From: Clostridiaceae bacterium
GTDB taxonomy: Bacteria; Bacillota; Clostridia; Lachnospirales; Lachnospiraceae
NCBI GenBank assembly: GCA_910574345.1
Contig: CAJSZV010000029.1
Location: 1-57,313, forward strand
Length of the DNA stretch: 57,313 nucleotides
Direction of reading: 5' to 3'
Part shown: piece after piece, positions 1 through 57,313 of the stretch
How positions within the stretch are numbered: position 1 is the stretch's first letter
How the letters are laid out: every line of letters begins with the position of its first letter
Notes under the pieces: model-generated
What the model was told of the DNA's origin: nothing
The model's database searches: none
Seen by the model: the letters and a program-made list of their open reading frames with translations, nothing else
Program-made: the position numbers and the translations under genes

Positions 1-124
1 TTATATCAATAACTTCTGATGGAAGGGGAACCCTCCTTCAGTTATTCATCAGATATGACCTTGTAACTTATTAACTTTATAGCTCTTGTGGCTATATCAT
101 TATTATACTAGGAGGCAGTATTTT

Positions 125-1498
125 ATGAAAAAATGGAAAAAATGGGCAGCAGCAACCATGGCAGGTATGATGGCGGCGTCAAGCCTTACAGCCTGCGGCG
201 CAAAGCAGGAAGAGGCGCCGGCCGCCACGCAGGCGCCTGAACAGACAAAGGTACGGGAGCCCCAGAAAGAGACACAGGCAGCTGCAGAAAGTTTTGGCCA
301 GCCGGTAACTCTCAGATTTTCCTGGTGGGGCAATGATGCCAGACATGAAAAAACCTTAAAAGTCATCGAGATGTATCAGGAGCAGCACCCCAATGTGACC
401 ATTGAACCGGAATACCGGGGAAAGTCAGAGCGGGAAAAGGTGGCTACGGAACTGGGAAGCGGCACCTGTGCGGATATTGTTCAGCTGAATCCGCCGTGGA
501 TGGGTGACTTTGTGGCAAACGGCGATTTCTTTGTGGATTTGAGCCAGTATGATTTTGATATTGACGGCTTTGACCAGCACATGATCGACGATTATTGTAC
601 GTATAACGGTACATTGATCACACTGCCCAGCGGTCTCAATGCCAGAACTTATCTGATGAACAAGACCAAGCTGGACGAAATGGGAATTGCCTGCGATATG
701 GACACAAGCTGGACCTGGGAAGATCTGATTTCCATAGGAAAGACGGTTCATGAGAAAAATGAGGAAATGTATTTCTTAAATGCGGACAAGGTGGATATGG
801 TGGAATTTGTGATTCGTCCGTATATTATTCAGAAAACAGGAACATTTCTTATCAGCGACGATTATGAACCTGGTTTTACAAAGGAAGATCTGAGGGAAGC
901 GCTGGAGTATGTGGCTTCTCTGTATACGGAAAATGTAGTGGTTCCCGCAGCGGACGGCAATACTTTCTTAAATGCAGTGTGGACCAATCCGGACTGGATC
1001 AATGGAAATCTGACATCGGAACTGTCCTGGACTTCCCTGATGGAAGGCGCTGTCTCGGACTCCAAGGATGAATATGTGACTACCACGCTTCCTATCCGTC
1101 AGGATGCCAAAGATACTTCTGTGGTGGTAAAGCCGTCGCAGCTTTATGCCGTTGTTAAAACCAGTGAGCATCCGGCGGAGGCCGCTGATTTTCTGAAATT
1201 TCTGCTGACTGACGAAGAGGCGGGAAAAGTACTTGGAGACTGCCGCGGTGTGCCGCCTTACAAGGCAGTGCAGAATATGTGTATGGCAGAGGGAATCTTG
1301 GATGAACAGGTAATCATTGCAACCCAGTACGCCCAGGACCATGGAGGCCTGTATGAGAATACGGCATCAACCAACGCGGAGATCACTGCGGTCTTGCAGG
1401 ATGCAGTGGAGACCGTATCCTATGATGCCTCAAAAGCAGAAGAGGCCACAGACCAGGCCATGGTTTTGATTGAGGATATTCTGTCGACTCTGAAGTAG
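125..1498 (+). CDS. Sugar ABC transporter substrate-binding lipoprotein
   Basis: Extracellular solute-binding protein (family 1 type), 457 aa, expected to be lipid-anchored on the outer face of the membrane and to deliver a carbohydrate to an ABC permease. The N-terminus has a basic start (MKKWKKW), a hydrophobic stretch and a lipobox (LTAC, Cys about residue 24), followed by an Ala/Gln/Glu-rich linker. The start at 125 is chosen because GGAGG at 111-115 sits just upstream; an in-frame ATG at 86 would put a non-signal sequence before the lipobox. No permease or ATPase gene lies downstream, so partners would be upstream of the window or elsewhere. Substrate unknown. Confidence 0.85.
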   Translation: MKKWKKWAAATMAGMMAASSLTACGAKQEEAPAATQAPEQTKVREPQKETQAAAESFGQPVTLRFSWWGNDARHEKTLKVIEMYQEQHPNVTIEPEYRGKSEREKVATELGSGTCADIVQLNPPWMGDFVANGDFFVDLSQYDFDIDGFDQHMIDDYCTYNGTLITLPSGLNARTYLMNKTKLDEMGIACDMDTSWTWEDLISIGKTVHEKNEEMYFLNADKVDMVEFVIRPYIIQKTGTFLISDDYEPGFTKEDLREALEYVASLYTENVVVPAADGNTFLNAVWTNPDWINGNLTSELSWTSLMEGAVSDSKDEYVTTTLPIRQDAKDTSVVVKPSQLYAVVKTSEHPAEAADFLKFLLTDEEAGKVLGDCRGVPPYKAVQNMCMAEGILDEQVIIATQYAQDHGGLYENTASTNAEITAVLQDAVETVSYDASKAEEATDQAMVLIEDILSTLK

Positions 1499-1508
1499 GA
1501 GAAAACCT

Positions 1509-2363
1509 ATGAGATATATGTGGAACAAAAAAGGAGACCGGCTCCTTGGGGAGATCCTTAAGACGGATTTGCCGGAATCTATGGCAGCTTTGTGGTATGT
1601 GGGGCAGATGGGAATCGTTGTGAAGTGGAACGGACTGACCATATGTTTTGATCCGGTATTAAACGATCTCTATCATCCTGACAAAACCAGCAGGCGCAAT
1701 TATGAGATTCCCTTTCTGCCGGAGGAGTTTCGGGGCGTCGATTATACGGTGTGTTCTCACAATCACAGGGACCATATGAATGAGGAAACTCTGATTCCGT
1801 TGTGGAAGGCCAATCCAGCAATGAAAGTGGTGGTGCCGGAGCCGGAACGGGAAAGTCTGATTTTGGCCGGTATGGGGGAAGACGCCCTCATAGGCGCAAA
1901 GGCAGGGGAAACCATAATCCTTAAGAAAGGAGACAGGGAATGCAGGCTGTGCCCTGTGGCAGCGGCCCATGAAGAGTATGTGACCGATGAATACGGCAAT
2001 CAGAAATATCTGGGGTATGTTCTCAAATGCAGGGACCTGCACATCTATCATGCCGGAGATACCATGGTAACTCAGAAGCTGATAGAGGATGTGTGCGCCC
2101 ACGGGCCTATGGCCGTGGCCTGTATTCCGGTGAACGGCGTTGACTTTGAGCGCCACAGCCGGGGAATTATAGGCAATATGGACTGCCGGGACGGGGCGTA
2201 TTTTGCCAGCCGGATCCATGCGGACATGACATTGCCCATGCATACGGACATGGTCATGGGAAATGAGGAGAATCCCCTGATGTTCGCCCAATATATGAGA
2301 GAAATGTATCCGGGAAGGAAGTATCATATCATGCAGTTAGGGGAACGGCTGATCTGTATGTAA
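1509..2363 (+). CDS. UlaG-like metallo-beta-lactamase-fold hydrolase
   Basis: MBL-fold metal-dependent hydrolase, 284 aa, resembling the UlaG (L-ascorbate-6-phosphate lactonase) family. The metal-binding signature SHNHRDHMN (HxHxDH) is near residue 83, with later His/Asp ligands in HAGDT (about 182) and MHTDM (about 245). It starts 10 nt after the solute-binding protein stop and is followed by a terminator, so the two probably form the end of one transcript. It is shorter than typical UlaG (about 350 aa). A lactonase or phosphodiesterase acting on an imported sugar derivative is plausible, but the substrate cannot be read from the sequence. Confidence 0.75.
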   Translation: MRYMWNKKGDRLLGEILKTDLPESMAALWYVGQMGIVVKWNGLTICFDPVLNDLYHPDKTSRRNYEIPFLPEEFRGVDYTVCSHNHRDHMNEETLIPLWKANPAMKVVVPEPERESLILAGMGEDALIGAKAGETIILKKGDRECRLCPVAAAHEEYVTDEYGNQKYLGYVLKCRDLHIYHAGDTMVTQKLIEDVCAHGPMAVACIPVNGVDFERHSRGIIGNMDCRDGAYFASRIHADMTLPMHTDMVMGNEENPLMFAQYMREMYPGRKYHIMQLGERLICM

Positions 2364-2391
2364 CATAAAAAGATAAGGCAGGTTTTCTGAA

Positions 2392-2426
2392 AAGGGTTAT
2401 GGCTTTTATGGGCCATAACCTTTTTT
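2392..2426 (+). terminator. Rho-independent terminator after the UlaG-like gene
   Basis: Perfect 9-bp stem GGTTATGGC (2395-2403) / GCCATAACC (2412-2420) followed by six T. It separates the sugar operon from hemA. Confidence 0.85.
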
Positions 2427-2515
2427 GCGCCGCAGCGATTAGGGTTTGTGTTTCTTAAAGAATTGCTGTATATTTATTGTAAATGGTTATTCTGATATGA
2501 GAAAGGAATGCAGCA

Positions 2516-3742
2516 ATGGAATTTGGTTTCCTGGGGATTACTTATAAAGATGCCGGACTTATGGTCCGTGACAAAATTGCATTTACAGACGGAATGAAGC
2601 TTCAGCTGTTTAAAAAGGCGGAAAAAGCAGGAGTGGAACAGTGCATGGTGCTTTCCACCTGCAATCGAAGCGAGGTATATTATTTTTTTCAGGAAAAGGA
2701 ACAGCGGGAGCGTATGCGCCGTATCTATGAAGAAATGTTTTTGCAGGTGGATACAGAACCGTATCTGCGGGAGCTTGCGGGAGAGGAGGCTTTGGCTTAC
2801 CTGTTTCGGGTCGCTGCAGGATTGGAATCCCTGGTGCTGGGGGAGGATCAGATCTTAGGCCAGGTGAAGGACGCGCTGGATTATGCCAGAACCATGGGAT
2901 ACAGCAAGAAGGAACTGAACAAAGTGGTGCGGGATGCCATTACCTGCGCCAAGAGAATAAAAACCCGGTTAAAGATCAGTGAAAAACCTCTGTCCGCCGG
3001 TTATGTGGGAATTCAAAAGCTGGAAGAGCGTTGCGGGATAGCGGGAAAACAGGCTTTGGTGATCGGAAGCGGGAAAACGGCGGTACTGGCCCTTCGATAT
3101 CTTTATGAATACGGGGCGGCTCATGTCCTGGCCTGCAGCCGCACCTATGCCCATGCAAAACTTCTGCGGGAGGAATTTCCTGACATAGAGATCATCTCCT
3201 ATGAGAGACGGTATGATGCCATGAAGACCTGCGATATAGTGGTTTCCGCCACGTCTTCCCCCCATTTGGTGGTGCGCCGGGAGGAATTTGAACCGGAACG
3301 GCCCTTGACTTTTCTGGATCTGGCAGCGCCCAGGGATGTGGATATGGCGTTTGCACAGGAGCCTTTGACCGATCTTATCAACCTGGATACGCTGCAGGAA
3401 ATCGTCTCGGAGAACAAAAAGGAGCGGGAAAGCCTGGTCGCTCAGGGGGAAAGGCTTATCAGGGAGGATCTTGAGGAGACAAAAGAGTGGCTTCTTAAGA
3501 GCCGTATGGATTCCGCCATCGAATCTCTTCAGCAGCGGTGCAGCGCCATTGTGGAGGACAGCTTTTCCTATCTGAACAGGAAGATCGACTTGGAGCCCAG
3601 GGAACAGAAGATCTTAAAAAAAGTGCTTCATGCTTCCCTGCAGCGGCTTCTGCGGGAGCCTATACAGGAAATGAAACGACTGGATACGGAGGAGGCCCAG
3701 GAAGCCTACAGACAGATGGTGAGACAGCTTTTTCAAATTTAG
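2516..3742 (+). CDS. hemA: Glutamyl-tRNA reductase
   Basis: Reduces glutamyl-tRNA(Glu) to glutamate-1-semialdehyde, the first committed step of C5-pathway tetrapyrrole synthesis, using NADPH in the cytosol. 408 aa, close to the usual length. The catalytic cysteine lies in LSTCNRSEVYY (about residue 50); the NADPH-binding region is around VIGSGKTAVLA (about 181); the helical dimerisation domain is C-terminal. RBS GAAAGGAATG precedes the ATG. The fused hemC gene follows after 26 nt, and the pair likely feeds corrinoid or siroheme production, since uroporphyrinogen methyltransferase is next in the pathway. No hemB or hemL is in the window. Confidence 0.95.
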   Translation: MEFGFLGITYKDAGLMVRDKIAFTDGMKLQLFKKAEKAGVEQCMVLSTCNRSEVYYFFQEKEQRERMRRIYEEMFLQVDTEPYLRELAGEEALAYLFRVAAGLESLVLGEDQILGQVKDALDYARTMGYSKKELNKVVRDAITCAKRIKTRLKISEKPLSAGYVGIQKLEERCGIAGKQALVIGSGKTAVLALRYLYEYGAAHVLACSRTYAHAKLLREEFPDIEIISYERRYDAMKTCDIVVSATSSPHLVVRREEFEPERPLTFLDLAAPRDVDMAFAQEPLTDLINLDTLQEIVSENKKERESLVAQGERLIREDLEETKEWLLKSRMDSAIESLQQRCSAIVEDSFSYLNRKIDLEPREQKILKKVLHASLQRLLREPIQEMKRLDTEEAQEAYRQMVRQLFQI

Positions 3743-3768
3743 GAGAGGACAGAAGGAAAGGACAGGTT

Positions 3769-6123
3769 ATGAAATACAGGATTGGAACAAGGGGTTCAAA
3801 ACTCGCCCTTGCCCAGGCGGAGTTTGTATGTGAAACATTGAGAGAGGCATACCCGGAACATGAATTTGAGATCCGGATCATTAAGACCAAAGGGGATGTG
3901 ATTCTGGATAAGCCTCTTCATGAGCTGGGCTCCAAAGGAGTCTTTGTCAAAGAGATCGAATATGATATTCTGGAACATAAGGTGGATATAGGGGTTCACA
4001 GCATGAAGGATATGCCGTCCTTTCCGGCTTGCGGCCTTATATTTACGAAACCATGGAAACGGGAGGACCCAAGGGATGTTCTGATTCTTCGGGAAAAGAG
4101 ATCCCTTAAGGAACTGAGGGAGGGTGCTGTTATCGCAACAGGAAGCAGGCGCAGAGAGTTTCAGTTAAAAAGACTTCGCCCTGACCTTAAGGTAACAGGC
4201 ATCAGGGGAAATGTGGACAGCAGGCTTAAGAAGATGGAGGAGCTGAAGCTGGACGGCATCGTTCTGGCTGCCGCAGGCCTGAAACGTCTTGGGATGGAGC
4301 ACAAGATTACCCGGTATCTGGAGGGCGACGAGATGATTCCGGCGCCGGCACAGGGCGTCCTGGCCCTGGAAATCCGGGAAGGGGATACAGAACTTTTGGA
4401 TATGTTAAACCGGCTTTGTGATGAGGAGACCGTGGGGACTACGGCGGCGGAGAGAGACTTCCTAAAGGAAATAGGCGGCGACTGTCATGTTCCCGTGGGG
4501 GCATTGTGCCGGAAGGAGGCGGATGGAACCTTCTGCCTTCGGGTTATGTTTGGAGATGAGACGGGAAGCCGGCAGGCATATGCCATTGTCCGCGGACAGG
4601 ATCCCAAAGCTCTTGCTAAGGAGGCAGCGGCGGCAGTCCGCCGGCAGCTGGCGGGAACGGTCTGTCTGGTAGGCGCGGGGCCGGGGGATCTGGGCCTGAT
4701 CACGGTAAAGGGCCTTGAGGCAGTGAGGAGGGCGGACTGTATAATCTATGACAGGCTTTCCTCTCCGGAACTTTTGGATGAAGCAGGCCCTGAATGCGAA
4801 ATGATCTATGCAGGGAAAGCCAGCCATAACCATACTATGAAACAGGAGGAGATCAATTCCCTTCTGGTACAAAAAAGCATGGAGCATAAAAGAGTAGTCC
4901 GTCTGAAAGGCGGCGATGCATATGTGTTTGGGCGGGGCGGCGAAGAGGGGATATACTTAAAGGAGCATGGCGTGCCTTTTGAAATCATTCCCGGTGTCAC
5001 CTCCGCCATTGCAGGCCTGGCCTATGCAGGGATTCCCGCGACTCACCGGGGAATCGCATCCGGATTTCATGTGGTAACTGCCCATAACCAGAAGGATGAG
5101 CTGGCGGATATTGATTTTGAAGCCATGGCCAGGGGAAAAGAGACCTGTATCTTTTTAATGGGCCTTAGCAAAGCAGAGGTTATAGCCAGACGGCTTATGG
5201 AGGCAGGGATGCCGGCAGAGACAAAGGCAGCGGTAATTTCCTGTGCCACGACCCCAAAGCAGAGGGTCTGTGTATCGGATCTGGAACATATGGGGGAGAA
5301 GGCAGCAGAGGCGGGGCTTATATCGCCGGCCATTATTGTTGTGGGACAGGTGGTGTCTCTCAGGGAAAGGCTTAATTTTTTTGAAGAGCAGCCCTTGTTT
5401 GGCAGACGGTATCTGATTCCCAAGATCGGAAAGGATACTACCGGACTGAAAGGACTTTTAAAGGCCAGGGGAGCGGATGCGGACGAGGTGCAGGTGGGGA
5501 GGATTGTATATACAGGAAAGAGATTTTCCGAAGAGGAACTGAAAGGCGCGGATTGGCTTTTGTTCACCAGCAAGAACGGCGTGGAAGGATTTTTTGCGGG
5601 GTTAAAGGAAAGCGGCCTGGATATCCGGTGCCTTGCCGGATGTAAGATGGCTGTGATCGGCAAAAAGACAGGAGAAGAACTGGAAAAACATGGTCTGTAT
5701 GCAGATTTAATGCCTGACAGCTATGACAGCCGGGCTTTGGCAGAAGAACTGAAAAAGCAGGTAAAGAGGGATGATCGGGTATGGTATCTGAAAGCCGGAA
5801 ACGGGGACGGACATCTGGGCAGGGCTGTGGAAAAGGTCTGCAGGTTTATGGAAATTGAGGTATATGAGAATCAGGCGGTCACGCCGGATATGGAGAAGGT
5901 CATGCCTCTTGAGGAGTATGACGGGATTTTATTTACCTGTGCATCTTCGGCCAGGCGGTTCCTGGACAGTGTCAGAGGACAGTGGGGCAGGTGGAAAGAG
6001 ATCTACAGCATAGGGCCTAAGACTACGGCATATCTGAAAGAGCGGGGGATCGAAAAGGTCATAGAGGCTGGGCAGTCTGACTATGAAGGGTTAGCGGACG
6101 CGGTTGTGAGCCGTGACGGCTGA
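3769..6123 (+). CDS. HemC-SUMT-HemD three-enzyme fusion
   Basis: 784-aa fusion of three successive tetrapyrrole enzymes. Residues 1-296 are hydroxymethylbilane synthase (HemC), with GTRGSKLALAQ at the N-terminus and the dipyrromethane-cofactor cysteine at Cys239 (GGDCHVPVG). Residues about 297-545 are uroporphyrinogen III C-methyltransferase (SUMT/CobA), with VGAGPGD and KGGDAYVFGRGGEE. Residues about 546-784 resemble uroporphyrinogen III synthase (HemD). Together they would take porphobilinogen to uroporphyrinogen III and on to precorrin-2. The ATG at 3769 begins the conserved MKYRIGTRGS; the open frame extends upstream over hemA without homology. The fusion commits flux to siroheme or cobamides rather than heme, which is inference. 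Confidence 0.93.
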   Translation: MKYRIGTRGSKLALAQAEFVCETLREAYPEHEFEIRIIKTKGDVILDKPLHELGSKGVFVKEIEYDILEHKVDIGVHSMKDMPSFPACGLIFTKPWKREDPRDVLILREKRSLKELREGAVIATGSRRREFQLKRLRPDLKVTGIRGNVDSRLKKMEELKLDGIVLAAAGLKRLGMEHKITRYLEGDEMIPAPAQGVLALEIREGDTELLDMLNRLCDEETVGTTAAERDFLKEIGGDCHVPVGALCRKEADGTFCLRVMFGDETGSRQAYAIVRGQDPKALAKEAAAAVRRQLAGTVCLVGAGPGDLGLITVKGLEAVRRADCIIYDRLSSPELLDEAGPECEMIYAGKASHNHTMKQEEINSLLVQKSMEHKRVVRLKGGDAYVFGRGGEEGIYLKEHGVPFEIIPGVTSAIAGLAYAGIPATHRGIASGFHVVTAHNQKDELADIDFEAMARGKETCIFLMGLSKAEVIARRLMEAGMPAETKAAVISCATTPKQRVCVSDLEHMGEKAAEAGLISPAIIVVGQVVSLRERLNFFEEQPLFGRRYLIPKIGKDTTGLKGLLKARGADADEVQVGRIVYTGKRFSEEELKGADWLLFTSKNGVEGFFAGLKESGLDIRCLAGCKMAVIGKKTGEELEKHGLYADLMPDSYDSRALAEELKKQVKRDDRVWYLKAGNGDGHLGRAVEKVCRFMEIEVYENQAVTPDMEKVMPLEEYDGILFTCASSARRFLDSVRGQWGRWKEIYSIGPKTTAYLKERGIEKVIEAGQSDYEGLADAVVSRDG

Positions 6124-6142
6124 AATGCCGCCCATAAAAGCA

Positions 6143-6171
6143 TTGTGTTCATTTCCGTTGTAGGTTATAAT
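6143..6171 (+). promoter_or_regulatory. Putative sigma-A promoter for prmA operon
   Basis: TTGTGT (6143-6148), 17-nt spacer, consensus TATAAT (6166-6171), in the gap between the hemC fusion and prmA. Confidence 0.55.
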
Positions 6172-6263
6172 GGAAAAACATGAGCCATATTTTGAGGCAG
6201 AAAGAAACGACAGCTGGAACATCAAGGAAAATAAACTACATATATAAGGAGACAGAGAGGATT

Positions 6264-7220
6264 ATGAAGTGGAACAAATTTACCCTGACCACCACCACAC
6301 AAGCAGTGGATTTGGTCAGTGCCATGTTTGATGAGATCGGCATTGAGGGAATTGAGATTGAGGACCATGTTCCTCTCACAGAGGCGGAGACCAAAGGAAT
6401 GTTTATTGACATACTTCCTGACATGGGACCTGATGACGGGACAGCGAAAGTCAGCTTCTATCTGGAAGATTTGTCAGATTTAGAGCGCATCATGAGAGAG
6501 ATAGAGGAGGGACTGGAGGAATTAAGCCAGTTTGTGGATGTGGGAGCCCGGACCATTACCTCATCGGAGACAGAGGATAAGGACTGGATCAACAACTGGA
6601 AGCAGTATTTTAAGCCTTTTACTGTGGATGATATTCTGATCAAGCCTACCTGGGAGGATATTCCGGAAGCGCACAGGGACAAGCTGCTGATTCAGATTGA
6701 TCCCGGAACCGCATTCGGAACGGGACAGCATGAGACTACCCAGCTGTGCATCCGGCAGCTGAAAAAATACATGACAGAAGGCGCAAAGGTTCTGGATGTG
6801 GGGACGGGAAGCGGAATCCTGGGAATCACGGCCTTAAAGCTGGGCGCAGGGAAGGTGTTCGGAACGGACCTGGATGAGAACGCCATTGCAGCCGTAGGGG
6901 AAAATCTTAAGGCTAACCATATTGCCTCCGATTATTTTCAGGCGGTTCAGGGCAATATCATTGATGATGAGAAGATACAAAAGCAGGCGGGATACAGTTG
7001 TTACGACATTGCAGCAGCCAATATTCTGGCTCCCGTTATTATTCTGCTTCAGAAGGAGATCCCTCTTCATCTGAAAAAAGGCGGCATTTTTATTACCTCA
7101 GGCATTATCAATACAAAGGAAGAGGCCGTAAAAGAGGCTTTGTCAGCCAACAGGGAACTGGAGATTGTGGAAACTACGTATCAGGGCGAGTGGGTGTCAA
7201 TTACTGCCCGCAGAGTATAG
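6264..7220 (+). CDS. prmA: Ribosomal protein L11 methyltransferase
   Basis: SAM-dependent enzyme that trimethylates ribosomal protein L11, 318 aa (normal length). The SAM-binding motif I is VLDVGTGSGILGI (about residue 177); upstream PGTAFGTGQHETT is the characteristic PrmA signature, and the post-I acidic residue is in GTDLDENA. Start at 6264 (MKWNKFTLTT) is preceded by an AAGGAGACAGAGAGG ribosome binding site; an earlier ATG at 6180 gives a non-homologous extension. It is followed 9 nt later by rsmE, a common pairing in Firmicutes. Confidence 0.93.
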   Translation: MKWNKFTLTTTTQAVDLVSAMFDEIGIEGIEIEDHVPLTEAETKGMFIDILPDMGPDDGTAKVSFYLEDLSDLERIMREIEEGLEELSQFVDVGARTITSSETEDKDWINNWKQYFKPFTVDDILIKPTWEDIPEAHRDKLLIQIDPGTAFGTGQHETTQLCIRQLKKYMTEGAKVLDVGTGSGILGITALKLGAGKVFGTDLDENAIAAVGENLKANHIASDYFQAVQGNIIDDEKIQKQAGYSCYDIAAANILAPVIILLQKEIPLHLKKGGIFITSGIINTKEEAVKEALSANRELEIVETTYQGEWVSITARRV

Positions 7221-7229
7221 GGAGAAACC

Positions 7230-8018
7230 GTGTATCATTTTTTTGTCTTAAAGGAACAGATCAGGCCCCATGAGATCATCATAACCGGAGGGGATGTGAA
7301 TCATATCCGCAGTGTGCTGCGGATGAAACCGGGGGAGAAGATAGGAATCAGCGACGGGGAAGAGAAAGAATACTGCTGTGAGATTGTCCATATAGCGGGG
7401 GATCAGGTGAGGGCGAGAATCCTGTCAGAAGAAAAGGACAGCAGAGAACTCCCGGCCCGGCTCTATCTTTTCCAGGGACTTCCCAAAAGTGATAAAATGG
7501 AGCTGATTATCCAAAAAGCGGTGGAGCTTGGCGTCTATCAGGTGATTCCTGTCGTAACCCGGCGAACCATCGTAAAACTGGACAGCAAAAAGGAAGAGGC
7601 CCGCATAAAGCGCTGGAACACCATTGCAGAGAGCGCCGCGAAACAGTCAGGGCGGGGGATTATCCCTCAGGTGACAGAAGTTATGACCTTTGACAAGGCT
7701 TTGGCTCTGGCAGAGACCTTTCAGGTTAAGATTATCCCCTTTGAACATGCAGTGGGAATGGCGGATACGAAAAGGGAACTTGAGCGTATCAGGCCGGGGA
7801 CGGATGCAGGGTTTTTCATCGGCCCGGAAGGCGGCTTTGAGGAGGAAGAGATTGTCCGGGCAGAAGGGGCGGGAGTGAAGGCAGTTTCTCTTGGAAGACG
7901 GATTCTCAGAACCGAGACGGCAGGACTTATGGTTCTTTCCGTGGCAGGTTATCTGCTGGAAACAGAGAGGGAGAATATATGCTGCTGTTCAGGCAGGTCT
8001 GCCCACTTGCTGCACTGA
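7230..8018 (+). CDS. rsmE: 16S rRNA m3U1498 methyltransferase
   Basis: SPOUT-class methyltransferase that N3-methylates U1498 of 16S rRNA. 262 aa. The C-terminal trefoil-knot motifs FIGPEGGFEEEE (about residue 191) and LGRRILRTETA (about 216) are diagnostic. The start is GTG at 7230, giving MYHFFV, 9 nt after prmA. The last roughly 15 residues (ENICCCSGRSAHLLH) extend beyond the usual family end and look unconserved, perhaps a read-through after loss of an earlier stop. Confidence 0.92.
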   Translation: MYHFFVLKEQIRPHEIIITGGDVNHIRSVLRMKPGEKIGISDGEEKEYCCEIVHIAGDQVRARILSEEKDSRELPARLYLFQGLPKSDKMELIIQKAVELGVYQVIPVVTRRTIVKLDSKKEEARIKRWNTIAESAAKQSGRGIIPQVTEVMTFDKALALAETFQVKIIPFEHAVGMADTKRELERIRPGTDAGFFIGPEGGFEEEEIVRAEGAGVKAVSLGRRILRTETAGLMVLSVAGYLLETERENICCCSGRSAHLLH

Positions 8019-8091
8019 CCGCAGGATAACTTAAGCCGGTTGGAACGCAGGTGAACCGTAACGAATACATAGAGAAGGATTAGGAGATCAT

Positions 8092-9246
8092 ATGGAAGCA
8101 TATTTTGATAATTCGGCCACAACCAGAGTGTTGGACTGTGTAAAGGATATTGTGGTAAAAACCATGACAGAAGATTACGGCAATGCCGCATCCAAACACA
8201 AAAAAGGCGTAGAAGCAGAAAGCTATATCCGGGAGGCCAGAGCTATTATCGCCAAAAGCCTGAAAGTGCAGGAGAAGGAGATTATATTCACCTCCGGCGG
8301 TTCCGAGTCCAACAATATGGCCCTCATAGGCACGGCTTTGGCCAATCGGAGACAGGGCAGTCATATTATCAGCACCAGTGTTGAGCACTCATCCGTTTAT
8401 AATACATTGGGATTTCTAAAGGAGCAGGGATTTGAGATCACCTATCTTCCTGTGGACCGCCAGGGCCATATCAGCCTGAAGGATTTAAAGGAGGCCCTTG
8501 GCCCGGAGACCATTCTGGTGTCAGTGATGTATGTGAACAATGAAGTCGGTTCTGTGGAACCTATTGAGGAAATTGCCAGAGTAATAAAAGAGAACCAGCC
8601 AGGAGCCCTGTTTCATGTGGACGCCATTCAGGCTTACGGAAAGTACGAGATCAGGCCGAAGCGCCAGGGCATTGACCTTTTAAGCGTCAGCGGCCACAAG
8701 CTTCACGGACCTAAGGGCGTGGGATTCTTGTATGTCAGCGAAAAGGTTAAGATAAAGCCTTTGATCTACGGCGGTGGGCAGCAGAGAGGCATGCGTTCCG
8801 GTACGGAAAATGTACCGGGGGTGGCAGGACTGGGGCAGGCGGTAAAGGAGATCTATACCAATCACAAGGAGAAAGTGGATTATCTCTATGGACTGAAAGA
8901 ACATCTTATAACCCGGATGGAAGAAGTGGAAGGCTGCGTGGTGAACAGCCAAAGGGGGCGGGACAGCGCCCCTCAGATTGTGAGCATCAGCTTTGAGGGA
9001 ATCCGCAGCGAGGTCCTTCTCCATGCGCTGGAAGAGAAGGGAATCTATGTGTCTTCCGGCTCCGCCTGTTCCAGCAGTCATCCGGGAGTCAGCGGGACAC
9101 TTAAAGGTATCGGAGTGAAGCAGGAACTTTTAGATGCCACCCTGCGGTTCAGCTTTGGGATGTTTAATAAAAAAGAAGAGATCGACTATACCATTGATGT
9201 GCTGAAAGAGCTGCTGCCGGTGCTCAGAAAGTACCGCAGAGGATAG
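8092..9246 (+). CDS. Cysteine desulfurase, NifS/IscS family
   Basis: PLP-dependent enzyme that takes sulfur from cysteine as a persulfide. 384 aa. The PLP lysine is in SVSGHKLHGPKG (about residue 203) and the sulfur-accepting cysteine in SSGSACSSSHPG (about 324). It lies 33 nt upstream of thiI. ThiI here lacks a rhodanese domain, so by analogy with Bacillus NifZ-ThiI this desulfurase probably serves as the dedicated sulfur donor for 4-thiouridine in tRNA. General Fe-S or thiamine supply cannot be excluded. Confidence 0.92.
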   Translation: MEAYFDNSATTRVLDCVKDIVVKTMTEDYGNAASKHKKGVEAESYIREARAIIAKSLKVQEKEIIFTSGGSESNNMALIGTALANRRQGSHIISTSVEHSSVYNTLGFLKEQGFEITYLPVDRQGHISLKDLKEALGPETILVSVMYVNNEVGSVEPIEEIARVIKENQPGALFHVDAIQAYGKYEIRPKRQGIDLLSVSGHKLHGPKGVGFLYVSEKVKIKPLIYGGGQQRGMRSGTENVPGVAGLGQAVKEIYTNHKEKVDYLYGLKEHLITRMEEVEGCVVNSQRGRDSAPQIVSISFEGIRSEVLLHALEEKGIYVSSGSACSSSHPGVSGTLKGIGVKQELLDATLRFSFGMFNKKEEIDYTIDVLKELLPVLRKYRRG

Positions 9247-9279
9247 GGACAGCCGGATAAAGCAAGGAGAGGATACGTT

Positions 9280-10461
9280 ATGTTATATCAGTCATTTTTA
9301 ATTAAATATGCGGAGATCGGGACAAAAGGAAAGAACCGGTATCTTTTTGAGGACGCCCTCATGAAGCAGATCCGTCATGCCTTAAAAGAGGTGGAAGGGG
9401 ATTTTGCAGTAACGAAAGAGATAGGCCGGATCTATGTGAAAGCAGACGGGGAGTACGATTATGAAGATGTTATCGAGGCGCTCAAAAGAGTGTTCGGCAT
9501 CGCCTGGATCTGCCCCATGTTCCAGACTTCGGACCGGGATTTTGAAAGCGTGAAGAGGGAATTGGTGGATTATGTGAGACAGGTATACCCGTCACAGAAT
9601 ATGACCTTCAAGGTGGATTCCAGAAGGGCGGACAAAAAGTATCCCCTTACTTCCGAGGAGATGAACCGGAATCTGGGGGAGGCCGTGCTTATGGCCTATC
9701 CGGAGATGAAAGTGGATGTACATCATCCTCAGGTTATGCTCCATGTGGAAGTGCGGACTGTTGTCAATATCTATTCCCTGATGATACCGGGGCCGGGAGG
9801 AATGCCTGTGGGCACCAACGGGAAGGCCATGCTTTTGCTGTCCGGCGGCATCGACAGTCCTGTGGCCGGCTATATGATCGCCAAGAGGGGCGTGAAGATT
9901 GAGGCTGTTTATTTTCATGCGCCGCCCTATACCAGTGAAAGAGCAAAACAGAAAGTGGTGGACCTTGCAAAACTGGTCTCCCGGTATGCAGGTCCCATAA
10001 GACTTCATGTGGTTAATTTTACAGATATTCAGCTGTATATCTATGAGCAGTGTCCCCATGAAGAGCTGACCATTATTATGCGCCGCTATATGATGCGGAT
10101 TGCCCAGATGATCGGCGGGGAGACGGGATGCCTGGCGCTGATTACGGGAGAGAGCATCGGGCAGGTGGCATCCCAGACTGTCCAGTCTCTGGCTGCCACC
10201 AATGAGGTGTGCACCATGCCCGTATTCCGCCCGGTCATCGGTTTTGACAAGCAGGAGATCGTGGATATTGCGGAGAAAATCAATACTTATGACACATCCA
10301 TTCAGCCCTATGAGGACTGCTGTACCATCTTTGTGGCAAAGCACCCGGTAACCAAGCCCAATGTGAAGGTGATCCGCCATTCGGAGGAGAAGTTGGAGGA
10401 GCAGATTGAGAAGATGGTAAAGACGGCTGTGGAGGAGAGAAAAGAGATCATGTGCCGGTAA
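9280..10461 (+). CDS. thiI: tRNA 4-thiouridine synthase ThiI
   Basis: Adenylates U8 of tRNA and inserts sulfur to form s4U; may also act in thiamine thiazole synthesis. 393 aa: a THUMP RNA-binding region occupies the N-terminal third, and the PP-loop ATPase motif LLLSGGIDSPVAG is near residue 186. The rhodanese extension of the E. coli enzyme is absent, as in Bacillus-type ThiI. Encoded directly after the cysteine desulfurase that probably feeds it. Confidence 0.94.
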   Translation: MLYQSFLIKYAEIGTKGKNRYLFEDALMKQIRHALKEVEGDFAVTKEIGRIYVKADGEYDYEDVIEALKRVFGIAWICPMFQTSDRDFESVKRELVDYVRQVYPSQNMTFKVDSRRADKKYPLTSEEMNRNLGEAVLMAYPEMKVDVHHPQVMLHVEVRTVVNIYSLMIPGPGGMPVGTNGKAMLLLSGGIDSPVAGYMIAKRGVKIEAVYFHAPPYTSERAKQKVVDLAKLVSRYAGPIRLHVVNFTDIQLYIYEQCPHEELTIIMRRYMMRIAQMIGGETGCLALITGESIGQVASQTVQSLAATNEVCTMPVFRPVIGFDKQEIVDIAEKINTYDTSIQPYEDCCTIFVAKHPVTKPNVKVIRHSEEKLEEQIEKMVKTAVEERKEIMCR

Positions 10462-10695
10462 CATATGGAATGATGTGCCGGGAAACAGAGCTTCATATAC
10501 GAATGGAGGTGTATTTTATGAACTGTCCATATTTGCTTTTTCCGTTGCAGAAGGCGGAATTGCTCTCATGAATCGGTTCAGGCCATTAAAGGCATATGGG
10601 TATAGAGCGGAGGCTTATTATTGTGGAAACTATAAAATCGTTATTGCATCCGGGCGGCAGGAGTGAGAGGAGAGTAAAGGACCTCCAGACATGCA
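10462..10695 (+). other. Short gap with a possible 17-codon ORF
   Basis: A strong GGAGGTG site precedes ATG at 10519, opening a 17-codon frame (MNCPYLLFPLQK...) that stops at 10572 in an ATGA overlap with another short frame. This could be a decayed small gene after thiI, a peptide, or chance. I recognise no family. Confidence 0.25.
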
Positions 10696-10731
10696 AAAAC
10701 ACGGGCACTCCAACAGGAGTGCCCGTGTTTT
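10696..10731. terminator. Bidirectional terminator between thiI and the HPr-like gene
   Basis: Perfect 16-bp stem with AAAACACGGGC at the outside and a 4-nt AACA loop. Runs of A before and T after make it work on both strands for the two convergent genes. Confidence 0.9.
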
Positions 10732-10763
10732 CGAAGCAGAAGGACGGTTCGTGCCTGTGCCGC

Positions 10764-11003
10764 TTACTTAATAATATAGGGAGAAAGCACGTCAAGAATC
10801 TCATTGACACTGCTTTCTGTCTCGGCATGGATATTCAGGTCAATGGGTTTGGAAAGATCCAGACTGAAGATGCCCATAATTGACTTTGCATCAATCACAT
10901 ATCTGCCGGACACCAGATCGAAATCAACATCAAACTTTGTCAGATCATTGACAAAAGATTTTACTTTATCAATTGAATTTAAAGAAATGCGTACTGTTTT
11001 CAT
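10764..11003 (-). CDS. HPr-like protein lacking the phosphorylatable histidine
   Basis: 79-aa protein of the HPr fold (phosphotransferase phosphocarrier family), starting MKTVRISLNSIDKVKSF. The region around SGRYVIDAKSIMGIFSLDLS matches the HPr Ser46 segment (here KSIMGIFSL), but the residue-15 histidine motif (HARPA) is replaced by NSIDKVKSF, so it cannot act as an ordinary PTS carrier. ATG at 11003 follows AAGGAGG. It is monocistronic on the minus strand, divergent from mtaB. A Crh-like regulatory role or partner binding through the Ser46 loop is an inference. Confidence 0.8.
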   Translation of the reverse strand: MKTVRISLNSIDKVKSFVNDLTKFDVDFDLVSGRYVIDAKSIMGIFSLDLSKPIDLNIHAETESSVNEILDVLSPYIIK

Positions 11004-11132
11004 GGAAAACCTCCTTAAATAATGTCTCTTTTCTATGTTCAATACTACAGACATGATGAAGAAAAGTCAATAGTGAGATTGCATGAAAAGCAATATAATA
11101 ATGTCGGGGTCAAAAAAGAAAGGATAATCAGG

Positions 11133-12509
11133 ATGAAAAAGGCGGCTTTACATAATTTGGGATGCAAGGTAAATGCTTACGAGACAGAGGCCATGGGACA
11201 GCTTCTTCAAAAGGCCGGATATGAGATTGTTCCTTTTGAAGAAGAAGCGGATGTCTATGTGATCAATACCTGTTCTGTGACCAATATAGCGGACCGCAAG
11301 TCCAGACAGATGCTGCACCGAGCGAAAAAGAAAAATCCCAAGGCAGTGGTGGTGGCAGCAGGCTGCTATGTTCAGGCAGTGGGCCAGGAATTGAAAAAGG
11401 ATTCGGCGGTTGATATTATAATCGGAAATAATAAAAAGGCGGATCTTCCCCAAATTCTTGATCATTATTTTGCACACAGGAGGATGGAGCAGGAAGAATA
11501 TCTGATTGATATCGGAAGGACCGGAGAGTACGAAGGGTTAAGTGTGAGAGAGTCGGCGGAACATACCAGAGCGTTTATGAAGATCCAGGACGGATGCAAT
11601 CAGTTTTGCAGCTACTGTATCATTCCTTACACCAGAGGGCGGGTGAGGAGCCGCAATCCCCAGGAGGTCACAGCAGAAGCGGAAGGTCTTGTAAATCGCG
11701 GCTATCAGGAGATTGTGCTGACGGGAATTCATTTAAGTTCCTATGGAATGGATTTCCCTGCGGAAATTTCAGAGAATCTTCTCAGTCTCATGGTGCGGCT
11801 GGACAAAATTTCCGGTTTAAAAAGAATGCGTCTTGGCTCTCTGGAACCGAGAATCATTACAGAGGATTTTGTAAAAACCCTGGCGGGCTTAAGAACCATC
11901 TGCCCCCATTTTCATCTGTCCCTCCAAAGCGGATGTGACCGGGTATTAAAACGAATGAACCGCCATTACACCACGGAGGAATATGAAAAGGGCTGTAAAC
12001 TTCTCAGAACCTGGTTTGAGAATCCGGCTATTACCACGGATATTATTGTAGGATTTCCCGGAGAGACAAAAGAAGAATTTGAGGAGACTCTGGATTTTGC
12101 AAAGCGCATTCGCTTCTATGAAATGCATATTTTCAAATATTCCCGCAGGGAGGGAACAAGAGCCGATAAAATGGAGAATCAGGTAGAAGAATCCGTCAAA
12201 GCTGTTCGAAGTGACATTCTGTTAAAAGAAGAAAACCGTTTATCAAAAGAGTATCGGGAGACCTTTTTGGGACAGGAGGCAGAAGTTCTTATGGAAGAAA
12301 AAACGGTTATTAACGGAATCGAATATTTGGCAGGCCACACGAAGGAATATGTGAAGGCCGCGGTTTTGTGGGATGAAGCGCTGAAAGGGAAAATGGTCAG
12401 AGGGGTGCTGAGGGAGATGATAACGGATGAGATTCTTTTCCTGGAACCTGTTCACAATAATTTTATAAATATTCCCTCTTTACGAATCACGAAAAGTAGT
12501 ATAGAATAG
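11133..12509 (+). CDS. mtaB: tRNA t6A37 methylthiotransferase MtaB
   Basis: Radical-SAM enzyme that converts t6A37 to ms2t6A37 in ANN-decoding tRNAs. 458 aa. The N-terminal UPF0004 domain has three Fe-S cysteines (LGCKVNAYE, NTCSVTN, AAGCYVQ); the radical-SAM cluster is CNQFCSYCIIPYTRGRVRSR (about residue 153); a TRAM-like domain ends the protein. LGCKVNAYETEAM is typical of MtaB rather than MiaB. ATG 11133 is chosen for its homology start and AAAGGA upstream. Confidence 0.93.
   Translation: MKKAALHNLGCKVNAYETEAMGQLLQKAGYEIVPFEEEADVYVINTCSVTNIADRKSRQMLHRAKKKNPKAVVVAAGCYVQAVGQELKKDSAVDIIIGNNKKADLPQILDHYFAHRRMEQEEYLIDIGRTGEYEGLSVRESAEHTRAFMKIQDGCNQFCSYCIIPYTRGRVRSRNPQEVTAEAEGLVNRGYQEIVLTGIHLSSYGMDFPAEISENLLSLMVRLDKISGLKRMRLGSLEPRIITEDFVKTLAGLRTICPHFHLSLQSGCDRVLKRMNRHYTTEEYEKGCKLLRTWFENPAITTDIIVGFPGETKEEFEETLDFAKRIRFYEMHIFKYSRREGTRADKMENQVEESVKAVRSDILLKEENRLSKEYRETFLGQEAEVLMEEKTVINGIEYLAGHTKEYVKAAVLWDEALKGKMVRGVLREMITDEILFLEPVHNNFINIPSLRITKSSIE
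12479..12507 (+). promoter_or_regulatory. Putative promoter for ireB
   Basis: TTTACG (12479-12484), 17-nt spacer, TAGAAT (12502-12507), overlapping the 3' end of mtaB, 30 nt before the ireB start. Confidence 0.45.
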
Positions 12510-12537
12510 ATAGGAACAGTAAAGGACGTGAGGGCAC

Positions 12538-12798
12538 ATGGGCGATATTCATAATACACAGTTTTTCAGAACAGTACAAGATAATACCATGGATGTAAGC
12601 CAGGTTTTGGAACAGGTGTATGAAGCCCTGACCGAAAAAGGGTATAATCCGGTGAATCAGATCGTGGGTTATATTATGTCTGGAGATCCAACTTATATTA
12701 CCAGCCATAAGAACGCCAGAAGTCTCATTATGAAAGTGGAACGTGATGAGATTCTGGAGGAGCTTCTGTCTGTGTATATTCATGCAAGATTAAGGTAG
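12538..12798 (+). CDS. ireB: IreB-family regulatory phosphoprotein (YrzL/UPF0297)
   Basis: 86-aa protein of the UPF0297 family. The Enterococcus member IreB is phosphorylated by the PASTA kinase IreK and modulates envelope-stress responses. The conserved core DNTMDVSQVLEQVYEALTEK and SGDPTYITSHKNAR is intact. It opens the ireB-ruvX-DUF1292 trio conserved in Firmicutes (yrzL-yrrK-yrzB in Bacillus). The 190-nt gap before ruvX carries a weak hairpin and its own promoter. Confidence 0.9.
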   Translation: MGDIHNTQFFRTVQDNTMDVSQVLEQVYEALTEKGYNPVNQIVGYIMSGDPTYITSHKNARSLIMKVERDEILEELLSVYIHARLR

Positions 12799-12899
12799 AC
12801 GTGTAAAGTACCATAAGAAGACTGTCAGGTTTTGCCGTCTTTGGCGGATCTGGCAGTTCTGTTATATCTGAAAAAGTTCCAGGTGGGAAGCCAGCTGGA

Positions 12900-12927
12900 T
12901 TGTTACTGATGTACTTAAAAGTATAAT
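12900..12927 (+). promoter_or_regulatory. Putative promoter for ruvX
   Basis: TTGTTA (12900-12905), 16-nt spacer, consensus TATAAT (12922-12927), upstream of the ruvX start. Confidence 0.55.
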
Positions 12928-12988
12928 TAAGAGAGGACAGATGCAAGGCTTTGTCGGACAAGGCTCTTTTGGCGTGAGGGAAATCGAA

Positions 12989-13438
12989 TTGAGAATTATG
13001 GGCTTGGATTTTGGGTCGAAAACTGTGGGAGTGGCTGTCTGTGACCCTCTGGGACTTACTGCCCAGGCACTGGAGACGGTTACAAGAAAGGAAGAGAACA
13101 AACTGCGTCAGACGTGTCAGCGGATTGAGGCGCTGATTCGGGAATATGAGATTACAACCATTATTTTGGGTTATCCTAAAAATATGGATGATTCCATCGG
13201 GGAACGTGCAAAAAAGACCGAGGAGTTTAAGGAGATGCTGGAAAGAAGAACCAATCTTCCTGTAATTTTATGGGACGAGCGTCTGACCACCATAGAGGCG
13301 GATGAGATTCTGAGAGAAAGCGGTGTGCCCAGAGGAGAGAGAAAAAAGGTTATCGACAAAGTGGCAGCCGGAATTATTCTCCAGAGCTATCTTGACGCCT
13401 TGCAGTCAGAAAGAAAAAAGGAGCATATCAATGAATGA
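12989..13438 (+). CDS. ruvX: RuvX/YqgF RNase H-fold nuclease
   Basis: Putative Holliday junction resolvase or pre-16S rRNA maturation nuclease. 149 aa from a TTG start giving MRIMGLDFGSKTVGVA, the usual family N-terminus; GTGAGGGA lies 7 nt upstream. Catalytic acidic residues are in LDFGSKTVGVA, in WDERLTT (about residue 96) and in the C-terminal helix (IDKVAAGIILQSYLD). It overlaps the next gene by 8 nt, indicating translational coupling. Confidence 0.92.
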   Translation: MRIMGLDFGSKTVGVAVCDPLGLTAQALETVTRKEENKLRQTCQRIEALIREYEITTIILGYPKNMDDSIGERAKKTEEFKEMLERRTNLPVILWDERLTTIEADEILRESGVPRGERKKVIDKVAAGIILQSYLDALQSERKKEHINE

Positions 13439-13709
13439 GGAGAAAATGATCACACTCACCACCCCGGAAGGGGAGCAGGTGGATTTTTATGTTCTGGAGG
13501 AAACCAGAATCAGCGGTATGAATTACCTATTAGTTACGGATGCGGCGGAGGACGAGGAAGAGGGCGAATGCTACATTTTAAAGGACCGGTCAAAGCCGGA
13601 GGAAGAGGATGCCGTCTATGAATTCGTGGATGATGACGATGAGATGGATTATCTTTTTAAGATATTCACGGAACTGACGGAAGACATGGATCTGGATTTA
13701 AAGAAATAA
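13431..13709 (+). CDS. DUF1292 acidic protein (YrzB family)
   Basis: 92-aa strongly acidic protein (ITLTTPEGEQVDFYVLEE..., DDDDEMDYLF) of the DUF1292 family, function unknown. Its ATG overlaps the ruvX end, as in the conserved yrzL-yrrK-yrzB arrangement. No signal peptide or membrane segment is seen. Confidence 0.88.
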   Translation: MNEEKMITLTTPEGEQVDFYVLEETRISGMNYLLVTDAAEDEEEGECYILKDRSKPEEEDAVYEFVDDDDEMDYLFKIFTELTEDMDLDLKK

Positions 13710-13770
13710 AGCCGCAAAACAGCGGGAGAGAATCAAAAGAAAAGGCAGCAGATAAAAAGAGGGTCGTAAG

Positions 13771-14235
13771 ATGAAGCAGGAATTATTTAAACAGATGCTA
13801 AAGGAAAAAGGACTGAAAGTCACGGCACAGCGGATGCTGATGCTTGAAATCATGGCAGGCCATCCGGGAGAGCATCTTACGGCGGAAGAGATTTTCGATC
13901 TGGCCAGACAGAGTTATCCTGAGATCGGTCTGGCGACGATCTACCGTGCACTGCAGGTCATGGTGGAGCTGCATATTATTGATAAACTGAATTTTGATGA
14001 TGGATTTGCCAGATATGAGCTGGGACAGGAAATGGGAAGTGAGAGACACCACCATCATCATGCTATCTGTATGGAATGTAAAACCGTATTTTCCTTAGAA
14101 GAAGATTTGCTTGGCGGCCTGGAGCAGAACTTGATGGAGCGTCTTGGTTTTCAGGTGACGGACCATGAGGTGAAGCTCTATGGATATTGTCAGGCGTGCA
14201 GGATAAAACAACAAAAATCGGAGGTATTAGATTGA
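13771..14235 (+). CDS. Fur-family transcriptional repressor
   Basis: 154-aa Fur-family metalloregulator (Fur, Zur or PerR). Winged helix in the N-terminal 80 residues (GLKVTAQRMLMLEIM, IGLATIYRALQVM). Metal site with five consecutive His (ERHHHHHAICMEC, about residue 95) and structural zinc cysteines CMEC and CQAC. The last four bases overlap the RNase J start (TTGA), so the two are co-translated. The metal cannot be assigned from sequence alone. Confidence 0.92.
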   Translation: MKQELFKQMLKEKGLKVTAQRMLMLEIMAGHPGEHLTAEEIFDLARQSYPEIGLATIYRALQVMVELHIIDKLNFDDGFARYELGQEMGSERHHHHHAICMECKTVFSLEEDLLGGLEQNLMERLGFQVTDHEVKLYGYCQACRIKQQKSEVLD

Positions 14236-15911
14236 GACAGCAAAGTAAAAAACAGAATCAGAACGCAAAAGTAAAAATTATCCCCCTGGGGGGACTTGAA
14301 CAGATCGGAATGAATATCACAGCCATCGAATATGAGGACAGTATTATTGTCATAGACTGTGGACTGGCCTTTCCCAGTGATGATATGCTGGGAATTGATC
14401 TGTGCATTCCTGATATCACATATTTAAAAGAAAACATTGAAAAGGTCAAGGGATTTGTCATTACTCACGGCCATGAGGATCATATCGGCGCACTTCCTTA
14501 TATACTGCAGCAGATCAATGTGCCCGTATACGGAACGAAACTGACTGTGGCTCTGATTGAGAATAAATTAAAAGAGCACAATCTGGTAAAGACCACCAAG
14601 AGAAAAGTGGTGAAACACGGACAGTCCATTAATCTGGGATGTTTCCGTATCGAATTCATCAAAACCAACCACAGCATTGCGGATGCGTCTGCTCTGGCTA
14701 TCTTCACACCGGCAGGGATTCTCCTTCATACGGGAGATTTTAAGATTGATTACACGCCTGTATTTGGGGAGTCAGCGGATCTGCAAAGGTTTGCAGAACT
14801 TGGAAAAAAGGGAGTTCTGGCTCTGATGTGCGACAGTACCAACGCTCTGCGGGCTGGATTTACTCCTTCAGAGCGGACGGTAGGCAAGACTTTCGACGGC
14901 ATTTTTTCCGAGCATAAGAACAGCAGAATTATCGTTGCAACCTTTGCATCCAATGTGGACCGGGTGCAGCAGATTATCAATTCCGCATATAAGTACGGAC
15001 GGAAAGTGGTGGTGGAAGGCCGCAGTATGGTCAATGTCATCGGAACGGCCAGTGAACTGGGTTATATTAAGATCCCTGAGGGAACGCTGATCGACATTGA
15101 TCATCTGAAAAATTATCCCGATGAGAAGACGGTTCTCATCACAACAGGGAGCCAGGGAGAGTCCATGGCCGCACTGTCCAGAATGGCTTCCAGCATTCAC
15201 AAAAAGGTGTCCATTAAACCTGGAGACGTGGTGATCTTCAGCTCCAACCCGATTCCCGGCAATGAGAAGGCTGTGTCCAAGGTGATCAATGAGCTTTCCA
15301 TCAAGGGGGCGGAGGTGATTTTCCAGGATACCCATGTATCCGGCCATGCCTGTCAGGAAGAGATTAAGCTGATCTATTCCCTGACGCATCCCAAGTATGC
15401 CCTGCCCGTTCATGGAGAGTACCGCCATCTCATGGCACAGAAAGGAATCGCCCAGTCCATGGGTATTCCCAAAGAGAATATCCTGCTCATGTCTTCCGGC
15501 GATGTGGTGGAATTGTCTGAGGATCAGTGCAGAGTAGTGGACCATGTACAGGCCGGAGCCATTCTGGTTGACGGTCTGGGTGTGGGAGATGTGGGAAATA
15601 TTGTGCTGAGGGATAGACAGAACCTGGCGCAGAATGGTATTATAATTGTGGTGCTGACTCTGGAAAAATACAGCAACCAGCTTTTGGCCGGTCCGGATAT
15701 CGTATCCAGGGGATTTGTGTATGTAAGGGAATCCGAGGATCTTCTGGAGGAGGCCAGACACGTGGTGGAGGAGGCAGTCTGCGATTGTCTGGACCGCCGT
15801 GTCAGCGACTGGGGGAAGATTAAGAATATTATCAGAGACAGCTTAAGTGATTTTCTGTGGAAGAAGATGAAGAGGAATCCCATGATACTTCCGATTATTA
15901 TGGAGGTGTAG
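14232..15911 (+). CDS. rnj: Ribonuclease J
   Basis: Beta-CASP metallo-beta-lactamase ribonuclease with 5'-3' exo- and endonuclease activity in mRNA decay and rRNA maturation. 559 aa. Zinc motif THGHEDHIGALP (about residue 77), HTGDFKIDYTP (about 166), beta-CASP motifs including TTGSQGE and the PVHGEYRHL histidine. TTG at 14232 is chosen because CGGAGGT lies just upstream and the start overlaps the fur stop. Confidence 0.94.
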   Translation: MRQQSKKQNQNAKVKIIPLGGLEQIGMNITAIEYEDSIIVIDCGLAFPSDDMLGIDLCIPDITYLKENIEKVKGFVITHGHEDHIGALPYILQQINVPVYGTKLTVALIENKLKEHNLVKTTKRKVVKHGQSINLGCFRIEFIKTNHSIADASALAIFTPAGILLHTGDFKIDYTPVFGESADLQRFAELGKKGVLALMCDSTNALRAGFTPSERTVGKTFDGIFSEHKNSRIIVATFASNVDRVQQIINSAYKYGRKVVVEGRSMVNVIGTASELGYIKIPEGTLIDIDHLKNYPDEKTVLITTGSQGESMAALSRMASSIHKKVSIKPGDVVIFSSNPIPGNEKAVSKVINELSIKGAEVIFQDTHVSGHACQEEIKLIYSLTHPKYALPVHGEYRHLMAQKGIAQSMGIPKENILLMSSGDVVELSEDQCRVVDHVQAGAILVDGLGVGDVGNIVLRDRQNLAQNGIIIVVLTLEKYSNQLLAGPDIVSRGFVYVRESEDLLEEARHVVEEAVCDCLDRRVSDWGKIKNIIRDSLSDFLWKKMKRNPMILPIIMEV

Positions 15912-15981
15912 CAGGTTGCGAGACCTTTCATAAGGGTTCGGTACTTTCATGGCAGCAGAGATAAAAAGAGGAAGGCAGAGT

Positions 15982-16392
15982 ATGAGTAACACGACGAATG
16001 AGATCAATAAAGTAACAGGTACAATTATCAGGGTGTCATGGAAGTTAATCGTCTATGCTTTGGTGATTCTTCTCTTATATGAGGGAGTTACCAGAGGATA
16101 TGAGTTTGGGCACGATATTTTTTATTCGTCAGGCATGGCTTCCAAGCCCGGAATTGATATGCGGGTAACCATCGGAGACGGGGAAAAAGTGGCGGATATC
16201 GGGGCGGCCCTGGAGAGAGGCGGCCTTATAAAAAGTAAGTATGCTTTTTTGATTCAGAGTATTTTTTATGATTATGGAGGAGAGGAACACCCGGTGGAGG
16301 CGGGGACCTATATTCTGAATAATTCCATGACTTCCAAGGAGATCATACTGACTCTCAGGGACGGCGTGGAGAAAGAGGATGCAGAGGAATGA
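15982..16392 (+). CDS. Short MltG/YceG-like membrane protein
   Basis: 136 aa with one transmembrane segment (about residues 18-36: KLIVYALVILLLYEG) and an extracellular stretch resembling the LysM-like first half of MltG (VTIGDGEKVADIGAALERGGLIKSKYAFLI... VEAGTYILNNSMTSKEII). The catalytic half of the endolytic transglycosylase, with its essential Glu, is missing, so it is not expected to cleave glycan. It occupies the place of yrrL (mltG) next to trmR and overlaps trmR by ATGA. Confidence 0.75.
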   Translation: MSNTTNEINKVTGTIIRVSWKLIVYALVILLLYEGVTRGYEFGHDIFYSSGMASKPGIDMRVTIGDGEKVADIGAALERGGLIKSKYAFLIQSIFYDYGGEEHPVEAGTYILNNSMTSKEIILTLRDGVEKEDAEE

Positions 16393-17045
16393 TCGTAAAC
16401 GAGAGAATCAGAGATTATCTTCATTCCCTGGAATCTGATGAGGGAGAATTATGTGACAGGATCGCCAGGGAAGCCAGGGCGCAGGATATTCCGATCATAA
16501 AAAAAGAGACAGCGGCGCTGTTGAAAACATTAGTGGCAGCAAAACGGCCTGGGGCGATTCTGGAAGTGGGAACCGCCGTGGGCTATTCTGCTTTATTGAT
16601 GGCAGGGGTGATGCCGCCTTCCTGTAAGATTACAACCATTGAAAAGTATGCTCCCCGCATAAGGGCAGCCAGGGAGAATTTCAGGGAAGCGTCTATGGAA
16701 GAGAGGATTGTGCTTTTGGAAGGAGATGCAGAGGAGATTCTTCCGAAGCTAAAGGGGCCCTACGATTTTATTTTTATGGATGCAGCCAAGGGACAGTATA
16801 TTCACTGGCTTCCGGTGATATTAGGATTGATGCCTGAGGGCGGCATGTTGTTTTCCGACAATGTGCTTCAGGACGGCAGTATCGTCCAGTCCCGGTACGG
16901 TGTGGAACGGAGAGACAGAACCATTCACAGCAGGATGAGAGAATATCTGTATACATTAAAGCACATGGAGGGCCTTGAGAGCGCCGTGATTCCCATAGGG
17001 GACGGAGCTGCTGTCAGTGTGCGCACAGAAAGGAAGATAGGATGA
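16389..17045 (+). CDS. trmR: tRNA 5-hydroxyuridine methyltransferase TrmR (YrrM)
   Basis: Class I SAM O-methyltransferase, 218 aa, of the caffeoyl-CoA OMT-like family to which Bacillus TrmR belongs. Motif I ILEVGTAVGYSALLM (about residue 57); metal/substrate region FIFMDAAKGQY and FSDNVLQDG. Known family role: methylates 5-hydroxyuridine to 5-methoxyuridine at tRNA position 34. The next gene is the U32 peptidase-like hydroxylase that makes the substrate, with a 4-nt ATGA overlap, which supports this role. Confidence 0.85.
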   Translation: MIVNERIRDYLHSLESDEGELCDRIAREARAQDIPIIKKETAALLKTLVAAKRPGAILEVGTAVGYSALLMAGVMPPSCKITTIEKYAPRIRAARENFREASMEERIVLLEGDAEEILPKLKGPYDFIFMDAAKGQYIHWLPVILGLMPEGGMLFSDNVLQDGSIVQSRYGVERRDRTIHSRMREYLYTLKHMEGLESAVIPIGDGAAVSVRTERKIG

Positions 17046-18274
17046 GAAAGACGGAGTTACTGATGCCTGCAGGAAGTCCGGATGTGTTAAAGACTGCAGT
17101 GGTATACGGAGCGGACGCAGTGTACATCGGCGGGGAGGCATTTGGCCTTCGGGCAAAAGCCCATAATTTTTCTCTGGAGGAGATGAAAGAAGGCATCCGA
17201 TTTGCCCATGAAAGAGGGGTAAAAGTGTATGTCACCGCCAACATTCTGGCCCACAACCAGGATTTAAAAGGGGTGGAAGAATATTTTCAGGAATTAAAGG
17301 AAGTAAGGCCTGATGCTCTGATTATATCAGACCCAGGGGTGTTTGTGACTGCCAGGAGGATTCTGCCGGAGGTGGATCTGCATATCAGCACCCAGGCCAA
17401 CAATACCAATTACGGAACATACAAGTTCTGGCATGACCTGGGAGCCAGGAGGGTGGTGTCAGCCAGGGAACTGTCTCTGGAGGAGATAAAGGAGATCAGA
17501 AACCATATACCTGACGATATGGAGATCGAGACATTTGTCCATGGAGCCATGTGTATTTCCTACTCAGGAAGGTGTCTGTTAAGCAACTTTCTGACCGGAA
17601 GGGACGCCAACCAGGGTTCCTGTACCCATCCCTGCCGCTGGAAATATGCTCTTATGGAGGAGACCAGGCCGGGAGAGTATATGCCTGTCTATGAAAATGA
17701 CAGAGGTACGTTTATTTTTAACTCCAAGGATCTGTGCATGGTGGAGCATATACCGGAACTTTTGGAGGCAGGCATTGACAGCTTTAAGATAGAGGGGCGC
17801 ATGAAGACGGCTCTCTATGTGGCCACAGTGGCCAGGGCTTACCGAAAGGCCATAGACGATTACAGGGAGAACCCGGAGATATTTGTACAGAATCTGGAAT
17901 GGTATAAAGAAGAGATCGGAAAATGCACCAACCGGGAGTTTACCACAGGATTTTTCTTCGGAAAGCCTGGAAGCGATGCCCAGATTTATAAAAGCAGCAC
18001 ATATGTAAAAAATTACACATATTTGGGAACCATAGAGGAAGTGGACGAAAGAGGATATGGACGCCTGGAACAGAAAAATAAATTTTCCGTGGGTGAGACC
18101 ATCGAAGTCATGAAGCCGGACGGACGGAATCTGTCTGCTAAGGTAAGGAGACTGTTGGATCAGGAAGGGAATGATCAGGAAAGCGCTCCCCACGCCAGAC
18201 AGATCCTGTATGCAGAACTTGATGTCCCTGTGGAAGCGTTTGATATCCTGAGACGAAAGGAAGAGAAGGCATGA
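17042..18274 (+). CDS. trhP: U32 family tRNA U34 hydroxylation protein (TrhP-like)
   Basis: 410-aa U32 "peptidase" family protein. TrhP members make 5-hydroxyuridine at tRNA position 34 from prephenate rather than act as proteases. Starts MRKTELLMPAGSPDVLKTAVVYGADAVY (family N-terminus). Cysteines in HGAMCISYSGRCLLSNFL and QGSCTHPCRW form the conserved Fe-S-type motif; SFKIEGRMK is also typical. Translationally coupled to trmR upstream and ydcF downstream. Confidence 0.87.
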   Translation: MRKTELLMPAGSPDVLKTAVVYGADAVYIGGEAFGLRAKAHNFSLEEMKEGIRFAHERGVKVYVTANILAHNQDLKGVEEYFQELKEVRPDALIISDPGVFVTARRILPEVDLHISTQANNTNYGTYKFWHDLGARRVVSARELSLEEIKEIRNHIPDDMEIETFVHGAMCISYSGRCLLSNFLTGRDANQGSCTHPCRWKYALMEETRPGEYMPVYENDRGTFIFNSKDLCMVEHIPELLEAGIDSFKIEGRMKTALYVATVARAYRKAIDDYRENPEIFVQNLEWYKEEIGKCTNREFTTGFFFGKPGSDAQIYKSSTYVKNYTYLGTIEEVDERGYGRLEQKNKFSVGETIEVMKPDGRNLSAKVRRLLDQEGNDQESAPHARQILYAELDVPVEAFDILRRKEEKA

Positions 18275-19095
18275 TGGTGTGGTTTGCGGGAATCGGCGCA
18301 GTTGTGTGCCTGGCTTATTATGGGGTTATCGTGTGTTATTCCGGCATTTCCACATCCTTTGCCTGGTTTTGGCCGTTGACGGCAGTGTTTCTTTTGGGGA
18401 TTGCGGCAGGCGGAGTCTATAACCATTTTCATCCTAAGCGGTGTCCTTTGTGGCTTTCCGTATCGGCTCTGACGTTTTTTGGAGCATCCCTTGTAATTCT
18501 CTGTGTGGTGGAAGTTCTGGTGTTTTTGGGGGCATCTTCCTCGGATATGCCGAATCTTGACTATGTGATCGTGCTGGGGGCCAAGGTGGAGGAAGGACGG
18601 ATCAGCAATTCTCTCCAAAAAAGGCTTGACAAAGCCATGGAATACAGCCGGAGAAATCCCGACACAATCCTGATTCTGTCAGGCGGCCAGGGAGAAGACG
18701 AACCGGCAAGCGAGGCTTCTGTTATGTACGAGTATCTGAAAAGCAACGGAATCCCGGAAAAGCAGATGATTATAGAAGACCAGTCTGCCAGCACAGTGGA
18801 AAACATAGCTTACAGCAAGGTAATCATCGACCGGCTGGAAGGGGAAAAAAGCCGGAACATGGAGCCCAGCCTTCACAAGGCCCCAGGTCCATTTATGGTA
18901 GCGGAGGACAAACCAGTTCAGACAGGAATTCTGACCAGCAATTTCCATGTATACCGTGCGGTTCAGATCGGCAAAAAACGGGGAATCCGTGAACTCTACG
19001 GAATCAGCGCCCGTTCCGATGCTGTTCTGTTCATCCATCTATGCGTCAGAGAATGCGCAGCCATCTTAAAGGACAAATTAATGGGAAACATGTGA
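18271..19095 (+). CDS. YdcF/DUF218 (SanA-like) membrane protein
   Basis: 274 aa. Three or four hydrophobic helices in the first 90 residues, then a DUF218 domain with VIVLGAKVEEGRISNSLQKRLDKA, LILSGGQGEDEPASEA and ILTSNFHVYRA, the pattern of YdcF/SanA/ElyC proteins linked to envelope integrity. The catalytic-like residues of the fold (Ser/Gly loop, Glu, His in FHVYRA) are present; the reaction is not known. Overlaps trhP by four bases and is followed by a terminator. Confidence 0.85.
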   Translation: MMVWFAGIGAVVCLAYYGVIVCYSGISTSFAWFWPLTAVFLLGIAAGGVYNHFHPKRCPLWLSVSALTFFGASLVILCVVEVLVFLGASSSDMPNLDYVIVLGAKVEEGRISNSLQKRLDKAMEYSRRNPDTILILSGGQGEDEPASEASVMYEYLKSNGIPEKQMIIEDQSASTVENIAYSKVIIDRLEGEKSRNMEPSLHKAPGPFMVAEDKPVQTGILTSNFHVYRAVQIGKKRGIRELYGISARSDAVLFIHLCVRECAAILKDKLMGNM

Positions 19096-19113
19096 TATAG
19101 CATTGAGCAGTGC

Positions 19114-19178
19114 GAAAAAAGGCAAATAAGAATCTGCGTTGTGCTGGCACAAAAGCAGAATCTTAGATGACTTTTTTC
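19114..19178. terminator. Long-stem terminator after ydcF-like gene
   Basis: 24-nt arms (19114-19137 and 19155-19178) pair at 20 of 24 positions, capped by an inner TTGTG/CACAA stem, with A-run and T-run at the base, so probably bidirectional. A small GGGC-GAAA-GCCC hairpin follows at about 19182. Confidence 0.7.
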
Positions 19179-19277
19179 ATAGGGCGAAAGCCCGACAGCG
19201 AGATGGAGCGTAAGCGGAATCGAGCTGAGCACTGCGGGCCAGGCGAAAGTAAAAATATTATAAAAAGGAATGATTTT

Positions 19278-22202
19278 ATGAATTTGACAGACGTAAAAGC
19301 TTATGAGGTTTTGAAAGAGAAAAAAGTCGCGGAGCTGAACTCCACAGCCCATCTTCTGGAGCACAAAAAGAGCGGCGCCAGATTGTTTTTGCTGTCCAAT
19401 GATGATGAGAACAAAGTCTTTTCCATAGGCTTTCGGACACCGCCTAAGGACAGCACAGGCGTGGCTCATATTCTGGAGCACAGCGTTCTTTGCGGGTCGG
19501 AGAAATTTCCGGTTAAGGATCCCTTTGTGGAGCTGGTGAAAGGATCTTTGAATACCTTTTTAAATGCCATGACCTACCCTGATAAGACCGTGTATCCTGT
19601 GGCCAGCACCAATGATAAGGACTTTCAGAATCTGATGGATGTATACCTGGATGCAGTGCTTCATCCCAATATCTATAAGGAACCCAAAATTTTTATGCAG
19701 GAGGGGTGGCACTACGAGCTGGATGATGAGGACGGGAAACTGACCATTAACGGTGTGGTTTATAATGAGATGAAAGGAGCATTTTCGTCTCCGGAAAGCG
19801 TGCTGGAGAGGCAGACTCAGCAGATGCTTTTTCCGGATACATGTTATGGATGTGAGTCCGGGGGAGATCCTAAGAATATTCCGGAATTGACCTATGAGGG
19901 CTTCCTTGATTTTCATAGGACATATTATCATCCGTCCAACAGTTATATCTATCTTTACGGGAATATGGATATGGCCGAGAAACTGATATGGCTGGATGAA
20001 GCATATTTAAGCCATTATGAGAGAAAGGAAGTGGATTCCTGCATTCGGGAGCAAAAGCCTTTTGACGCTCCAAAGACGGAGGAGATCAGCTATTCCATTA
20101 CGGAGGAGGAAGCACAGGAGGGCGGTGTCTATCTGTCGGTCAGCGATGTGGTTGGGACGGATCTGGACCCGAAGCTGTATGTGGCATTTCAGATCCTGGA
20201 ATATACCCTCATTGATGCTCCCGGCGCGCCCTTAAAGCAGGCTCTTTTGGATGCTGGCATTGGAAATGATATCTTCGGCGGATATGACAATGGGATTCTG
20301 CAGCCATATTTTTCTGTGGTGGCAAAGGATGCAAAGGAAGAACAGAAAGGGGAATTTCTGGCAGTAGTGAAGGGAACCCTGCGGAAATTGGCTGATCAGG
20401 GAATGAACCGGAAAAGCCTTCTGGCCGGTATGAACTATTATGAATTCCGCTACCGCGAGGCGGACTACGGAACCACACCCAAGGGGCTCATGTATGGACT
20501 TCAGTGCATGGACAGCTGGCTGTACGGGGGAGATCCTCTGATGCACCTGGAATACCAGGAGACTTTTGATTATCTGAAGGAGGCTGTAAAGGAAGGGTAT
20601 TTTGAGAATCTTATAAAAGAATATCTTCTGGATAATCCTTTTGAGGCGGTTTTGGTGGTAAAACCGGAGGTAAATCTTACGGCAAAAGACGATCAGGCTT
20701 TGGCGAAAAAGCTTAAAGAGTATAAAGACGGGCTTTCAGGAGAAGAGATCGCAGGTCTTGTGGCCCAGACCGCGGCATTGAAAGAATATCAGGATACCCC
20801 GTCTACGAAAGAAGAATTGGAACGGATCCCCATGCTGAAGCGGTCGGATATCGGCAGGAAGGCAGAAGCGTTCAGATGGAAGGAGCATCGGCTTTTGGGG
20901 GTTCAGGTCCTGCACCATGAGATGTTCACATCGGGAATCGGCTATCTGAAAGTGCTGTTCAACACGGACCGTGTGCCGTCGGAGGATATTCCTTATGTGG
21001 GACTGTTGAAAGCCGTGCTGGGATATGTGGATACCGAGCATTACACTTACAGCGACTTGACCAGCGAGATTCATCTCAACAGCGGAGGCATCGGTTTCAG
21101 CGTCACTTCCTATGTGGATTTGAACCATCTCCCCGGATTTACGGGAGCATTTGTGGCGGAGGCCAGGGTGCTTTATGAGAAATTGGATTTTGCCTTTGAG
21201 ATCATAGGCGAGATTCTTACCACTTCAAAACTGGATGATGAAAAGCGTCTCCGTGAAATCCTTAAGGAAGCCAGGTCACGTTCCAGGATGCGTCTGGAAA
21301 ATGCCAGCCACAGTGCGGCGGTGGCAAGGGCTACGTCCTATTTCTCCCCCACGTCCTCTTTCGGCGACCGCACAGGAGGCATTGCATACTACCATTTCCT
21401 GGAAGATGTGGTGAGGGATTATGACAAGAACCGGGAAAAACTTGTGGCCAAGCTGAAAGAAGTGGCGATGAAACTCTTTACTGTGGACAACATGCTTGTG
21501 AGCTACACGGCGGATGAAAAGGGATTTGCCCGGATGGAAGGTTCTATGGAAAAACTGACAGGAAAGCTTCCGAAAGGAACGGGAAAGAAGTACCCCTTTA
21601 CCTTTGCCCCAGGCAATAGGAATGAGGGATTCAAGACCTCTTCTCAGGTGAATTATGTGGCAAGATGCGGTAATTTCCGGGGAGCAGGGTACGAGTATAC
21701 AGGAGTGCTGCGGATCTTAAAGCTGATCTTAAGTTACGATTATCTGTGGCTGAATTTAAGGGTAAAAGGCGGGGCTTACGGCTGCATGAGTGGTTTCGGA
21801 CGGTCAGGAGAAGGCTACTTTGTGTCATACAGGGATCCTAACATAGCCCAGACCAATGAGGTCTATGAAAATATGGCAGCCTATCTGGAACAGTTTGATG
21901 CAGACGAGAGAGACATGACAAAGTATGTAATCGGCACCATCAGCGCTCTGGATACGCCTTTCACCCCGGCGGATAAAGGGGCCAGAGGATTGTCGGCTTA
22001 TTTGTCCGGTGTGACGGATGAGATGATGCAGACGGAGAGAGACCAGATCCTTAAGGCTCAGCCGGAGGACATCCGGGCTTTGGCAGGCATTGTAAAAGCC
22101 ATTCTGGATACCGGCAGTCTTTGTACCATCGGCAATGAGGATAAGATTCAGGAGGACAGCGGGCTGTTCGGAGAGATAAAAAATCTGTATAACGGGGCTT
22201 AA
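19278..22202 (+). CDS. M16C zinc metallopeptidase (presequence-protease/falcilysin type)
   Basis: 974 aa, the usual size of M16C enzymes (PreP, Cym1), which degrade unstructured peptides inside a closed chamber. Inverted zinc motif HILEH at residues 64-68 with distal Glu in NGVVYNEMKGAF; GGAYGCMSGFGRSGEGYF near the C-terminus is the family Arg/Tyr region. ATG 19278 follows AAAGGAATG; the upstream in-frame extension covers the terminator and is rejected. No signal peptide, so cytosolic. Confidence 0.92.
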   Translation: MNLTDVKAYEVLKEKKVAELNSTAHLLEHKKSGARLFLLSNDDENKVFSIGFRTPPKDSTGVAHILEHSVLCGSEKFPVKDPFVELVKGSLNTFLNAMTYPDKTVYPVASTNDKDFQNLMDVYLDAVLHPNIYKEPKIFMQEGWHYELDDEDGKLTINGVVYNEMKGAFSSPESVLERQTQQMLFPDTCYGCESGGDPKNIPELTYEGFLDFHRTYYHPSNSYIYLYGNMDMAEKLIWLDEAYLSHYERKEVDSCIREQKPFDAPKTEEISYSITEEEAQEGGVYLSVSDVVGTDLDPKLYVAFQILEYTLIDAPGAPLKQALLDAGIGNDIFGGYDNGILQPYFSVVAKDAKEEQKGEFLAVVKGTLRKLADQGMNRKSLLAGMNYYEFRYREADYGTTPKGLMYGLQCMDSWLYGGDPLMHLEYQETFDYLKEAVKEGYFENLIKEYLLDNPFEAVLVVKPEVNLTAKDDQALAKKLKEYKDGLSGEEIAGLVAQTAALKEYQDTPSTKEELERIPMLKRSDIGRKAEAFRWKEHRLLGVQVLHHEMFTSGIGYLKVLFNTDRVPSEDIPYVGLLKAVLGYVDTEHYTYSDLTSEIHLNSGGIGFSVTSYVDLNHLPGFTGAFVAEARVLYEKLDFAFEIIGEILTTSKLDDEKRLREILKEARSRSRMRLENASHSAAVARATSYFSPTSSFGDRTGGIAYYHFLEDVVRDYDKNREKLVAKLKEVAMKLFTVDNMLVSYTADEKGFARMEGSMEKLTGKLPKGTGKKYPFTFAPGNRNEGFKTSSQVNYVARCGNFRGAGYEYTGVLRILKLILSYDYLWLNLRVKGGAYGCMSGFGRSGEGYFVSYRDPNIAQTNEVYENMAAYLEQFDADERDMTKYVIGTISALDTPFTPADKGARGLSAYLSGVTDEMMQTERDQILKAQPEDIRALAGIVKAILDTGSLCTIGNEDKIQEDSGLFGEIKNLYNGA

Positions 22203-22233
22203 AGGGCAGAAGATAAAGGAGGCGCAGGTTAAT

Positions 22234-23130
22234 ATGGAAGATCATTACAAGTCAGGGTTTGCGGCCCTTGTAGGACGGCCCAATGTGGGCAAATCCACAT
22301 TGATGAACCATCTTATCGGGCAGAAGATTGCCATTACTTCAGAGAAGCCTCAGACCACCAGAAACCGGATTCAGACTGTGTACAGCGATGAGCGGGGGCA
22401 GATCATCTTCCTGGATACGCCGGGAATCCATAAAGCCAAGAATAAGCTGGGAGAGTATATGGTCAGTGTGGCGGAAGGGACTCTTAAGGAAGTGGATGTG
22501 ATTCTCTGGCTGGTGGAGCCTTCCACCTTTATCGGAGCCGGGGAACGGCATATTGCAGAAATGCTGGGGAAAGTAAAGACTCCGGTGATTCTGGTGATCA
22601 ATAAGATTGATACGGTGAAGAATCAGGAGGCTGTCCTGACTTATATGGAAGCTTACAGGCAGGTCTGTGATTTCGCGGAGATTGTGCCTGTGTCGGCGCT
22701 GAAAGACAAAAATACGAAAAAAATGACGGAACTGATTTTTAAATATCTTCCCTACGGTCCTCAGTACTATGACGAGGATACGGTAACGGATCAGCCCATG
22801 CGGCAGATCGCCGCGGAGTTAATCCGGGAAAAGGCCCTGAGGCTTTTGGAGGAGGAGATTCCTCATGGAATTGCGGTGACTATCGAATCCATGACGGAGA
22901 GGAAGAATGGAATGTTCGATATTGAGGCCAATATCGTCTGCGAGAGGGATTCCCATAAGGGGATTATTATCGGAAAACATGGTTCCATGTTAAAGAAGAT
23001 CGGAACCGCGGCCCGGATTGAGATCGAGAATCTTATGGGAGCCAAGGTGAATCTGCAGCTCTGGGTTAAGGTGAGGAAAGAGTGGCGGGACAGTGAGCTT
23101 TATATGAAGAATTATGGGTATTATCAATAA
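22234..23130 (+). CDS. era: GTPase Era
   Basis: Essential GTPase that binds 16S rRNA and assists 30S assembly. 298 aa. G1 GRPNVGKSTLMN (about residue 14), G3 DTPG (about 61), G4 NKID (about 124), G5 VSAL; C-terminal KH domain with IIIGKHGSMLKKIG. Precedes recO after the structured gap described separately. Confidence 0.96.
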   Translation: MEDHYKSGFAALVGRPNVGKSTLMNHLIGQKIAITSEKPQTTRNRIQTVYSDERGQIIFLDTPGIHKAKNKLGEYMVSVAEGTLKEVDVILWLVEPSTFIGAGERHIAEMLGKVKTPVILVINKIDTVKNQEAVLTYMEAYRQVCDFAEIVPVSALKDKNTKKMTELIFKYLPYGPQYYDEDTVTDQPMRQIAAELIREKALRLLEEEIPHGIAVTIESMTERKNGMFDIEANIVCERDSHKGIIIGKHGSMLKKIGTAARIEIENLMGAKVNLQLWVKVRKEWRDSELYMKNYGYYQ

Positions 23131-23151
23131 GGGGAGCGGGCAGAGGGTCCG

Positions 23152-23290
23152 TCCCGCCAGAGCATGGATATCCATTCGGGAACCGCTTGCGCTCTTGTTG
23201 ACCCGGCAGCGGTACTAAGCGCCCGAAGGACGTGCGCTAAGGACCGGCGGGTCAAATGTTCCCTCATCGGATATCCATGTTCTGGCGGGA
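23152..23290. repeat. 139-nt multi-tiered palindromic element
   Basis: Nested inverted repeats between era and recO. Outer 22-bp stem (23152-23173 / 23269-23290, one G-T mismatch, core CATGGATATCC), then GGGAAC/GTTCCC (23178 / 23258), TTGACCCG/CGGGTCAA (23198 / 23248) and a near-match around CTAAGCGC/GCGCTAAGG. No protein gene is supported here. It could be a folded RNA, a palindromic intergenic repeat or a MITE-like relic. Confidence 0.8.
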
Positions 23291-23319
23291 CTGCGATTCT
23301 GGCCGCTCTGATAATTGTT

Positions 23320-23391
23320 GGATTGCGGGGGCATGAAATGTGGAGCAATCCGTTGATATCAGGGGTTATTATATCTTTTGACCCTAACATC
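23320..23391 (+). repeat. Dispersed intergenic repeat, copy 1 (upstream of recO)
   Basis: Begins with a 7-bp stem GGATTGC/GCAATCC around GGGGGCATGAAATG, then ATCAGGG...TTTTGACCC. It shares 27 of 29 bases in the core (23324-23352) with copy 2 at 24847-24875. Confidence 0.75.
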
Positions 23392-23411
23392 ATAGAACAG
23401 GGGGAGAGGCT

Positions 23412-24083
23412 ATGCGGGAGGCGGCGGAGCTGACGGGGATGGTGATAAAATCTGCGCCTGTGGGGGAGTATGATAAAAGGCTGGTGGTGCTCACAAGGGA
23501 GAGAGGAAAGATTACCGCATTTGCCAGGGGAGCCAAGCGGCCGGGCAGCAGTCTTATGGGGCCCAGCAGGCCTTTTGCCTTTGGGACATTTAAGGTGTTT
23601 GAGGGGAGGGAGTCCTACTCCCTCCAGTCGGCTCAGATCACCCGGTATTTTGAGGAGGTGGCCGGGGAGATCGAGACCTCATGTTACGGACAATATTTCC
23701 TTGAAGTGGCGGATTACTATACCAGGGAGAATCTGGACGGCAGCGGCATGCTTTTGTTGGTGTATCAGTCTTTGCGGGCCCTTATGAATCCCAATATCCC
23801 TAATCCTCTGGTGCAAAGGGTTTTTGAACTGAAAGCCATGGTGCTTAATGGGGAATATACGCCGAAACCTCCCGTAGAGGTCTGTGATTCGGCAGCTTAT
23901 GCATGGGAGTATGTGATCTTTAGCCCCTTGGAAAAGCTGTATACCTTTGCTGTGACCGAGGAAGTCTTTGGGGAATTTGAAAAATGTGTAAAGATCAATA
24001 AAAGCCGGTACATAGACCGGGAATTTCACTCTTTGGAAATTTTGAGGTGCCTGGGGGAAAAGGGCAGGTCCCTGCATTCATAA
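23412..24083 (+). CDS. recO: DNA repair protein RecO
   Basis: Mediator that loads RecA onto SSB-coated DNA in the RecFOR pathway. 223 aa, somewhat short (about 240-250 typical). N-terminal OB fold with ELTGMVIKSAPVGEYDKRLVVLTRERGKITAFARGAKRP split over residues 6-45; helical C-terminus. The zinc-binding cysteines of some RecO proteins are not evident. Located between era and glyS as in many Clostridia. Confidence 0.9.
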   Translation: MREAAELTGMVIKSAPVGEYDKRLVVLTRERGKITAFARGAKRPGSSLMGPSRPFAFGTFKVFEGRESYSLQSAQITRYFEEVAGEIETSCYGQYFLEVADYYTRENLDGSGMLLLVYQSLRALMNPNIPNPLVQRVFELKAMVLNGEYTPKPPVEVCDSAAYAWEYVIFSPLEKLYTFAVTEEVFGEFEKCVKINKSRYIDREFHSLEILRCLGEKGRSLHS

Positions 24084-24207
24084 AAGGGATTGAAAATGAA
24101 GAGAAGTTGTGGCATACTAAGGAAAGCGCATTTGTCAGGAGGATGGGAAGCAGAACTGTCCGAAAGGCATAGGGCATCTTTAGAACAGGGAAGCATGGAG
24201 GAAGAGA

Positions 24208-24834
24208 ATGGGAAAGACGGCAGTGGCGGTGCTGGCCATATTGACAGGGGTGATGTTGTCCGGATGTGCTTGGGGAAAGGGCAGTACATTTCCGCCTGAG
24301 CAGAATGTGATCTATGTGTCGAAAGACGGAGGGCTTTATACGGCCATTGTGGAACATTATGACCCTTCGGATACAGGTTACAGCGCAGACGAATTAAAGG
24401 ATATGGCTTTTAAGGAAGCGGCGGACTATAATAAGGAATACGGAGGAGGACAGGAAAGGGTGTCTGTGGCGGAGTGCACCATAGAGGAAGGAAGGGCGAC
24501 TCTTGTGCATAAGTATGCTGCTGCGGAGGATCTGTGCAGCTTTACTCAGATCACTCAGGATACATCCAATCACACGGAGCATCTCCAGATTACTACCAAT
24601 TCCGTGTATCTCACAGGGAATGACAGCGACGGCGGCTGGACGGATGCCAGAAAGAACAGCAGTACAACCTTGGGGACAGTGAGGAAAAAGAAGGATCTTC
24701 CTCTGATTGTCATAACAGGGCCGGCCACGGTTCAGACAGAGGGAAGGATCCTGTATTACAGCGGGGCTGTAAGCCTGGCCGACGAATTTACAGCCCAGGT
24801 GTCAGAGGGGGAAGGGTATATCGTATTTAAGTAG
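24208..24834 (+). CDS. Hypothetical lipoprotein between recO and glyS
   Basis: 208 aa. Signal peptide MGKTAVAVLAILTGVMLSGC with lipobox LSGC (Cys about 20), so anchored to the outer face of the membrane. The rest is soluble, with no motif I recognise. Start at 24208 has GGAGGAAGAG upstream. Position in the era-recO-glyS block suggests a lineage-specific conserved protein. The roughly 120 nt before it hold no supported gene. Confidence 0.75.
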   Translation: MGKTAVAVLAILTGVMLSGCAWGKGSTFPPEQNVIYVSKDGGLYTAIVEHYDPSDTGYSADELKDMAFKEAADYNKEYGGGQERVSVAECTIEEGRATLVHKYAAAEDLCSFTQITQDTSNHTEHLQITTNSVYLTGNDSDGGWTDARKNSSTTLGTVRKKKDLPLIVITGPATVQTEGRILYYSGAVSLADEFTAQVSEGEGYIVFK

Positions 24835-24842
24835 CTGCGCAA

Positions 24843-24912
24843 AGGCTGCGGGGGCATGAAATGCGGAGCAGTCCGCAGGCATCAGGGACCAAAAGACCTT
24901 TTGCCCCAACTC
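24843..24912 (+). repeat. Dispersed intergenic repeat, copy 2 (upstream of glyS)
   Basis: Same element as at 23320. The stem is GGCTGC/GCAGTC (24844-24849 / 24868-24873): a U-A pair of copy 1 is C-G here and an A-U pair is G-U, so pairing is kept. Ends with CAAAAG-AC-CTTTTG and GCCCC. Lies 26 nt before the glyS start. Confidence 0.75.
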
Positions 24913-24937
24913 ATAATATAAAAGAAAAGGCAGGATA

Positions 24938-26332
24938 ATGAAGATGGAAAAGACTATGGAAAAAATTGTGGCACTGGCAAAGTCCAGAGGATTTGTGTAT
25001 CCGGGTTCTGAGATATACGGCGGTCTGGCCAATACCTGGGACTATGGCAATCTGGGCGTGGAGCTTAAAAATAATGTGAAGAAAGCCTGGTGGCAGAAGT
25101 TTGTCCAGGAGAGTCCCTACAATGTAGGCGTGGACTGCGCCATTCTCATGAATTCCCAGACATGGGTGGCATCAGGACATTTGGGCGGGTTCTCCGATCC
25201 TCTTATGGACTGCAAGGCGTGCAAGGAGAGATTCCGCGCTGATAAATTGATCGAAGATTATATGGAAGAACAGGGCATTGTTATAGAGGGAAGCGTAGAT
25301 GCATGGTCCCAGGAAGAGATGAAGAAGTACATTGAGGAAAAAAATATCGGATGTCCCAGCTGCGGCAAGCACGACTTTACGGATATCCGTCAGTTTAACC
25401 TGATGTTCAAGACTTTCCAGGGCGTTACCGAGGACGCCAAGAACACGGTATATTTAAGGCCGGAGACAGCACAGGGCATCTTTGTGAACTTTAAGAATGT
25501 GCAGAGAACGTCCAGGAAGAAGATCCCCTTCGGCATCGGGCAGATCGGCAAGTCTTTCCGAAATGAGATTACTCCGGGCAACTTTACCTTCCGCACCAGA
25601 GAGTTTGAGCAGATGGAGCTGGAGTTTTTCTGCGCTCCGGGCACGGATCTGGAATGGTTTGCTTACTGGAAGGAATTCTGCATCAACTGGCTGAAGGCTC
25701 TTGGAATGAAGGATGATGAGATGAGGGCCAGAGACCATTCGCTGGAAGAACTCTGCTTCTACAGCAAGGCAACTACGGATATCGAATTTTTGTTCCCCTT
25801 CGGCTGGGGTGAACTGTGGGGGATTGCTGACAGAACGGACTATGACCTGACTCAGCACCAGAATACTTCCGGTCAGGATATGGCTTACTTTGACGATGAG
25901 AAGAAGGAGAAATACATTCCTTATGTGATTGAGCCCTCCCTGGGTGCGGACCGGGTGACTTTGGCCTTCCTTTGCGCAGCCTATGACGAGGAGGAGATCG
26001 GCGAGGGAGACGTGCGGACTGTCCTTCATTTCCATCCTGCTATCGCTCCTGTAAAGGTAGGCGTACTGCCCCTGTCCAAGAAGCTTAACGAGGGGGCCCA
26101 GAAGGTGTATGAGGAACTGAGCAAATACTTTAATTGCGAGTTCGACGACAGAGGCAACATCGGCAAGAGGTACAGGAGACAGGATGAGATCGGTACCCCA
26201 TTCTGTGTAACCTATGATTTTGATTCTGAGGAAGATCATGCGGTTACCGTGCGCGACAGGGATACCATGGATCAGGTGAGAGTTCCCATTACAGAACTTA
26301 AGAACTATCTGGAAGAGCGGATTCGGTTCTAG
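24938..26332 (+). CDS. glyS: Glycyl-tRNA synthetase (single-chain alpha2 type)
   Basis: Class II synthetase that charges tRNA(Gly). 464 aa, the dimeric eukaryote/Firmicute form rather than the bacterial alpha-beta type. Motif 2 region [20 protein letters not shown] (about residue 206), motif 3 [15 protein letters not shown] (about 330), C-terminal anticodon-binding domain with [19 protein letters not shown]. Zinc-type cysteines CKACKERF and CPSCGKHDF. No T-box leader is recognisable upstream. Confidence 0.95.
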
Positions 26333-26362
26333 GGATTTAGTTTTTTATAAGAATCAGGGGTT

Positions 26363-26418
26363 GGGAAGAAACAAAAAGTTATTTGTCTTGTTTCTTCACA
26401 GCTCCCTTTTATTTTCCT
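26363..26418. terminator. Terminator between convergent glyS and araC-type gene
   Basis: Perfect 10-bp stem GAAGAAACAA (26365-26374) / TTGTTTCTTC (26388-26397), extended by GGG/CCC and followed by TTTTATTTT. Confidence 0.6.
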
Positions 26419-26452
26419 GATGGCAATGGGCCAAGGTTAAGCCGGCCTGACT

Positions 26453-27733
26453 TTAGCGGCTGCCTGCGGAGGTGTTGACTGTCCGGTATTCTCTTGGCGT
26501 CATTCCTACCGTCTTTTTAAAAAGCTGCCTGAAATATGGTACATCATGTATGCCTACGGCCCCGGCGATATCAGCCACTTTTAAATCCGTCTCCCCCAGC
26601 AGACGTTTTGCCGCATCAATCCGTTCCATGGTGATGAATTCCCGGAGGGAAAGCCCCATTTCTTTCTGGAAGGAGCCGCTTAAATAGTTGGGGTTTACAT
26701 TGGCATAGGCTGCTACATCGGAAAGGGTTATACCTTCTGCATAGTGAAGTTTGATGTAGTAGATGGCATAAAGCATCAGATCCTGATAAGAGCCGTGTTC
26801 CTGGGCGACGGCACAGAGCTGTTCCAGCACTTCCCGCAGCGCCTGGGTGCATTCCTCAATGGTGAGATAGGAAGTCATGTTGCAGAGCCGTTCCAGATTC
26901 ACCCCCGTGAGCCCGCGGGCCGTGCAGCGCAGTTCCAACATGTGTTTGCAGTAAGACAGGGCATCCTGAAGCAGCGTCCACCTGTAAGAGCCTTTTACCG
27001 TATCTAAAAACAGGGAATCCAGGTGTTTCCGGCAGAGGGCCGCGCTCCCTTCATCCAGGGCCTGCTTAAGCTGGCGGCATTCTCCTATGACAATCCGGTA
27101 GTCCGCCTGATTGCAGAGCCGGTCAATTCTTTCCGCTGTCAATACTTCCGGTCTCATATGAAAATAGCCCAGATCGTTAAGCTTTCTGGTCTCAAGATAT
27201 CCTGCCCGAATGTCTGTGTATCCACAGAGTTCCCCGGAGAGTGCCGTAATGTTGCAGTAGCGGGTGTCTCCGTGAAACATCTCCTCATCATAGATGGACT
27301 GGCCCAGGGAGTTGATGGTTTGGGCCAGCTGAAGAGGGGTGCATCCGGGGGTTTTCCCGGGAGAGAAAATAACGGCCATCTGCTTGATGTCTTCCTCCAT
27401 AACCATGAACACATTGGCCGCATATCCCTGCTGTTCCACCAGGTTTTCCACCTGGAGGCGGTAGCGGTCATAGATATTCAGATAATCTTCCGCCTCGTAT
27501 CCGTAGACTCCATAATAAATCAGTTTTTTAAGCCCTGTCAGGCAAAACCAGAACCGCTTCAGGGAAAAAGAAAGTTCCAGCTGCCACATCTTCAGATACC
27601 GCGTCATGATTTTTTCAGGATGGCTGGTCAGGCACTCGTTAAGGGCCATGGTATAAAAATATCCCGTATTGGTTCGGACATCCGCAATCTCCGACTTATC
27701 CGGATCCCCGCCGAAATAAGGAGCTCGGTTCAT
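26453..27733 (-). CDS. AraC-family transcriptional regulator
   Basis: 426 aa. The C-terminal 100 residues are a double helix-turn-helix AraC domain (ITLSDVAAYANVNPNYLSGSF, LKVADIAGAVGIHDVPYFRQ, GMTPREYR). The N-terminal 320 residues are a sensor-like region with no recognised domain and no membrane segment. It is divergent from the flavin reductase lipoprotein; the 244-nt shared control region holds an 18-bp perfect inverted repeat, so this regulator most likely controls that gene in response to its substrate (inference). Confidence 0.88.
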   Translation of the reverse strand: MNRAPYFGGDPDKSEIADVRTNTGYFYTMALNECLTSHPEKIMTRYLKMWQLELSFSLKRFWFCLTGLKKLIYYGVYGYEAEDYLNIYDRYRLQVENLVEQQGYAANVFMVMEEDIKQMAVIFSPGKTPGCTPLQLAQTINSLGQSIYDEEMFHGDTRYCNITALSGELCGYTDIRAGYLETRKLNDLGYFHMRPEVLTAERIDRLCNQADYRIVIGECRQLKQALDEGSAALCRKHLDSLFLDTVKGSYRWTLLQDALSYCKHMLELRCTARGLTGVNLERLCNMTSYLTIEECTQALREVLEQLCAVAQEHGSYQDLMLYAIYYIKLHYAEGITLSDVAAYANVNPNYLSGSFQKEMGLSLREFITMERIDAAKRLLGETDLKVADIAGAVGIHDVPYFRQLFKKTVGMTPREYRTVNTSAGSR

Positions 27734-27846
27734 ATCATTCTATCCTTTCTACAGTAAACCTGCACGGGCCTGGCAGCGGACTTTCATGGCGAACACCCAT
27801 GCCCGCTTTCCCGGCGCTCATGCAGTCTTTGGCCTTGGGCCGGACG

Positions 27847-27895
27847 CCCTCTGAAACAAGTCCGATTCCCTGAAAAGCGGACTTGTTTCAGAGGG
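27847..27895. promoter_or_regulatory. 18-bp perfect inverted repeat in the divergent control region
   Basis: CCCTCTGAAACAAGTCCG (27847-27864) and its exact complement (27878-27895), 13-nt loop, ending 18 nt before the reductase -35 box. It may be an operator for the AraC-type protein or a hairpin in its leader. No T-run, so not a plain terminator for the plus strand. Confidence 0.65.
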
Positions 27896-27912
27896 TATGA
27901 AATTTATCTATC

Positions 27913-27957
27913 TTGTCAAGTCTATCACAAATTCCCTATAATGAAAATGATCATTTT
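27913..27957 (+). promoter_or_regulatory. Promoter and palindrome of the flavin reductase gene
   Basis: TTGTCA (27913-27918), 18-nt spacer, TATAAT (27937-27942). A 14-bp palindrome AAAATGATCATTTT (27944-27957) sits at the expected transcription start and could be a repressor site. The gene RBS is AAGGAGG at about 27964. Confidence 0.65.
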
Positions 27958-27977
27958 TACATATAAGGAGGAAAAAA

Positions 27978-29942
27978 ATGAGAAAACGAATCGTTTCTTT
28001 GTCACTTGCGGCGGCTATGGTACTCTCCGGCCTTACAGGATGTTCCCAGACAGGACAGGAATCCACCCAGGCCTCCACAGAGGCTCCTACTCAGGCTCCC
28101 ACAGAAGCCGCGTCCGCCTCTGAGGAACCTGGCGGGACTGCAGCAGATTACACCTATGCTGATACCATTGCCTGGGATGGTCAGTATGATGTGGTGGTCG
28201 TAGGATTCGGCGGCGCCGGCACTGTGGCATCGGCTACGGCTGCCGATGAGGGAGCAAAGGTTTTGCTGGTGGAGAAGGCTCCTGAAGGTCATGAAGGCGG
28301 CAATACCCGTGTCTGCGGCCAGATGTTTGCGTATGGCGCAGAAGACGAGGAGGGAACCTATGAGTATTATCAGGCTCTGGCAGGAGGCCATCACATTCCA
28401 GAGGAACTTCTGCGGGTGTACACGAAAAATGTGGCCCATATGTATGATGTAATGGAAGAGCTGACAGGCATCCCCAAGAGCGAATACTTTGACTGGACAG
28501 GAAGCATACTGGGCTCCATGTCTCCGGAGTATCCCGAATTCCCCAATGCGGAGAAGATCAGCCTCAATGCTCTTCATGAGGGGTACAGCGACGGATTTTT
28601 GTGGCAGACATTGAGAGGCCTGGTAACTGACCGCAGCGACAAAATCGACGTGTGGTTTGAATCTCCGGCCACCCATCTGATCCAGGATCCCCAGACAAAG
28701 ACTATCCTGGGCGTTCAGGTGGAGCGGGGCGGAAAAACCTTAAATATCCGGGCGGATAACGGTGTGATCCTTGCCACAGGCGGCTTTGAAAATGACCCTG
28801 AGATGATAGGAAATTACTTAGGGCTTTCCGACTATGTTGTCTGCGGCGGCCTCTACAATACAGGCGACGGTGTCCGCATGGCCCAGGAGGTGGGAGCTGA
28901 CTTATGGCATATGGAGGCATATGAGGGAATCGGCAGCATGGCCGGAACTTCTGTTTCTATACCTGATGAGTATGCATCGGGCACTACCACCATTGCCGGC
29001 AACGGCGCAGTGATCCTGGTAGGCGGAGACGGCAACCGTTATCTCAACGAGGGGGAGACTTCCCGCCACGGTCATGTGAAGCTCAACGATGCATGGGTGA
29101 ATGTACGCCGTCCTCTCAGGTCTTTCATCATCTGTGACCAGGCAGTATATGAGGCAAATGAGGGTAAAATTCAAGATTATGCTTTGAATGTTCAGCATGC
29201 CGGAAGCATCAAGGAACTGGCAGAGCTCATCAACATGGATTCGGAGGCTCTGTCTGCAACAATAGATCGGTTCAACGGCTTTGTTAAGGACGGCCATGAT
29301 CCGGAATTTGGCCGGAACCCGGCTACCATGGCGGCTTTTGCAGGCGACAGCTTCTATGCCATCGCTGCCAGCGCCAATGTTCTCAACACCCAGGGCGGCC
29401 CCAGACGCAACGAGAATGCAGAAGTTCTGGGTCTGGACGGACAGCCTATTCCTCATCTTTATTCCGCAGGCGAGCTGGGCGGTATGACGGCTTTCCAGTA
29501 TCAGGGAGGCGGCAACATCGCCGAGTGTGTGATCTTTGGCAAGATTGCAGGCAAAAACGCAGCCGCGGCAAAGGAAGCCCTGCCTGTTTATGAGGCCCGC
29601 CAGAGTGTAGAGTCTCCTCTCACTTATATGCCGGGAACAGAGAGCGATCTGGGTGGCAGTGTGGATGTGGCTCTGGCTGAGGGAGAGTACTTAGGTGTCA
29701 GCCACAGCGGCATGGGCGGCGACCTTTATGTGAAGGTGACTATGGACGGAGATACCATTGCCAAGGTTGAGGTTGTGGATCACAAAGAGACGGACGGAAT
29801 CTCCGATCCGGCTATCAGCCAGATTCCTGATGCTATTGTGGCAGCCAATTCCGCCGAGGTGGACAGCATTTCCGGTGCGACCATTACGTCAAACGCCATT
29901 AAAGAGGCTGTGAGTGATGCTTTAAATCAGGCAAAACAATAA
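27978..29942 (+). CDS. Extracellular FAD/FMN reductase lipoprotein (fumarate reductase-like)
   Basis: 654 aa. Lipobox LTGC (Cys22) followed by a Thr/Ala/Pro/Glu-rich linker, then an FAD-binding flavocytochrome c / fumarate-reductase-like domain (DVVVVGFGGAGTVAS about residue 70; GNTRVCGQMFAYG; QGGPRRNENAEVLG; YSAGELGGMTAFQYQGGGN). The C-terminal FMN_bind domain has DSISGATITS (about 630-638), whose Thr is the family site for covalent FMN attachment by ApbE. Such proteins use small molecules as terminal electron acceptors outside the membrane. The acceptor is unknown. Regulated probably by the divergent AraC protein. Confidence 0.9.
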   Translation: MRKRIVSLSLAAAMVLSGLTGCSQTGQESTQASTEAPTQAPTEAASASEEPGGTAADYTYADTIAWDGQYDVVVVGFGGAGTVASATAADEGAKVLLVEKAPEGHEGGNTRVCGQMFAYGAEDEEGTYEYYQALAGGHHIPEELLRVYTKNVAHMYDVMEELTGIPKSEYFDWTGSILGSMSPEYPEFPNAEKISLNALHEGYSDGFLWQTLRGLVTDRSDKIDVWFESPATHLIQDPQTKTILGVQVERGGKTLNIRADNGVILATGGFENDPEMIGNYLGLSDYVVCGGLYNTGDGVRMAQEVGADLWHMEAYEGIGSMAGTSVSIPDEYASGTTTIAGNGAVILVGGDGNRYLNEGETSRHGHVKLNDAWVNVRRPLRSFIICDQAVYEANEGKIQDYALNVQHAGSIKELAELINMDSEALSATIDRFNGFVKDGHDPEFGRNPATMAAFAGDSFYAIAASANVLNTQGGPRRNENAEVLGLDGQPIPHLYSAGELGGMTAFQYQGGGNIAECVIFGKIAGKNAAAAKEALPVYEARQSVESPLTYMPGTESDLGGSVDVALAEGEYLGVSHSGMGGDLYVKVTMDGDTIAKVEVVDHKETDGISDPAISQIPDAIVAANSAEVDSISGATITSNAIKEAVSDALNQAKQ

Positions 29943-29978
29943 AATCTGACAGCATAATCCCTGACAAAACAGGAAAAA

Positions 29979-30034
29979 ATCCCCTTTCCGGGCGGCACCT
30001 TGTGAACAGCTGACGCCGGGAAGGGGTATTTTTA
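29979..30034 (+). terminator. Terminator after the flavin reductase
   Basis: Stem CCCCTTTCC (29981-29989) / GGGAAGGGG (30018-30026) extended by GGCG/CGCC, then TATTTTT. Confidence 0.8.
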
Positions 30035-30037
30035 TGG

Positions 30038-31583
<1,546 letters not shown>

Positions 31584-32051
31584 CAACGGATTTCTCTAAA
31601 AAAGCCGGGGGGACTAAAAAGAAATATATGGTTCTGATAGGAAAATAAGAGAACATCTAAGAAAAAGGATGGAATAGAAACAGCCTCCTGAGGTATGGCA
31701 GGTAAGGTTTTATAAGTGGAAATTCACCACTGTCAGGAGGCTGCTGAAACAGGAAATCGCATATACGAATACAGAACGCATATGTGAATATACACAAAAA
31801 TTGTAACTGCTTACACAAGGAAATCTATGGAGTTTATACAAAATTTATCACATTTTTTCCAGAAAACCACTTTACTAGATTTTGAATTATGATATACTAA
31901 TACCAGACCGCCAGCGGGGTTTTCTTGGCGTGCCTTTTGTGCGGACAGGCTTCATGAGAATTTGCCGGGCAGGGCATCTGCAGGGGAAGCAAAGGGCTGG
32001 TAGGGAGAAAATGTAGACAAGCTCTACACACATTTTGAGGAGGAAATACTT
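31584..32051 (+). other. 468-nt gap before ppdK with hairpin and promoter
   Basis: Contains a structured stretch at 31681-31743: outer stem CAGCCTCCTGA/TCAGGAGGCTG, inner stem AGTGG/CCACT with a 7-nt loop. No strong T-run follows. A promoter TTTACT (31871-31876)-N16-TATACT (31893-31898) with extended TGA lies 150 nt before ppdK, leaving a long leader rich in G. No gene is seen. I cannot match the hairpin to a known riboswitch. Confidence 0.55.
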
Positions 32052-34685
32052 ATGGCAAACAAGTGGGTCTATTTGTTTAGCGAGGGTAATGCCAACATGA
32101 GAAATCTGTTGGGAGGAAAAGGCGCAAACCTGGCAGAGATGACCAACCTGGGACTTCCTGTACCCCAGGGTTTTACCATTACTACAGAAGCATGTACTCA
32201 GTACTATGAGGACGGCAAAAAGATCAATGACGAGATCATGGATCAGATTATGGTTCACATCGGCAAGATGGAAGAGATCACCGGCAAGAAGTTTGGTGAC
32301 AAGGAGAATCCACTTCTGGTATCCGTTCGTTCCGGTGCAAGAGCTTCCATGCCGGGTATGATGGACACCATTCTGAACCTGGGTCTCAATGAAGAGGTGG
32401 TAGAGGTTCTGGCTGCCAAGTCCGGCAATCCCCGCTGGGCATGGGACTGCTACAGAAGATTTATCCAGATGTTCTCCGATGTAGTTATGGAAGTAGGCAA
32501 GAAGTACTTCGAGGAACTCATTGATAAGATGAAAGCGGCAAAAGGCGTGACTCAGGACGTGGATCTGACCGCTGACGACTTAAAAGAGCTGGCTAACCAG
32601 TTTAAGGCAGAGTACAAGGAGAAGATCGGAAGCGACTTCCCAACGGATCCCAAGGAGCAGCTTATGGAGGCTATCAAGGCCGTGTTCCGTTCCTGGGACA
32701 ACCCAAGAGCCAACGTATACCGCCGCGACAACGATATCCCCTATTCCTGGGGTACTGCCGTAAACGTACAGATGATGGCCTTCGGCAACATGGGCGAGAC
32801 CTCCGGCACCGGCGTTGCATTTACCCGTGATCCGGCTACAGGTGAGAAGCACCTTATGGGCGAGTTCCTCATGAACGCACAGGGCGAGGACGTAGTTGCC
32901 GGTGTTCGTACACCTCAGAAGATCGATCAGTTAAAGGAAGTTATGCCGGAGGTTTACGAGCAGTTCGTAGGCATCTGCCATACACTGGAAGATCACTACA
33001 GAGATATGCAGGATATGGAGTTCACCATTGAGGACAAGAAGCTCTACATGCTGCAGACCCGTAACGGCAAGAGAACTGCCAAGGCAGCTCTTAAGATTGC
33101 CTGTGACTTAGTTGACGAGGGCATGATCGATGAGAAGAAAGCCGTTTCCATGATCGACCCCAGAAACTTAGATACCCTTCTTCATCCTCAGTTTGATCAG
33201 GCTGCCCTTAAGAAAGCGGAGCCGGCTGCCAAGGCTCTGGCCGCATCACCGGGCGCTGCCTGCGGCAAGATTGTATTTACGGCAGAAGATGCCAAAGAGT
33301 GGGCTGCAAGAGGCGAGAAGGTTGTTCTGGTTCGTCTTGAGACCTCACCGGAAGATATCGAGGGTATGAAGGCTGCTCAGGGTATCCTGACTGTCCGCGG
33401 CGGTATGACAAGCCATGCAGCCGTTGTTGCCCGCGGTATGGGTACCTGCTGTGTATCCGGATGCTCCGACATCGCCATGGATGAGGAGAACAAGAAGTTC
33501 GTTCTGGCAGGCAAAGAGTACCATGAGGGAGACTGGCTGTCCTTAGACGGCTCCACAGGTAATATCTATGACGGCATTATCCCCACAGTGGATGCTGCCA
33601 TTGCAGGTGAGTTCGGCAGAATCATGGGCTGGGCTGACAAGTACAGAAGACTGAAAGTAAGAACCAACGCAGATACACCGGCTGACGCTAAGAAGGCAAG
33701 AGAGCTGGGTGCAGAGGGCATCGGCCTTTGCCGTACGGAGCATATGTTCTTTGAGGGCGACAGAATCGAGGCGTTCCGTGAGATGATCTGCTCCGACACC
33801 GTGGAGGAGAGAGAAGCGGCTCTGGAGAAGATTCTTCCTGTACAGCAGGGCGACTTCGAGAAGCTTTACGAGGCTCTGGAGGGCAACCCGGTATGTATCC
33901 GTTTCCTTGATCCGCCGCTCCATGAGTTCGTTCCCACCGAGGAGGAGGACATCAAGAAGCTGGCTGACGCTCAGGGCAAGAGTGTTGAGCAGATTAAGAA
34001 CATCATCACTTCCCTTCATGAGTTCAACCCCATGATGGGCCACAGAGGATGCCGTCTGGCTGTTACCTATCCTGAGATTGCAAGGATGCAGACCAAGGCC
34101 GTGATCCGTGCTGCTATCAACGTTCAGAAGGCTCACGCTGACTGGACCGTATGCCCGGAGATCATGATTCCTCTTATCTGCGATATCAAGGAGCTTAAGT
34201 TCGTTAAGAAGGTAGTGGTTGAGACTGCCGATGCCGAGATCGCAGCAGCAGGCGTAAGCTTAAAGTATGAGGTTGGTACCATGATCGAGATCCCAAGAGC
34301 AGCTCTTACTGCTGATGAGATCGCAAAAGAGGCTGAGTTCTTCTGCTTCGGTACCAATGACCTTACCCAGATGTGCTACGGCTTCTCCCGTGACGATGCA
34401 GGCAAGTTCCTGAACGCTTACTATGACACCAAGATCTTCGAGAACGATCCATTTGCAAAGCTGGATCAGATCGGTGTTGGCAAGCTTATGGAGACTGCCA
34501 TTAAGCTTGGTAAGCCCGTACGTCCGGAGCTTCATGTAGGTATCTGCGGCGAGCACGGCGGAGATCCGTCTTCCGTAGAGTTCTGCCACAAGATCGGTCT
34601 GGACTATGTGTCCTGCTCACCGTTCCGCGTTCCCATTGCCAGACTGGCTGCAGCTCAGGCGGCGATAAACAATGTAGGAAAGTAG
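32052..34685 (+). CDS. ppdK: Pyruvate, phosphate dikinase
   Basis: Interconverts pyruvate, ATP and phosphate with PEP, AMP and pyrophosphate; central in anaerobe glycolysis and gluconeogenesis. 877 aa. N-terminal ATP-grasp (LLGGKGANLAEMTNLGLPVPQGF), swivelling phospho-His domain GGMTSHAAVVARGMG (about residue 455), C-terminal PEP domain with GLCRTEHMFF and CGEHGGDP. Codon use is clearly stricter than in its neighbours (CTT/CTG Leu, GGC Gly, AAG Lys), fitting high expression. It is the last chromosomal gene before the integrated element. Confidence 0.97.
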   Translation: MANKWVYLFSEGNANMRNLLGGKGANLAEMTNLGLPVPQGFTITTEACTQYYEDGKKINDEIMDQIMVHIGKMEEITGKKFGDKENPLLVSVRSGARASMPGMMDTILNLGLNEEVVEVLAAKSGNPRWAWDCYRRFIQMFSDVVMEVGKKYFEELIDKMKAAKGVTQDVDLTADDLKELANQFKAEYKEKIGSDFPTDPKEQLMEAIKAVFRSWDNPRANVYRRDNDIPYSWGTAVNVQMMAFGNMGETSGTGVAFTRDPATGEKHLMGEFLMNAQGEDVVAGVRTPQKIDQLKEVMPEVYEQFVGICHTLEDHYRDMQDMEFTIEDKKLYMLQTRNGKRTAKAALKIACDLVDEGMIDEKKAVSMIDPRNLDTLLHPQFDQAALKKAEPAAKALAASPGAACGKIVFTAEDAKEWAARGEKVVLVRLETSPEDIEGMKAAQGILTVRGGMTSHAAVVARGMGTCCVSGCSDIAMDEENKKFVLAGKEYHEGDWLSLDGSTGNIYDGIIPTVDAAIAGEFGRIMGWADKYRRLKVRTNADTPADAKKARELGAEGIGLCRTEHMFFEGDRIEAFREMICSDTVEEREAALEKILPVQQGDFEKLYEALEGNPVCIRFLDPPLHEFVPTEEEDIKKLADAQGKSVEQIKNIITSLHEFNPMMGHRGCRLAVTYPEIARMQTKAVIRAAINVQKAHADWTVCPEIMIPLICDIKELKFVKKVVVETADAEIAAAGVSLKYEVGTMIEIPRAALTADEIAKEAEFFCFGTNDLTQMCYGFSRDDAGKFLNAYYDTKIFENDPFAKLDQIGVGKLMETAIKLGKPVRPELHVGICGEHGGDPSSVEFCHKIGLDYVSCSPFRVPIARLAAAQAAINNVGK

Positions 34686-34818
34686 ATTACAAATATATGT
34701 ACTTTACGGAGTATCTGATAACCAGAGCTGATGTGAATGATTTTATGGCACATCGTCCGGAGTACACAAAGGCGAACCGCTTTGAGGATTTCGTTTGTAA
34801 AATCTATCTTTAACGATT

Positions 34819-34853
34819 AGGGGAAAATTCATTTAAGAGTTTTCCTCTTTTTT
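34819..34853 (+). terminator. Terminator downstream of ppdK
   Basis: AGGGGAAAA (34819-34827) / TTTTCCTCT (34840-34848) with one G-U pair, then a T-run. Confidence 0.75.
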
Positions 34854-34866
34854 CGTGGTTTTTTCA

Positions 34867-34903
34867 AAGGATTCTATCCCAAACAAAGGATAGAGTCCTT
34901 TTT
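34867..34903. terminator. Second terminator before the first ICE gene
   Basis: 13-bp stem AAGGATTCTATCC (34867-34879) / GGATAGAGTCCTT (34888-34900) with one G-U pair, flanked by T-runs on both sides. It would insulate the ICE from ppdK transcription. Confidence 0.8.
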
Positions 34904-34940
34904 ATATACACAAACAAAATAATCAAAGGAGGTTCACGGG

Positions 34941-35459
34941 ATGAACAACACAGCGTTAAGAGCAGAGGTGCGTAGCACCAACAACACACACATGGTTTTT
35001 GCAAACGAGGAACATGAGAAGTTTTATTATGAGAAATTGGAACAGGCGAGGTATCAGGACTGCTATCACAAGGCTTTGATCTACATTCTCGGTATTTCAG
35101 AGGACACAAGGAATCATTTCAGCCAGATCTACGATATGAAGTCCGGATTCATCAAGCCGGAGTGTCTGCATCAAGGCTGGCAGACAAGCGGCAGTGTCCG
35201 TGTGGTAAGGCTTGCCTTTAACCTTTACACAGACGGAACGCCGAGTGTTGACGATTATAAGCGCAAGGATGAGCAGATAAGGGAATGCCAGGAGTATTCG
35301 GTGAGTGACATTTTCTGCTGTGGCTATGCGATGTACTTCTGGCAGGGCATTAAGCTCCGCTATCCGGAATACTGCCAAAAGCAGAAGCCCATTGAGGAGA
35401 TCCTTGCAGAAATGGAGAGGAAACGTGCTGAAAATTCGACTGATGGGAACGAAGAATGA
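34941..35459 (+). CDS. DUF6075 family ICE protein
   Basis: 172 aa, function unknown, a family seen at the start of Firmicute ICE backbones. Recognisable core: FANEEHEKFYYEKL, YHKALIYILGISEDTR, CLHQGWQTSGSVRVVRLAFNLY and CCGYAMYFWQGIKLRYPEYC. No signal peptide. RBS GGAGG 9 nt before the ATG. Overlaps the next gene by about 35 nt. Confidence 0.75.
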   Translation: MNNTALRAEVRSTNNTHMVFANEEHEKFYYEKLEQARYQDCYHKALIYILGISEDTRNHFSQIYDMKSGFIKPECLHQGWQTSGSVRVVRLAFNLYTDGTPSVDDYKRKDEQIRECQEYSVSDIFCCGYAMYFWQGIKLRYPEYCQKQKPIEEILAEMERKRAENSTDGNEE

Positions 35460-35607
35460 TATTAAGTGGTTCGAGAAGCTCCTGCAAAGACAGCCCAAAG
35501 TGGCTGTGACGGAAGTTTCGGAGCTGTACCGGAACAAGGGTACAAACAGATATTACCGGGCTTATGTGGAAGTGCAGAAAGCCAACATCAAAGAAAAATC
35601 TGACTAA
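35425..35607 (+). CDS. Small DUF3970-like protein
   Basis: 60 aa from a GTG start (VLKIRLMGTKNDIKWFEKLL...YYRAYVEVQ). The GTG is chosen because GAGAGG lies just upstream and the conserved region starts there; a longer in-frame extension to 35305 lies inside DUF6075. The KIRLMGT...RVYVEV-like pattern resembles DUF3970 proteins found beside parA in ICEs. Function unknown. Confidence 0.65.
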   Translation: MLKIRLMGTKNDIKWFEKLLQRQPKVAVTEVSELYRNKGTNRYYRAYVEVQKANIKEKSD

Positions 35608-35624
35608 TACGGAGGAATAAAACC

Positions 35625-36410
35625 ATGTGTAAAATTATAGCAATCGCAAACCAGAAAGGCGGTGTCGGCAAGACTACCACAACGAGCAGCCTGGGGATCG
35701 GGTTGGCAAAACAGGGAAAGAAAGTTTTAGTAATAGATGCGGACGCACAGGGCAGCTTGACCGCAAGCCTGGGCTTCACGGAGCCGGACAAGCTGGATGT
35801 TACTCTTGCGAACGTATTGGAAAAGGTAATCAACGATGAAGAAATGGAACCAGATTACGGTATTTTGAAGCATGAGGAAGGAATTGACCTGATGCCGGGG
35901 AACATTGAGCTGTCCGGCCTGGAGGTTTCCCTTGTGAATGTGATGAGCCGGGAGATTATGCTTCGCTCCTATGTGAACAGGGTAAAGGGAGGGTACGATT
36001 ATATTCTGATTGACTGTATGCCCTCACTTGGCATGATCACCATAAACGCCTTTGCCTGCGCTGACAGCATACTCATTCCGGTTCAGGCAGCATACCTGCC
36101 CGTGAAAGGATTGGAACAGCTTATCAAGACCATAGGCAAGGTGAAACGGCAGATCAACCCGAAGCTGGAGATTGAGGGCATTCTGCTGACAATGGTAGAT
36201 AACCGCACGAACTACGCAAGGGATATTACGGCGCTGCTTATCGAAACCTACGGAAGCAGGGTGCGGATATTCGAGAACAGCATACCGATGTCGGTGAGGG
36301 CGGCGGAGACGTCCGCAGAGGGTGTCAGTATTTATGAGCATGACCCGAAAGGCAAGGTTGCCGGGGCGTACCAGTCCTTGACGAAGGAGGTGCTTGGCAA
36401 TGGGCAGTAA
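35625..36410 (+). CDS. parA: ParA/Soj partition ATPase
   Basis: 261-aa P-loop ATPase of the ParA family. Deviant Walker A KGGVGKTTTTSS (about residue 12), switch I DADAQGSLT, Walker B ILIDCMPSLG (about 127). With the adjacent ParB it should stabilise the element while it is excised and circular. The stop overlaps the parB start by 11 nt. Confidence 0.92.
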   Translation: MCKIIAIANQKGGVGKTTTTSSLGIGLAKQGKKVLVIDADAQGSLTASLGFTEPDKLDVTLANVLEKVINDEEMEPDYGILKHEEGIDLMPGNIELSGLEVSLVNVMSREIMLRSYVNRVKGGYDYILIDCMPSLGMITINAFACADSILIPVQAAYLPVKGLEQLIKTIGKVKRQINPKLEIEGILLTMVDNRTNYARDITALLIETYGSRVRIFENSIPMSVRAAETSAEGVSIYEHDPKGKVAGAYQSLTKEVLGNGQ

Positions 36411-37275
36411 GGCAGGGAGCGCATCAAAAGTCAGGCTGAACAGCTTTGATGATTTATTTGGCGGCGCAGAAAACACGTCGGGGGAGCAGATTATCCATGC
36501 GAAGCTGGCGGATTTACATACATTCAGAGGACACCCGTTCCGTGTCCTTGATGATGAAAAGATGGAGGAAACCACGGAGAGTATCGGCAAGTATGGTGTG
36601 CTTGTTCCCGGAATTGTAAGGCCGAGGGAGGGAGGCGGCTATGAGATCATAGCCGGACACCGTAGGAAACGGGGATCTGAAAAAGCAGGGCTTGACACGA
36701 TGCCTGTCATTGTCAGGAACTATACGGACGATGAAGCTACGATCATCATGGTGGATTCCAATATCCAGCGGGAGGACATTTTACCGAGTGAGAAGGCAAA
36801 GGCTTACGCCATGAAGTACGAAGCGATGAAGCACCAGGGCAGCAAGGGTGGCAGTACCCTTGACGAAGTGGGGGAAGCTGCCGGGGAGAGCGGAAAGACT
36901 GTGCAGAGGTATGTATGGCTTGCAAGGCTCTCGGACGAGCTGCTTGGCATGGTGGACACAAAGAAGATAGGGATAGCGCAGGGCGTTGACATTTCTTTCC
37001 TCTCAGAAGAACAGCAGCAGTATGTAACCGTTATTCTCCAGGAAACGGGCGCATCGGTTTCCAGCGCACAGGCGGCAAAGCTGAAGGAGTACGGAAAAAA
37101 CGGGGAGCTGACACTGGCGATGGTCAGGCTGATACTGGCAGAGGAAAAGCCAAAAGAGAGAAAAGTAACGATTAAAGGCGATAAGATCAGCAGGTATTTT
37201 TCGGAAGACTATTCCAATGACGATATAGAGGGTATCATTATCCAGCTTTTGGAGGAATGGCAGAGTAAGCAGTAA
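36400..37275 (+). CDS. parB: ParB/Spo0J-like partition protein
   Basis: 291 aa. N-terminal ParB/Srx domain with AGHRRKRGSEKAG (about residue 88) and NIQREDILPSEKAKAYAMKYEA, then a helix-turn-helix region (EVGEAAGESGKTVQRYVWLARL). ATG 36400 lies 9 nt after AAGGAGG; the TTG six bases earlier is too close. The parS target is not identified. Confidence 0.9.
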   Translation: MGSKAGSASKVRLNSFDDLFGGAENTSGEQIIHAKLADLHTFRGHPFRVLDDEKMEETTESIGKYGVLVPGIVRPREGGGYEIIAGHRRKRGSEKAGLDTMPVIVRNYTDDEATIIMVDSNIQREDILPSEKAKAYAMKYEAMKHQGSKGGSTLDEVGEAAGESGKTVQRYVWLARLSDELLGMVDTKKIGIAQGVDISFLSEEQQQYVTVILQETGASVSSAQAAKLKEYGKNGELTLAMVRLILAEEKPKERKVTIKGDKISRYFSEDYSNDDIEGIIIQLLEEWQSKQ

Positions 37276-37289
37276 AGGAGGCGGTAAGA

Positions 37290-38375
37290 ATGAGCGAGCC
37301 ATTGAGATTTGATTATTACTATGGCGTTGAAGCAGAGCAGTTTTCTTTTTACCGTGTTCCCCGCCTGCTGATAAAAGACGAGCGTTTCAAGGGGCTTAGC
37401 AGCGATGCTAAGCTCCTGTATGGGCTGATGCTTGACAGGATGTCGCTGTCCATGAAAAATGGATGGCTGGACGATGAAAACAGGGCATATATCATTTACA
37501 CAATAGAAAATATCCGGGAAGATTTGGGGTGCAGCAAGGAAAAGGCGGTAAAGGTTCTTGCAGAACTGGATGCAAGCAAAGGAATAGGGCTTATTGAGAA
37601 GATACGCCGGGGGCTTGGCAAACCGGATATTATTTATGTGAAGAATTTTGTAATACAGGATGAAGGCAGAAAAGAGCCTTTCAATGCTGATGTTTCCACA
37701 GAAGTCGGAAAAACCGACTTCAAGAGGTCGGAAAAACTGACTTCAAGAAGTCCGGAAAACCGACTTCAAGAGGTCGGGAAAACCGACTTCAGCAAGTCGG
37801 AAAACCTGACTTCAAGAGGTCGGGAAAATGGACTTCAAGAAGTCGGAGAATCTGACCCTAATTATACTAACTATAACTACACTGAACAGAATCATACTGA
37901 TATGAGTTATCCTAATCCTATCAGTCAATCTACGGGAGAGGCAGGCAATCCAGGCACACAGGGAAAAGCAGATGCGATTGATATGATGGATGAAACAAGC
38001 GCATATATGGCACTGATCCGTGAAAATCTGGAATATGAACATCACATGAAATATGACCAGCATGGGGAAAGGGAAATGTATGAGGAAATCTACGAAACAG
38101 TCTGCGATGTGGTCTGTGTGAAGCGCAGGACAATCCGCATCAATGGGGAAGATTACCCTTACGAGCTTGTAAAATCCCGGTTCCTGAAACTGAACAGCGG
38201 CCATGTGGCATATGTTATGGACTGCATGAAAAATACGGTCACAAAGATTACTAACATCAGGGCGTATCTGATTACAGCCCTCTATAATGCTCCCTCAACC
38301 ATGAGCCATTACTACCAGCAGGAGGTGCAGCATGATATGTATGGCGGCGGGTGGGCTGAAAAAGGAATTACTTAA
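37290..38375 (+). CDS. repA: RepA_N replication initiator with DUF6017 C-terminus
   Basis: 361 aa. Residues 1-120 are a RepA_N winged-helix domain (FSFYRVPRLLIKDERFKGLSSDAKLLYGLMLDRM...). A low-complexity middle (about 138-190) is encoded by tandem 23-bp repeats. Residues about 230-361 fit DUF6017 (YEEIYETVCDVVCVKRRTIRINGEDYP...). RepA_N initiators often carry their origin within the coding sequence. Expected role: replication of the excised ICE circle. Confidence 0.88.
   Translation: MSEPLRFDYYYGVEAEQFSFYRVPRLLIKDERFKGLSSDAKLLYGLMLDRMSLSMKNGWLDDENRAYIIYTIENIREDLGCSKEKAVKVLAELDASKGIGLIEKIRRGLGKPDIIYVKNFVIQDEGRKEPFNADVSTEVGKTDFKRSEKLTSRSPENRLQEVGKTDFSKSENLTSRGRENGLQEVGESDPNYTNYNYTEQNHTDMSYPNPISQSTGEAGNPGTQGKADAIDMMDETSAYMALIRENLEYEHHMKYDQHGEREMYEEIYETVCDVVCVKRRTIRINGEDYPYELVKSRFLKLNSGHVAYVMDCMKNTVTKITNIRAYLITALYNAPSTMSHYYQQEVQHDMYGGGWAEKGIT
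37704..37860 (+). repeat. Six and a part tandem 23-bp repeats inside repA (candidate iterons)
   Basis: Units start at 37704, 37727, 37750, 37773, 37796, 37819 and a partial at 37842. Consensus begins GTCGG-AAAA-CCGAC then TTCAAGA(G/A), so each unit holds a 5-bp inverted repeat around an A-tract. The period is 23 bp, not a multiple of three. Confidence 0.9.
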
Positions 38376-38400
38376 AACTTCTGGACATAATGTCCAAAGG
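38376..38400. repeat. GGACATNATGTCC palindrome, copy 1
   Basis: ACTTCTGGACATAATGTCC directly after the repA stop. A 13-bp palindrome (38383-38395) shared with copy 2 at 39379. Confidence 0.7.
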
Positions 38401-38713
38401 TGGAATGAATTATAAATAGCGTGTACGATATTGCTATGGGCAGGAAACGGTATTTCTCAGAACTGGCGGGAATAGAAAACGGATAAGCCTGCCAAAGTAT
38501 GGCGGGTGGCACTTTCAGCCTTGTTGGAAGTGTAATCATCTTTTCGATTACACTTCCGGCAAGGTTTCCAGGGGTACGGGGGTGGAAGACCCCTGTGTTA
38601 ATAAAATGATAACTTGAGGACAGCGTGAGGGCAGTTATAAGTCAATAGATTTGTAGCTGCCCTTTTTTTATTGTTTCCGGCCACAGTGTACCGGGAACGG
38701 GAAGGAGATAGAA
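38401..38713. promoter_or_regulatory. Non-coding ICE segment with strong hairpins (candidate oriT or single-strand origin)
   Basis: No gene in about 310 nt. At 38519-38564 a 19-bp stem (core GGAAGTGTAATC / GATTACACTTCC, two G-U pairs) with an 8-nt loop. At 38569-38595 CAGGGGT / ACCCCTG encloses ACGGGGGTGG; the bottom strand reads CACCCCCGTACCCC, reminiscent of Tn916-family oriT sequence. A smaller stem CTGCCA/TGGCGG is at about 38489. Confidence 0.5.
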
Positions 38714-39376
38714 ATGGAATCATTACGGGATGTCAGGAGGGTAATGGAGCGTGAAGCGAAAAAGGGGAGCAGCCCGCTTATGTTTGACAGGCTGGAGTTT
38801 GGCGGTAAGCCTTTCGTGTCCATTCCATCGGAGGAAAAGCTGGACGAGGTTCTTGCTTATCTGTTGAGGTTAAGGTCATTTCGGCAGTATGCAGAGAAAA
38901 CCATTATCAACAATGTATATATGGATCTGGATATGCTCTGTAAAAAGCCGCAGTTTAAGCGTACCCATTCCGTCATAGACCGGGAGGGGATTTACGCAAG
39001 GGTGCAGCGGTACAAAAAGCGGCTGCAGCCGGATTATGAAAACGGGCTTTGTCTGGAAACGGTGCGGTGTGTTTTCACGCTTCCAGAGGGGGAGGCGGGG
39101 AAATACCGCATGACCCATGACGGGCAGGAAACCTACGCCTTTATCATGTCAAACAAATATATCCTCGGCCTGTTTACCCATTGTGAAGCGGCAAGGAAAT
39201 CCGTGCTTTCAGACGGAGTGGAATACGGACACCTTACGGAGCCGGAGCAGAGGATCGTGCTGCTTGACGGTGTGGAGAATGTGCTGTTCCAGGCATTATT
39301 GCTTGATGATGTGGAGTATGTGGGCAATGAGCTGTCTGCCAACCTGCACACGATCTATTATTTAAATGGAAAATGA
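38714..39376 (+). CDS. ICE hypothetical protein
   Basis: 220 aa, no recognised domain. Mixed charge, no signal peptide or membrane span. RBS GAAGGAGAT precedes the ATG. Lies between the hairpin segment and pcfB, so probably in the conjugation operon. Distinct features are only SFRQYAEKTIINNVYMDLDML and QALLLDDVEYVGNELSANL. Function not assigned. Confidence 0.65.
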   Translation: MESLRDVRRVMEREAKKGSSPLMFDRLEFGGKPFVSIPSEEKLDEVLAYLLRLRSFRQYAEKTIINNVYMDLDMLCKKPQFKRTHSVIDREGIYARVQRYKKRLQPDYENGLCLETVRCVFTLPEGEAGKYRMTHDGQETYAFIMSNKYILGLFTHCEAARKSVLSDGVEYGHLTEPEQRIVLLDGVENVLFQALLLDDVEYVGNELSANLHTIYYLNGK

Positions 39377-39378
39377 TA

Positions 39379-39403
39379 ACTTCTGGACATGATGTCCAGA
39401 AGT
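39379..39403. repeat. GGACATNATGTCC palindrome, copy 2
   Basis: Perfect 12-bp arms ACTTCTGGACAT / ATGTCCAGAAGT around one G, directly after a stop codon, as copy 1 is after repA. Possible operator or processing hairpin. Confidence 0.75.
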
Positions 39404-39416
39404 GGGAAGGAGAAGT

Positions 39417-39476
39417 ATGGCGTATTTTAAAGTGAAGATTGTCTACGACATCATCTGCCGGGGGATTCCCCCTTAG
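39417..39476 (+). CDS. Possible 19-aa peptide
   Basis: ATG after GAAGGAGAAG opens MAYFKVKIVYDIICRGIPP, then TAG. Good ribosome site, but short; it may be a leader peptide or a truncated gene between the palindrome and pcfB. Confidence 0.35.
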   Translation: MAYFKVKIVYDIICRGIPP

Positions 39477-39515
39477 TGCGTGGGCTTTCTCAGGAACGTA
39501 ACAGGGAGGTGCTTG

Positions 39516-39992
39516 ATGCAGGAGGAAATAACACAGAAAACGATTGCCCTTGTGATTAAGACCGCAAAACTGGACGCTAACGTGCTGAAAGCGGCGATGA
39601 AGATGTACCTGAACCACCGCAGGCAGAAAGCACAGAGAACGCATGGAAAGACTTCTGTGAAAAAGCTCGTTGGCGAGGGCGTGGGGGTATCGTCCATTGA
39701 AGTTACGGACGGCAACATCAAATCTTTTGAGCGTGTGGCAAAAAAGTACAATGTTGATTTTGCCATAAAAAAAGACAAGACGACAGCCCCGCCCAAGTAC
39801 ATGGTATTTTTCAAGGGCAGGGATGCCGATGCGGTGGCACAGGCATTCAAGGAATTTGTTTATGGTAATGAGAAAAAGAAAGGAAGAGTTTCCCTGCGGG
39901 AGAAGCTGAACCATTTCAAGGATGCAGTATCGCAGGACAAGAACCGGGAACGGAGCCGGGAGAAAAATAAGGACAGGGGGCAGAGCCTATGA
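39516..39992 (+). CDS. pcfB: PcfB family conjugation protein (DUF3801)
   Basis: 158 aa. Matches the PcfB/DUF3801 family found directly before the VirD4/PcfC coupling protein in Gram-positive conjugative systems; PcfB is thought to help present the relaxosome. Start MQEEITQKTIALVIKTAKLDANVLKAAMKMYL with AGGGAGG upstream of 39516. Core VGVSSIEVTDGNIKSFERVAKKYNVDFA; lysine/arginine-rich C-terminus. Overlaps the virD4 start by 4 nt (ATGA). Confidence 0.85.
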   Translation: MQEEITQKTIALVIKTAKLDANVLKAAMKMYLNHRRQKAQRTHGKTSVKKLVGEGVGVSSIEVTDGNIKSFERVAKKYNVDFAIKKDKTTAPPKYMVFFKGRDADAVAQAFKEFVYGNEKKKGRVSLREKLNHFKDAVSQDKNRERSREKNKDRGQSL

Positions 39993-40354
39993 GCAATATT
40001 ATAGGCGGCATAGCCAAAGACTTAAAATCCATTCCGGAGAGCCTCAAGGCAAAAGCCGGGAATGTAGACAAAAAGAAACTTGTCCTGATGAACCTGCCCT
40101 ATGCGCTTGCCGGATATTTCTGCGATAAAGTAGCATGTCTGTGGCGGGTATCGCCGGGGCAGGACGCTTCCGCAAAGATGATGGAGGTCATGGCGGGGCT
40201 GGAAGGCTTATTTTCCAATCCACTGCCGAGTTTTTATCCGACAGACCTGCTGATCGGGGTGTGCTGCGGCATCGCTTTAAGGCTTCTGGTCTATTTCAAA
40301 GCCAAGAACGCCAAGAAGTTCCGGCATGGCATGGAGTACGGCTCCGCAAGGTGA
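39989..40354 (+). pseudogene. virD4: virD4 coupling protein, fragment 1 of 3 (N-terminus)
   Basis: 121 codons encoding the membrane-anchor part of the VirD4/TraG coupling protein: LVLMNLPYALAGYFCDKVA (first membrane span), LPSFYPTDLLIGVCCGIALRLLVYFKAKNAKKFRHGMEYGSAR. The frame ends at TGA 40352-40354, which is not native: IME-A integration put TGA in place of the TGG that resumes at 45602 (WGNAKDIEPY). VirD4 is the ATPase that links the relaxosome to the secretion channel. As it stands, only a membrane stub can be made. Confidence 0.92.
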
Positions 40355-40408
40355 GGTGCATAATCTTAACTGTAAGCAACACCTATATTGACGCAGGAGG
40401 GTATGCAC

Positions 40409-42253
40409 ATGAATGATTACAGCAAAATCACAGCCCTTTACTCCCGCTTATCCGTGGGGGACGAGGACAGGGACGGCGGCGAAAGCAACTCCATACAGAA
40501 CCAGAAGAAATTTCTGGAAAGCTATGCCAGACAGTTAAAATTAACCAATATCCGGCACTACATTGACGATGACGAAAGCGGCAGATTTTTTGACCGTTCT
40601 GCCTACTCCCGCATGATAGAGGACGTGGAAAACGGCAAAGTCGGCGTGTGCATTATGAAAGATATGACCCGTTGGGGGCGCGACTATCTCCAAGTGGGAA
40701 ACGCTATGGAGATTTTCCGCAGAAACAACGTGCGCTTTATCGCGGTAAACAACGGGATAGACAGCGAAAAGCCCGACACATTGGAGTTTGCGCCGTTCAT
40801 CAACATCATGTCAGAGTGGTACGCAAGGGACATCAGCAAGAAAGTAAAAACGGGTATCCGCACAAAAGGCACAAGCGGAAAGCCAATCGCAACCGAAGCC
40901 CCTTACGGATATGTCAAAGACCCCGACAACAAGGATTTTTGGTTGATTGACGAAGAAGCCGCCGAAGTTGTCCGCTTGATTTTCCGCCTGTTTCTGGACG
41001 GGAAAAACCGAAACCAGATTGCCGTATATCTGAAAAATGAGCAAATCCCGACACCCACATTCTACATGAAAGACCGGGGGCGGGGAACGGCAAAAAGCAG
41101 GACGCTGAACGAGGAAAACCGCTACAAATGGAATAAGGCGACCTTGACCCGTATCCTCACAAGGCAGGAGTATTGCGGCGACGTTGTAAACTTCAAGACC
41201 ACAAAGCATTTCCGCGACAAACGAAACCACTATGTAGACAAAAGCCAGTGGCAGATTACCGAAAATGTCCATGCGCCGGTTATCGACCGCACTGATTTTG
41301 AAAACGTACAGCGGATTTTAGAAAACGCCCCTGTCAAGCGACCAAACGGGGACGGGGAAATCCACCCTTTGTCGGGCTTGCTTTTCTGTAAGGACTGCGG
41401 CGCAAAAATGCACATACGGATAGATTACAGGAACGGCGGCAAGCGGCATATCGCCTATTGCAGTGAGTACCACAAGGGAAAAGCCAAAAATCCGAAGTGC
41501 CATTCCCCGCACATCATGGACGCGGATTTACTCATGCAGACCGTTGCGGAAGTGCTGAAAAAAATCGCGGAATACTCCATCAGCAACCGGGCAGACTTTG
41601 AAGCCTTAGTGAAAAAGAGCCTTGCCGTACAGCAGACCGACCAGACGAAGAAACAGCAGAAACGTGTCCCGCAAATCACAACGCGGCTTGAACAAATCGA
41701 AAAGGTTCTGGATAAGCTGTACGAGGATAACGCCCTCGGCACGATTGAGCAAGACCGTTATGAGCAGATGTCGCGGAAGTATTCGGAAGAATATTATACG
41801 CTGAAAGAGGAACTTGCGGAAATCAAAGAACAGCTATCCGCTTTTGAGAACGCGGGAGGGCGGGCGCAGAGGTTTGTGAAGCTGACAGAACGATACGCCG
41901 ATTTTGCCGAACTCACCCCCGCCATTCTCAACGAGTTTATCAGCAGGATTGAAGTGCATGAGCGCGACCAGAAACGGGCGAGATATGCCATTCAGCATAT
42001 CGGGATATACTTCAACCATATCGGCAGATTTGAGAACGAACTGACACAGCTTGCAGAGCCGACAGAGCAGGAAATCAAAAAAATGCGGGAGGAAATCGAA
42101 GAAGCGAAAAAGGAAAAGAGCCGCGCCTACCACCGGGAATATTCCAGAGCCTACCGCGCTAAAAATATTGAAAAGCAACGGGAGTATGACCGTATCAAAG
42201 CGCGGGAATACCGGGCAAGGAAAAAGGCGCAAGCCGCCGCGACTACACAATAA
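40409..42253 (+). CDS. Large serine recombinase of IME-A
   Basis: 614 aa, TnpX/TndX-like site-specific integrase. Catalytic Ser in ALYSRLSVGDEDRDGG (about residue 14), Arg motif MKDMTRWGRDYLQVG (about 79). Recombinase domain with GTSGKPIATEAPYGYVKD, zinc-ribbon LLFCKDCGAKMHIRID...CHSPHI, then a coiled coil and a Lys/Arg/Tyr-rich tail (EKSRAYHREYSRAYRAKN). ATG 40409 lies 8 nt after AGGAGG. The inverted arm repeat at 40386 sits just before this RBS, so the recombinase may repress its own expression. Confidence 0.94.
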   Translation: MNDYSKITALYSRLSVGDEDRDGGESNSIQNQKKFLESYARQLKLTNIRHYIDDDESGRFFDRSAYSRMIEDVENGKVGVCIMKDMTRWGRDYLQVGNAMEIFRRNNVRFIAVNNGIDSEKPDTLEFAPFINIMSEWYARDISKKVKTGIRTKGTSGKPIATEAPYGYVKDPDNKDFWLIDEEAAEVVRLIFRLFLDGKNRNQIAVYLKNEQIPTPTFYMKDRGRGTAKSRTLNEENRYKWNKATLTRILTRQEYCGDVVNFKTTKHFRDKRNHYVDKSQWQITENVHAPVIDRTDFENVQRILENAPVKRPNGDGEIHPLSGLLFCKDCGAKMHIRIDYRNGGKRHIAYCSEYHKGKAKNPKCHSPHIMDADLLMQTVAEVLKKIAEYSISNRADFEALVKKSLAVQQTDQTKKQQKRVPQITTRLEQIEKVLDKLYEDNALGTIEQDRYEQMSRKYSEEYYTLKEELAEIKEQLSAFENAGGRAQRFVKLTERYADFAELTPAILNEFISRIEVHERDQKRARYAIQHIGIYFNHIGRFENELTQLAEPTEQEIKKMREEIEEAKKEKSRAYHREYSRAYRAKNIEKQREYDRIKAREYRARKKAQAAATTQ

Positions 42254-42274
42254 AACCGAATAACCGACAGCCGA

Positions 42275-42307
42275 GAGGGATTTTCCAATTACGGGAAATC
42301 CCTTTTT
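42275..42307 (+). terminator. Terminator after IME-A recombinase
   Basis: GGGATTTTCC (42277-42286) / GGGAAATCCC (42293-42302) followed by TTTTT; the TnpW gene follows directly. Confidence 0.65.
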
Positions 42308-42331
42308 CGCGCCACAGAAAGGAGCGACCTA

Positions 42332-42499
42332 TTGACAGAAAAGAAAGAAACGCCCACCCCGCCCCGAAAGCCGGACGGTATCATCACAACGCAGAGGAAC
42401 GGGCAGACCATTGTTGCGGAGTTGTTTTTCAACCACAGCAGCACAGAAACATTCCGCGACAAGCTGCTGAAAATGATACTTGCCGACAAGCAGGAATAA
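42332..42499 (+). CDS. tnpW: TnpW-family small protein (IME-A)
   Basis: 55 aa from TTG at 42332, with AAAGGAG upstream. KPDGIITTQRNGQTIVAELFFNHSSTETFRDKLLKMI matches the TnpW-type transposon proteins (function unknown) that follow serine recombinases. Its counterpart in IME-B is at 56395. The next 90 nt contain short CATCCAATCC-like direct repeats and no gene. Confidence 0.75.
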   Translation: MTEKKETPTPPRKPDGIITTQRNGQTIVAELFFNHSSTETFRDKLLKMILADKQE

Positions 42500-42592
42500 A
42501 ACGGGAAAACGGTTATCTGTAAAAATCCATTCCATTCCCATCCAATCCTATCCCATCCAATCCATACCAGACATGAAAGGAGCGATTGACCC

Positions 42593-42988
42593 GTGGCAAA
42601 GACCAAAGCCGAAAAAATCACGAGCATTGAGGAAGAAATCCGACAGCTTGAAAACAGGCGCAGACAGCTTGTGCAGGAGCAAAAGGCACAGGAGCGCAAG
42701 GACAGGACAAAACGCCTCTGCCGCCGCATGGGGCTTTTTGAAAGTCTTGTCCCCGACAGCATACCGCTGACAGAGGAACAATTCAAGACATTCCTTGAAA
42801 AAACTGTAATGACCGACCACGCCCGCCGCATACTGGACGAATTGACCGCCCAGAACGCCCCCACAGCCCCCGTACAGGGCACAGAAACGGCGGCACAGGG
42901 TAACACACTACACACCGCCCAAACCGCCCATAAAGCCCGCGAAGGCGGCGCAGACGGGAGCATGAACGGGGGCGGCTTACAAGGGTAA
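42593..42988 (+). CDS. DUF3847 mobilization-associated protein (IME-A)
   Basis: 131 aa from GTG at 42593 (MAKTKAEKITSIEEEIRQLENRRRQL). N-terminal coiled coil then TKRLCRRMGLFESL, the DUF3847 pattern; Ala/Thr/Gly-rich C-terminus. Always next to MobA/L relaxases in this window, with an oriT-like hairpin between, so a MobC-like relaxosome accessory role is inferred. Confidence 0.8.
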   Translation: MAKTKAEKITSIEEEIRQLENRRRQLVQEQKAQERKDRTKRLCRRMGLFESLVPDSIPLTEEQFKTFLEKTVMTDHARRILDELTAQNAPTAPVQGTETAAQGNTLHTAQTAHKAREGGADGSMNGGGLQG

Positions 42989-43004
42989 CGGGCTTACGCC
43001 CCTA

Positions 43005-43054
43005 CCCTTGCCAAAAAGCAAGGGCGCACTTATATACCACATGAGATGTGGTAT
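43005..43054 (-). promoter_or_regulatory. oriT-like site of IME-A (IncQ type, bottom strand)
   Basis: Perfect hairpin ATACCACAT / ATGTGGTAT (43034-43042 / 43046-43054); on the bottom strand it is followed by ATAAGTGCGCCCT (43021-43033), matching the IncQ nick region TAAGTGCGCCCT. A second perfect hairpin CCCTTGC/GCAAGGG (43005-43024) adjoins. It lies 82 nt before the relaxase start. Confidence 0.8.
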
Positions 43055-43135
43055 GTGCGGTCTTGCAGACGGCGTTTTGTGCCTGTCGGCACAAAAGAGA
43101 ACGGCGGGAGTTACCCGCAGAAAGGAGCGCGGCGC

Positions 43136-44542
43136 GTGGCAATCTACCATTGCAGTATCAAAGTCATATCCCGCGGCAAGGGCAAGTCCGCTGTTGCCGC
43201 CGCCGCTTATCGGGCGGGAGAAAAAATCACAAATGAGTTTGACGGAATGACCCACGACTACACCCATAAGGGCGGCGTAGTCCACACCGAGATTTTACTC
43301 CCCGACCACGCCCCCGCCGAGTATGCGGACAGGGCGGTTTTATGGAACGAAGTGGAGAAAATCGAGAAAGCGAAGAACGCCCAACTTGCGCGGGAGATTG
43401 AAATTGCCTTACCCCGTGAACTGACGAGGGAGCAGAGCATTTCCCTTGTCCGCGAGTATGTGAAACGGCATTTTGTGGCGGCGGGAATGTGCGTCGATTT
43501 CGCCATACACGACACAGGCGGCGGCAATCCCCACGCCCACATCATGCTGACAATGCGCCCTTTTGACGAGTGTGGCGAGTGGGGAGCGAAGCAGAAAAAG
43601 GAGTACATTCTTGACAGGAACGGAAACAAAATCTATGACCCGAAAAAGCGGCAGTACAAATGCAAATCCATTCCCGCTACCGACTGGAACGAGCAAACCA
43701 AAGCCGAGGAATGGAGGGCGGCATGGGCGCAACTCTGCAACCAGTGTTTGGAGCAGAACGGACACGCGGAGCGCGTAGACCACCGCAGTTATGAACGGCA
43801 AGGGATAGACCAGATACCCACCGTCCATTTAGGCGTTGCCGCTTCCGCTATGGAGAAGCGGGGAATACACACCGAGCGCGGCGACCTCAACCGCGAAATC
43901 GAAGTGACTAACCAGAAGTTACGGCAGTTAAAGGCGCGTATCTCCAAACTGCAAAACTGGTTAAAGGAAGAAGCCGAGAACACCGAGCCGCCCACCCTTG
44001 CCGACTACATTCAAGGCATTTTGTCACGCAAGGCACAGACGGGAAAATCGGGATATTCACAATCGTTGTATAACCTCAAAGACGCGGCAAATATGCTGAA
44101 TTTCCTGCAAGCTAATAACATCATGGATATGACGGGGCTTGATGAAAAATTCAAGTCTATGATAGGGGAACAACTGGATATTCAAGGGAAACTGAAACCC
44201 GTTGAACGGCGGTTAGGCACTCTGAAAAAGCACTTAGAGCAAGCCGACATTTATTTCAAGTACAAGGGAAAGAAGCCGCTGACCGAAGCCGAGCAAATCT
44301 TGCTTACAGCGGCGAAAGATTATCTTAAAGGAGTGATGAACGGCAAGACCACAATCCCGACAAAGACATGGAAAGAAGAATACACCAAGCTGACAGCCGA
44401 GAGGAAAAGGCTCAATCAGCGGTATCTTGCATTAAAAGAGGAAGTGAAAGAAGCAGAGAAAATCAGAAAGAGCGTTTACAGTATCTTGCGGCAGGAACAG
44501 CGGGAACAACAGCCCCACAGAAAGCAGGATATGGAGCGATAA
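43136..44542 (+). CDS. MobA/MobL relaxase of IME-A
   Basis: 468 aa from GTG 43136 (MAIYHCSIKVISRGKGKSAVAAAAYRAGEK), AAAGGAG upstream. MOBQ-type relaxase: nicks oriT by a catalytic tyrosine and leads the strand into a recipient. Metal-binding HxH motif NPHAHIMLTMRPF (about residue 127); conserved DWNEQTKAEEWR and VHLGVAASAME. The C-terminal half is coiled coil without a primase domain. An upstream in-frame extension to 43046 overlaps the oriT hairpin and is rejected. Confidence 0.93.
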   Translation: MAIYHCSIKVISRGKGKSAVAAAAYRAGEKITNEFDGMTHDYTHKGGVVHTEILLPDHAPAEYADRAVLWNEVEKIEKAKNAQLAREIEIALPRELTREQSISLVREYVKRHFVAAGMCVDFAIHDTGGGNPHAHIMLTMRPFDECGEWGAKQKKEYILDRNGNKIYDPKKRQYKCKSIPATDWNEQTKAEEWRAAWAQLCNQCLEQNGHAERVDHRSYERQGIDQIPTVHLGVAASAMEKRGIHTERGDLNREIEVTNQKLRQLKARISKLQNWLKEEAENTEPPTLADYIQGILSRKAQTGKSGYSQSLYNLKDAANMLNFLQANNIMDMTGLDEKFKSMIGEQLDIQGKLKPVERRLGTLKKHLEQADIYFKYKGKKPLTEAEQILLTAAKDYLKGVMNGKTTIPTKTWKEEYTKLTAERKRLNQRYLALKEEVKEAEKIRKSVYSILRQEQREQQPHRKQDMER

Positions 44543-44625
44543 CAGACAGGGCGGCGGGATAGTCAATACCTATTACCGCCGCCCGGTTTTGGACTTTTAT
44601 TAGACCGATAAACTGGAACTTGTAT

Positions 44626-45039
44626 TTATACAGGTTTAATCAAATGATGTTCAAAAAAGGTTTCAAAGGTATTCGCAGCACCGCCATGTTCAACAATTTT
44701 TCCGTCTATGACTTTATCAATATCCACCCCTGTAATTTCCAAAACTTTATTCGTAGGTGTTATTCCAATAAATTTTCCTTTGTGCGTTCCCCTCATAATA
44801 AATTCTGAAATAACATAATCACCTGCTACATATTGGCGAATAATTTTCATGGTGTAATCGGGATACGTTTTTTTCAGTGCTACAAGATGTTGCTTCATTC
44901 CGTCTATTCCTATGAAAATTTCTTTTTCGCCAGCTCTCTGCACACAATCCTCTGATATGTATTTAGAAAGTTCATTAAGTAAATTTTCTGAAACAATTAC
45001 TTCATAGAAATATTTTACAATGTCTTTATTCTTCATCAT
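44626..45039 (-). CDS. SnoaL-like (NTF2-fold) ester-cyclase family protein, IME-A cargo
   Basis: 137 aa, MMKNKDIVKYFYEVIVSEN...EHHLIKP. NTF2-like fold of the SnoaL/ester cyclase type: IDGMKQHLVALKKTYPDYTMKIIRQYVAGDYVISEFIMRGTHKG split over the middle, with the HGGAANTFETFF ending. Family members range from polyketide cyclases to proteins of unknown activity, and the substrate here is unknown. Visibly AT-rich against GC-rich neighbours and on the opposite strand, so likely a later acquisition. ATG 45039 is chosen; a TTG at 45051 is too close to the RBS. Confidence 0.75.
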   Translation of the reverse strand: MMKNKDIVKYFYEVIVSENLLNELSKYISEDCVQRAGEKEIFIGIDGMKQHLVALKKTYPDYTMKIIRQYVAGDYVISEFIMRGTHKGKFIGITPTNKVLEITGVDIDKVIDGKIVEHGGAANTFETFFEHHLIKPV

Positions 45040-45051
45040 GCATCCCCACAA

Positions 45052-45601
45052 CTTCCTGATTTATCGGTTTGTACTGGAGAAAATTATACCATAGCCAATT
45101 ACGAAAAGCAATCCCGTTCTACGTCCGTTCCGACTATCCAGACCGTCAAGGGACGAGTAGTATTTTTTCGCAAAGAGCGCGAAAAAATCTCCACTCTTAA
45201 ACCCTTGACCGTCTGGATTTTTGCCGTTGCCATTTCGCCGCCGAAAACGGGGAACAGGATTTTTACAATCCTGCCCCGCTTTCGTCTGCTCCATTCTAAC
45301 GGCAAAACCGTCTGCACTACTGCGGCGGCAGTCGTTAGGTTTTGCGGTGGCGCTGCCCCCTCGCCCCCGACCTCTTCCAAAGAACAGAATGGAGTGTTAC
45401 GCAATAGGGCTTGAAAAGGCTTGATTTTTAAGGCGTTGCAGACGCGAAAATCCACAGGGTAAGGGTTTTTATACTACCTACCCACGAAAACGGCTTCTAA
45501 CCGTCCACAGGCGCGTTTTGCGCCCCTTTTCCTGCCCGTTTCCCGCCGCGCCGAAAAGTTTTGCGTCAATAACTTAAAAAAGCACTTGACAAAACGCTTC
45601 A
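45052..45601. other. 550-nt right end of IME-A, rich in nested inverted repeats
   Basis: No protein gene seen. 17-nt arms at 45136-45152 and 45202-45218 (CCAGACCGTCAAGGG region, one mismatch) enclose a TTTTTTCGC/GCGAAAAAA stem. CAGGAT/ATCCTG with flanking GGGG/CCCC is at about 45251-45276. CTCCATTCT (45289) pairs with AGAATGGAG (45386), enclosing GCAAAACC/GGTTTTGC. The arm repeat TGCGTCAATA is at 45562. These could include terminators and recombinase or replication sites. Confidence 0.6.
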
Positions 45602-45835
45602 TGGGGCAACGCAAAGGACATAGAGCCTTACATGGATTCTGTGTTTGAGAACAATATCCTGCTGACGCAGACGGAGCGGCTGATGATGTCGGGCAGGCCG
45701 AAACAGCCAAAGTATGCAAGGAATAAAAATATCCTTGTGATTGGCGGTTCCGGTTCCGGCAAGACGAGGTTTTTTGTAAAACCGAACCTTATGCAGATGC
45801 ATAGCAGCTATGTTGTCACTGACCCGAAGGGTTAA
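45602..45835 (+). pseudogene. virD4: virD4 coupling protein, fragment 2 of 3 (Walker A)
   Basis: Resumes as WGNAKDIEPYMDSVFENNILLTQ and carries the nucleotide-binding loop VIGGSGSGKTRFF and NLMQMHSSYVVTDPK. After DPKG the frame meets a TAA at 45833 supplied by IME-B; the native continuation (GTVLIECGKML) is at 56631. The DPKG turn is conserved in VirD4 proteins. Confidence 0.92.
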
Positions 45836-45901
45836 GATATAGAAGGACAGACAAAGGAAACACCCGAAACTACATAATCCAAAGAGAAAGGAAGGTTTGA
45901 A

Positions 45902-48313
45902 ATGGCAAGAACAAGCCCCGCAGAGAAAATCACCGCTCTATACGAACGCCTGTCACGCGATGATGAATCTCAAACCGAGAGTAACTCCATAACCAATCAA
46001 AAACAGTACCTGGAGGCATACGCCCGTGAGCATGGATTTCGCAATATCCGGCACTTCACGGACGATGGGTACTCCGGGACGAACTTCAACAGGCCGGGGT
46101 TCACCGAACTGTTGGAGGAAATCAAGGCCGGTCATGTGTCCTGTCTGATTACGAAAGACATGAGCAGGTTTGGCAGAAATTACCTGCAAGTCGGCTTTTA
46201 TACGGAAATTCTCCTGCCGGACAAGGGCGTCCGCTTTATCGCAGTCAACAACAATATCGACAGCGCACAGCCCTCAGACAACGATTTTGCCCCGTTTTTG
46301 AACATCATGAACGAATATTACGCCAAAGACACAAGTAAGAAAATCAAGGCGATTTTCCGTTCAAGAATGCAGGCCGGAAAGCGGTGCAGCGGCTCTGTCC
46401 CCTACGGCTACACCCGGTTGGACGGCGACAAGCAGACTCTCGTTGTCGATGAAGAAGCAGCGGCGGTCGTGCGGCGGATATTCCGGCTTGCCTGTGATGG
46501 GCTTGGCCCCACGCAGATTGCCGAGACCCTAACACAGGACAGGGTGCTGATACCGACCGCATACATGGCGGAAAAGCACCCGGAGCGGAAGCTGGAACAC
46601 AAATACTCCGACCCGTATTTCTGGTCGGGCAACACGGTCGGCGCCATACTCGACTGCCGGGAATATCTTGGACATACCATCCTCGGCAAGACGGTCTGCG
46701 AGAACTTCAAGACCAAGAAGCGCAGGCCCGCCACGCCGGACGAGCTGATGTTTTTTCCCGACACCCATGAAGCCATCATCGACCGGGAGACATGGGACAC
46801 CGCCCAGCGGCTGCGGATACGCAAGCCCAAGCGCCTGTCCGGCGGCACAAGCACCCACCGCCTGTCCGGGCTGGTGTTCTGCGCCGACTGCGGTTCAAAA
46901 ATGCGATATACCAGCCCGGAGGCAAAGAGTGTCAGGGGCGAGAAGGTATACGACTCCGATTCCGCTTTCCAGTGTGGCGGGTTCAGCAACGACCGCAGGA
47001 ACAGAAAGTGCGTTTCCCATTTCATAAAGGCATCGGCATTGGAGACGGCGATTTTGGCGGCTATCCAGAAGGTAAGCGGCTATGTCCTTGAAAACGAGGC
47101 GGAGTTTATCGAGCAGATGCAGAGCCGCTGGAAAGCCCAGCAAGCGCAGACCTCCGATGATGACCGCAAGGAACTGGCTGACATCGGGCGGCGCATAGAC
47201 GAACTGGATATTTTGATAAAGGGCCTTTACGAAAGCAATATGTTGGGCAAGCTGCCAGACCGCCAGTACCAGCGGCTTATGAACCAGTACGACAGCGAAC
47301 AGGCGGCACTGGAACAGCGCAGGACGGAACTGGAAAGCGCCGTGGCCGCCAACGAGCAGAAAAAGCCCGACACCAGCCGCTTCATCGGTCTTTTGAACAA
47401 ATACCGGGAGTGTTCCGAACTGACAGACCCCATGCTCTATGCGTTCATCGAGAAAATCGAGGTTCACGCCCCGACTGGTGGCCGCACCGTCTACCGCCAG
47501 CAGAGGATCGACATCTACTTCAACTTCATTGGGAACTATGTCCCGCCTGTGGCAGAGGCCAGCGAGGAAGAGCGCATCGCCGCCATTGGAGCCCGTCAGA
47601 AGGAAAAGGCGGAGGCCAAGAAGCGGCGGTATGAGCAGCGGCGGCGGGAACGGCTCGAAGCCCTCCGGGAAGCCGCTCAGACCGACCCAGAAGCGGCAGC
47701 GCAGTATGAGGAGCATCTTCGGAAGAAGCGGGAGGCCGGACAGCGGCAGCGGGCAAAGCTGAAAGCCCTGCGGGAGGCCGACCCGGAGTATATCCGGCAG
47801 ATGGAGGAAAAGGAGCGCATCGAGGCGGAAAGGCGGCTTGAAAAGGAGCGAAAGCGTCAGGAACGCGCCAGCCGGAAACAAAAAGAGACCCGTTCGGAAC
47901 TGGTGGCAAGGGCCAAAACCGACCCGGAGGCGGCGGAGCAGCTTGCGGCGTTGAGGGCAAAGGAGGCTGACAGACGGGCGCAGAGGAAGGAGGAACAGGA
48001 ACGGCGTATGGCTATTGACCCGGCATACGCAGAGCAAATCCGGCAGCGCAATCTGGAATACAGCCGGAGACACACAGCCAGACGCAAGGCCCAGCGACTG
48101 GAACTGGAGGCACGGGCGGAGGCCGGCGATGCAGAGGCAGCGGCACAGTTGGAGGCACAGCACGCTTATATGTGCGAGGCGCAAAAGCGGAGCCGCCAGA
48201 GAATGTATGACGAGGCCGCTACCGGCGACCCGGAGGCAGTAGCCCGGTATGAGCATTACCTGCAAATGCGCCGGGAGAGCTATCAGAAAAAGAAAGAGGA
48301 GGTATCCGCATGA
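45902..48313 (+). CDS. Large serine recombinase of IME-B with long repetitive tail
   Basis: 803 aa. Catalytic domain with Ser in ALYERLSRDDESQTESNS (about residue 18) and MSRFGRNYLQVGFY (about 89); recombinase domain PYGYTRLDGDKQTLVVDEEAA; zinc ribbon LVFCADCGSKMRY; coiled coil. From about 555 on there are some 250 extra residues, highly charged helix with repeats of the type TDPEAAAQYE, ADPEYIRQME, TDPEAAEQLA, IDPAYAEQIR, GDAEAAAQLE, GDPEAVARYE. Longer than TnpX (about 707) and the IME-A enzyme (614). Downstream tnpV overlaps by 4 nt. Confidence 0.94.
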   Translation: MARTSPAEKITALYERLSRDDESQTESNSITNQKQYLEAYAREHGFRNIRHFTDDGYSGTNFNRPGFTELLEEIKAGHVSCLITKDMSRFGRNYLQVGFYTEILLPDKGVRFIAVNNNIDSAQPSDNDFAPFLNIMNEYYAKDTSKKIKAIFRSRMQAGKRCSGSVPYGYTRLDGDKQTLVVDEEAAAVVRRIFRLACDGLGPTQIAETLTQDRVLIPTAYMAEKHPERKLEHKYSDPYFWSGNTVGAILDCREYLGHTILGKTVCENFKTKKRRPATPDELMFFPDTHEAIIDRETWDTAQRLRIRKPKRLSGGTSTHRLSGLVFCADCGSKMRYTSPEAKSVRGEKVYDSDSAFQCGGFSNDRRNRKCVSHFIKASALETAILAAIQKVSGYVLENEAEFIEQMQSRWKAQQAQTSDDDRKELADIGRRIDELDILIKGLYESNMLGKLPDRQYQRLMNQYDSEQAALEQRRTELESAVAANEQKKPDTSRFIGLLNKYRECSELTDPMLYAFIEKIEVHAPTGGRTVYRQQRIDIYFNFIGNYVPPVAEASEEERIAAIGARQKEKAEAKKRRYEQRRRERLEALREAAQTDPEAAAQYEEHLRKKREAGQRQRAKLKALREADPEYIRQMEEKERIEAERRLEKERKRQERASRKQKETRSELVARAKTDPEAAEQLAALRAKEADRRAQRKEEQERRMAIDPAYAEQIRQRNLEYSRRHTARRKAQRLELEARAEAGDAEAAAQLEAQHAYMCEAQKRSRQRMYDEAATGDPEAVARYEHYLQMRRESYQKKKEEVSA

Positions 48314-48687
48314 AGGAACTGAAACAGCGTATCCATGAGAACGGCATCGACTATGTGCTTGTGGGCGATTATTACATCCCCGCCGTGAAACTGCCGGAGG
48401 AGGAACGCCCCATCGGGAAGTGGGGGCGTATGCACCGGGCGTATCTGGAGGACACCAATCCCCTCCTGCTCAATCACCTCATTTTGACCGGGCGCATCTT
48501 CACCTACCTTGCCGACCTGAACGAACAGGCGCAGAATCGCTACCGGCGCATCGTCCGGCAGATGATGGAGGCCGAGGGCGTGACCGAGGACATGAAGCGG
48601 CGGTCGCAGATGGAGTGGGTGCGGGCCATGAACAGCATCGCCAACCGCGCCGAGGAAATCGTCAAGGCCGAAATGATTTATGCCTGA
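48310..48687 (+). CDS. tnpV: TnpV-family transposon protein
   Basis: 125 aa. MKELKQRIHENGIDYVLVGDYYIPAVKLPEEERPIGKWGRMHR split before residue 45 is the TnpV signature (function unknown, often coupled to serine recombinases). The ATG overlaps the recombinase stop (ATGA), suggesting co-translation. Confidence 0.82.
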   Translation: MKELKQRIHENGIDYVLVGDYYIPAVKLPEEERPIGKWGRMHRAYLEDTNPLLLNHLILTGRIFTYLADLNEQAQNRYRRIVRQMMEAEGVTEDMKRRSQMEWVRAMNSIANRAEEIVKAEMIYA

Positions 48688-48729
48688 CTATCCAGCTTCC
48701 CCGCATTGACAACCGCATAATCTGACAAG

Positions 48730-48762
48730 ACGCTGCCCTGCATTGTGCAAGGCGGCGTTTTG
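48730..48762 (+). terminator. Terminator after tnpV
   Basis: ACGCTGCCCTGC (48730-48741) / GCAAGGCGGCGT (48747-48758), 10 of 12 Watson-Crick, then TTT. Confidence 0.65.
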
Positions 48763-48818
48763 CCGTACATAGGAGCCGGAACGGTTCCTATAATTTATCC
48801 AAACAGGAGGACAAGACT

Positions 48819-49364
48819 ATGAAGCTGAACGAACTCACCCAGGAGCAGCGCAACGCCCTCTGCGCCTTTGGGCAGGCCGATCAGGACGCCACGATTGCCA
48901 ACCTCATGATTGCGGGTGCGGCGGCGGTCAAGCCGGAGGCGGCAAAGGTCCTGACGGAGCTGGCCGACCGGCTGTACCATCTGCCCATGAGCGACACCGA
49001 GTACCAGACGCTGTTCTACACGGTGAAGTACCGCAAGGAGCAGGCCATGACCCGCTTGATGCTGGACTACCAGTGCGTGAGCGGCGACATGGAGACCACC
49101 CGCCCTTGGAAGCCCTACGCCAAGCACCTGATCCTCTCCACCTTCGGCAATGAGAACGCCATGAACACCGTCCGCCGCCTGCTGATGGCCGAGAAGGTGA
49201 CGGTGGACCCGGCCATCCGGCAGACCGTCCACGAGCTGGTCTCTGACATTGCGCTTATGGCGGTCTGCTCCCCGCAGAAGTACGAGGCGTATCTGGCGGA
49301 CAGCCGGAGCATTGACGCGGCGTACACGATGGACGGTGACGAGGCGGTCATCCGGCAGAAGTAA
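48819..49364 (+). CDS. IME-B hypothetical protein
   Basis: 181 aa, mostly helical, no recognised domain. ACAGGAGGACAAGACT precedes the ATG. Starts MKLNELTQEQRNALCAFG; ends in DEAVIRQK. It sits between tnpV and the restriction cassette and has the GC-rich codon use of the element backbone, so it is likely a backbone gene rather than cargo. Confidence 0.6.
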   Translation: MKLNELTQEQRNALCAFGQADQDATIANLMIAGAAAVKPEAAKVLTELADRLYHLPMSDTEYQTLFYTVKYRKEQAMTRLMLDYQCVSGDMETTRPWKPYAKHLILSTFGNENAMNTVRRLLMAEKVTVDPAIRQTVHELVSDIALMAVCSPQKYEAYLADSRSIDAAYTMDGDEAVIRQK

Positions 49365-49490
49365 AGGTTTTGTATCGGCGGCGAGAATGTCGGCTGTGTG
49401 GACGATGTTCTTGCCGTTACATATTGAAATGGGTAAGTTCTAAAGAGTATGTCCATTCAGCTAAAAGACGATTTTTTCACAAATTTTCTC

Positions 49491-49519
49491 TTGCAAATGC
49501 GGATGAGGGCGAGTATAAT
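49491..49519 (+). promoter_or_regulatory. Promoter of the Dcm gene
   Basis: TTGCAA (49491-49496), 17-nt spacer, TATAAT (49514-49519). A clear own promoter for the AT-rich restriction cassette. Confidence 0.7.
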
Positions 49520-49560
49520 GATAAATGGAATATTGTGTAGAGAAAGGAGTGAGTGATATC

Positions 49561-50667
49561 ATGCCGTTGTATGCAATTTCCCTGTTTTCCGGCGCAGGTG
49601 GATTTGACCTTGGCATGGAAGCTGCTGGTTTTACGACAAGACTCTGCACAGATATCGACTATCATAGTTGCCAAACTTTGCAGAACAATAAAAATGCTTT
49701 AGCAAATGACCCCCAGCACCCTTTCCTTTCTCATGCTTTCATAAAGCAAAAGAACATCAAAGAATATTCAACAGAAGAGATCTTACACGATGCAGGATTA
49801 GAAAAGGGTGATGTAGCACTTGTCTACGGTGGCCCTCCGTGTCAGAGTTTTTCAGTTTTCGGTCAGCGGAAAGGTATGGATGACCCTCGTGGTACACTTT
49901 TGTGGGATTATCTTCGTGTGATTCGAGAAATCGAGCCAACTTGTTTTGTCTTTGAAAATGTTGCAGGGCTCTTATCAATAGATGACGGGAAAATTTTTCA
50001 GCAGTTTTTACAAGAGTTGTCAAAGGACGAAGCAGGAAATTCAACATATACAACTTCCTATTATCTTCTTGACACTGCATCGTTTGGTGTTCCACAGTAC
50101 CGTTCAAGGGTCATCATCTATGGTGTTAAGAATGGACAAGCAGTTCCTATGCCGAAAAAAACTCATGCGTTGAACGAAGCGGAATTATCAGAAGGACTTC
50201 TTCCAGCTGTTACCGTTGGCGATGCGATTTTAAGTTTGCCCGATCCGCCGTCCACCACCATTGCAAATCATGTTGGACGCGCCCACGGTCAGACGGTTAT
50301 AGACCGATACGCGGCGTTGTCTTTTGGTGAACGTGATTCAAAAACGCGGATTAACAAACTAAATCCAGACAGGCCGAGTTTTACCATTGTTGTTGGTTCT
50401 GACAAAGGAGGGGGGAAGGGCCATGTTCACCCATACTCACCTCGTGAAGTTACACCTCGCGAGTCCGCAAGGCTTCAAACCTTTCCTGACTTTTGGGCTT
50501 TTTCGGGAACAAGTCGGCATCCTATAAGGCAAGTGGGAAACGCAGTTCCGCCCGTGTTTGCCGCCGTAATTGGTGCAAACCTGTTGAGGGAGGCTTTCGG
50601 GGTTGAAAATGTACCAAACTATAATGAGATTCTCCAACGGTTAGGTTTGGACTACCTAATCAAGTAA
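49561..50667 (+). CDS. dcm: DNA cytosine-C5 methyltransferase
   Basis: 368 aa. All main C5-MTase motifs are visible: I SLFSGAGGFDLG (residue 7), IV GGPPCQSF with catalytic Cys94, VI ENV (132-134), VIII QYRSR (179-183), IX/X RESARLQTFPDFWAFSG and RQVGNAVPP. ATG 49561 follows AAAGGAGTG; an ATG at 49525 is upstream of that site. Target sequence unknown. The following genes (restriction enzyme, Vsr) show it protects DNA in a type II system. AT-rich compared with the element backbone. Confidence 0.95.
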   Translation: MPLYAISLFSGAGGFDLGMEAAGFTTRLCTDIDYHSCQTLQNNKNALANDPQHPFLSHAFIKQKNIKEYSTEEILHDAGLEKGDVALVYGGPPCQSFSVFGQRKGMDDPRGTLLWDYLRVIREIEPTCFVFENVAGLLSIDDGKIFQQFLQELSKDEAGNSTYTTSYYLLDTASFGVPQYRSRVIIYGVKNGQAVPMPKKTHALNEAELSEGLLPAVTVGDAILSLPDPPSTTIANHVGRAHGQTVIDRYAALSFGERDSKTRINKLNPDRPSFTIVVGSDKGGGKGHVHPYSPREVTPRESARLQTFPDFWAFSGTSRHPIRQVGNAVPPVFAAVIGANLLREAFGVENVPNYNEILQRLGLDYLIK

Positions 50668-50680
50668 GTCTCATTAGCAG

Positions 50681-50731
50681 ATACAGCGGTAAGGGTGTGT
50701 CGTGTGGCAACTTGAACCGCTGTATTTTCTA
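50681..50731 (+). promoter_or_regulatory. Hairpin between methylase and restriction genes
   Basis: ATACAGCGG (50681-50689) / CCGCTGTAT (50717-50725), perfect 9 bp, then TTTTCT. It could terminate or attenuate transcription into the nuclease gene, keeping methylase in excess; inference. Confidence 0.55.
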
Positions 50732-50747
50732 TATGAGGAGGGTTTTT

Positions 50748-52268
50748 ATGGGACTTCCAGCTAATCCTATAGTTAAAAAGTTCTTTTCAAATAAAATTGA
50801 AAGTTCTCGTCCGGAGTGGGGCGATTACCTTCTGGAAATAGCAGATATTTTTTCAATGTTTGATGGTGAGGAGTTGGATAGGGATTTATTATCTGAACGC
50901 TTTTCTACCATCAGTGGACGGTCACCTTACGCTTTACGAGACGTATCTAATTTCCGGGACGAGTTTGGTGCTTATGGTACATATCTTGGACTATTTCACT
51001 TCAAAATGAGTAATGGACGATGCCAGATACTCCTGTCTAAATCTGCCAAGCATTTTCTTTGCTCGACAGAGCCAGACGTGCAGAGCTTTTGCCGTACACA
51101 GCTTGCTTTATTCCAGTACCCAAACGGAGCAGGTGCCGTTCAACATCGTAATGGAACTATCCGTGCCCAGTCAAATGCGCGGAATGATACCATCAGGGAA
51201 GTAAAAAACGGAGTTAGGATAAATCCATTGAGATTATTATGTCGTGTGGCTGTCACAATGCACGAACTATGTGGAACCTCGTTGGAAAATATTCTTATTC
51301 CATACGAAACAATTTTCATGCTGTTTAATGATGATACTATCAATCATTCTTTTTCTCCATCATTAGAGAGCATCCGGGATGCATTACAGCATTACGCTAA
51401 TAGTAGCTCTCCTGTGTGGGCGCAGGGAGAGGATTTAACAAAGTTCAAGCGCAATTTTCATATAATGACCCGTACAGGAATTTTTTCAAGAAGTTCAGTT
51501 CAAGGGTTGATGCTGGATTCAACGGATTTTCAACGTGCTTACAATTTCGCACAAGCTGTTGCAAATATGAATTGCAATTTTGAAGCCTTTGAGCCTTGCT
51601 ATAATGCCAGCGATATACCTACAGCAGTGACAGATGTAATCACAAGTCCACAGTGGGGTGAATATTATGACGCGCTTTCACTCCCGATGGACATTCTCAC
51701 TCGTTTGTCTGATGATATCGACATTGAGAACATTGATTATTATACGCCACCTCTTGGCACTGTTGAAATTTCGGAAAACCAGTTCCCTGAACTCAAAACT
51801 TTTCGCTCTAATCAGATCAGAGCGTTTGCCCCGTCCGGCAAGCGAATGGACCCTTATGAAACTATTATTCGCCGTGAAAAGGCAAACAGAGAACACGCCA
51901 GAATCCTCAGTATGCTTGCCGCTTTGATTCGGCTGAAGGGATATGAGGCTTTTGAAAACACTTTCATAGACCTCTACTCCAGTTCCCCAGATAATACTTT
52001 CATTTTTGAAGTGAAGTCAAACAATGCAAGGAATACTCTTAGCCAAATTAGAAAAGCGATTGCCCAGCTTTATGAGTATAGATACAGAAGCAAGGCTACC
52101 AACGCAATCCTTTGCATTGTATTGCAGCAAAGACCTCCGCAGGCATGGGTGGAAGATTATTTGTTACACGATAGAGAGATTCTTATGTGTTGGCTGGTCG
52201 ATGATGTTCGTTTGGAATGTCCAGATGAATGCCACGACATACTTTCATCTATGGGAATTGTTCAATGA
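50748..52268 (+). CDS. Putative type II restriction endonuclease
   Basis: 506 aa, no family recognised by name. A PD-(D/E)XK-like core is suggested near the C-terminus: Asp408 or Asp415 in FIDLYSSSPDN followed by FIFEVKS (Glu421, Lys423), then a helix with SQIRKAIAQLYEYR, a common arrangement in restriction nucleases. Position between a C5-methyltransferase and Vsr supports a restriction role. ATG 50748 has GAGGAGGG upstream; an ATG at 50697 lacks this. Recognition site unknown. Alternatively a DNA-binding defence protein. Confidence 0.75.
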   Translation: MGLPANPIVKKFFSNKIESSRPEWGDYLLEIADIFSMFDGEELDRDLLSERFSTISGRSPYALRDVSNFRDEFGAYGTYLGLFHFKMSNGRCQILLSKSAKHFLCSTEPDVQSFCRTQLALFQYPNGAGAVQHRNGTIRAQSNARNDTIREVKNGVRINPLRLLCRVAVTMHELCGTSLENILIPYETIFMLFNDDTINHSFSPSLESIRDALQHYANSSSPVWAQGEDLTKFKRNFHIMTRTGIFSRSSVQGLMLDSTDFQRAYNFAQAVANMNCNFEAFEPCYNASDIPTAVTDVITSPQWGEYYDALSLPMDILTRLSDDIDIENIDYYTPPLGTVEISENQFPELKTFRSNQIRAFAPSGKRMDPYETIIRREKANREHARILSMLAALIRLKGYEAFENTFIDLYSSSPDNTFIFEVKSNNARNTLSQIRKAIAQLYEYRYRSKATNAILCIVLQQRPPQAWVEDYLLHDREILMCWLVDDVRLECPDECHDILSSMGIVQ

Positions 52269-52339
52269 CAGGCAAGAAATATATGGGATATGACTACAAG
52301 GATAGGAAATAAAGACTAACTTTCCAAGGGATGACAAGA

Positions 52340-52810
52340 ATGGGGAGATACACTGACGAGCAAACACATAGAATTATGAGTGCTGTCCATTCAAAGGATA
52401 CAGATATTGAAGTCAGACTTCGTAAGGCTTTGTGGCAAAAGGGCTACCGATACAGAAAGAATGTAAAAAAGCTACCTGGAAAGCCCGATATTGTTTTTAT
52501 GAAATATAAGCTCGCTATTTTTTGTGATGCAGAATTTTGGCATGGAAAAGACTGGGACATTCTCAAGGCTAAACTGCTAAAAGGTAAAAATCCAGAGTAT
52601 TGGGTTCCCAAAATTCAGCGAACTCGTGAACGGGATGCTGAGGCAGAACGAGAGTTACAACTAATGGGCTGGACGGTATTGCGATTTTGGCGGGAAGAAA
52701 TCCTTAAGAATTTAGAGCAGTGTGTTCAAACTATTGAGGATACTTTATTTGAAATTCATTTGGATTGTTATGAATCAGAATATGGAAATGATTATGAAGA
52801 TGATTTGTAG
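52340..52810 (+). CDS. vsr: Very-short-patch repair endonuclease Vsr
   Basis: 156 aa. Cuts 5' of T in T:G mismatches made by deamination of 5-methylcytosine. Signature MSAVHSKDTDIEVRLRKAL, GYRYRKNVKKLPGKPDIVF (catalytic Asp), FCDAEFWHGKDW (family FWHG), YWVPKIQRTRERDAEAERELQLMGWTVLRFW. Preferred start 52340 (MGRYTDEQT) is 9 nt after AAGGG; ATG 52331 is too close. Acidic tail ESEYGNDYEDDL. Confidence 0.93.
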   Translation: MGRYTDEQTHRIMSAVHSKDTDIEVRLRKALWQKGYRYRKNVKKLPGKPDIVFMKYKLAIFCDAEFWHGKDWDILKAKLLKGKNPEYWVPKIQRTRERDAEAERELQLMGWTVLRFWREEILKNLEQCVQTIEDTLFEIHLDCYESEYGNDYEDDL

Positions 52811-52829
52811 TCCCTCGTATATTATGATT

Positions 52830-52864
52830 GCGCTCAACCGCAAAAAGTTGGGCGCTTTTCTTTT
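52830..52864 (+). terminator. Terminator after vsr
   Basis: GCGCTCAAC (52830-52838) / GTTGGGCGC (52847-52855), one G-U, then TTTTCTTTT. Marks the end of the restriction cassette. Confidence 0.8.
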
Positions 52865-52892
52865 GCCCAAAACCAGAGAGGAGGACTGACCC

Positions 52893-53195
52893 ATGAGCGA
52901 CACGCTGGACAAACTCCGGCAGGAACGGGACCGGGCGGAGCGGCATCTTCGCAAAGCCGCCAATGATGAAAAGGCCCTCACCCATGAAATGGCGAGACTG
53001 ACAAGAGCGGAGCGGACGCATCGCCTCTGCACCCGCGGCGGTATGCTGGAGACCTTCATCCGGGAACCGTCCCTGCTGACCGACGATGATGTGATGGAAC
53101 TGCTGACCTTCCTGTTCCACGGCGAGGCGGCGCAGAAAAAGCTGAGGATGTTGATAGAGCGCCGGAGGGAAACGGCTGGACGGGAGACTTACTGA
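52893..53195 (+). CDS. DUF3847 mobilization-associated protein (IME-B)
   Basis: 100 aa. MSDTLDKLRQERDRAERHLRK coiled coil, then MARLTRAERTHRLCTRGGMLETF, the DUF3847 pattern. Same position relative to oriT and relaxase as the IME-A homologue, but sequence and length differ. Relaxosome accessory role inferred. Confidence 0.82.
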   Translation: MSDTLDKLRQERDRAERHLRKAANDEKALTHEMARLTRAERTHRLCTRGGMLETFIREPSLLTDDDVMELLTFLFHGEAAQKKLRMLIERRRETAGRETY

Positions 53196-53197
53196 AA

Positions 53198-53243
53198 CCC
53201 TCGCCTCCGGGTGAGGGCGCAACTATACACCGATAAATCGGTG
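53198..53243 (-). promoter_or_regulatory. oriT-like site of IME-B (IncQ type, bottom strand)
   Basis: Hairpin CACCGAT / ATCGGTG (53228-53234 / 53237-53243); on the bottom strand followed by TATAGTTGCGCCCT (53214-53227). An adjoining CCCTC/GAGGG stem (53198-53202 / 53213-53217) mirrors IME-A. The GC-rich gap up to the relaxase (about 240 nt) holds no gene. Confidence 0.78.
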
Positions 53244-53485
53244 CGTTGCGTTCTCCGAAGGCCCTTGCAGGGAGCTTGATGTCCATTCCGGCATGGCCTC
53301 CATTTCCATCCAGGGGGCGCTGCGCTCCCCCTGCGCTGGCTCCGCCAGCTACCCCTTTGTGGACTTGCGGAGGCGGAGACAAACCGCTTCGCAATTTATC
53401 TCCGCCTCCGCAAGTGTTGTTATGACCGATTGGCAGAGCAGCCGGTCGATCTTTTTTGTTGGCAGCGAAAGGAGGTTTGCCCACC

Positions 53486-55051
53486 ATGCCATGCCCACAC
53501 TACGACATAAAAATCGTGCAGCGGAGCAAGCGGCAGTCCGCTGTTGCCGCCGCCGCTTACCAGTCCGGCGACCGGCTCTTTTCTGAATACGACCAGCGGC
53601 AGAAGTCCTATTCCGAGAAACAGGGCATCATCCATACGGAGATACTCCTGCCGGAAAACGCCCCGCCCGGATACGCAGACCGCAACATTCTATGGAACGC
53701 CGTGGAAGCTGTGGAGAACCAGTGGAACGCCCAGCTTGCCCGGCGTTTTATCATGGCCCTGCCGAGGGAGTTGTCACGGGACGAACAAATCCGGCTCATG
53801 CGGGAATACTGCCAGGCGCAGTTTGTCTCCAAGGGCATGATTGCCGATTTTGCCATTCACAACAAGGGCGACGGCAATCCCCACGCCCATATCCTGCTCA
53901 CCCTCCGCCCGATGGATGAACAGGGACGATGGCTGCCGAAGTGCCGCAAGGAGTATGTGCTTGACGAGAACGGCCAGCGCATCAAAATGAAAAACGGTGA
54001 ATGGAAAAGCCGGAGGGTCAACACCGTTGACTGGAATGAGCAGAAGTACGGCGAGATATGGCGGCATGAATGGGAGGTCATACAGAACCGATACCTTGAA
54101 GCGGCCGGACGGCAGGAGCGGGTCGATCTGCGCTCCTTTGAACGGCAGAACAATCCCCACGCCCCGCAGGTCCACCTCGGCCCGTCTGCCTCCGCTATGG
54201 AGCGCAGGGGCATACAGACCAACCTCGGCAATCTGAACCGGGACATCGTATCCGCCAACCGCCTCTTTGACTCCATCCGCCGGGTCATCCGGGATTTGAA
54301 AAACTGGCTGGCCGACCTCTCCGAAAAAATCGGGGAGCAGGCGGCGCAAAAGCCGGAGGAACAGAACCTTGCCGAAGTCCTCTCCGCCTATATGACGCTC
54401 CGCCATGACGGTCGGTCTGACTGGTCGAGGGCCGGACAGACAAAGGCCCAAGTCAACGATCTGAAGAAGATGTCGGCGGCGATCATCTTTTTGCAGTCCC
54501 ACGATATTACCACCGTTCAGAAATTGGGAGAGCATCTGAACGAGGCCGGCACAACAGCAAACGGCCTGCGTAATCAAATCAGGAGCAACGACAGACGCAC
54601 TTCTACCATTGACGCCATCATCGAGGCCGCCGCAGTTGTCCGGGAGTTGAAGCCTCTCCACGACCAGTATATGAAGATCGGCTGGAAGTCAAAAAAGGAG
54701 AAGTTCGCCGGGGAACACGCTGACGAGTTGCAGAGGTTCAACCGGGCGTTCCGTTTGCTGAAAAAATACGAGGTCGCTCTCCCACTTGATGTGAAACCGC
54801 TCCGGGCAGAACAGGCCGCATTGAAGAAATCCAGCGCAGACCTGACTGCCCAGCTTGAGGCGGTACAAAGCAATCTTGACGAGTTGAAGCAAGTACGCTG
54901 GTGCGTCCGTCAAGTCCTGCCGGACGCTCTGCCCACCATCATTGACGGGAAGAAGTCGGTGCTGGAACAAATCGAAGCCAATCAGCGGAAAGCACAGCAG
55001 GCGCGGGAGCAGAGCCAGACCAGGCAGAGAAAACAGAATATAGAGCATTGA
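53486..55051 (+). CDS. MobA/MobL relaxase of IME-B
   Basis: 521 aa from ATG 53486 (MPCPHYDIKIVQRSKRQSAV...), AAAGGAGG upstream. MOBQ relaxase with SAVAAAAYQSGD, HTEILLPENAP, metal motif NPHAHILLTLRPM (about residue 132), VHLGPSASAMERRG. Long helical C-terminus, no primase. Only moderately similar to the IME-A relaxase, so the two elements are not recent duplicates. Followed directly by a terminator. Confidence 0.93.
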   Translation: MPCPHYDIKIVQRSKRQSAVAAAAYQSGDRLFSEYDQRQKSYSEKQGIIHTEILLPENAPPGYADRNILWNAVEAVENQWNAQLARRFIMALPRELSRDEQIRLMREYCQAQFVSKGMIADFAIHNKGDGNPHAHILLTLRPMDEQGRWLPKCRKEYVLDENGQRIKMKNGEWKSRRVNTVDWNEQKYGEIWRHEWEVIQNRYLEAAGRQERVDLRSFERQNNPHAPQVHLGPSASAMERRGIQTNLGNLNRDIVSANRLFDSIRRVIRDLKNWLADLSEKIGEQAAQKPEEQNLAEVLSAYMTLRHDGRSDWSRAGQTKAQVNDLKKMSAAIIFLQSHDITTVQKLGEHLNEAGTTANGLRNQIRSNDRRTSTIDAIIEAAAVVRELKPLHDQYMKIGWKSKKEKFAGEHADELQRFNRAFRLLKKYEVALPLDVKPLRAEQAALKKSSADLTAQLEAVQSNLDELKQVRWCVRQVLPDALPTIIDGKKSVLEQIEANQRKAQQAREQSQTRQRKQNIEH

Positions 55052-55052
55052 C

Positions 55053-55092
55053 AAGCGTCTGATTTTTGAAAAGAAAGTCAGACGCTTTTTTC
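55053..55092 (+). terminator. Terminator after IME-B relaxase
   Basis: AAGCGTCTGA (55053-55062) / TCAGACGCTT (55078-55087), perfect 10 bp, then TTTTT. Confidence 0.88.
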
Positions 55093-55096
55093 ATGT

Positions 55097-55126
55097 CCGG
55101 GCATACTGTCCTTCCAGTATGCCCGG
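55097..55126. repeat. Perfect 12-bp hairpin before the RepA-like gene
   Basis: CCGGGCATACTG (55097-55108) / CAGTATGCCCGG (55115-55126), 6-nt loop, no T-run. Possible operator or replication site next to the helicase-like gene. Confidence 0.6.
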
Positions 55127-55214
55127 TCTACATACCGCAGGAAGGGAGGCATCCAAGAGCAGAACAGTGCATTGGCGGTATGCCATCTCACAGGAAAGGA
55201 AGTGAACACCCAAA

Positions 55215-56279
55215 ATGAACGAGTATCAAAATCCCCCTTCGGAACAGCAGCCGGTCATCAGAAAGCCGAGCCTCCAAACGGTCTCCATGACGGAACTCTA
55301 TGACATGGCCTTCCCGCCCAGAAGCCCGGTTATTGAAGGACTGCTTTACAGCGGGACCTATCTTTTTGCCGGTTCCCCGAAGATTGGCAAGTCCTTCTTC
55401 ATGTCCCAACTGGGCTACCATGTCGCCACCGGCACTTCCCTCTGGGACTACCCTGTCAGGCAAGGCTCTGTCCTCTATCTGGCGTTGGAGGACGATTACG
55501 GCAGACTGCAAGGGCGGCTCAACCAGATGTTTGGCGTGGAGGCCGTGGACGGTCTGCACTTTGCGACAAAGGCGAGAACGCTGGCTGACGGGCTGAACGG
55601 GCAGTTGGAGGAATTTCTCCAATGCCACCCAGACACAAGGCTTATCATCGTGGACACTCTGCAAAAGGTTCGGGAGGCTGGCAACGAGAATTACAGCTAT
55701 TCGATGGATTACCAGAACATCACCGCCCTAAAGCAGTTCAGCGACAGAAACAATGTCGCCATTCTGGTGGTACACCACACAAGGAAGATGGAGGCCAGCG
55801 ACAGCTTCGATATGATTTCCGGCACAAACGGTCTGCTGGGGGCGGCGGACGGAGCGTTCATCCTGCAAAAGAAAAAGCGCACCGACCCGACCGCTACTAT
55901 GCAGATTGTCGGGCGGGACCAGCAGGACCAAGAACTCACCTTGGCGTTCCATCAGGAGCGATGTGTCTGGGAACTGACGAGGGCGGAGAAGCCCATCATC
56001 AAGAAAACCGTGGAGCCGTTCATTCAGAAAATCGCCGGGTTCATGTCCGGGCGCAGCGAGTGGACGGGGACCGCCAGCGAACTCATTGATCTTGTGCCGG
56101 ACATCGGCATGAAGGCCAACACGCTAACGAGGAAGCTGAATGTCAATGTGTCGAGCCTGTTCAACGATTTCGGCATCGTCTATATCGGCAACCAGCGAAC
56201 CAGCGACCGCAAGACTTTCACTCTGCTCCGAAAACAGGAGCCGGAGGCCAGTGACGGTATGACGATGAATGACGATTAA
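55215..56279 (+). CDS. RepA-like hexameric AAA/RecA-fold ATPase
   Basis: 354 aa. Walker A FAGSPKIGKSFF (about residue 52), LALEDDYGRLQGRL (about 88), Walker B LIIVDTLQKV (about 142), sensor LVVHHTRK, as in AAA_25/RepA helicases of plasmids such as RSF1010. The C-terminal part resembles a winged helix. In IMEs such proteins are thought to support replication of the excised circle. RBS GGAAAGGAAG precedes the ATG. It is not part of the mobilization module. Confidence 0.87.
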   Translation: MNEYQNPPSEQQPVIRKPSLQTVSMTELYDMAFPPRSPVIEGLLYSGTYLFAGSPKIGKSFFMSQLGYHVATGTSLWDYPVRQGSVLYLALEDDYGRLQGRLNQMFGVEAVDGLHFATKARTLADGLNGQLEEFLQCHPDTRLIIVDTLQKVREAGNENYSYSMDYQNITALKQFSDRNNVAILVVHHTRKMEASDSFDMISGTNGLLGAADGAFILQKKKRTDPTATMQIVGRDQQDQELTLAFHQERCVWELTRAEKPIIKKTVEPFIQKIAGFMSGRSEWTGTASELIDLVPDIGMKANTLTRKLNVNVSSLFNDFGIVYIGNQRTSDRKTFTLLRKQEPEASDGMTMNDD

Positions 56280-56394
56280 ATCAGGTATGCCCTACCCTAT
56301 AAAATACCGTCATTTATCGTCACTATCGTCATTGAGGATTACACACAGGGAGGCATCCGGCGGGGTGTCTCCCGTTTTTTATGGAGGTATGCAG

Positions 56395-56574
56395 ATGAGC
56401 AACGACACGACCAAGACCACGCAGACCAACAACAAGCAGGACGGCAGCTTCTCCATGCAGATGGACAACACCACCTATGTCATCGGTCTCCATTTCAGCA
56501 AGACAAGCAAGGAAACGCTGGAGGACAAGGTGAAGCGGCTTATCCAACGCGATGTGAAGGACGGCAATTTCTAA
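56395..56574 (+). CDS. tnpW: TnpW-family small protein (IME-B)
   Basis: 59 aa. QDGSFSMQMDNTTYVIGLHFSKTSKETLEDKVKRLI is the TnpW pattern, equivalent to the IME-A protein at 42332, but placed at the far end of the element instead of behind the recombinase. ATG 56395 follows GGAGG. Function unknown. Confidence 0.78.
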   Translation: MSNDTTKTTQTNNKQDGSFSMQMDNTTYVIGLHFSKTSKETLEDKVKRLIQRDVKDGNF

Positions 56575-56624
56575 GCCAGAAAATTTTTGCGGGTGTTCCC
56601 TTTTTCTATCTTGACAAAACTCAT

Positions 56625-57224
56625 CCGAAAGGCACTGTCTTAATCGAGTGCGGAAAGATGCTCAAAAAGGGCGGCTATAAGATAAAAGTCCTCAATACCA
56701 TAAACTTTGCAAAGTCCATGCACTACAATCCTTTCGCCTATTTACGGAGCGAAAAGGACATTCTGAAACTCGTAAACACGATTATTGTCAACACCAAAGG
56801 GGAGGGGCAGCAATCCGGAGAGGATTTTTGGGTGAAAGCTGAGAAGCTGTATTACACAGCCCTGATCGCCTATATCTGGTACGAAGCCCCGGAGGAAGAA
56901 CAGAATTTCGCAATGCTGATTGATATGATTGACGCAAGCGAAGCAAGGGAAGATGACGAGAATTTTAAGAACGCTGTTGACCTGCTGTTTGAGGAACTGG
57001 AGGAAAAAGACCCGAATCATTTCGCTGTCCGCCAATATAAAAAATATAAACTTGCGGCGGGCAAGACAGCTAAATCTATCCTGATTAGCTGCGGTGCAAG
57101 ATTAGCGCCATTTGACATAAAGGAGCTGCGTGACCTTATGGAGTATGACGATCTGGAACTTGACACGCTTGGGGAACAGAAAACAGCATTGTTCGTCATT
57201 ATTTCAGATACGGACGCCACCTTT
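56625..57224 (+). pseudogene. virD4: virD4 coupling protein, fragment 3 of 3 (to the intron)
   Basis: Frame resumes PKGTVLIECGKMLKKGGYKIKVLNTINFAKSMHYNPFAYL and continues with the ATPase body (EDFWVKAEKLYYTALIAYIW, NHFAVRQYKKYKLAAGKTAKSILISCGARLAPF, ALFVIISDTDATF). It ends exactly at 57224, where a group II intron begins; in relatives the protein continues with NFIV. The rest of virD4 must lie beyond the window. Confidence 0.92.
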
Positions 57225-57313
57225 GTGCGCCCAGATAGGGCATTTTGCATTGCAGATTATTGGTACTGTTCCGTATGATAACGCGGGAGGTCGCCTGCCT
57301 GACCGAAAGGCGA
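57225..57313 (+). mobile_element. Group II intron, 5' end (runs off the window)
   Basis: GTGCGCCCAGATAGGG at 57225 is the classic 5' end of Ll.LtrB-like (IIA) group II introns (GUGYG). Downstream GGTACTG...GATAACGC...CCTGACCGAAAGGCGA follows the same order as domain I of those introns (GGTACT, GATAAC, CCTAACCGAAAAGCGA). The exon ends ACGCCACCTTT, the probable IBS. The intron-encoded reverse transcriptase would lie beyond the window. Confidence 0.88.

What the first reader, a model, noticed from the sequence alone, without database searches (positions are those of the whole stretch)
39989..57224. One coupling-protein gene (virD4) carries three successive mobile insertions
Joining 39989-40351, 45602-45828 and 56630-57224 gives a continuous 395-codon VirD4 frame with membrane spans, Walker A and ATPase body. 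Two unrelated serine-recombinase mobilizable elements and a group II intron interrupt it, one after another rather than nested in each other. Both IMEs hit family-conserved motifs (GSAR/WG and DPKG), so their targets should occur in many ICEs. I infer that conserved virD4 codons act as docking sites for parasites of conjugation.
Basis: partly seen in the sequence, partly recalled or inferred. Interest (0 to 1): 0.93.

Follow-up and report, generated by a model that had tools for sequence, protein, structure and literature searches.

The report
Conjugation pump gene riddled by hitchhikers
In a bacterium that is likely a gut species, the gene for the DNA pump (coupling protein) of a conjugative element is cut by two predicted hitchhiking mobile elements and by the start of a likely self-splicing intron; relatives of the first hitchhiker sit at the same codon of this gene in dozens of other bacteria, and they would probably jump out, and so heal the pump, when the element's transfer genes are switched on.

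Summary
virD4 of a conjugative element is split into three collinear pieces by IME1 (5,250 bp, core TG), IME2 (10,801 bp, core AA) and the start of a likely group II intron; the contig ends 89 bp into it. The recombinases are distinct but homologous (37% identity). A second conjugative element in the genome carries an IME1 relative at the same codon and a different IME at IME2's codon. IME1's recombinase clade lies at virD4 [ST]AR|W in 70 of 76 readable named loci; one identical 5,208-bp element lies in three virD4 genes only 30-44% identical. I map three IME codons and six intron positions (five Rfam-supported).

Prior art: serine-integrase IMEs in virD4/traG, two per gene, and excision on induction as a model, are published (PMC5357655, PMC5704250, PMC3158075, PMC7168690; passages seen).

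What I add: in IME1's clade the crossover separates a -35 (TTGACA, right end) from a -10 (CATAAT, left end) that would lie 17 bp apart in the circle; the other two IME families are similar but weaker. Integrated recombinases would then depend on transfer-operon read-through: untested.

The parts
35625..38375 (+). ParA, ParB and RepA_N/DUF6017 genes near the left end of the host conjugative element
   Evidence: Pfam/NCBIfam
39480..39992 (+). DUF3801 gene directly upstream of virD4
   Evidence: PF12687; found upstream of virD4 in five other contigs of this genome
39989..40351 (+). virD4 piece a, 121 codons, ends at GSAR
40352..45601 (+). IME1 (predicted), 5,250 bp; core TG at 40352-40353 and 45602-45603
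40359..40364 (+). CATAAT, -10-like box in the left end of IME1
   Evidence: 69 of 70 related left ends; position checked
40388..42253 (+). SR1, large serine recombinase (ATG at 40409)
   Evidence: PF00239, PF07508, PF13408, PF14287
43046..44542 (+). relaxase of IME1, MobQ-type
   Evidence: PF03389; NF041496 over cut-off
45586..45591 (+). TTGACA, -35-like box at the right end of IME1
   Evidence: 56 of 56 right-end rows
45602..45828 (+). virD4 piece b with Walker A, ends in DPK
45827..56627 (+). IME2 (predicted), 10,801 bp; core AA at 45827-45828 and 56628-56629
45833..45838 (+). TAAGAT, weak -10-like box in the left end of IME2
45902..48313 (+). SR2, large serine recombinase
48310..48687 (+). 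TnpV
   Evidence: PF14198
49525..52810 (+). C5 cytosine methylase, 523-aa ORF and Vsr nicking endonuclease: cargo of IME2
53456..55051 (+). relaxase of IME2, MobA/MobL
   Evidence: PF03389
55215..56574 (+). AAA_25 protein and TnpW
56611..56616 (+). TTGACA, -35-like box at the right end of IME2
   Evidence: 8 of 8 S2 IME right ends listed there
56630..57224 (+). virD4 piece c (ATPase body)
   Evidence: PF02534
57225..57313 (+). 5' end of a likely group II intron (GTGCG...), cut by the contig end
   Evidence: same start at the same codon on C10; matching intron 3' end and next exon on C42

Best explanation
virD4 of this conjugative element is an insertion hot spot: two predicted mobilizable elements with separate serine recombinases occupy two of three codons where related recombinases insert again and again, a likely group II intron occupies a further position, and the two elements would probably leave when the transfer operon is transcribed, healing the gene. 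Shown from sequence: collinear pieces; 2-bp cores; repeated insertion at the same codons in very different virD4 genes; recombinase genes facing the same way as virD4 and starting 55 bp (IME1) and 73 bp (IME2) after the core; a -35-like box at the right end and a -10-like box at the left end whose distances to the core add up to 17 bp. Inferred: (1) in the excised circle the two boxes meet and form the recombinase promoter, as the title of Lyras and Rood (2000) says for Tn4451; (2) while integrated the recombinase lacks a -35 and is read only from the transfer-operon transcript running through truncated virD4; (3) induction of transfer therefore makes recombinase, excises the IME, restores virD4 and gives the IME's relaxase a working pump; (4) the circle promoter then drives integration into another virD4. 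With two IMEs in one gene both must leave; the intron would be spliced from RNA.
For: Site fidelity: S1 70 of 76 readable named loci and 6 of 6 matches at 74% identity or more in 61 genomes; S2 8 of 12; S3 4 of 10, with 4 of the other 6 lacking upstream sequence. Repeated, probably recent insertion: 67 flanks fall into 44 clusters at 90% and 17 at 70% amino-acid identity; one identical 5,208-bp element in three virD4 genes 30-44% identical. Boxes: TTGACA in 56 of 56 S1 right-end rows (about 51 distinct places), CATAAT in 69 of 70 S1 left ends; in virD4 the hexamer 17 bp upstream matches TTGACA at 1 of 6 bases in all 70, best over spacers 15-19 is 2-4 of 6. S2: TTGACA in 8 of 8 right ends; spacing 16-18 where both ends are known. 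S3: spacing 17 in the three elements with both ends known. No + strand terminator-like site from 39400 to 41277, and no more promoter-like sites than in shuffles (4 against 6.2). Pieces stay open: 70 of 70 a pieces, 44 of 46 b pieces (the other 2 show a further insertion; 5 of the 46 are short); median dN/dS 0.25-0.27 interrupted against 0.36-0.38 in 20 intact genes (few pairs). Literature: Tn6104 excises from Tn6103.
Against: No excision, transcription or transfer was measured here. The terminal hexamers may be recombinase binding sites rather than promoter parts. -10 boxes of S2 and S3 elements match TATAAT at 3-4 of 6 bases, except one S2 type (6 of 6). An S3 leader folds into a strong hairpin (z about -5) that could stop read-through. 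6 of 76 S1-clade elements lie outside virD4 and cannot use its operon. Co-orientation rests on three sites only. One promoter-like site (TTGACG-18-AATGAT, 9 of 12) lies in the IME1 left end, overlapping the ATG of SR1. Excision of Tn6105 and Tn6106, and transfer of Tn6103, were not detected by others. Open pieces are also expected if insertions are recent.
Confidence: 0.55

Rival explanations
1. Safe-harbour graveyard: insertion in virD4 costs the cell nothing but kills this conjugative element for good; further elements pile into a dead gene, and the IMEs travel with the help of other, intact elements in the same cell.
For: The genome holds other VirD4-family genes with an unbroken frame (C80, 564 aa; C32, 619 aa). 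Stacks of insertions are common: three IMEs in G030, two in G062 and G170, two introns in G076. Transfer of Tn6103 with its insertions was not detected.
Against: Pieces are open and dN/dS is no higher than in intact genes, though recent insertion explains that too; Tn6104 was shown to excise.
Confidence: 0.35
2. Split coupling protein: the membrane part (piece a) and the ATPase body (b and c) are made as separate polypeptides that still work together.
For: S1 falls between the N-terminal part and the Walker A body.
Against: S2, S3 and most intron positions cut inside the ATPase body; piece b of the window has no start codon in frame at the junction (sequence).
Confidence: 0.04
3. Assembly artefact: unrelated pieces were placed side by side.
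For: Several contigs of this draft break inside virD4 (C3, C10, C29, C33).
Against: The same order is seen in other assemblies, some in one long contig (G030:C37 2.3 Mb, G057:C1 3.2 Mb, G095:C1 6.9 Mb), and at S1 in 70 named loci.
Confidence: 0.03

Closest known systems
Streptococcal IMEs in traG (IME_Sco1050_traG_site1 and _site2; Coluzzi 2017 PMC5357655, Guedon 2017 PMC5704250; passages and one section read)
   Same: Serine-integrase IMEs inside the VirD4 gene of Tn5252-superfamily elements, up to two per gene; excision on induction proposed.
   Different: Exact codons were not given in the passages seen, so identity with S1-S3 is untested. Here three IME codons, intron positions and a split promoter-like arrangement are added.
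Tn6104/Tn6105 in Tn6103 of C. difficile R20291 (Brouwer 2011 PMC3158075; passages read)
   Same: Two mobilizable transposons in one gene (ORF 1743; Guedon's table lists Tn6104 in traG); TnpX-like recombinase, TnpV, mobA/mobL; 2-bp repeat; excision of Tn6104 shown.
   Different: Other cargo; no intron in the same gene mentioned in the passages seen; no promoter analysis in them.
Tn4451/TnpX (Lyras and Rood 2000; title only, seen in a reference list)
   Same: Serine recombinase with TnpV and TnpW relatives in IME2; promoter formed in the circle.
   Different: Tn4451 inserts at many sites (Guedon table); here insertion is tied to virD4 codons.
IMEs in traG of Tn1549-family elements of S. suis (PMC7168690; figure legend seen)
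   Same: IMEs in the same gene.
   Different: Other hosts; codons not given in what I saw.
Ll.LtrB group II intron in a relaxase gene (PMC6003770; title and start of abstract)
   Same: Group II intron in a conjugation gene.
   Different: Here the coupling-protein gene, at several positions.

Membership tests
VirD4/TraG coupling protein (host gene) | PF02534 domain and collinear alignment with intact relatives | tested here: met
   (piece a only by alignment, no Pfam match)
VirD4/TraG coupling protein (host gene) | Mating-pore genes downstream | tested here: inconclusive
   found on contig C42, but C42 may continue C29 or C10
Integrative and mobilizable element (IME1, IME2) | Own integrase and own relaxase | tested here: met
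Integrative and mobilizable element (IME1, IME2) | No coupling protein or mating-pore genes of its own | tested here: inconclusive
   none among the ORFs scanned within the elements; small ORFs were not scanned
Integrative and mobilizable element (IME1, IME2) | Short direct repeats at the ends and a clean empty site | tested here: met
   TG and AA repeats; natural uninterrupted copies such as C10 at S1 and S2
Integrative and mobilizable element (IME1, IME2) | Excision and mobilization | not testable with these tools
   needs cultures
Tn4451/TnpX-type element (IME2) | Large serine recombinase, TnpV, TnpW, MobA/MobL | tested here: met
Tn4451/TnpX-type element (IME2) | Promoter formed in the circle | tested here: inconclusive
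   TTGACA-17-TAAGAT by distance sum; no expression data
Group II intron (57225 onward) | GTGYG start and domain V-VI at the 3' end | tested here: inconclusive
   start present; RF00029 on C42; not joined in the assembly; no Rfam hit in the window
Group II intron (57225 onward) | Intron-encoded reverse transcriptase | not testable with these tools
   would lie beyond the contig end

The most novel reading that the evidence does not exclude
The virD4-targeting hitchhikers use integration itself as a switch: crossing over into virD4 breaks their recombinase promoter in two, so an integrated copy is silent and listens through its disrupted host gene for transcription of the transfer operon; that transcript makes recombinase, excises the parasite and repairs the very pump it needs. 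Stacked parasites turn one gene into a multi-key lock that opens only when transfer begins. Three recombinase lineages share this design at three codons.
Probability: 0.35. Interest if true: 0.78.

Novelty: new variant of a known kind. Interest (0 to 1): 0.52.

Why it matters
Coupling proteins decide which DNA leaves a cell by conjugation. If parasites of conjugation have settled on a few codons of this gene, a large share of related virD4 genes (33 of 71 copied rows-groups interrupted or cut) may be off until a parasite leaves, and draft genomes will misreport such elements as broken or lose them at contig ends. The split-promoter reading makes the published but untested proposal that induction triggers excision testable with simple reporters.

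Tried and rejected
Conserved-motif claim in wide windows: not significant within the conserved core (p 0.11 for three IME sites, 0.33 for nine sites at six residues each side); kept only for two residues each side, one of several widths tried. Co-orientation as statistics: only three sites, so not used as proof. dN/dS as evidence for repeated excision: rejected, recent insertion explains it. Ungapped flank identity understates similarity; replaced by aligned identity. Plasmid records: 14 with a match, best 42% identity, not followed. Rfam on the intron start in the window: nothing. The insertion at 379 (C3, C33, L059; starts GTGCAG) looks intron-like but has no Rfam support (L011 and L014 searched, no match). 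Literature searches for an intron in virD4/traG showed no clear case in the listings; I opened none of those papers, and most subscription papers are not held. The 38-to-33 count rests on 93 rows that I copied by hand from the truncated list and judged to be this virD4 lineage; rows of more distant VirD4 were dropped, and some of the 33 may only be cut by contig ends. Cargo genes of the related named elements were not examined. The host organism was not identified; that its relatives are largely gut species is my reading of the record titles.
Full report
WHAT IS THERE. The window is a whole contig (C29, 57,313 bp) of a 5.6-Mb draft in 106 contigs. The genes scanned up to about 34.7 kb look like ordinary chromosomal ones. 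From about 35.6 kb a conjugative element follows: ParA, ParB, RepA_N/DUF6017, DUF3801, virD4. virD4 is in three pieces that align in order with the intact VirD4 on C80. Contig C42, which begins with an intron end and the next virD4 exon, goes on with TrbL/VirB6-like, TraG P-loop, DNA methylase and M23/NlpC genes, as expected of a mating-pore operon.

THE TWO IMES. IME1 runs from 40352 to 45601 with core TG repeated at 45602; IME2 from 45827 to 56627 with core AA repeated at 56628. Each has a large serine recombinase first, facing the same way as virD4, and a MobA/MobL-family relaxase. The recombinases are distinct lineages (37% identity) of one family.

SAME CODONS AGAIN. In the same genome C3 carries a second conjugative element with an IME1 relative (recombinase 97%) at the same virD4 codon and a different IME (recombinase 41% to SR2, 44%) at IME2's codon; C47 has a third IME1 relative at S1. 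A scan of named genomes with SR1 found 153 relatives and kept the best 80, at 82-97% identity. Four have too little flank; of the other 76, 70 are in virD4 at [ST]AR|W and 6 are elsewhere (L056, L067, L070, L076, L118, L122; L067 has masked sequence next to it). The 67 with at least 150 bp of flank fall into 44 clusters at 90% and 17 at 70% amino-acid identity. L059, L060 and L061 carry one identical 5,208-bp element in virD4 genes 30-44% identical to each other beside the junction, so these insertions must be separate and are probably recent. IME2-type recombinases: 8 of 12 loci at the DPK codon, 4 not next to virD4. Eight named IME1-type loci are also interrupted just after DP (L047, L058, L060, L063, L064, L066, L081, L093), the same double as in the window, and six at S3 (L078, L090, L099, L101, L104, L116).

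MAP OF THE GENE. With the C80 protein as ruler, IMEs enter at 138 (S1), 213 (S2) and 356 (S3). Group II introns with Rfam support lie at 199, 215, 246, 282 and 410, and an unverified intron-like insertion at 379. Stacks: G030 has three IMEs, at S1, S2 and S3, one behind the other in one contig; G062 and G170 have S2 and S3; G076 two introns; C10 an intron at 246 and the start of one at 410. For S3-type recombinases, 4 of 10 loci have virD4 directly upstream, 4 have little or no upstream sequence, 2 are elsewhere; a more distant one (L206) is also elsewhere. In 120 genomes of the family 57 had a VirD4 match; of 71 virD4 loci built from 93 rows that I copied from the truncated list, 38 are whole and 33 interrupted or cut.

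A PROMOTER CUT BY THE CROSSOVER. S1 right ends read TTGACA, ten bases, core TG: 56 of 56 rows, about 51 distinct places once repeats of one place are removed by hand. S1 left ends read core TG, five bases, CATAAT: 69 of 70, the other CATACT. The sum is a 17-bp spacer. In the integrated state the virD4 hexamer at that distance matches TTGACA at one base of six in all 70; the best over spacers 15-19 is 2 (49 loci), 3 (16) or 4 (5) of six. S2 right ends have TTGACA in 8 of 8 IME rows; with the left ends IME2 gives 17-TAAGAT, the C3 and G062 type 16-TATAAT, G170 17-TAGATT, G129 18-TATTTT, G030 and G057 17-TAACCT (weak). S3 right ends: TTGACA in 3 of 5 rows, TTGACT and TTTACA in the others; the three with both ends give 17-TATGCT. 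Tn4451 is published as forming such a promoter (title only). The ends may also be recombinase binding sites, and conservation alone cannot tell the two apart.

HOW IT MOST LIKELY WORKS. Shown: anatomy, site fidelity, repeated insertion, hexamers. Inferred: that integrated copies are read only by read-through from the transfer operon, that induction then excises them, and that the healed pump exports host element and hitchhiker. Excision on induction was proposed by Coluzzi 2017 and repeated by Guedon 2017. The split-promoter, read-through form of it did not appear in the passages and listings that I saw; that is not a full search. For it: no + strand terminator-like site from 39400 to 41277 and open pieces. 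Against it: no measurement, weak -10 boxes outside S1, a strong leader hairpin in S3 elements, a promoter-like site no better than shuffles in the IME1 left end, and six S1-clade elements outside virD4.

WHAT IS KNOWN. IMEs with serine integrases in traG of Tn5252-superfamily elements, at two sites (PMC5357655 passages; PMC5704250 passages and section 13); two mobilizable elements in ORF 1743 of Tn6103, Tn6104 shown to excise, Tn6105 and Tn6106 not, and transfer of Tn6103 not demonstrated (PMC3158075 passages); IMEs in traG of Tn1549-family elements in S. suis (PMC7168690, figure legend). So this is a richly documented variant of a known kind, not a new kind.

Noticed in passing
window 49525-52810: IME2 carries a C5 cytosine methylase, a 523-aa ORF without a match in Pfam, NCBIfam or PADLOC, and a Vsr nicking endonuclease: possibly a restriction-modification cassette.
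   Followed up: partly
L142 about 14211-14350, L144 about 11997-12100, L147: Left leaders of S3-type elements fold into a long hairpin (two tested, z about -5.3 and -5.4); the arms differ between elements yet still look complementary by eye.
   Followed up: partly
L092:17893-18237 and L045 near 16035: Further insertions in virD4 piece b, one inside the Walker A motif (about 340 bp), outside the sites mapped here.
   Followed up: no
L012:8466-11123 (C10): A complete group II intron with a 630-aa reverse transcriptase at virD4 position 246.
   Followed up: yes
L056, L067, L070, L076, L118, L122: SR1-clade elements outside virD4, with the same TG core; L122 is from Bifidobacterium boum.
   Followed up: no
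L014:721-5490 (C33): Three serine recombinase genes in tandem on the minus strand, upstream of a RepA and virD4 of another conjugative element.
   Followed up: no
G095:C1 (L150-L153, L171): One genome has five virD4 genes with a reverse-transcriptase insertion at position 199/200.
   Followed up: partly
window 44626-45051, minus strand: A SnoaL-like gene lies at the right end of IME1; role unknown.
   Followed up: no
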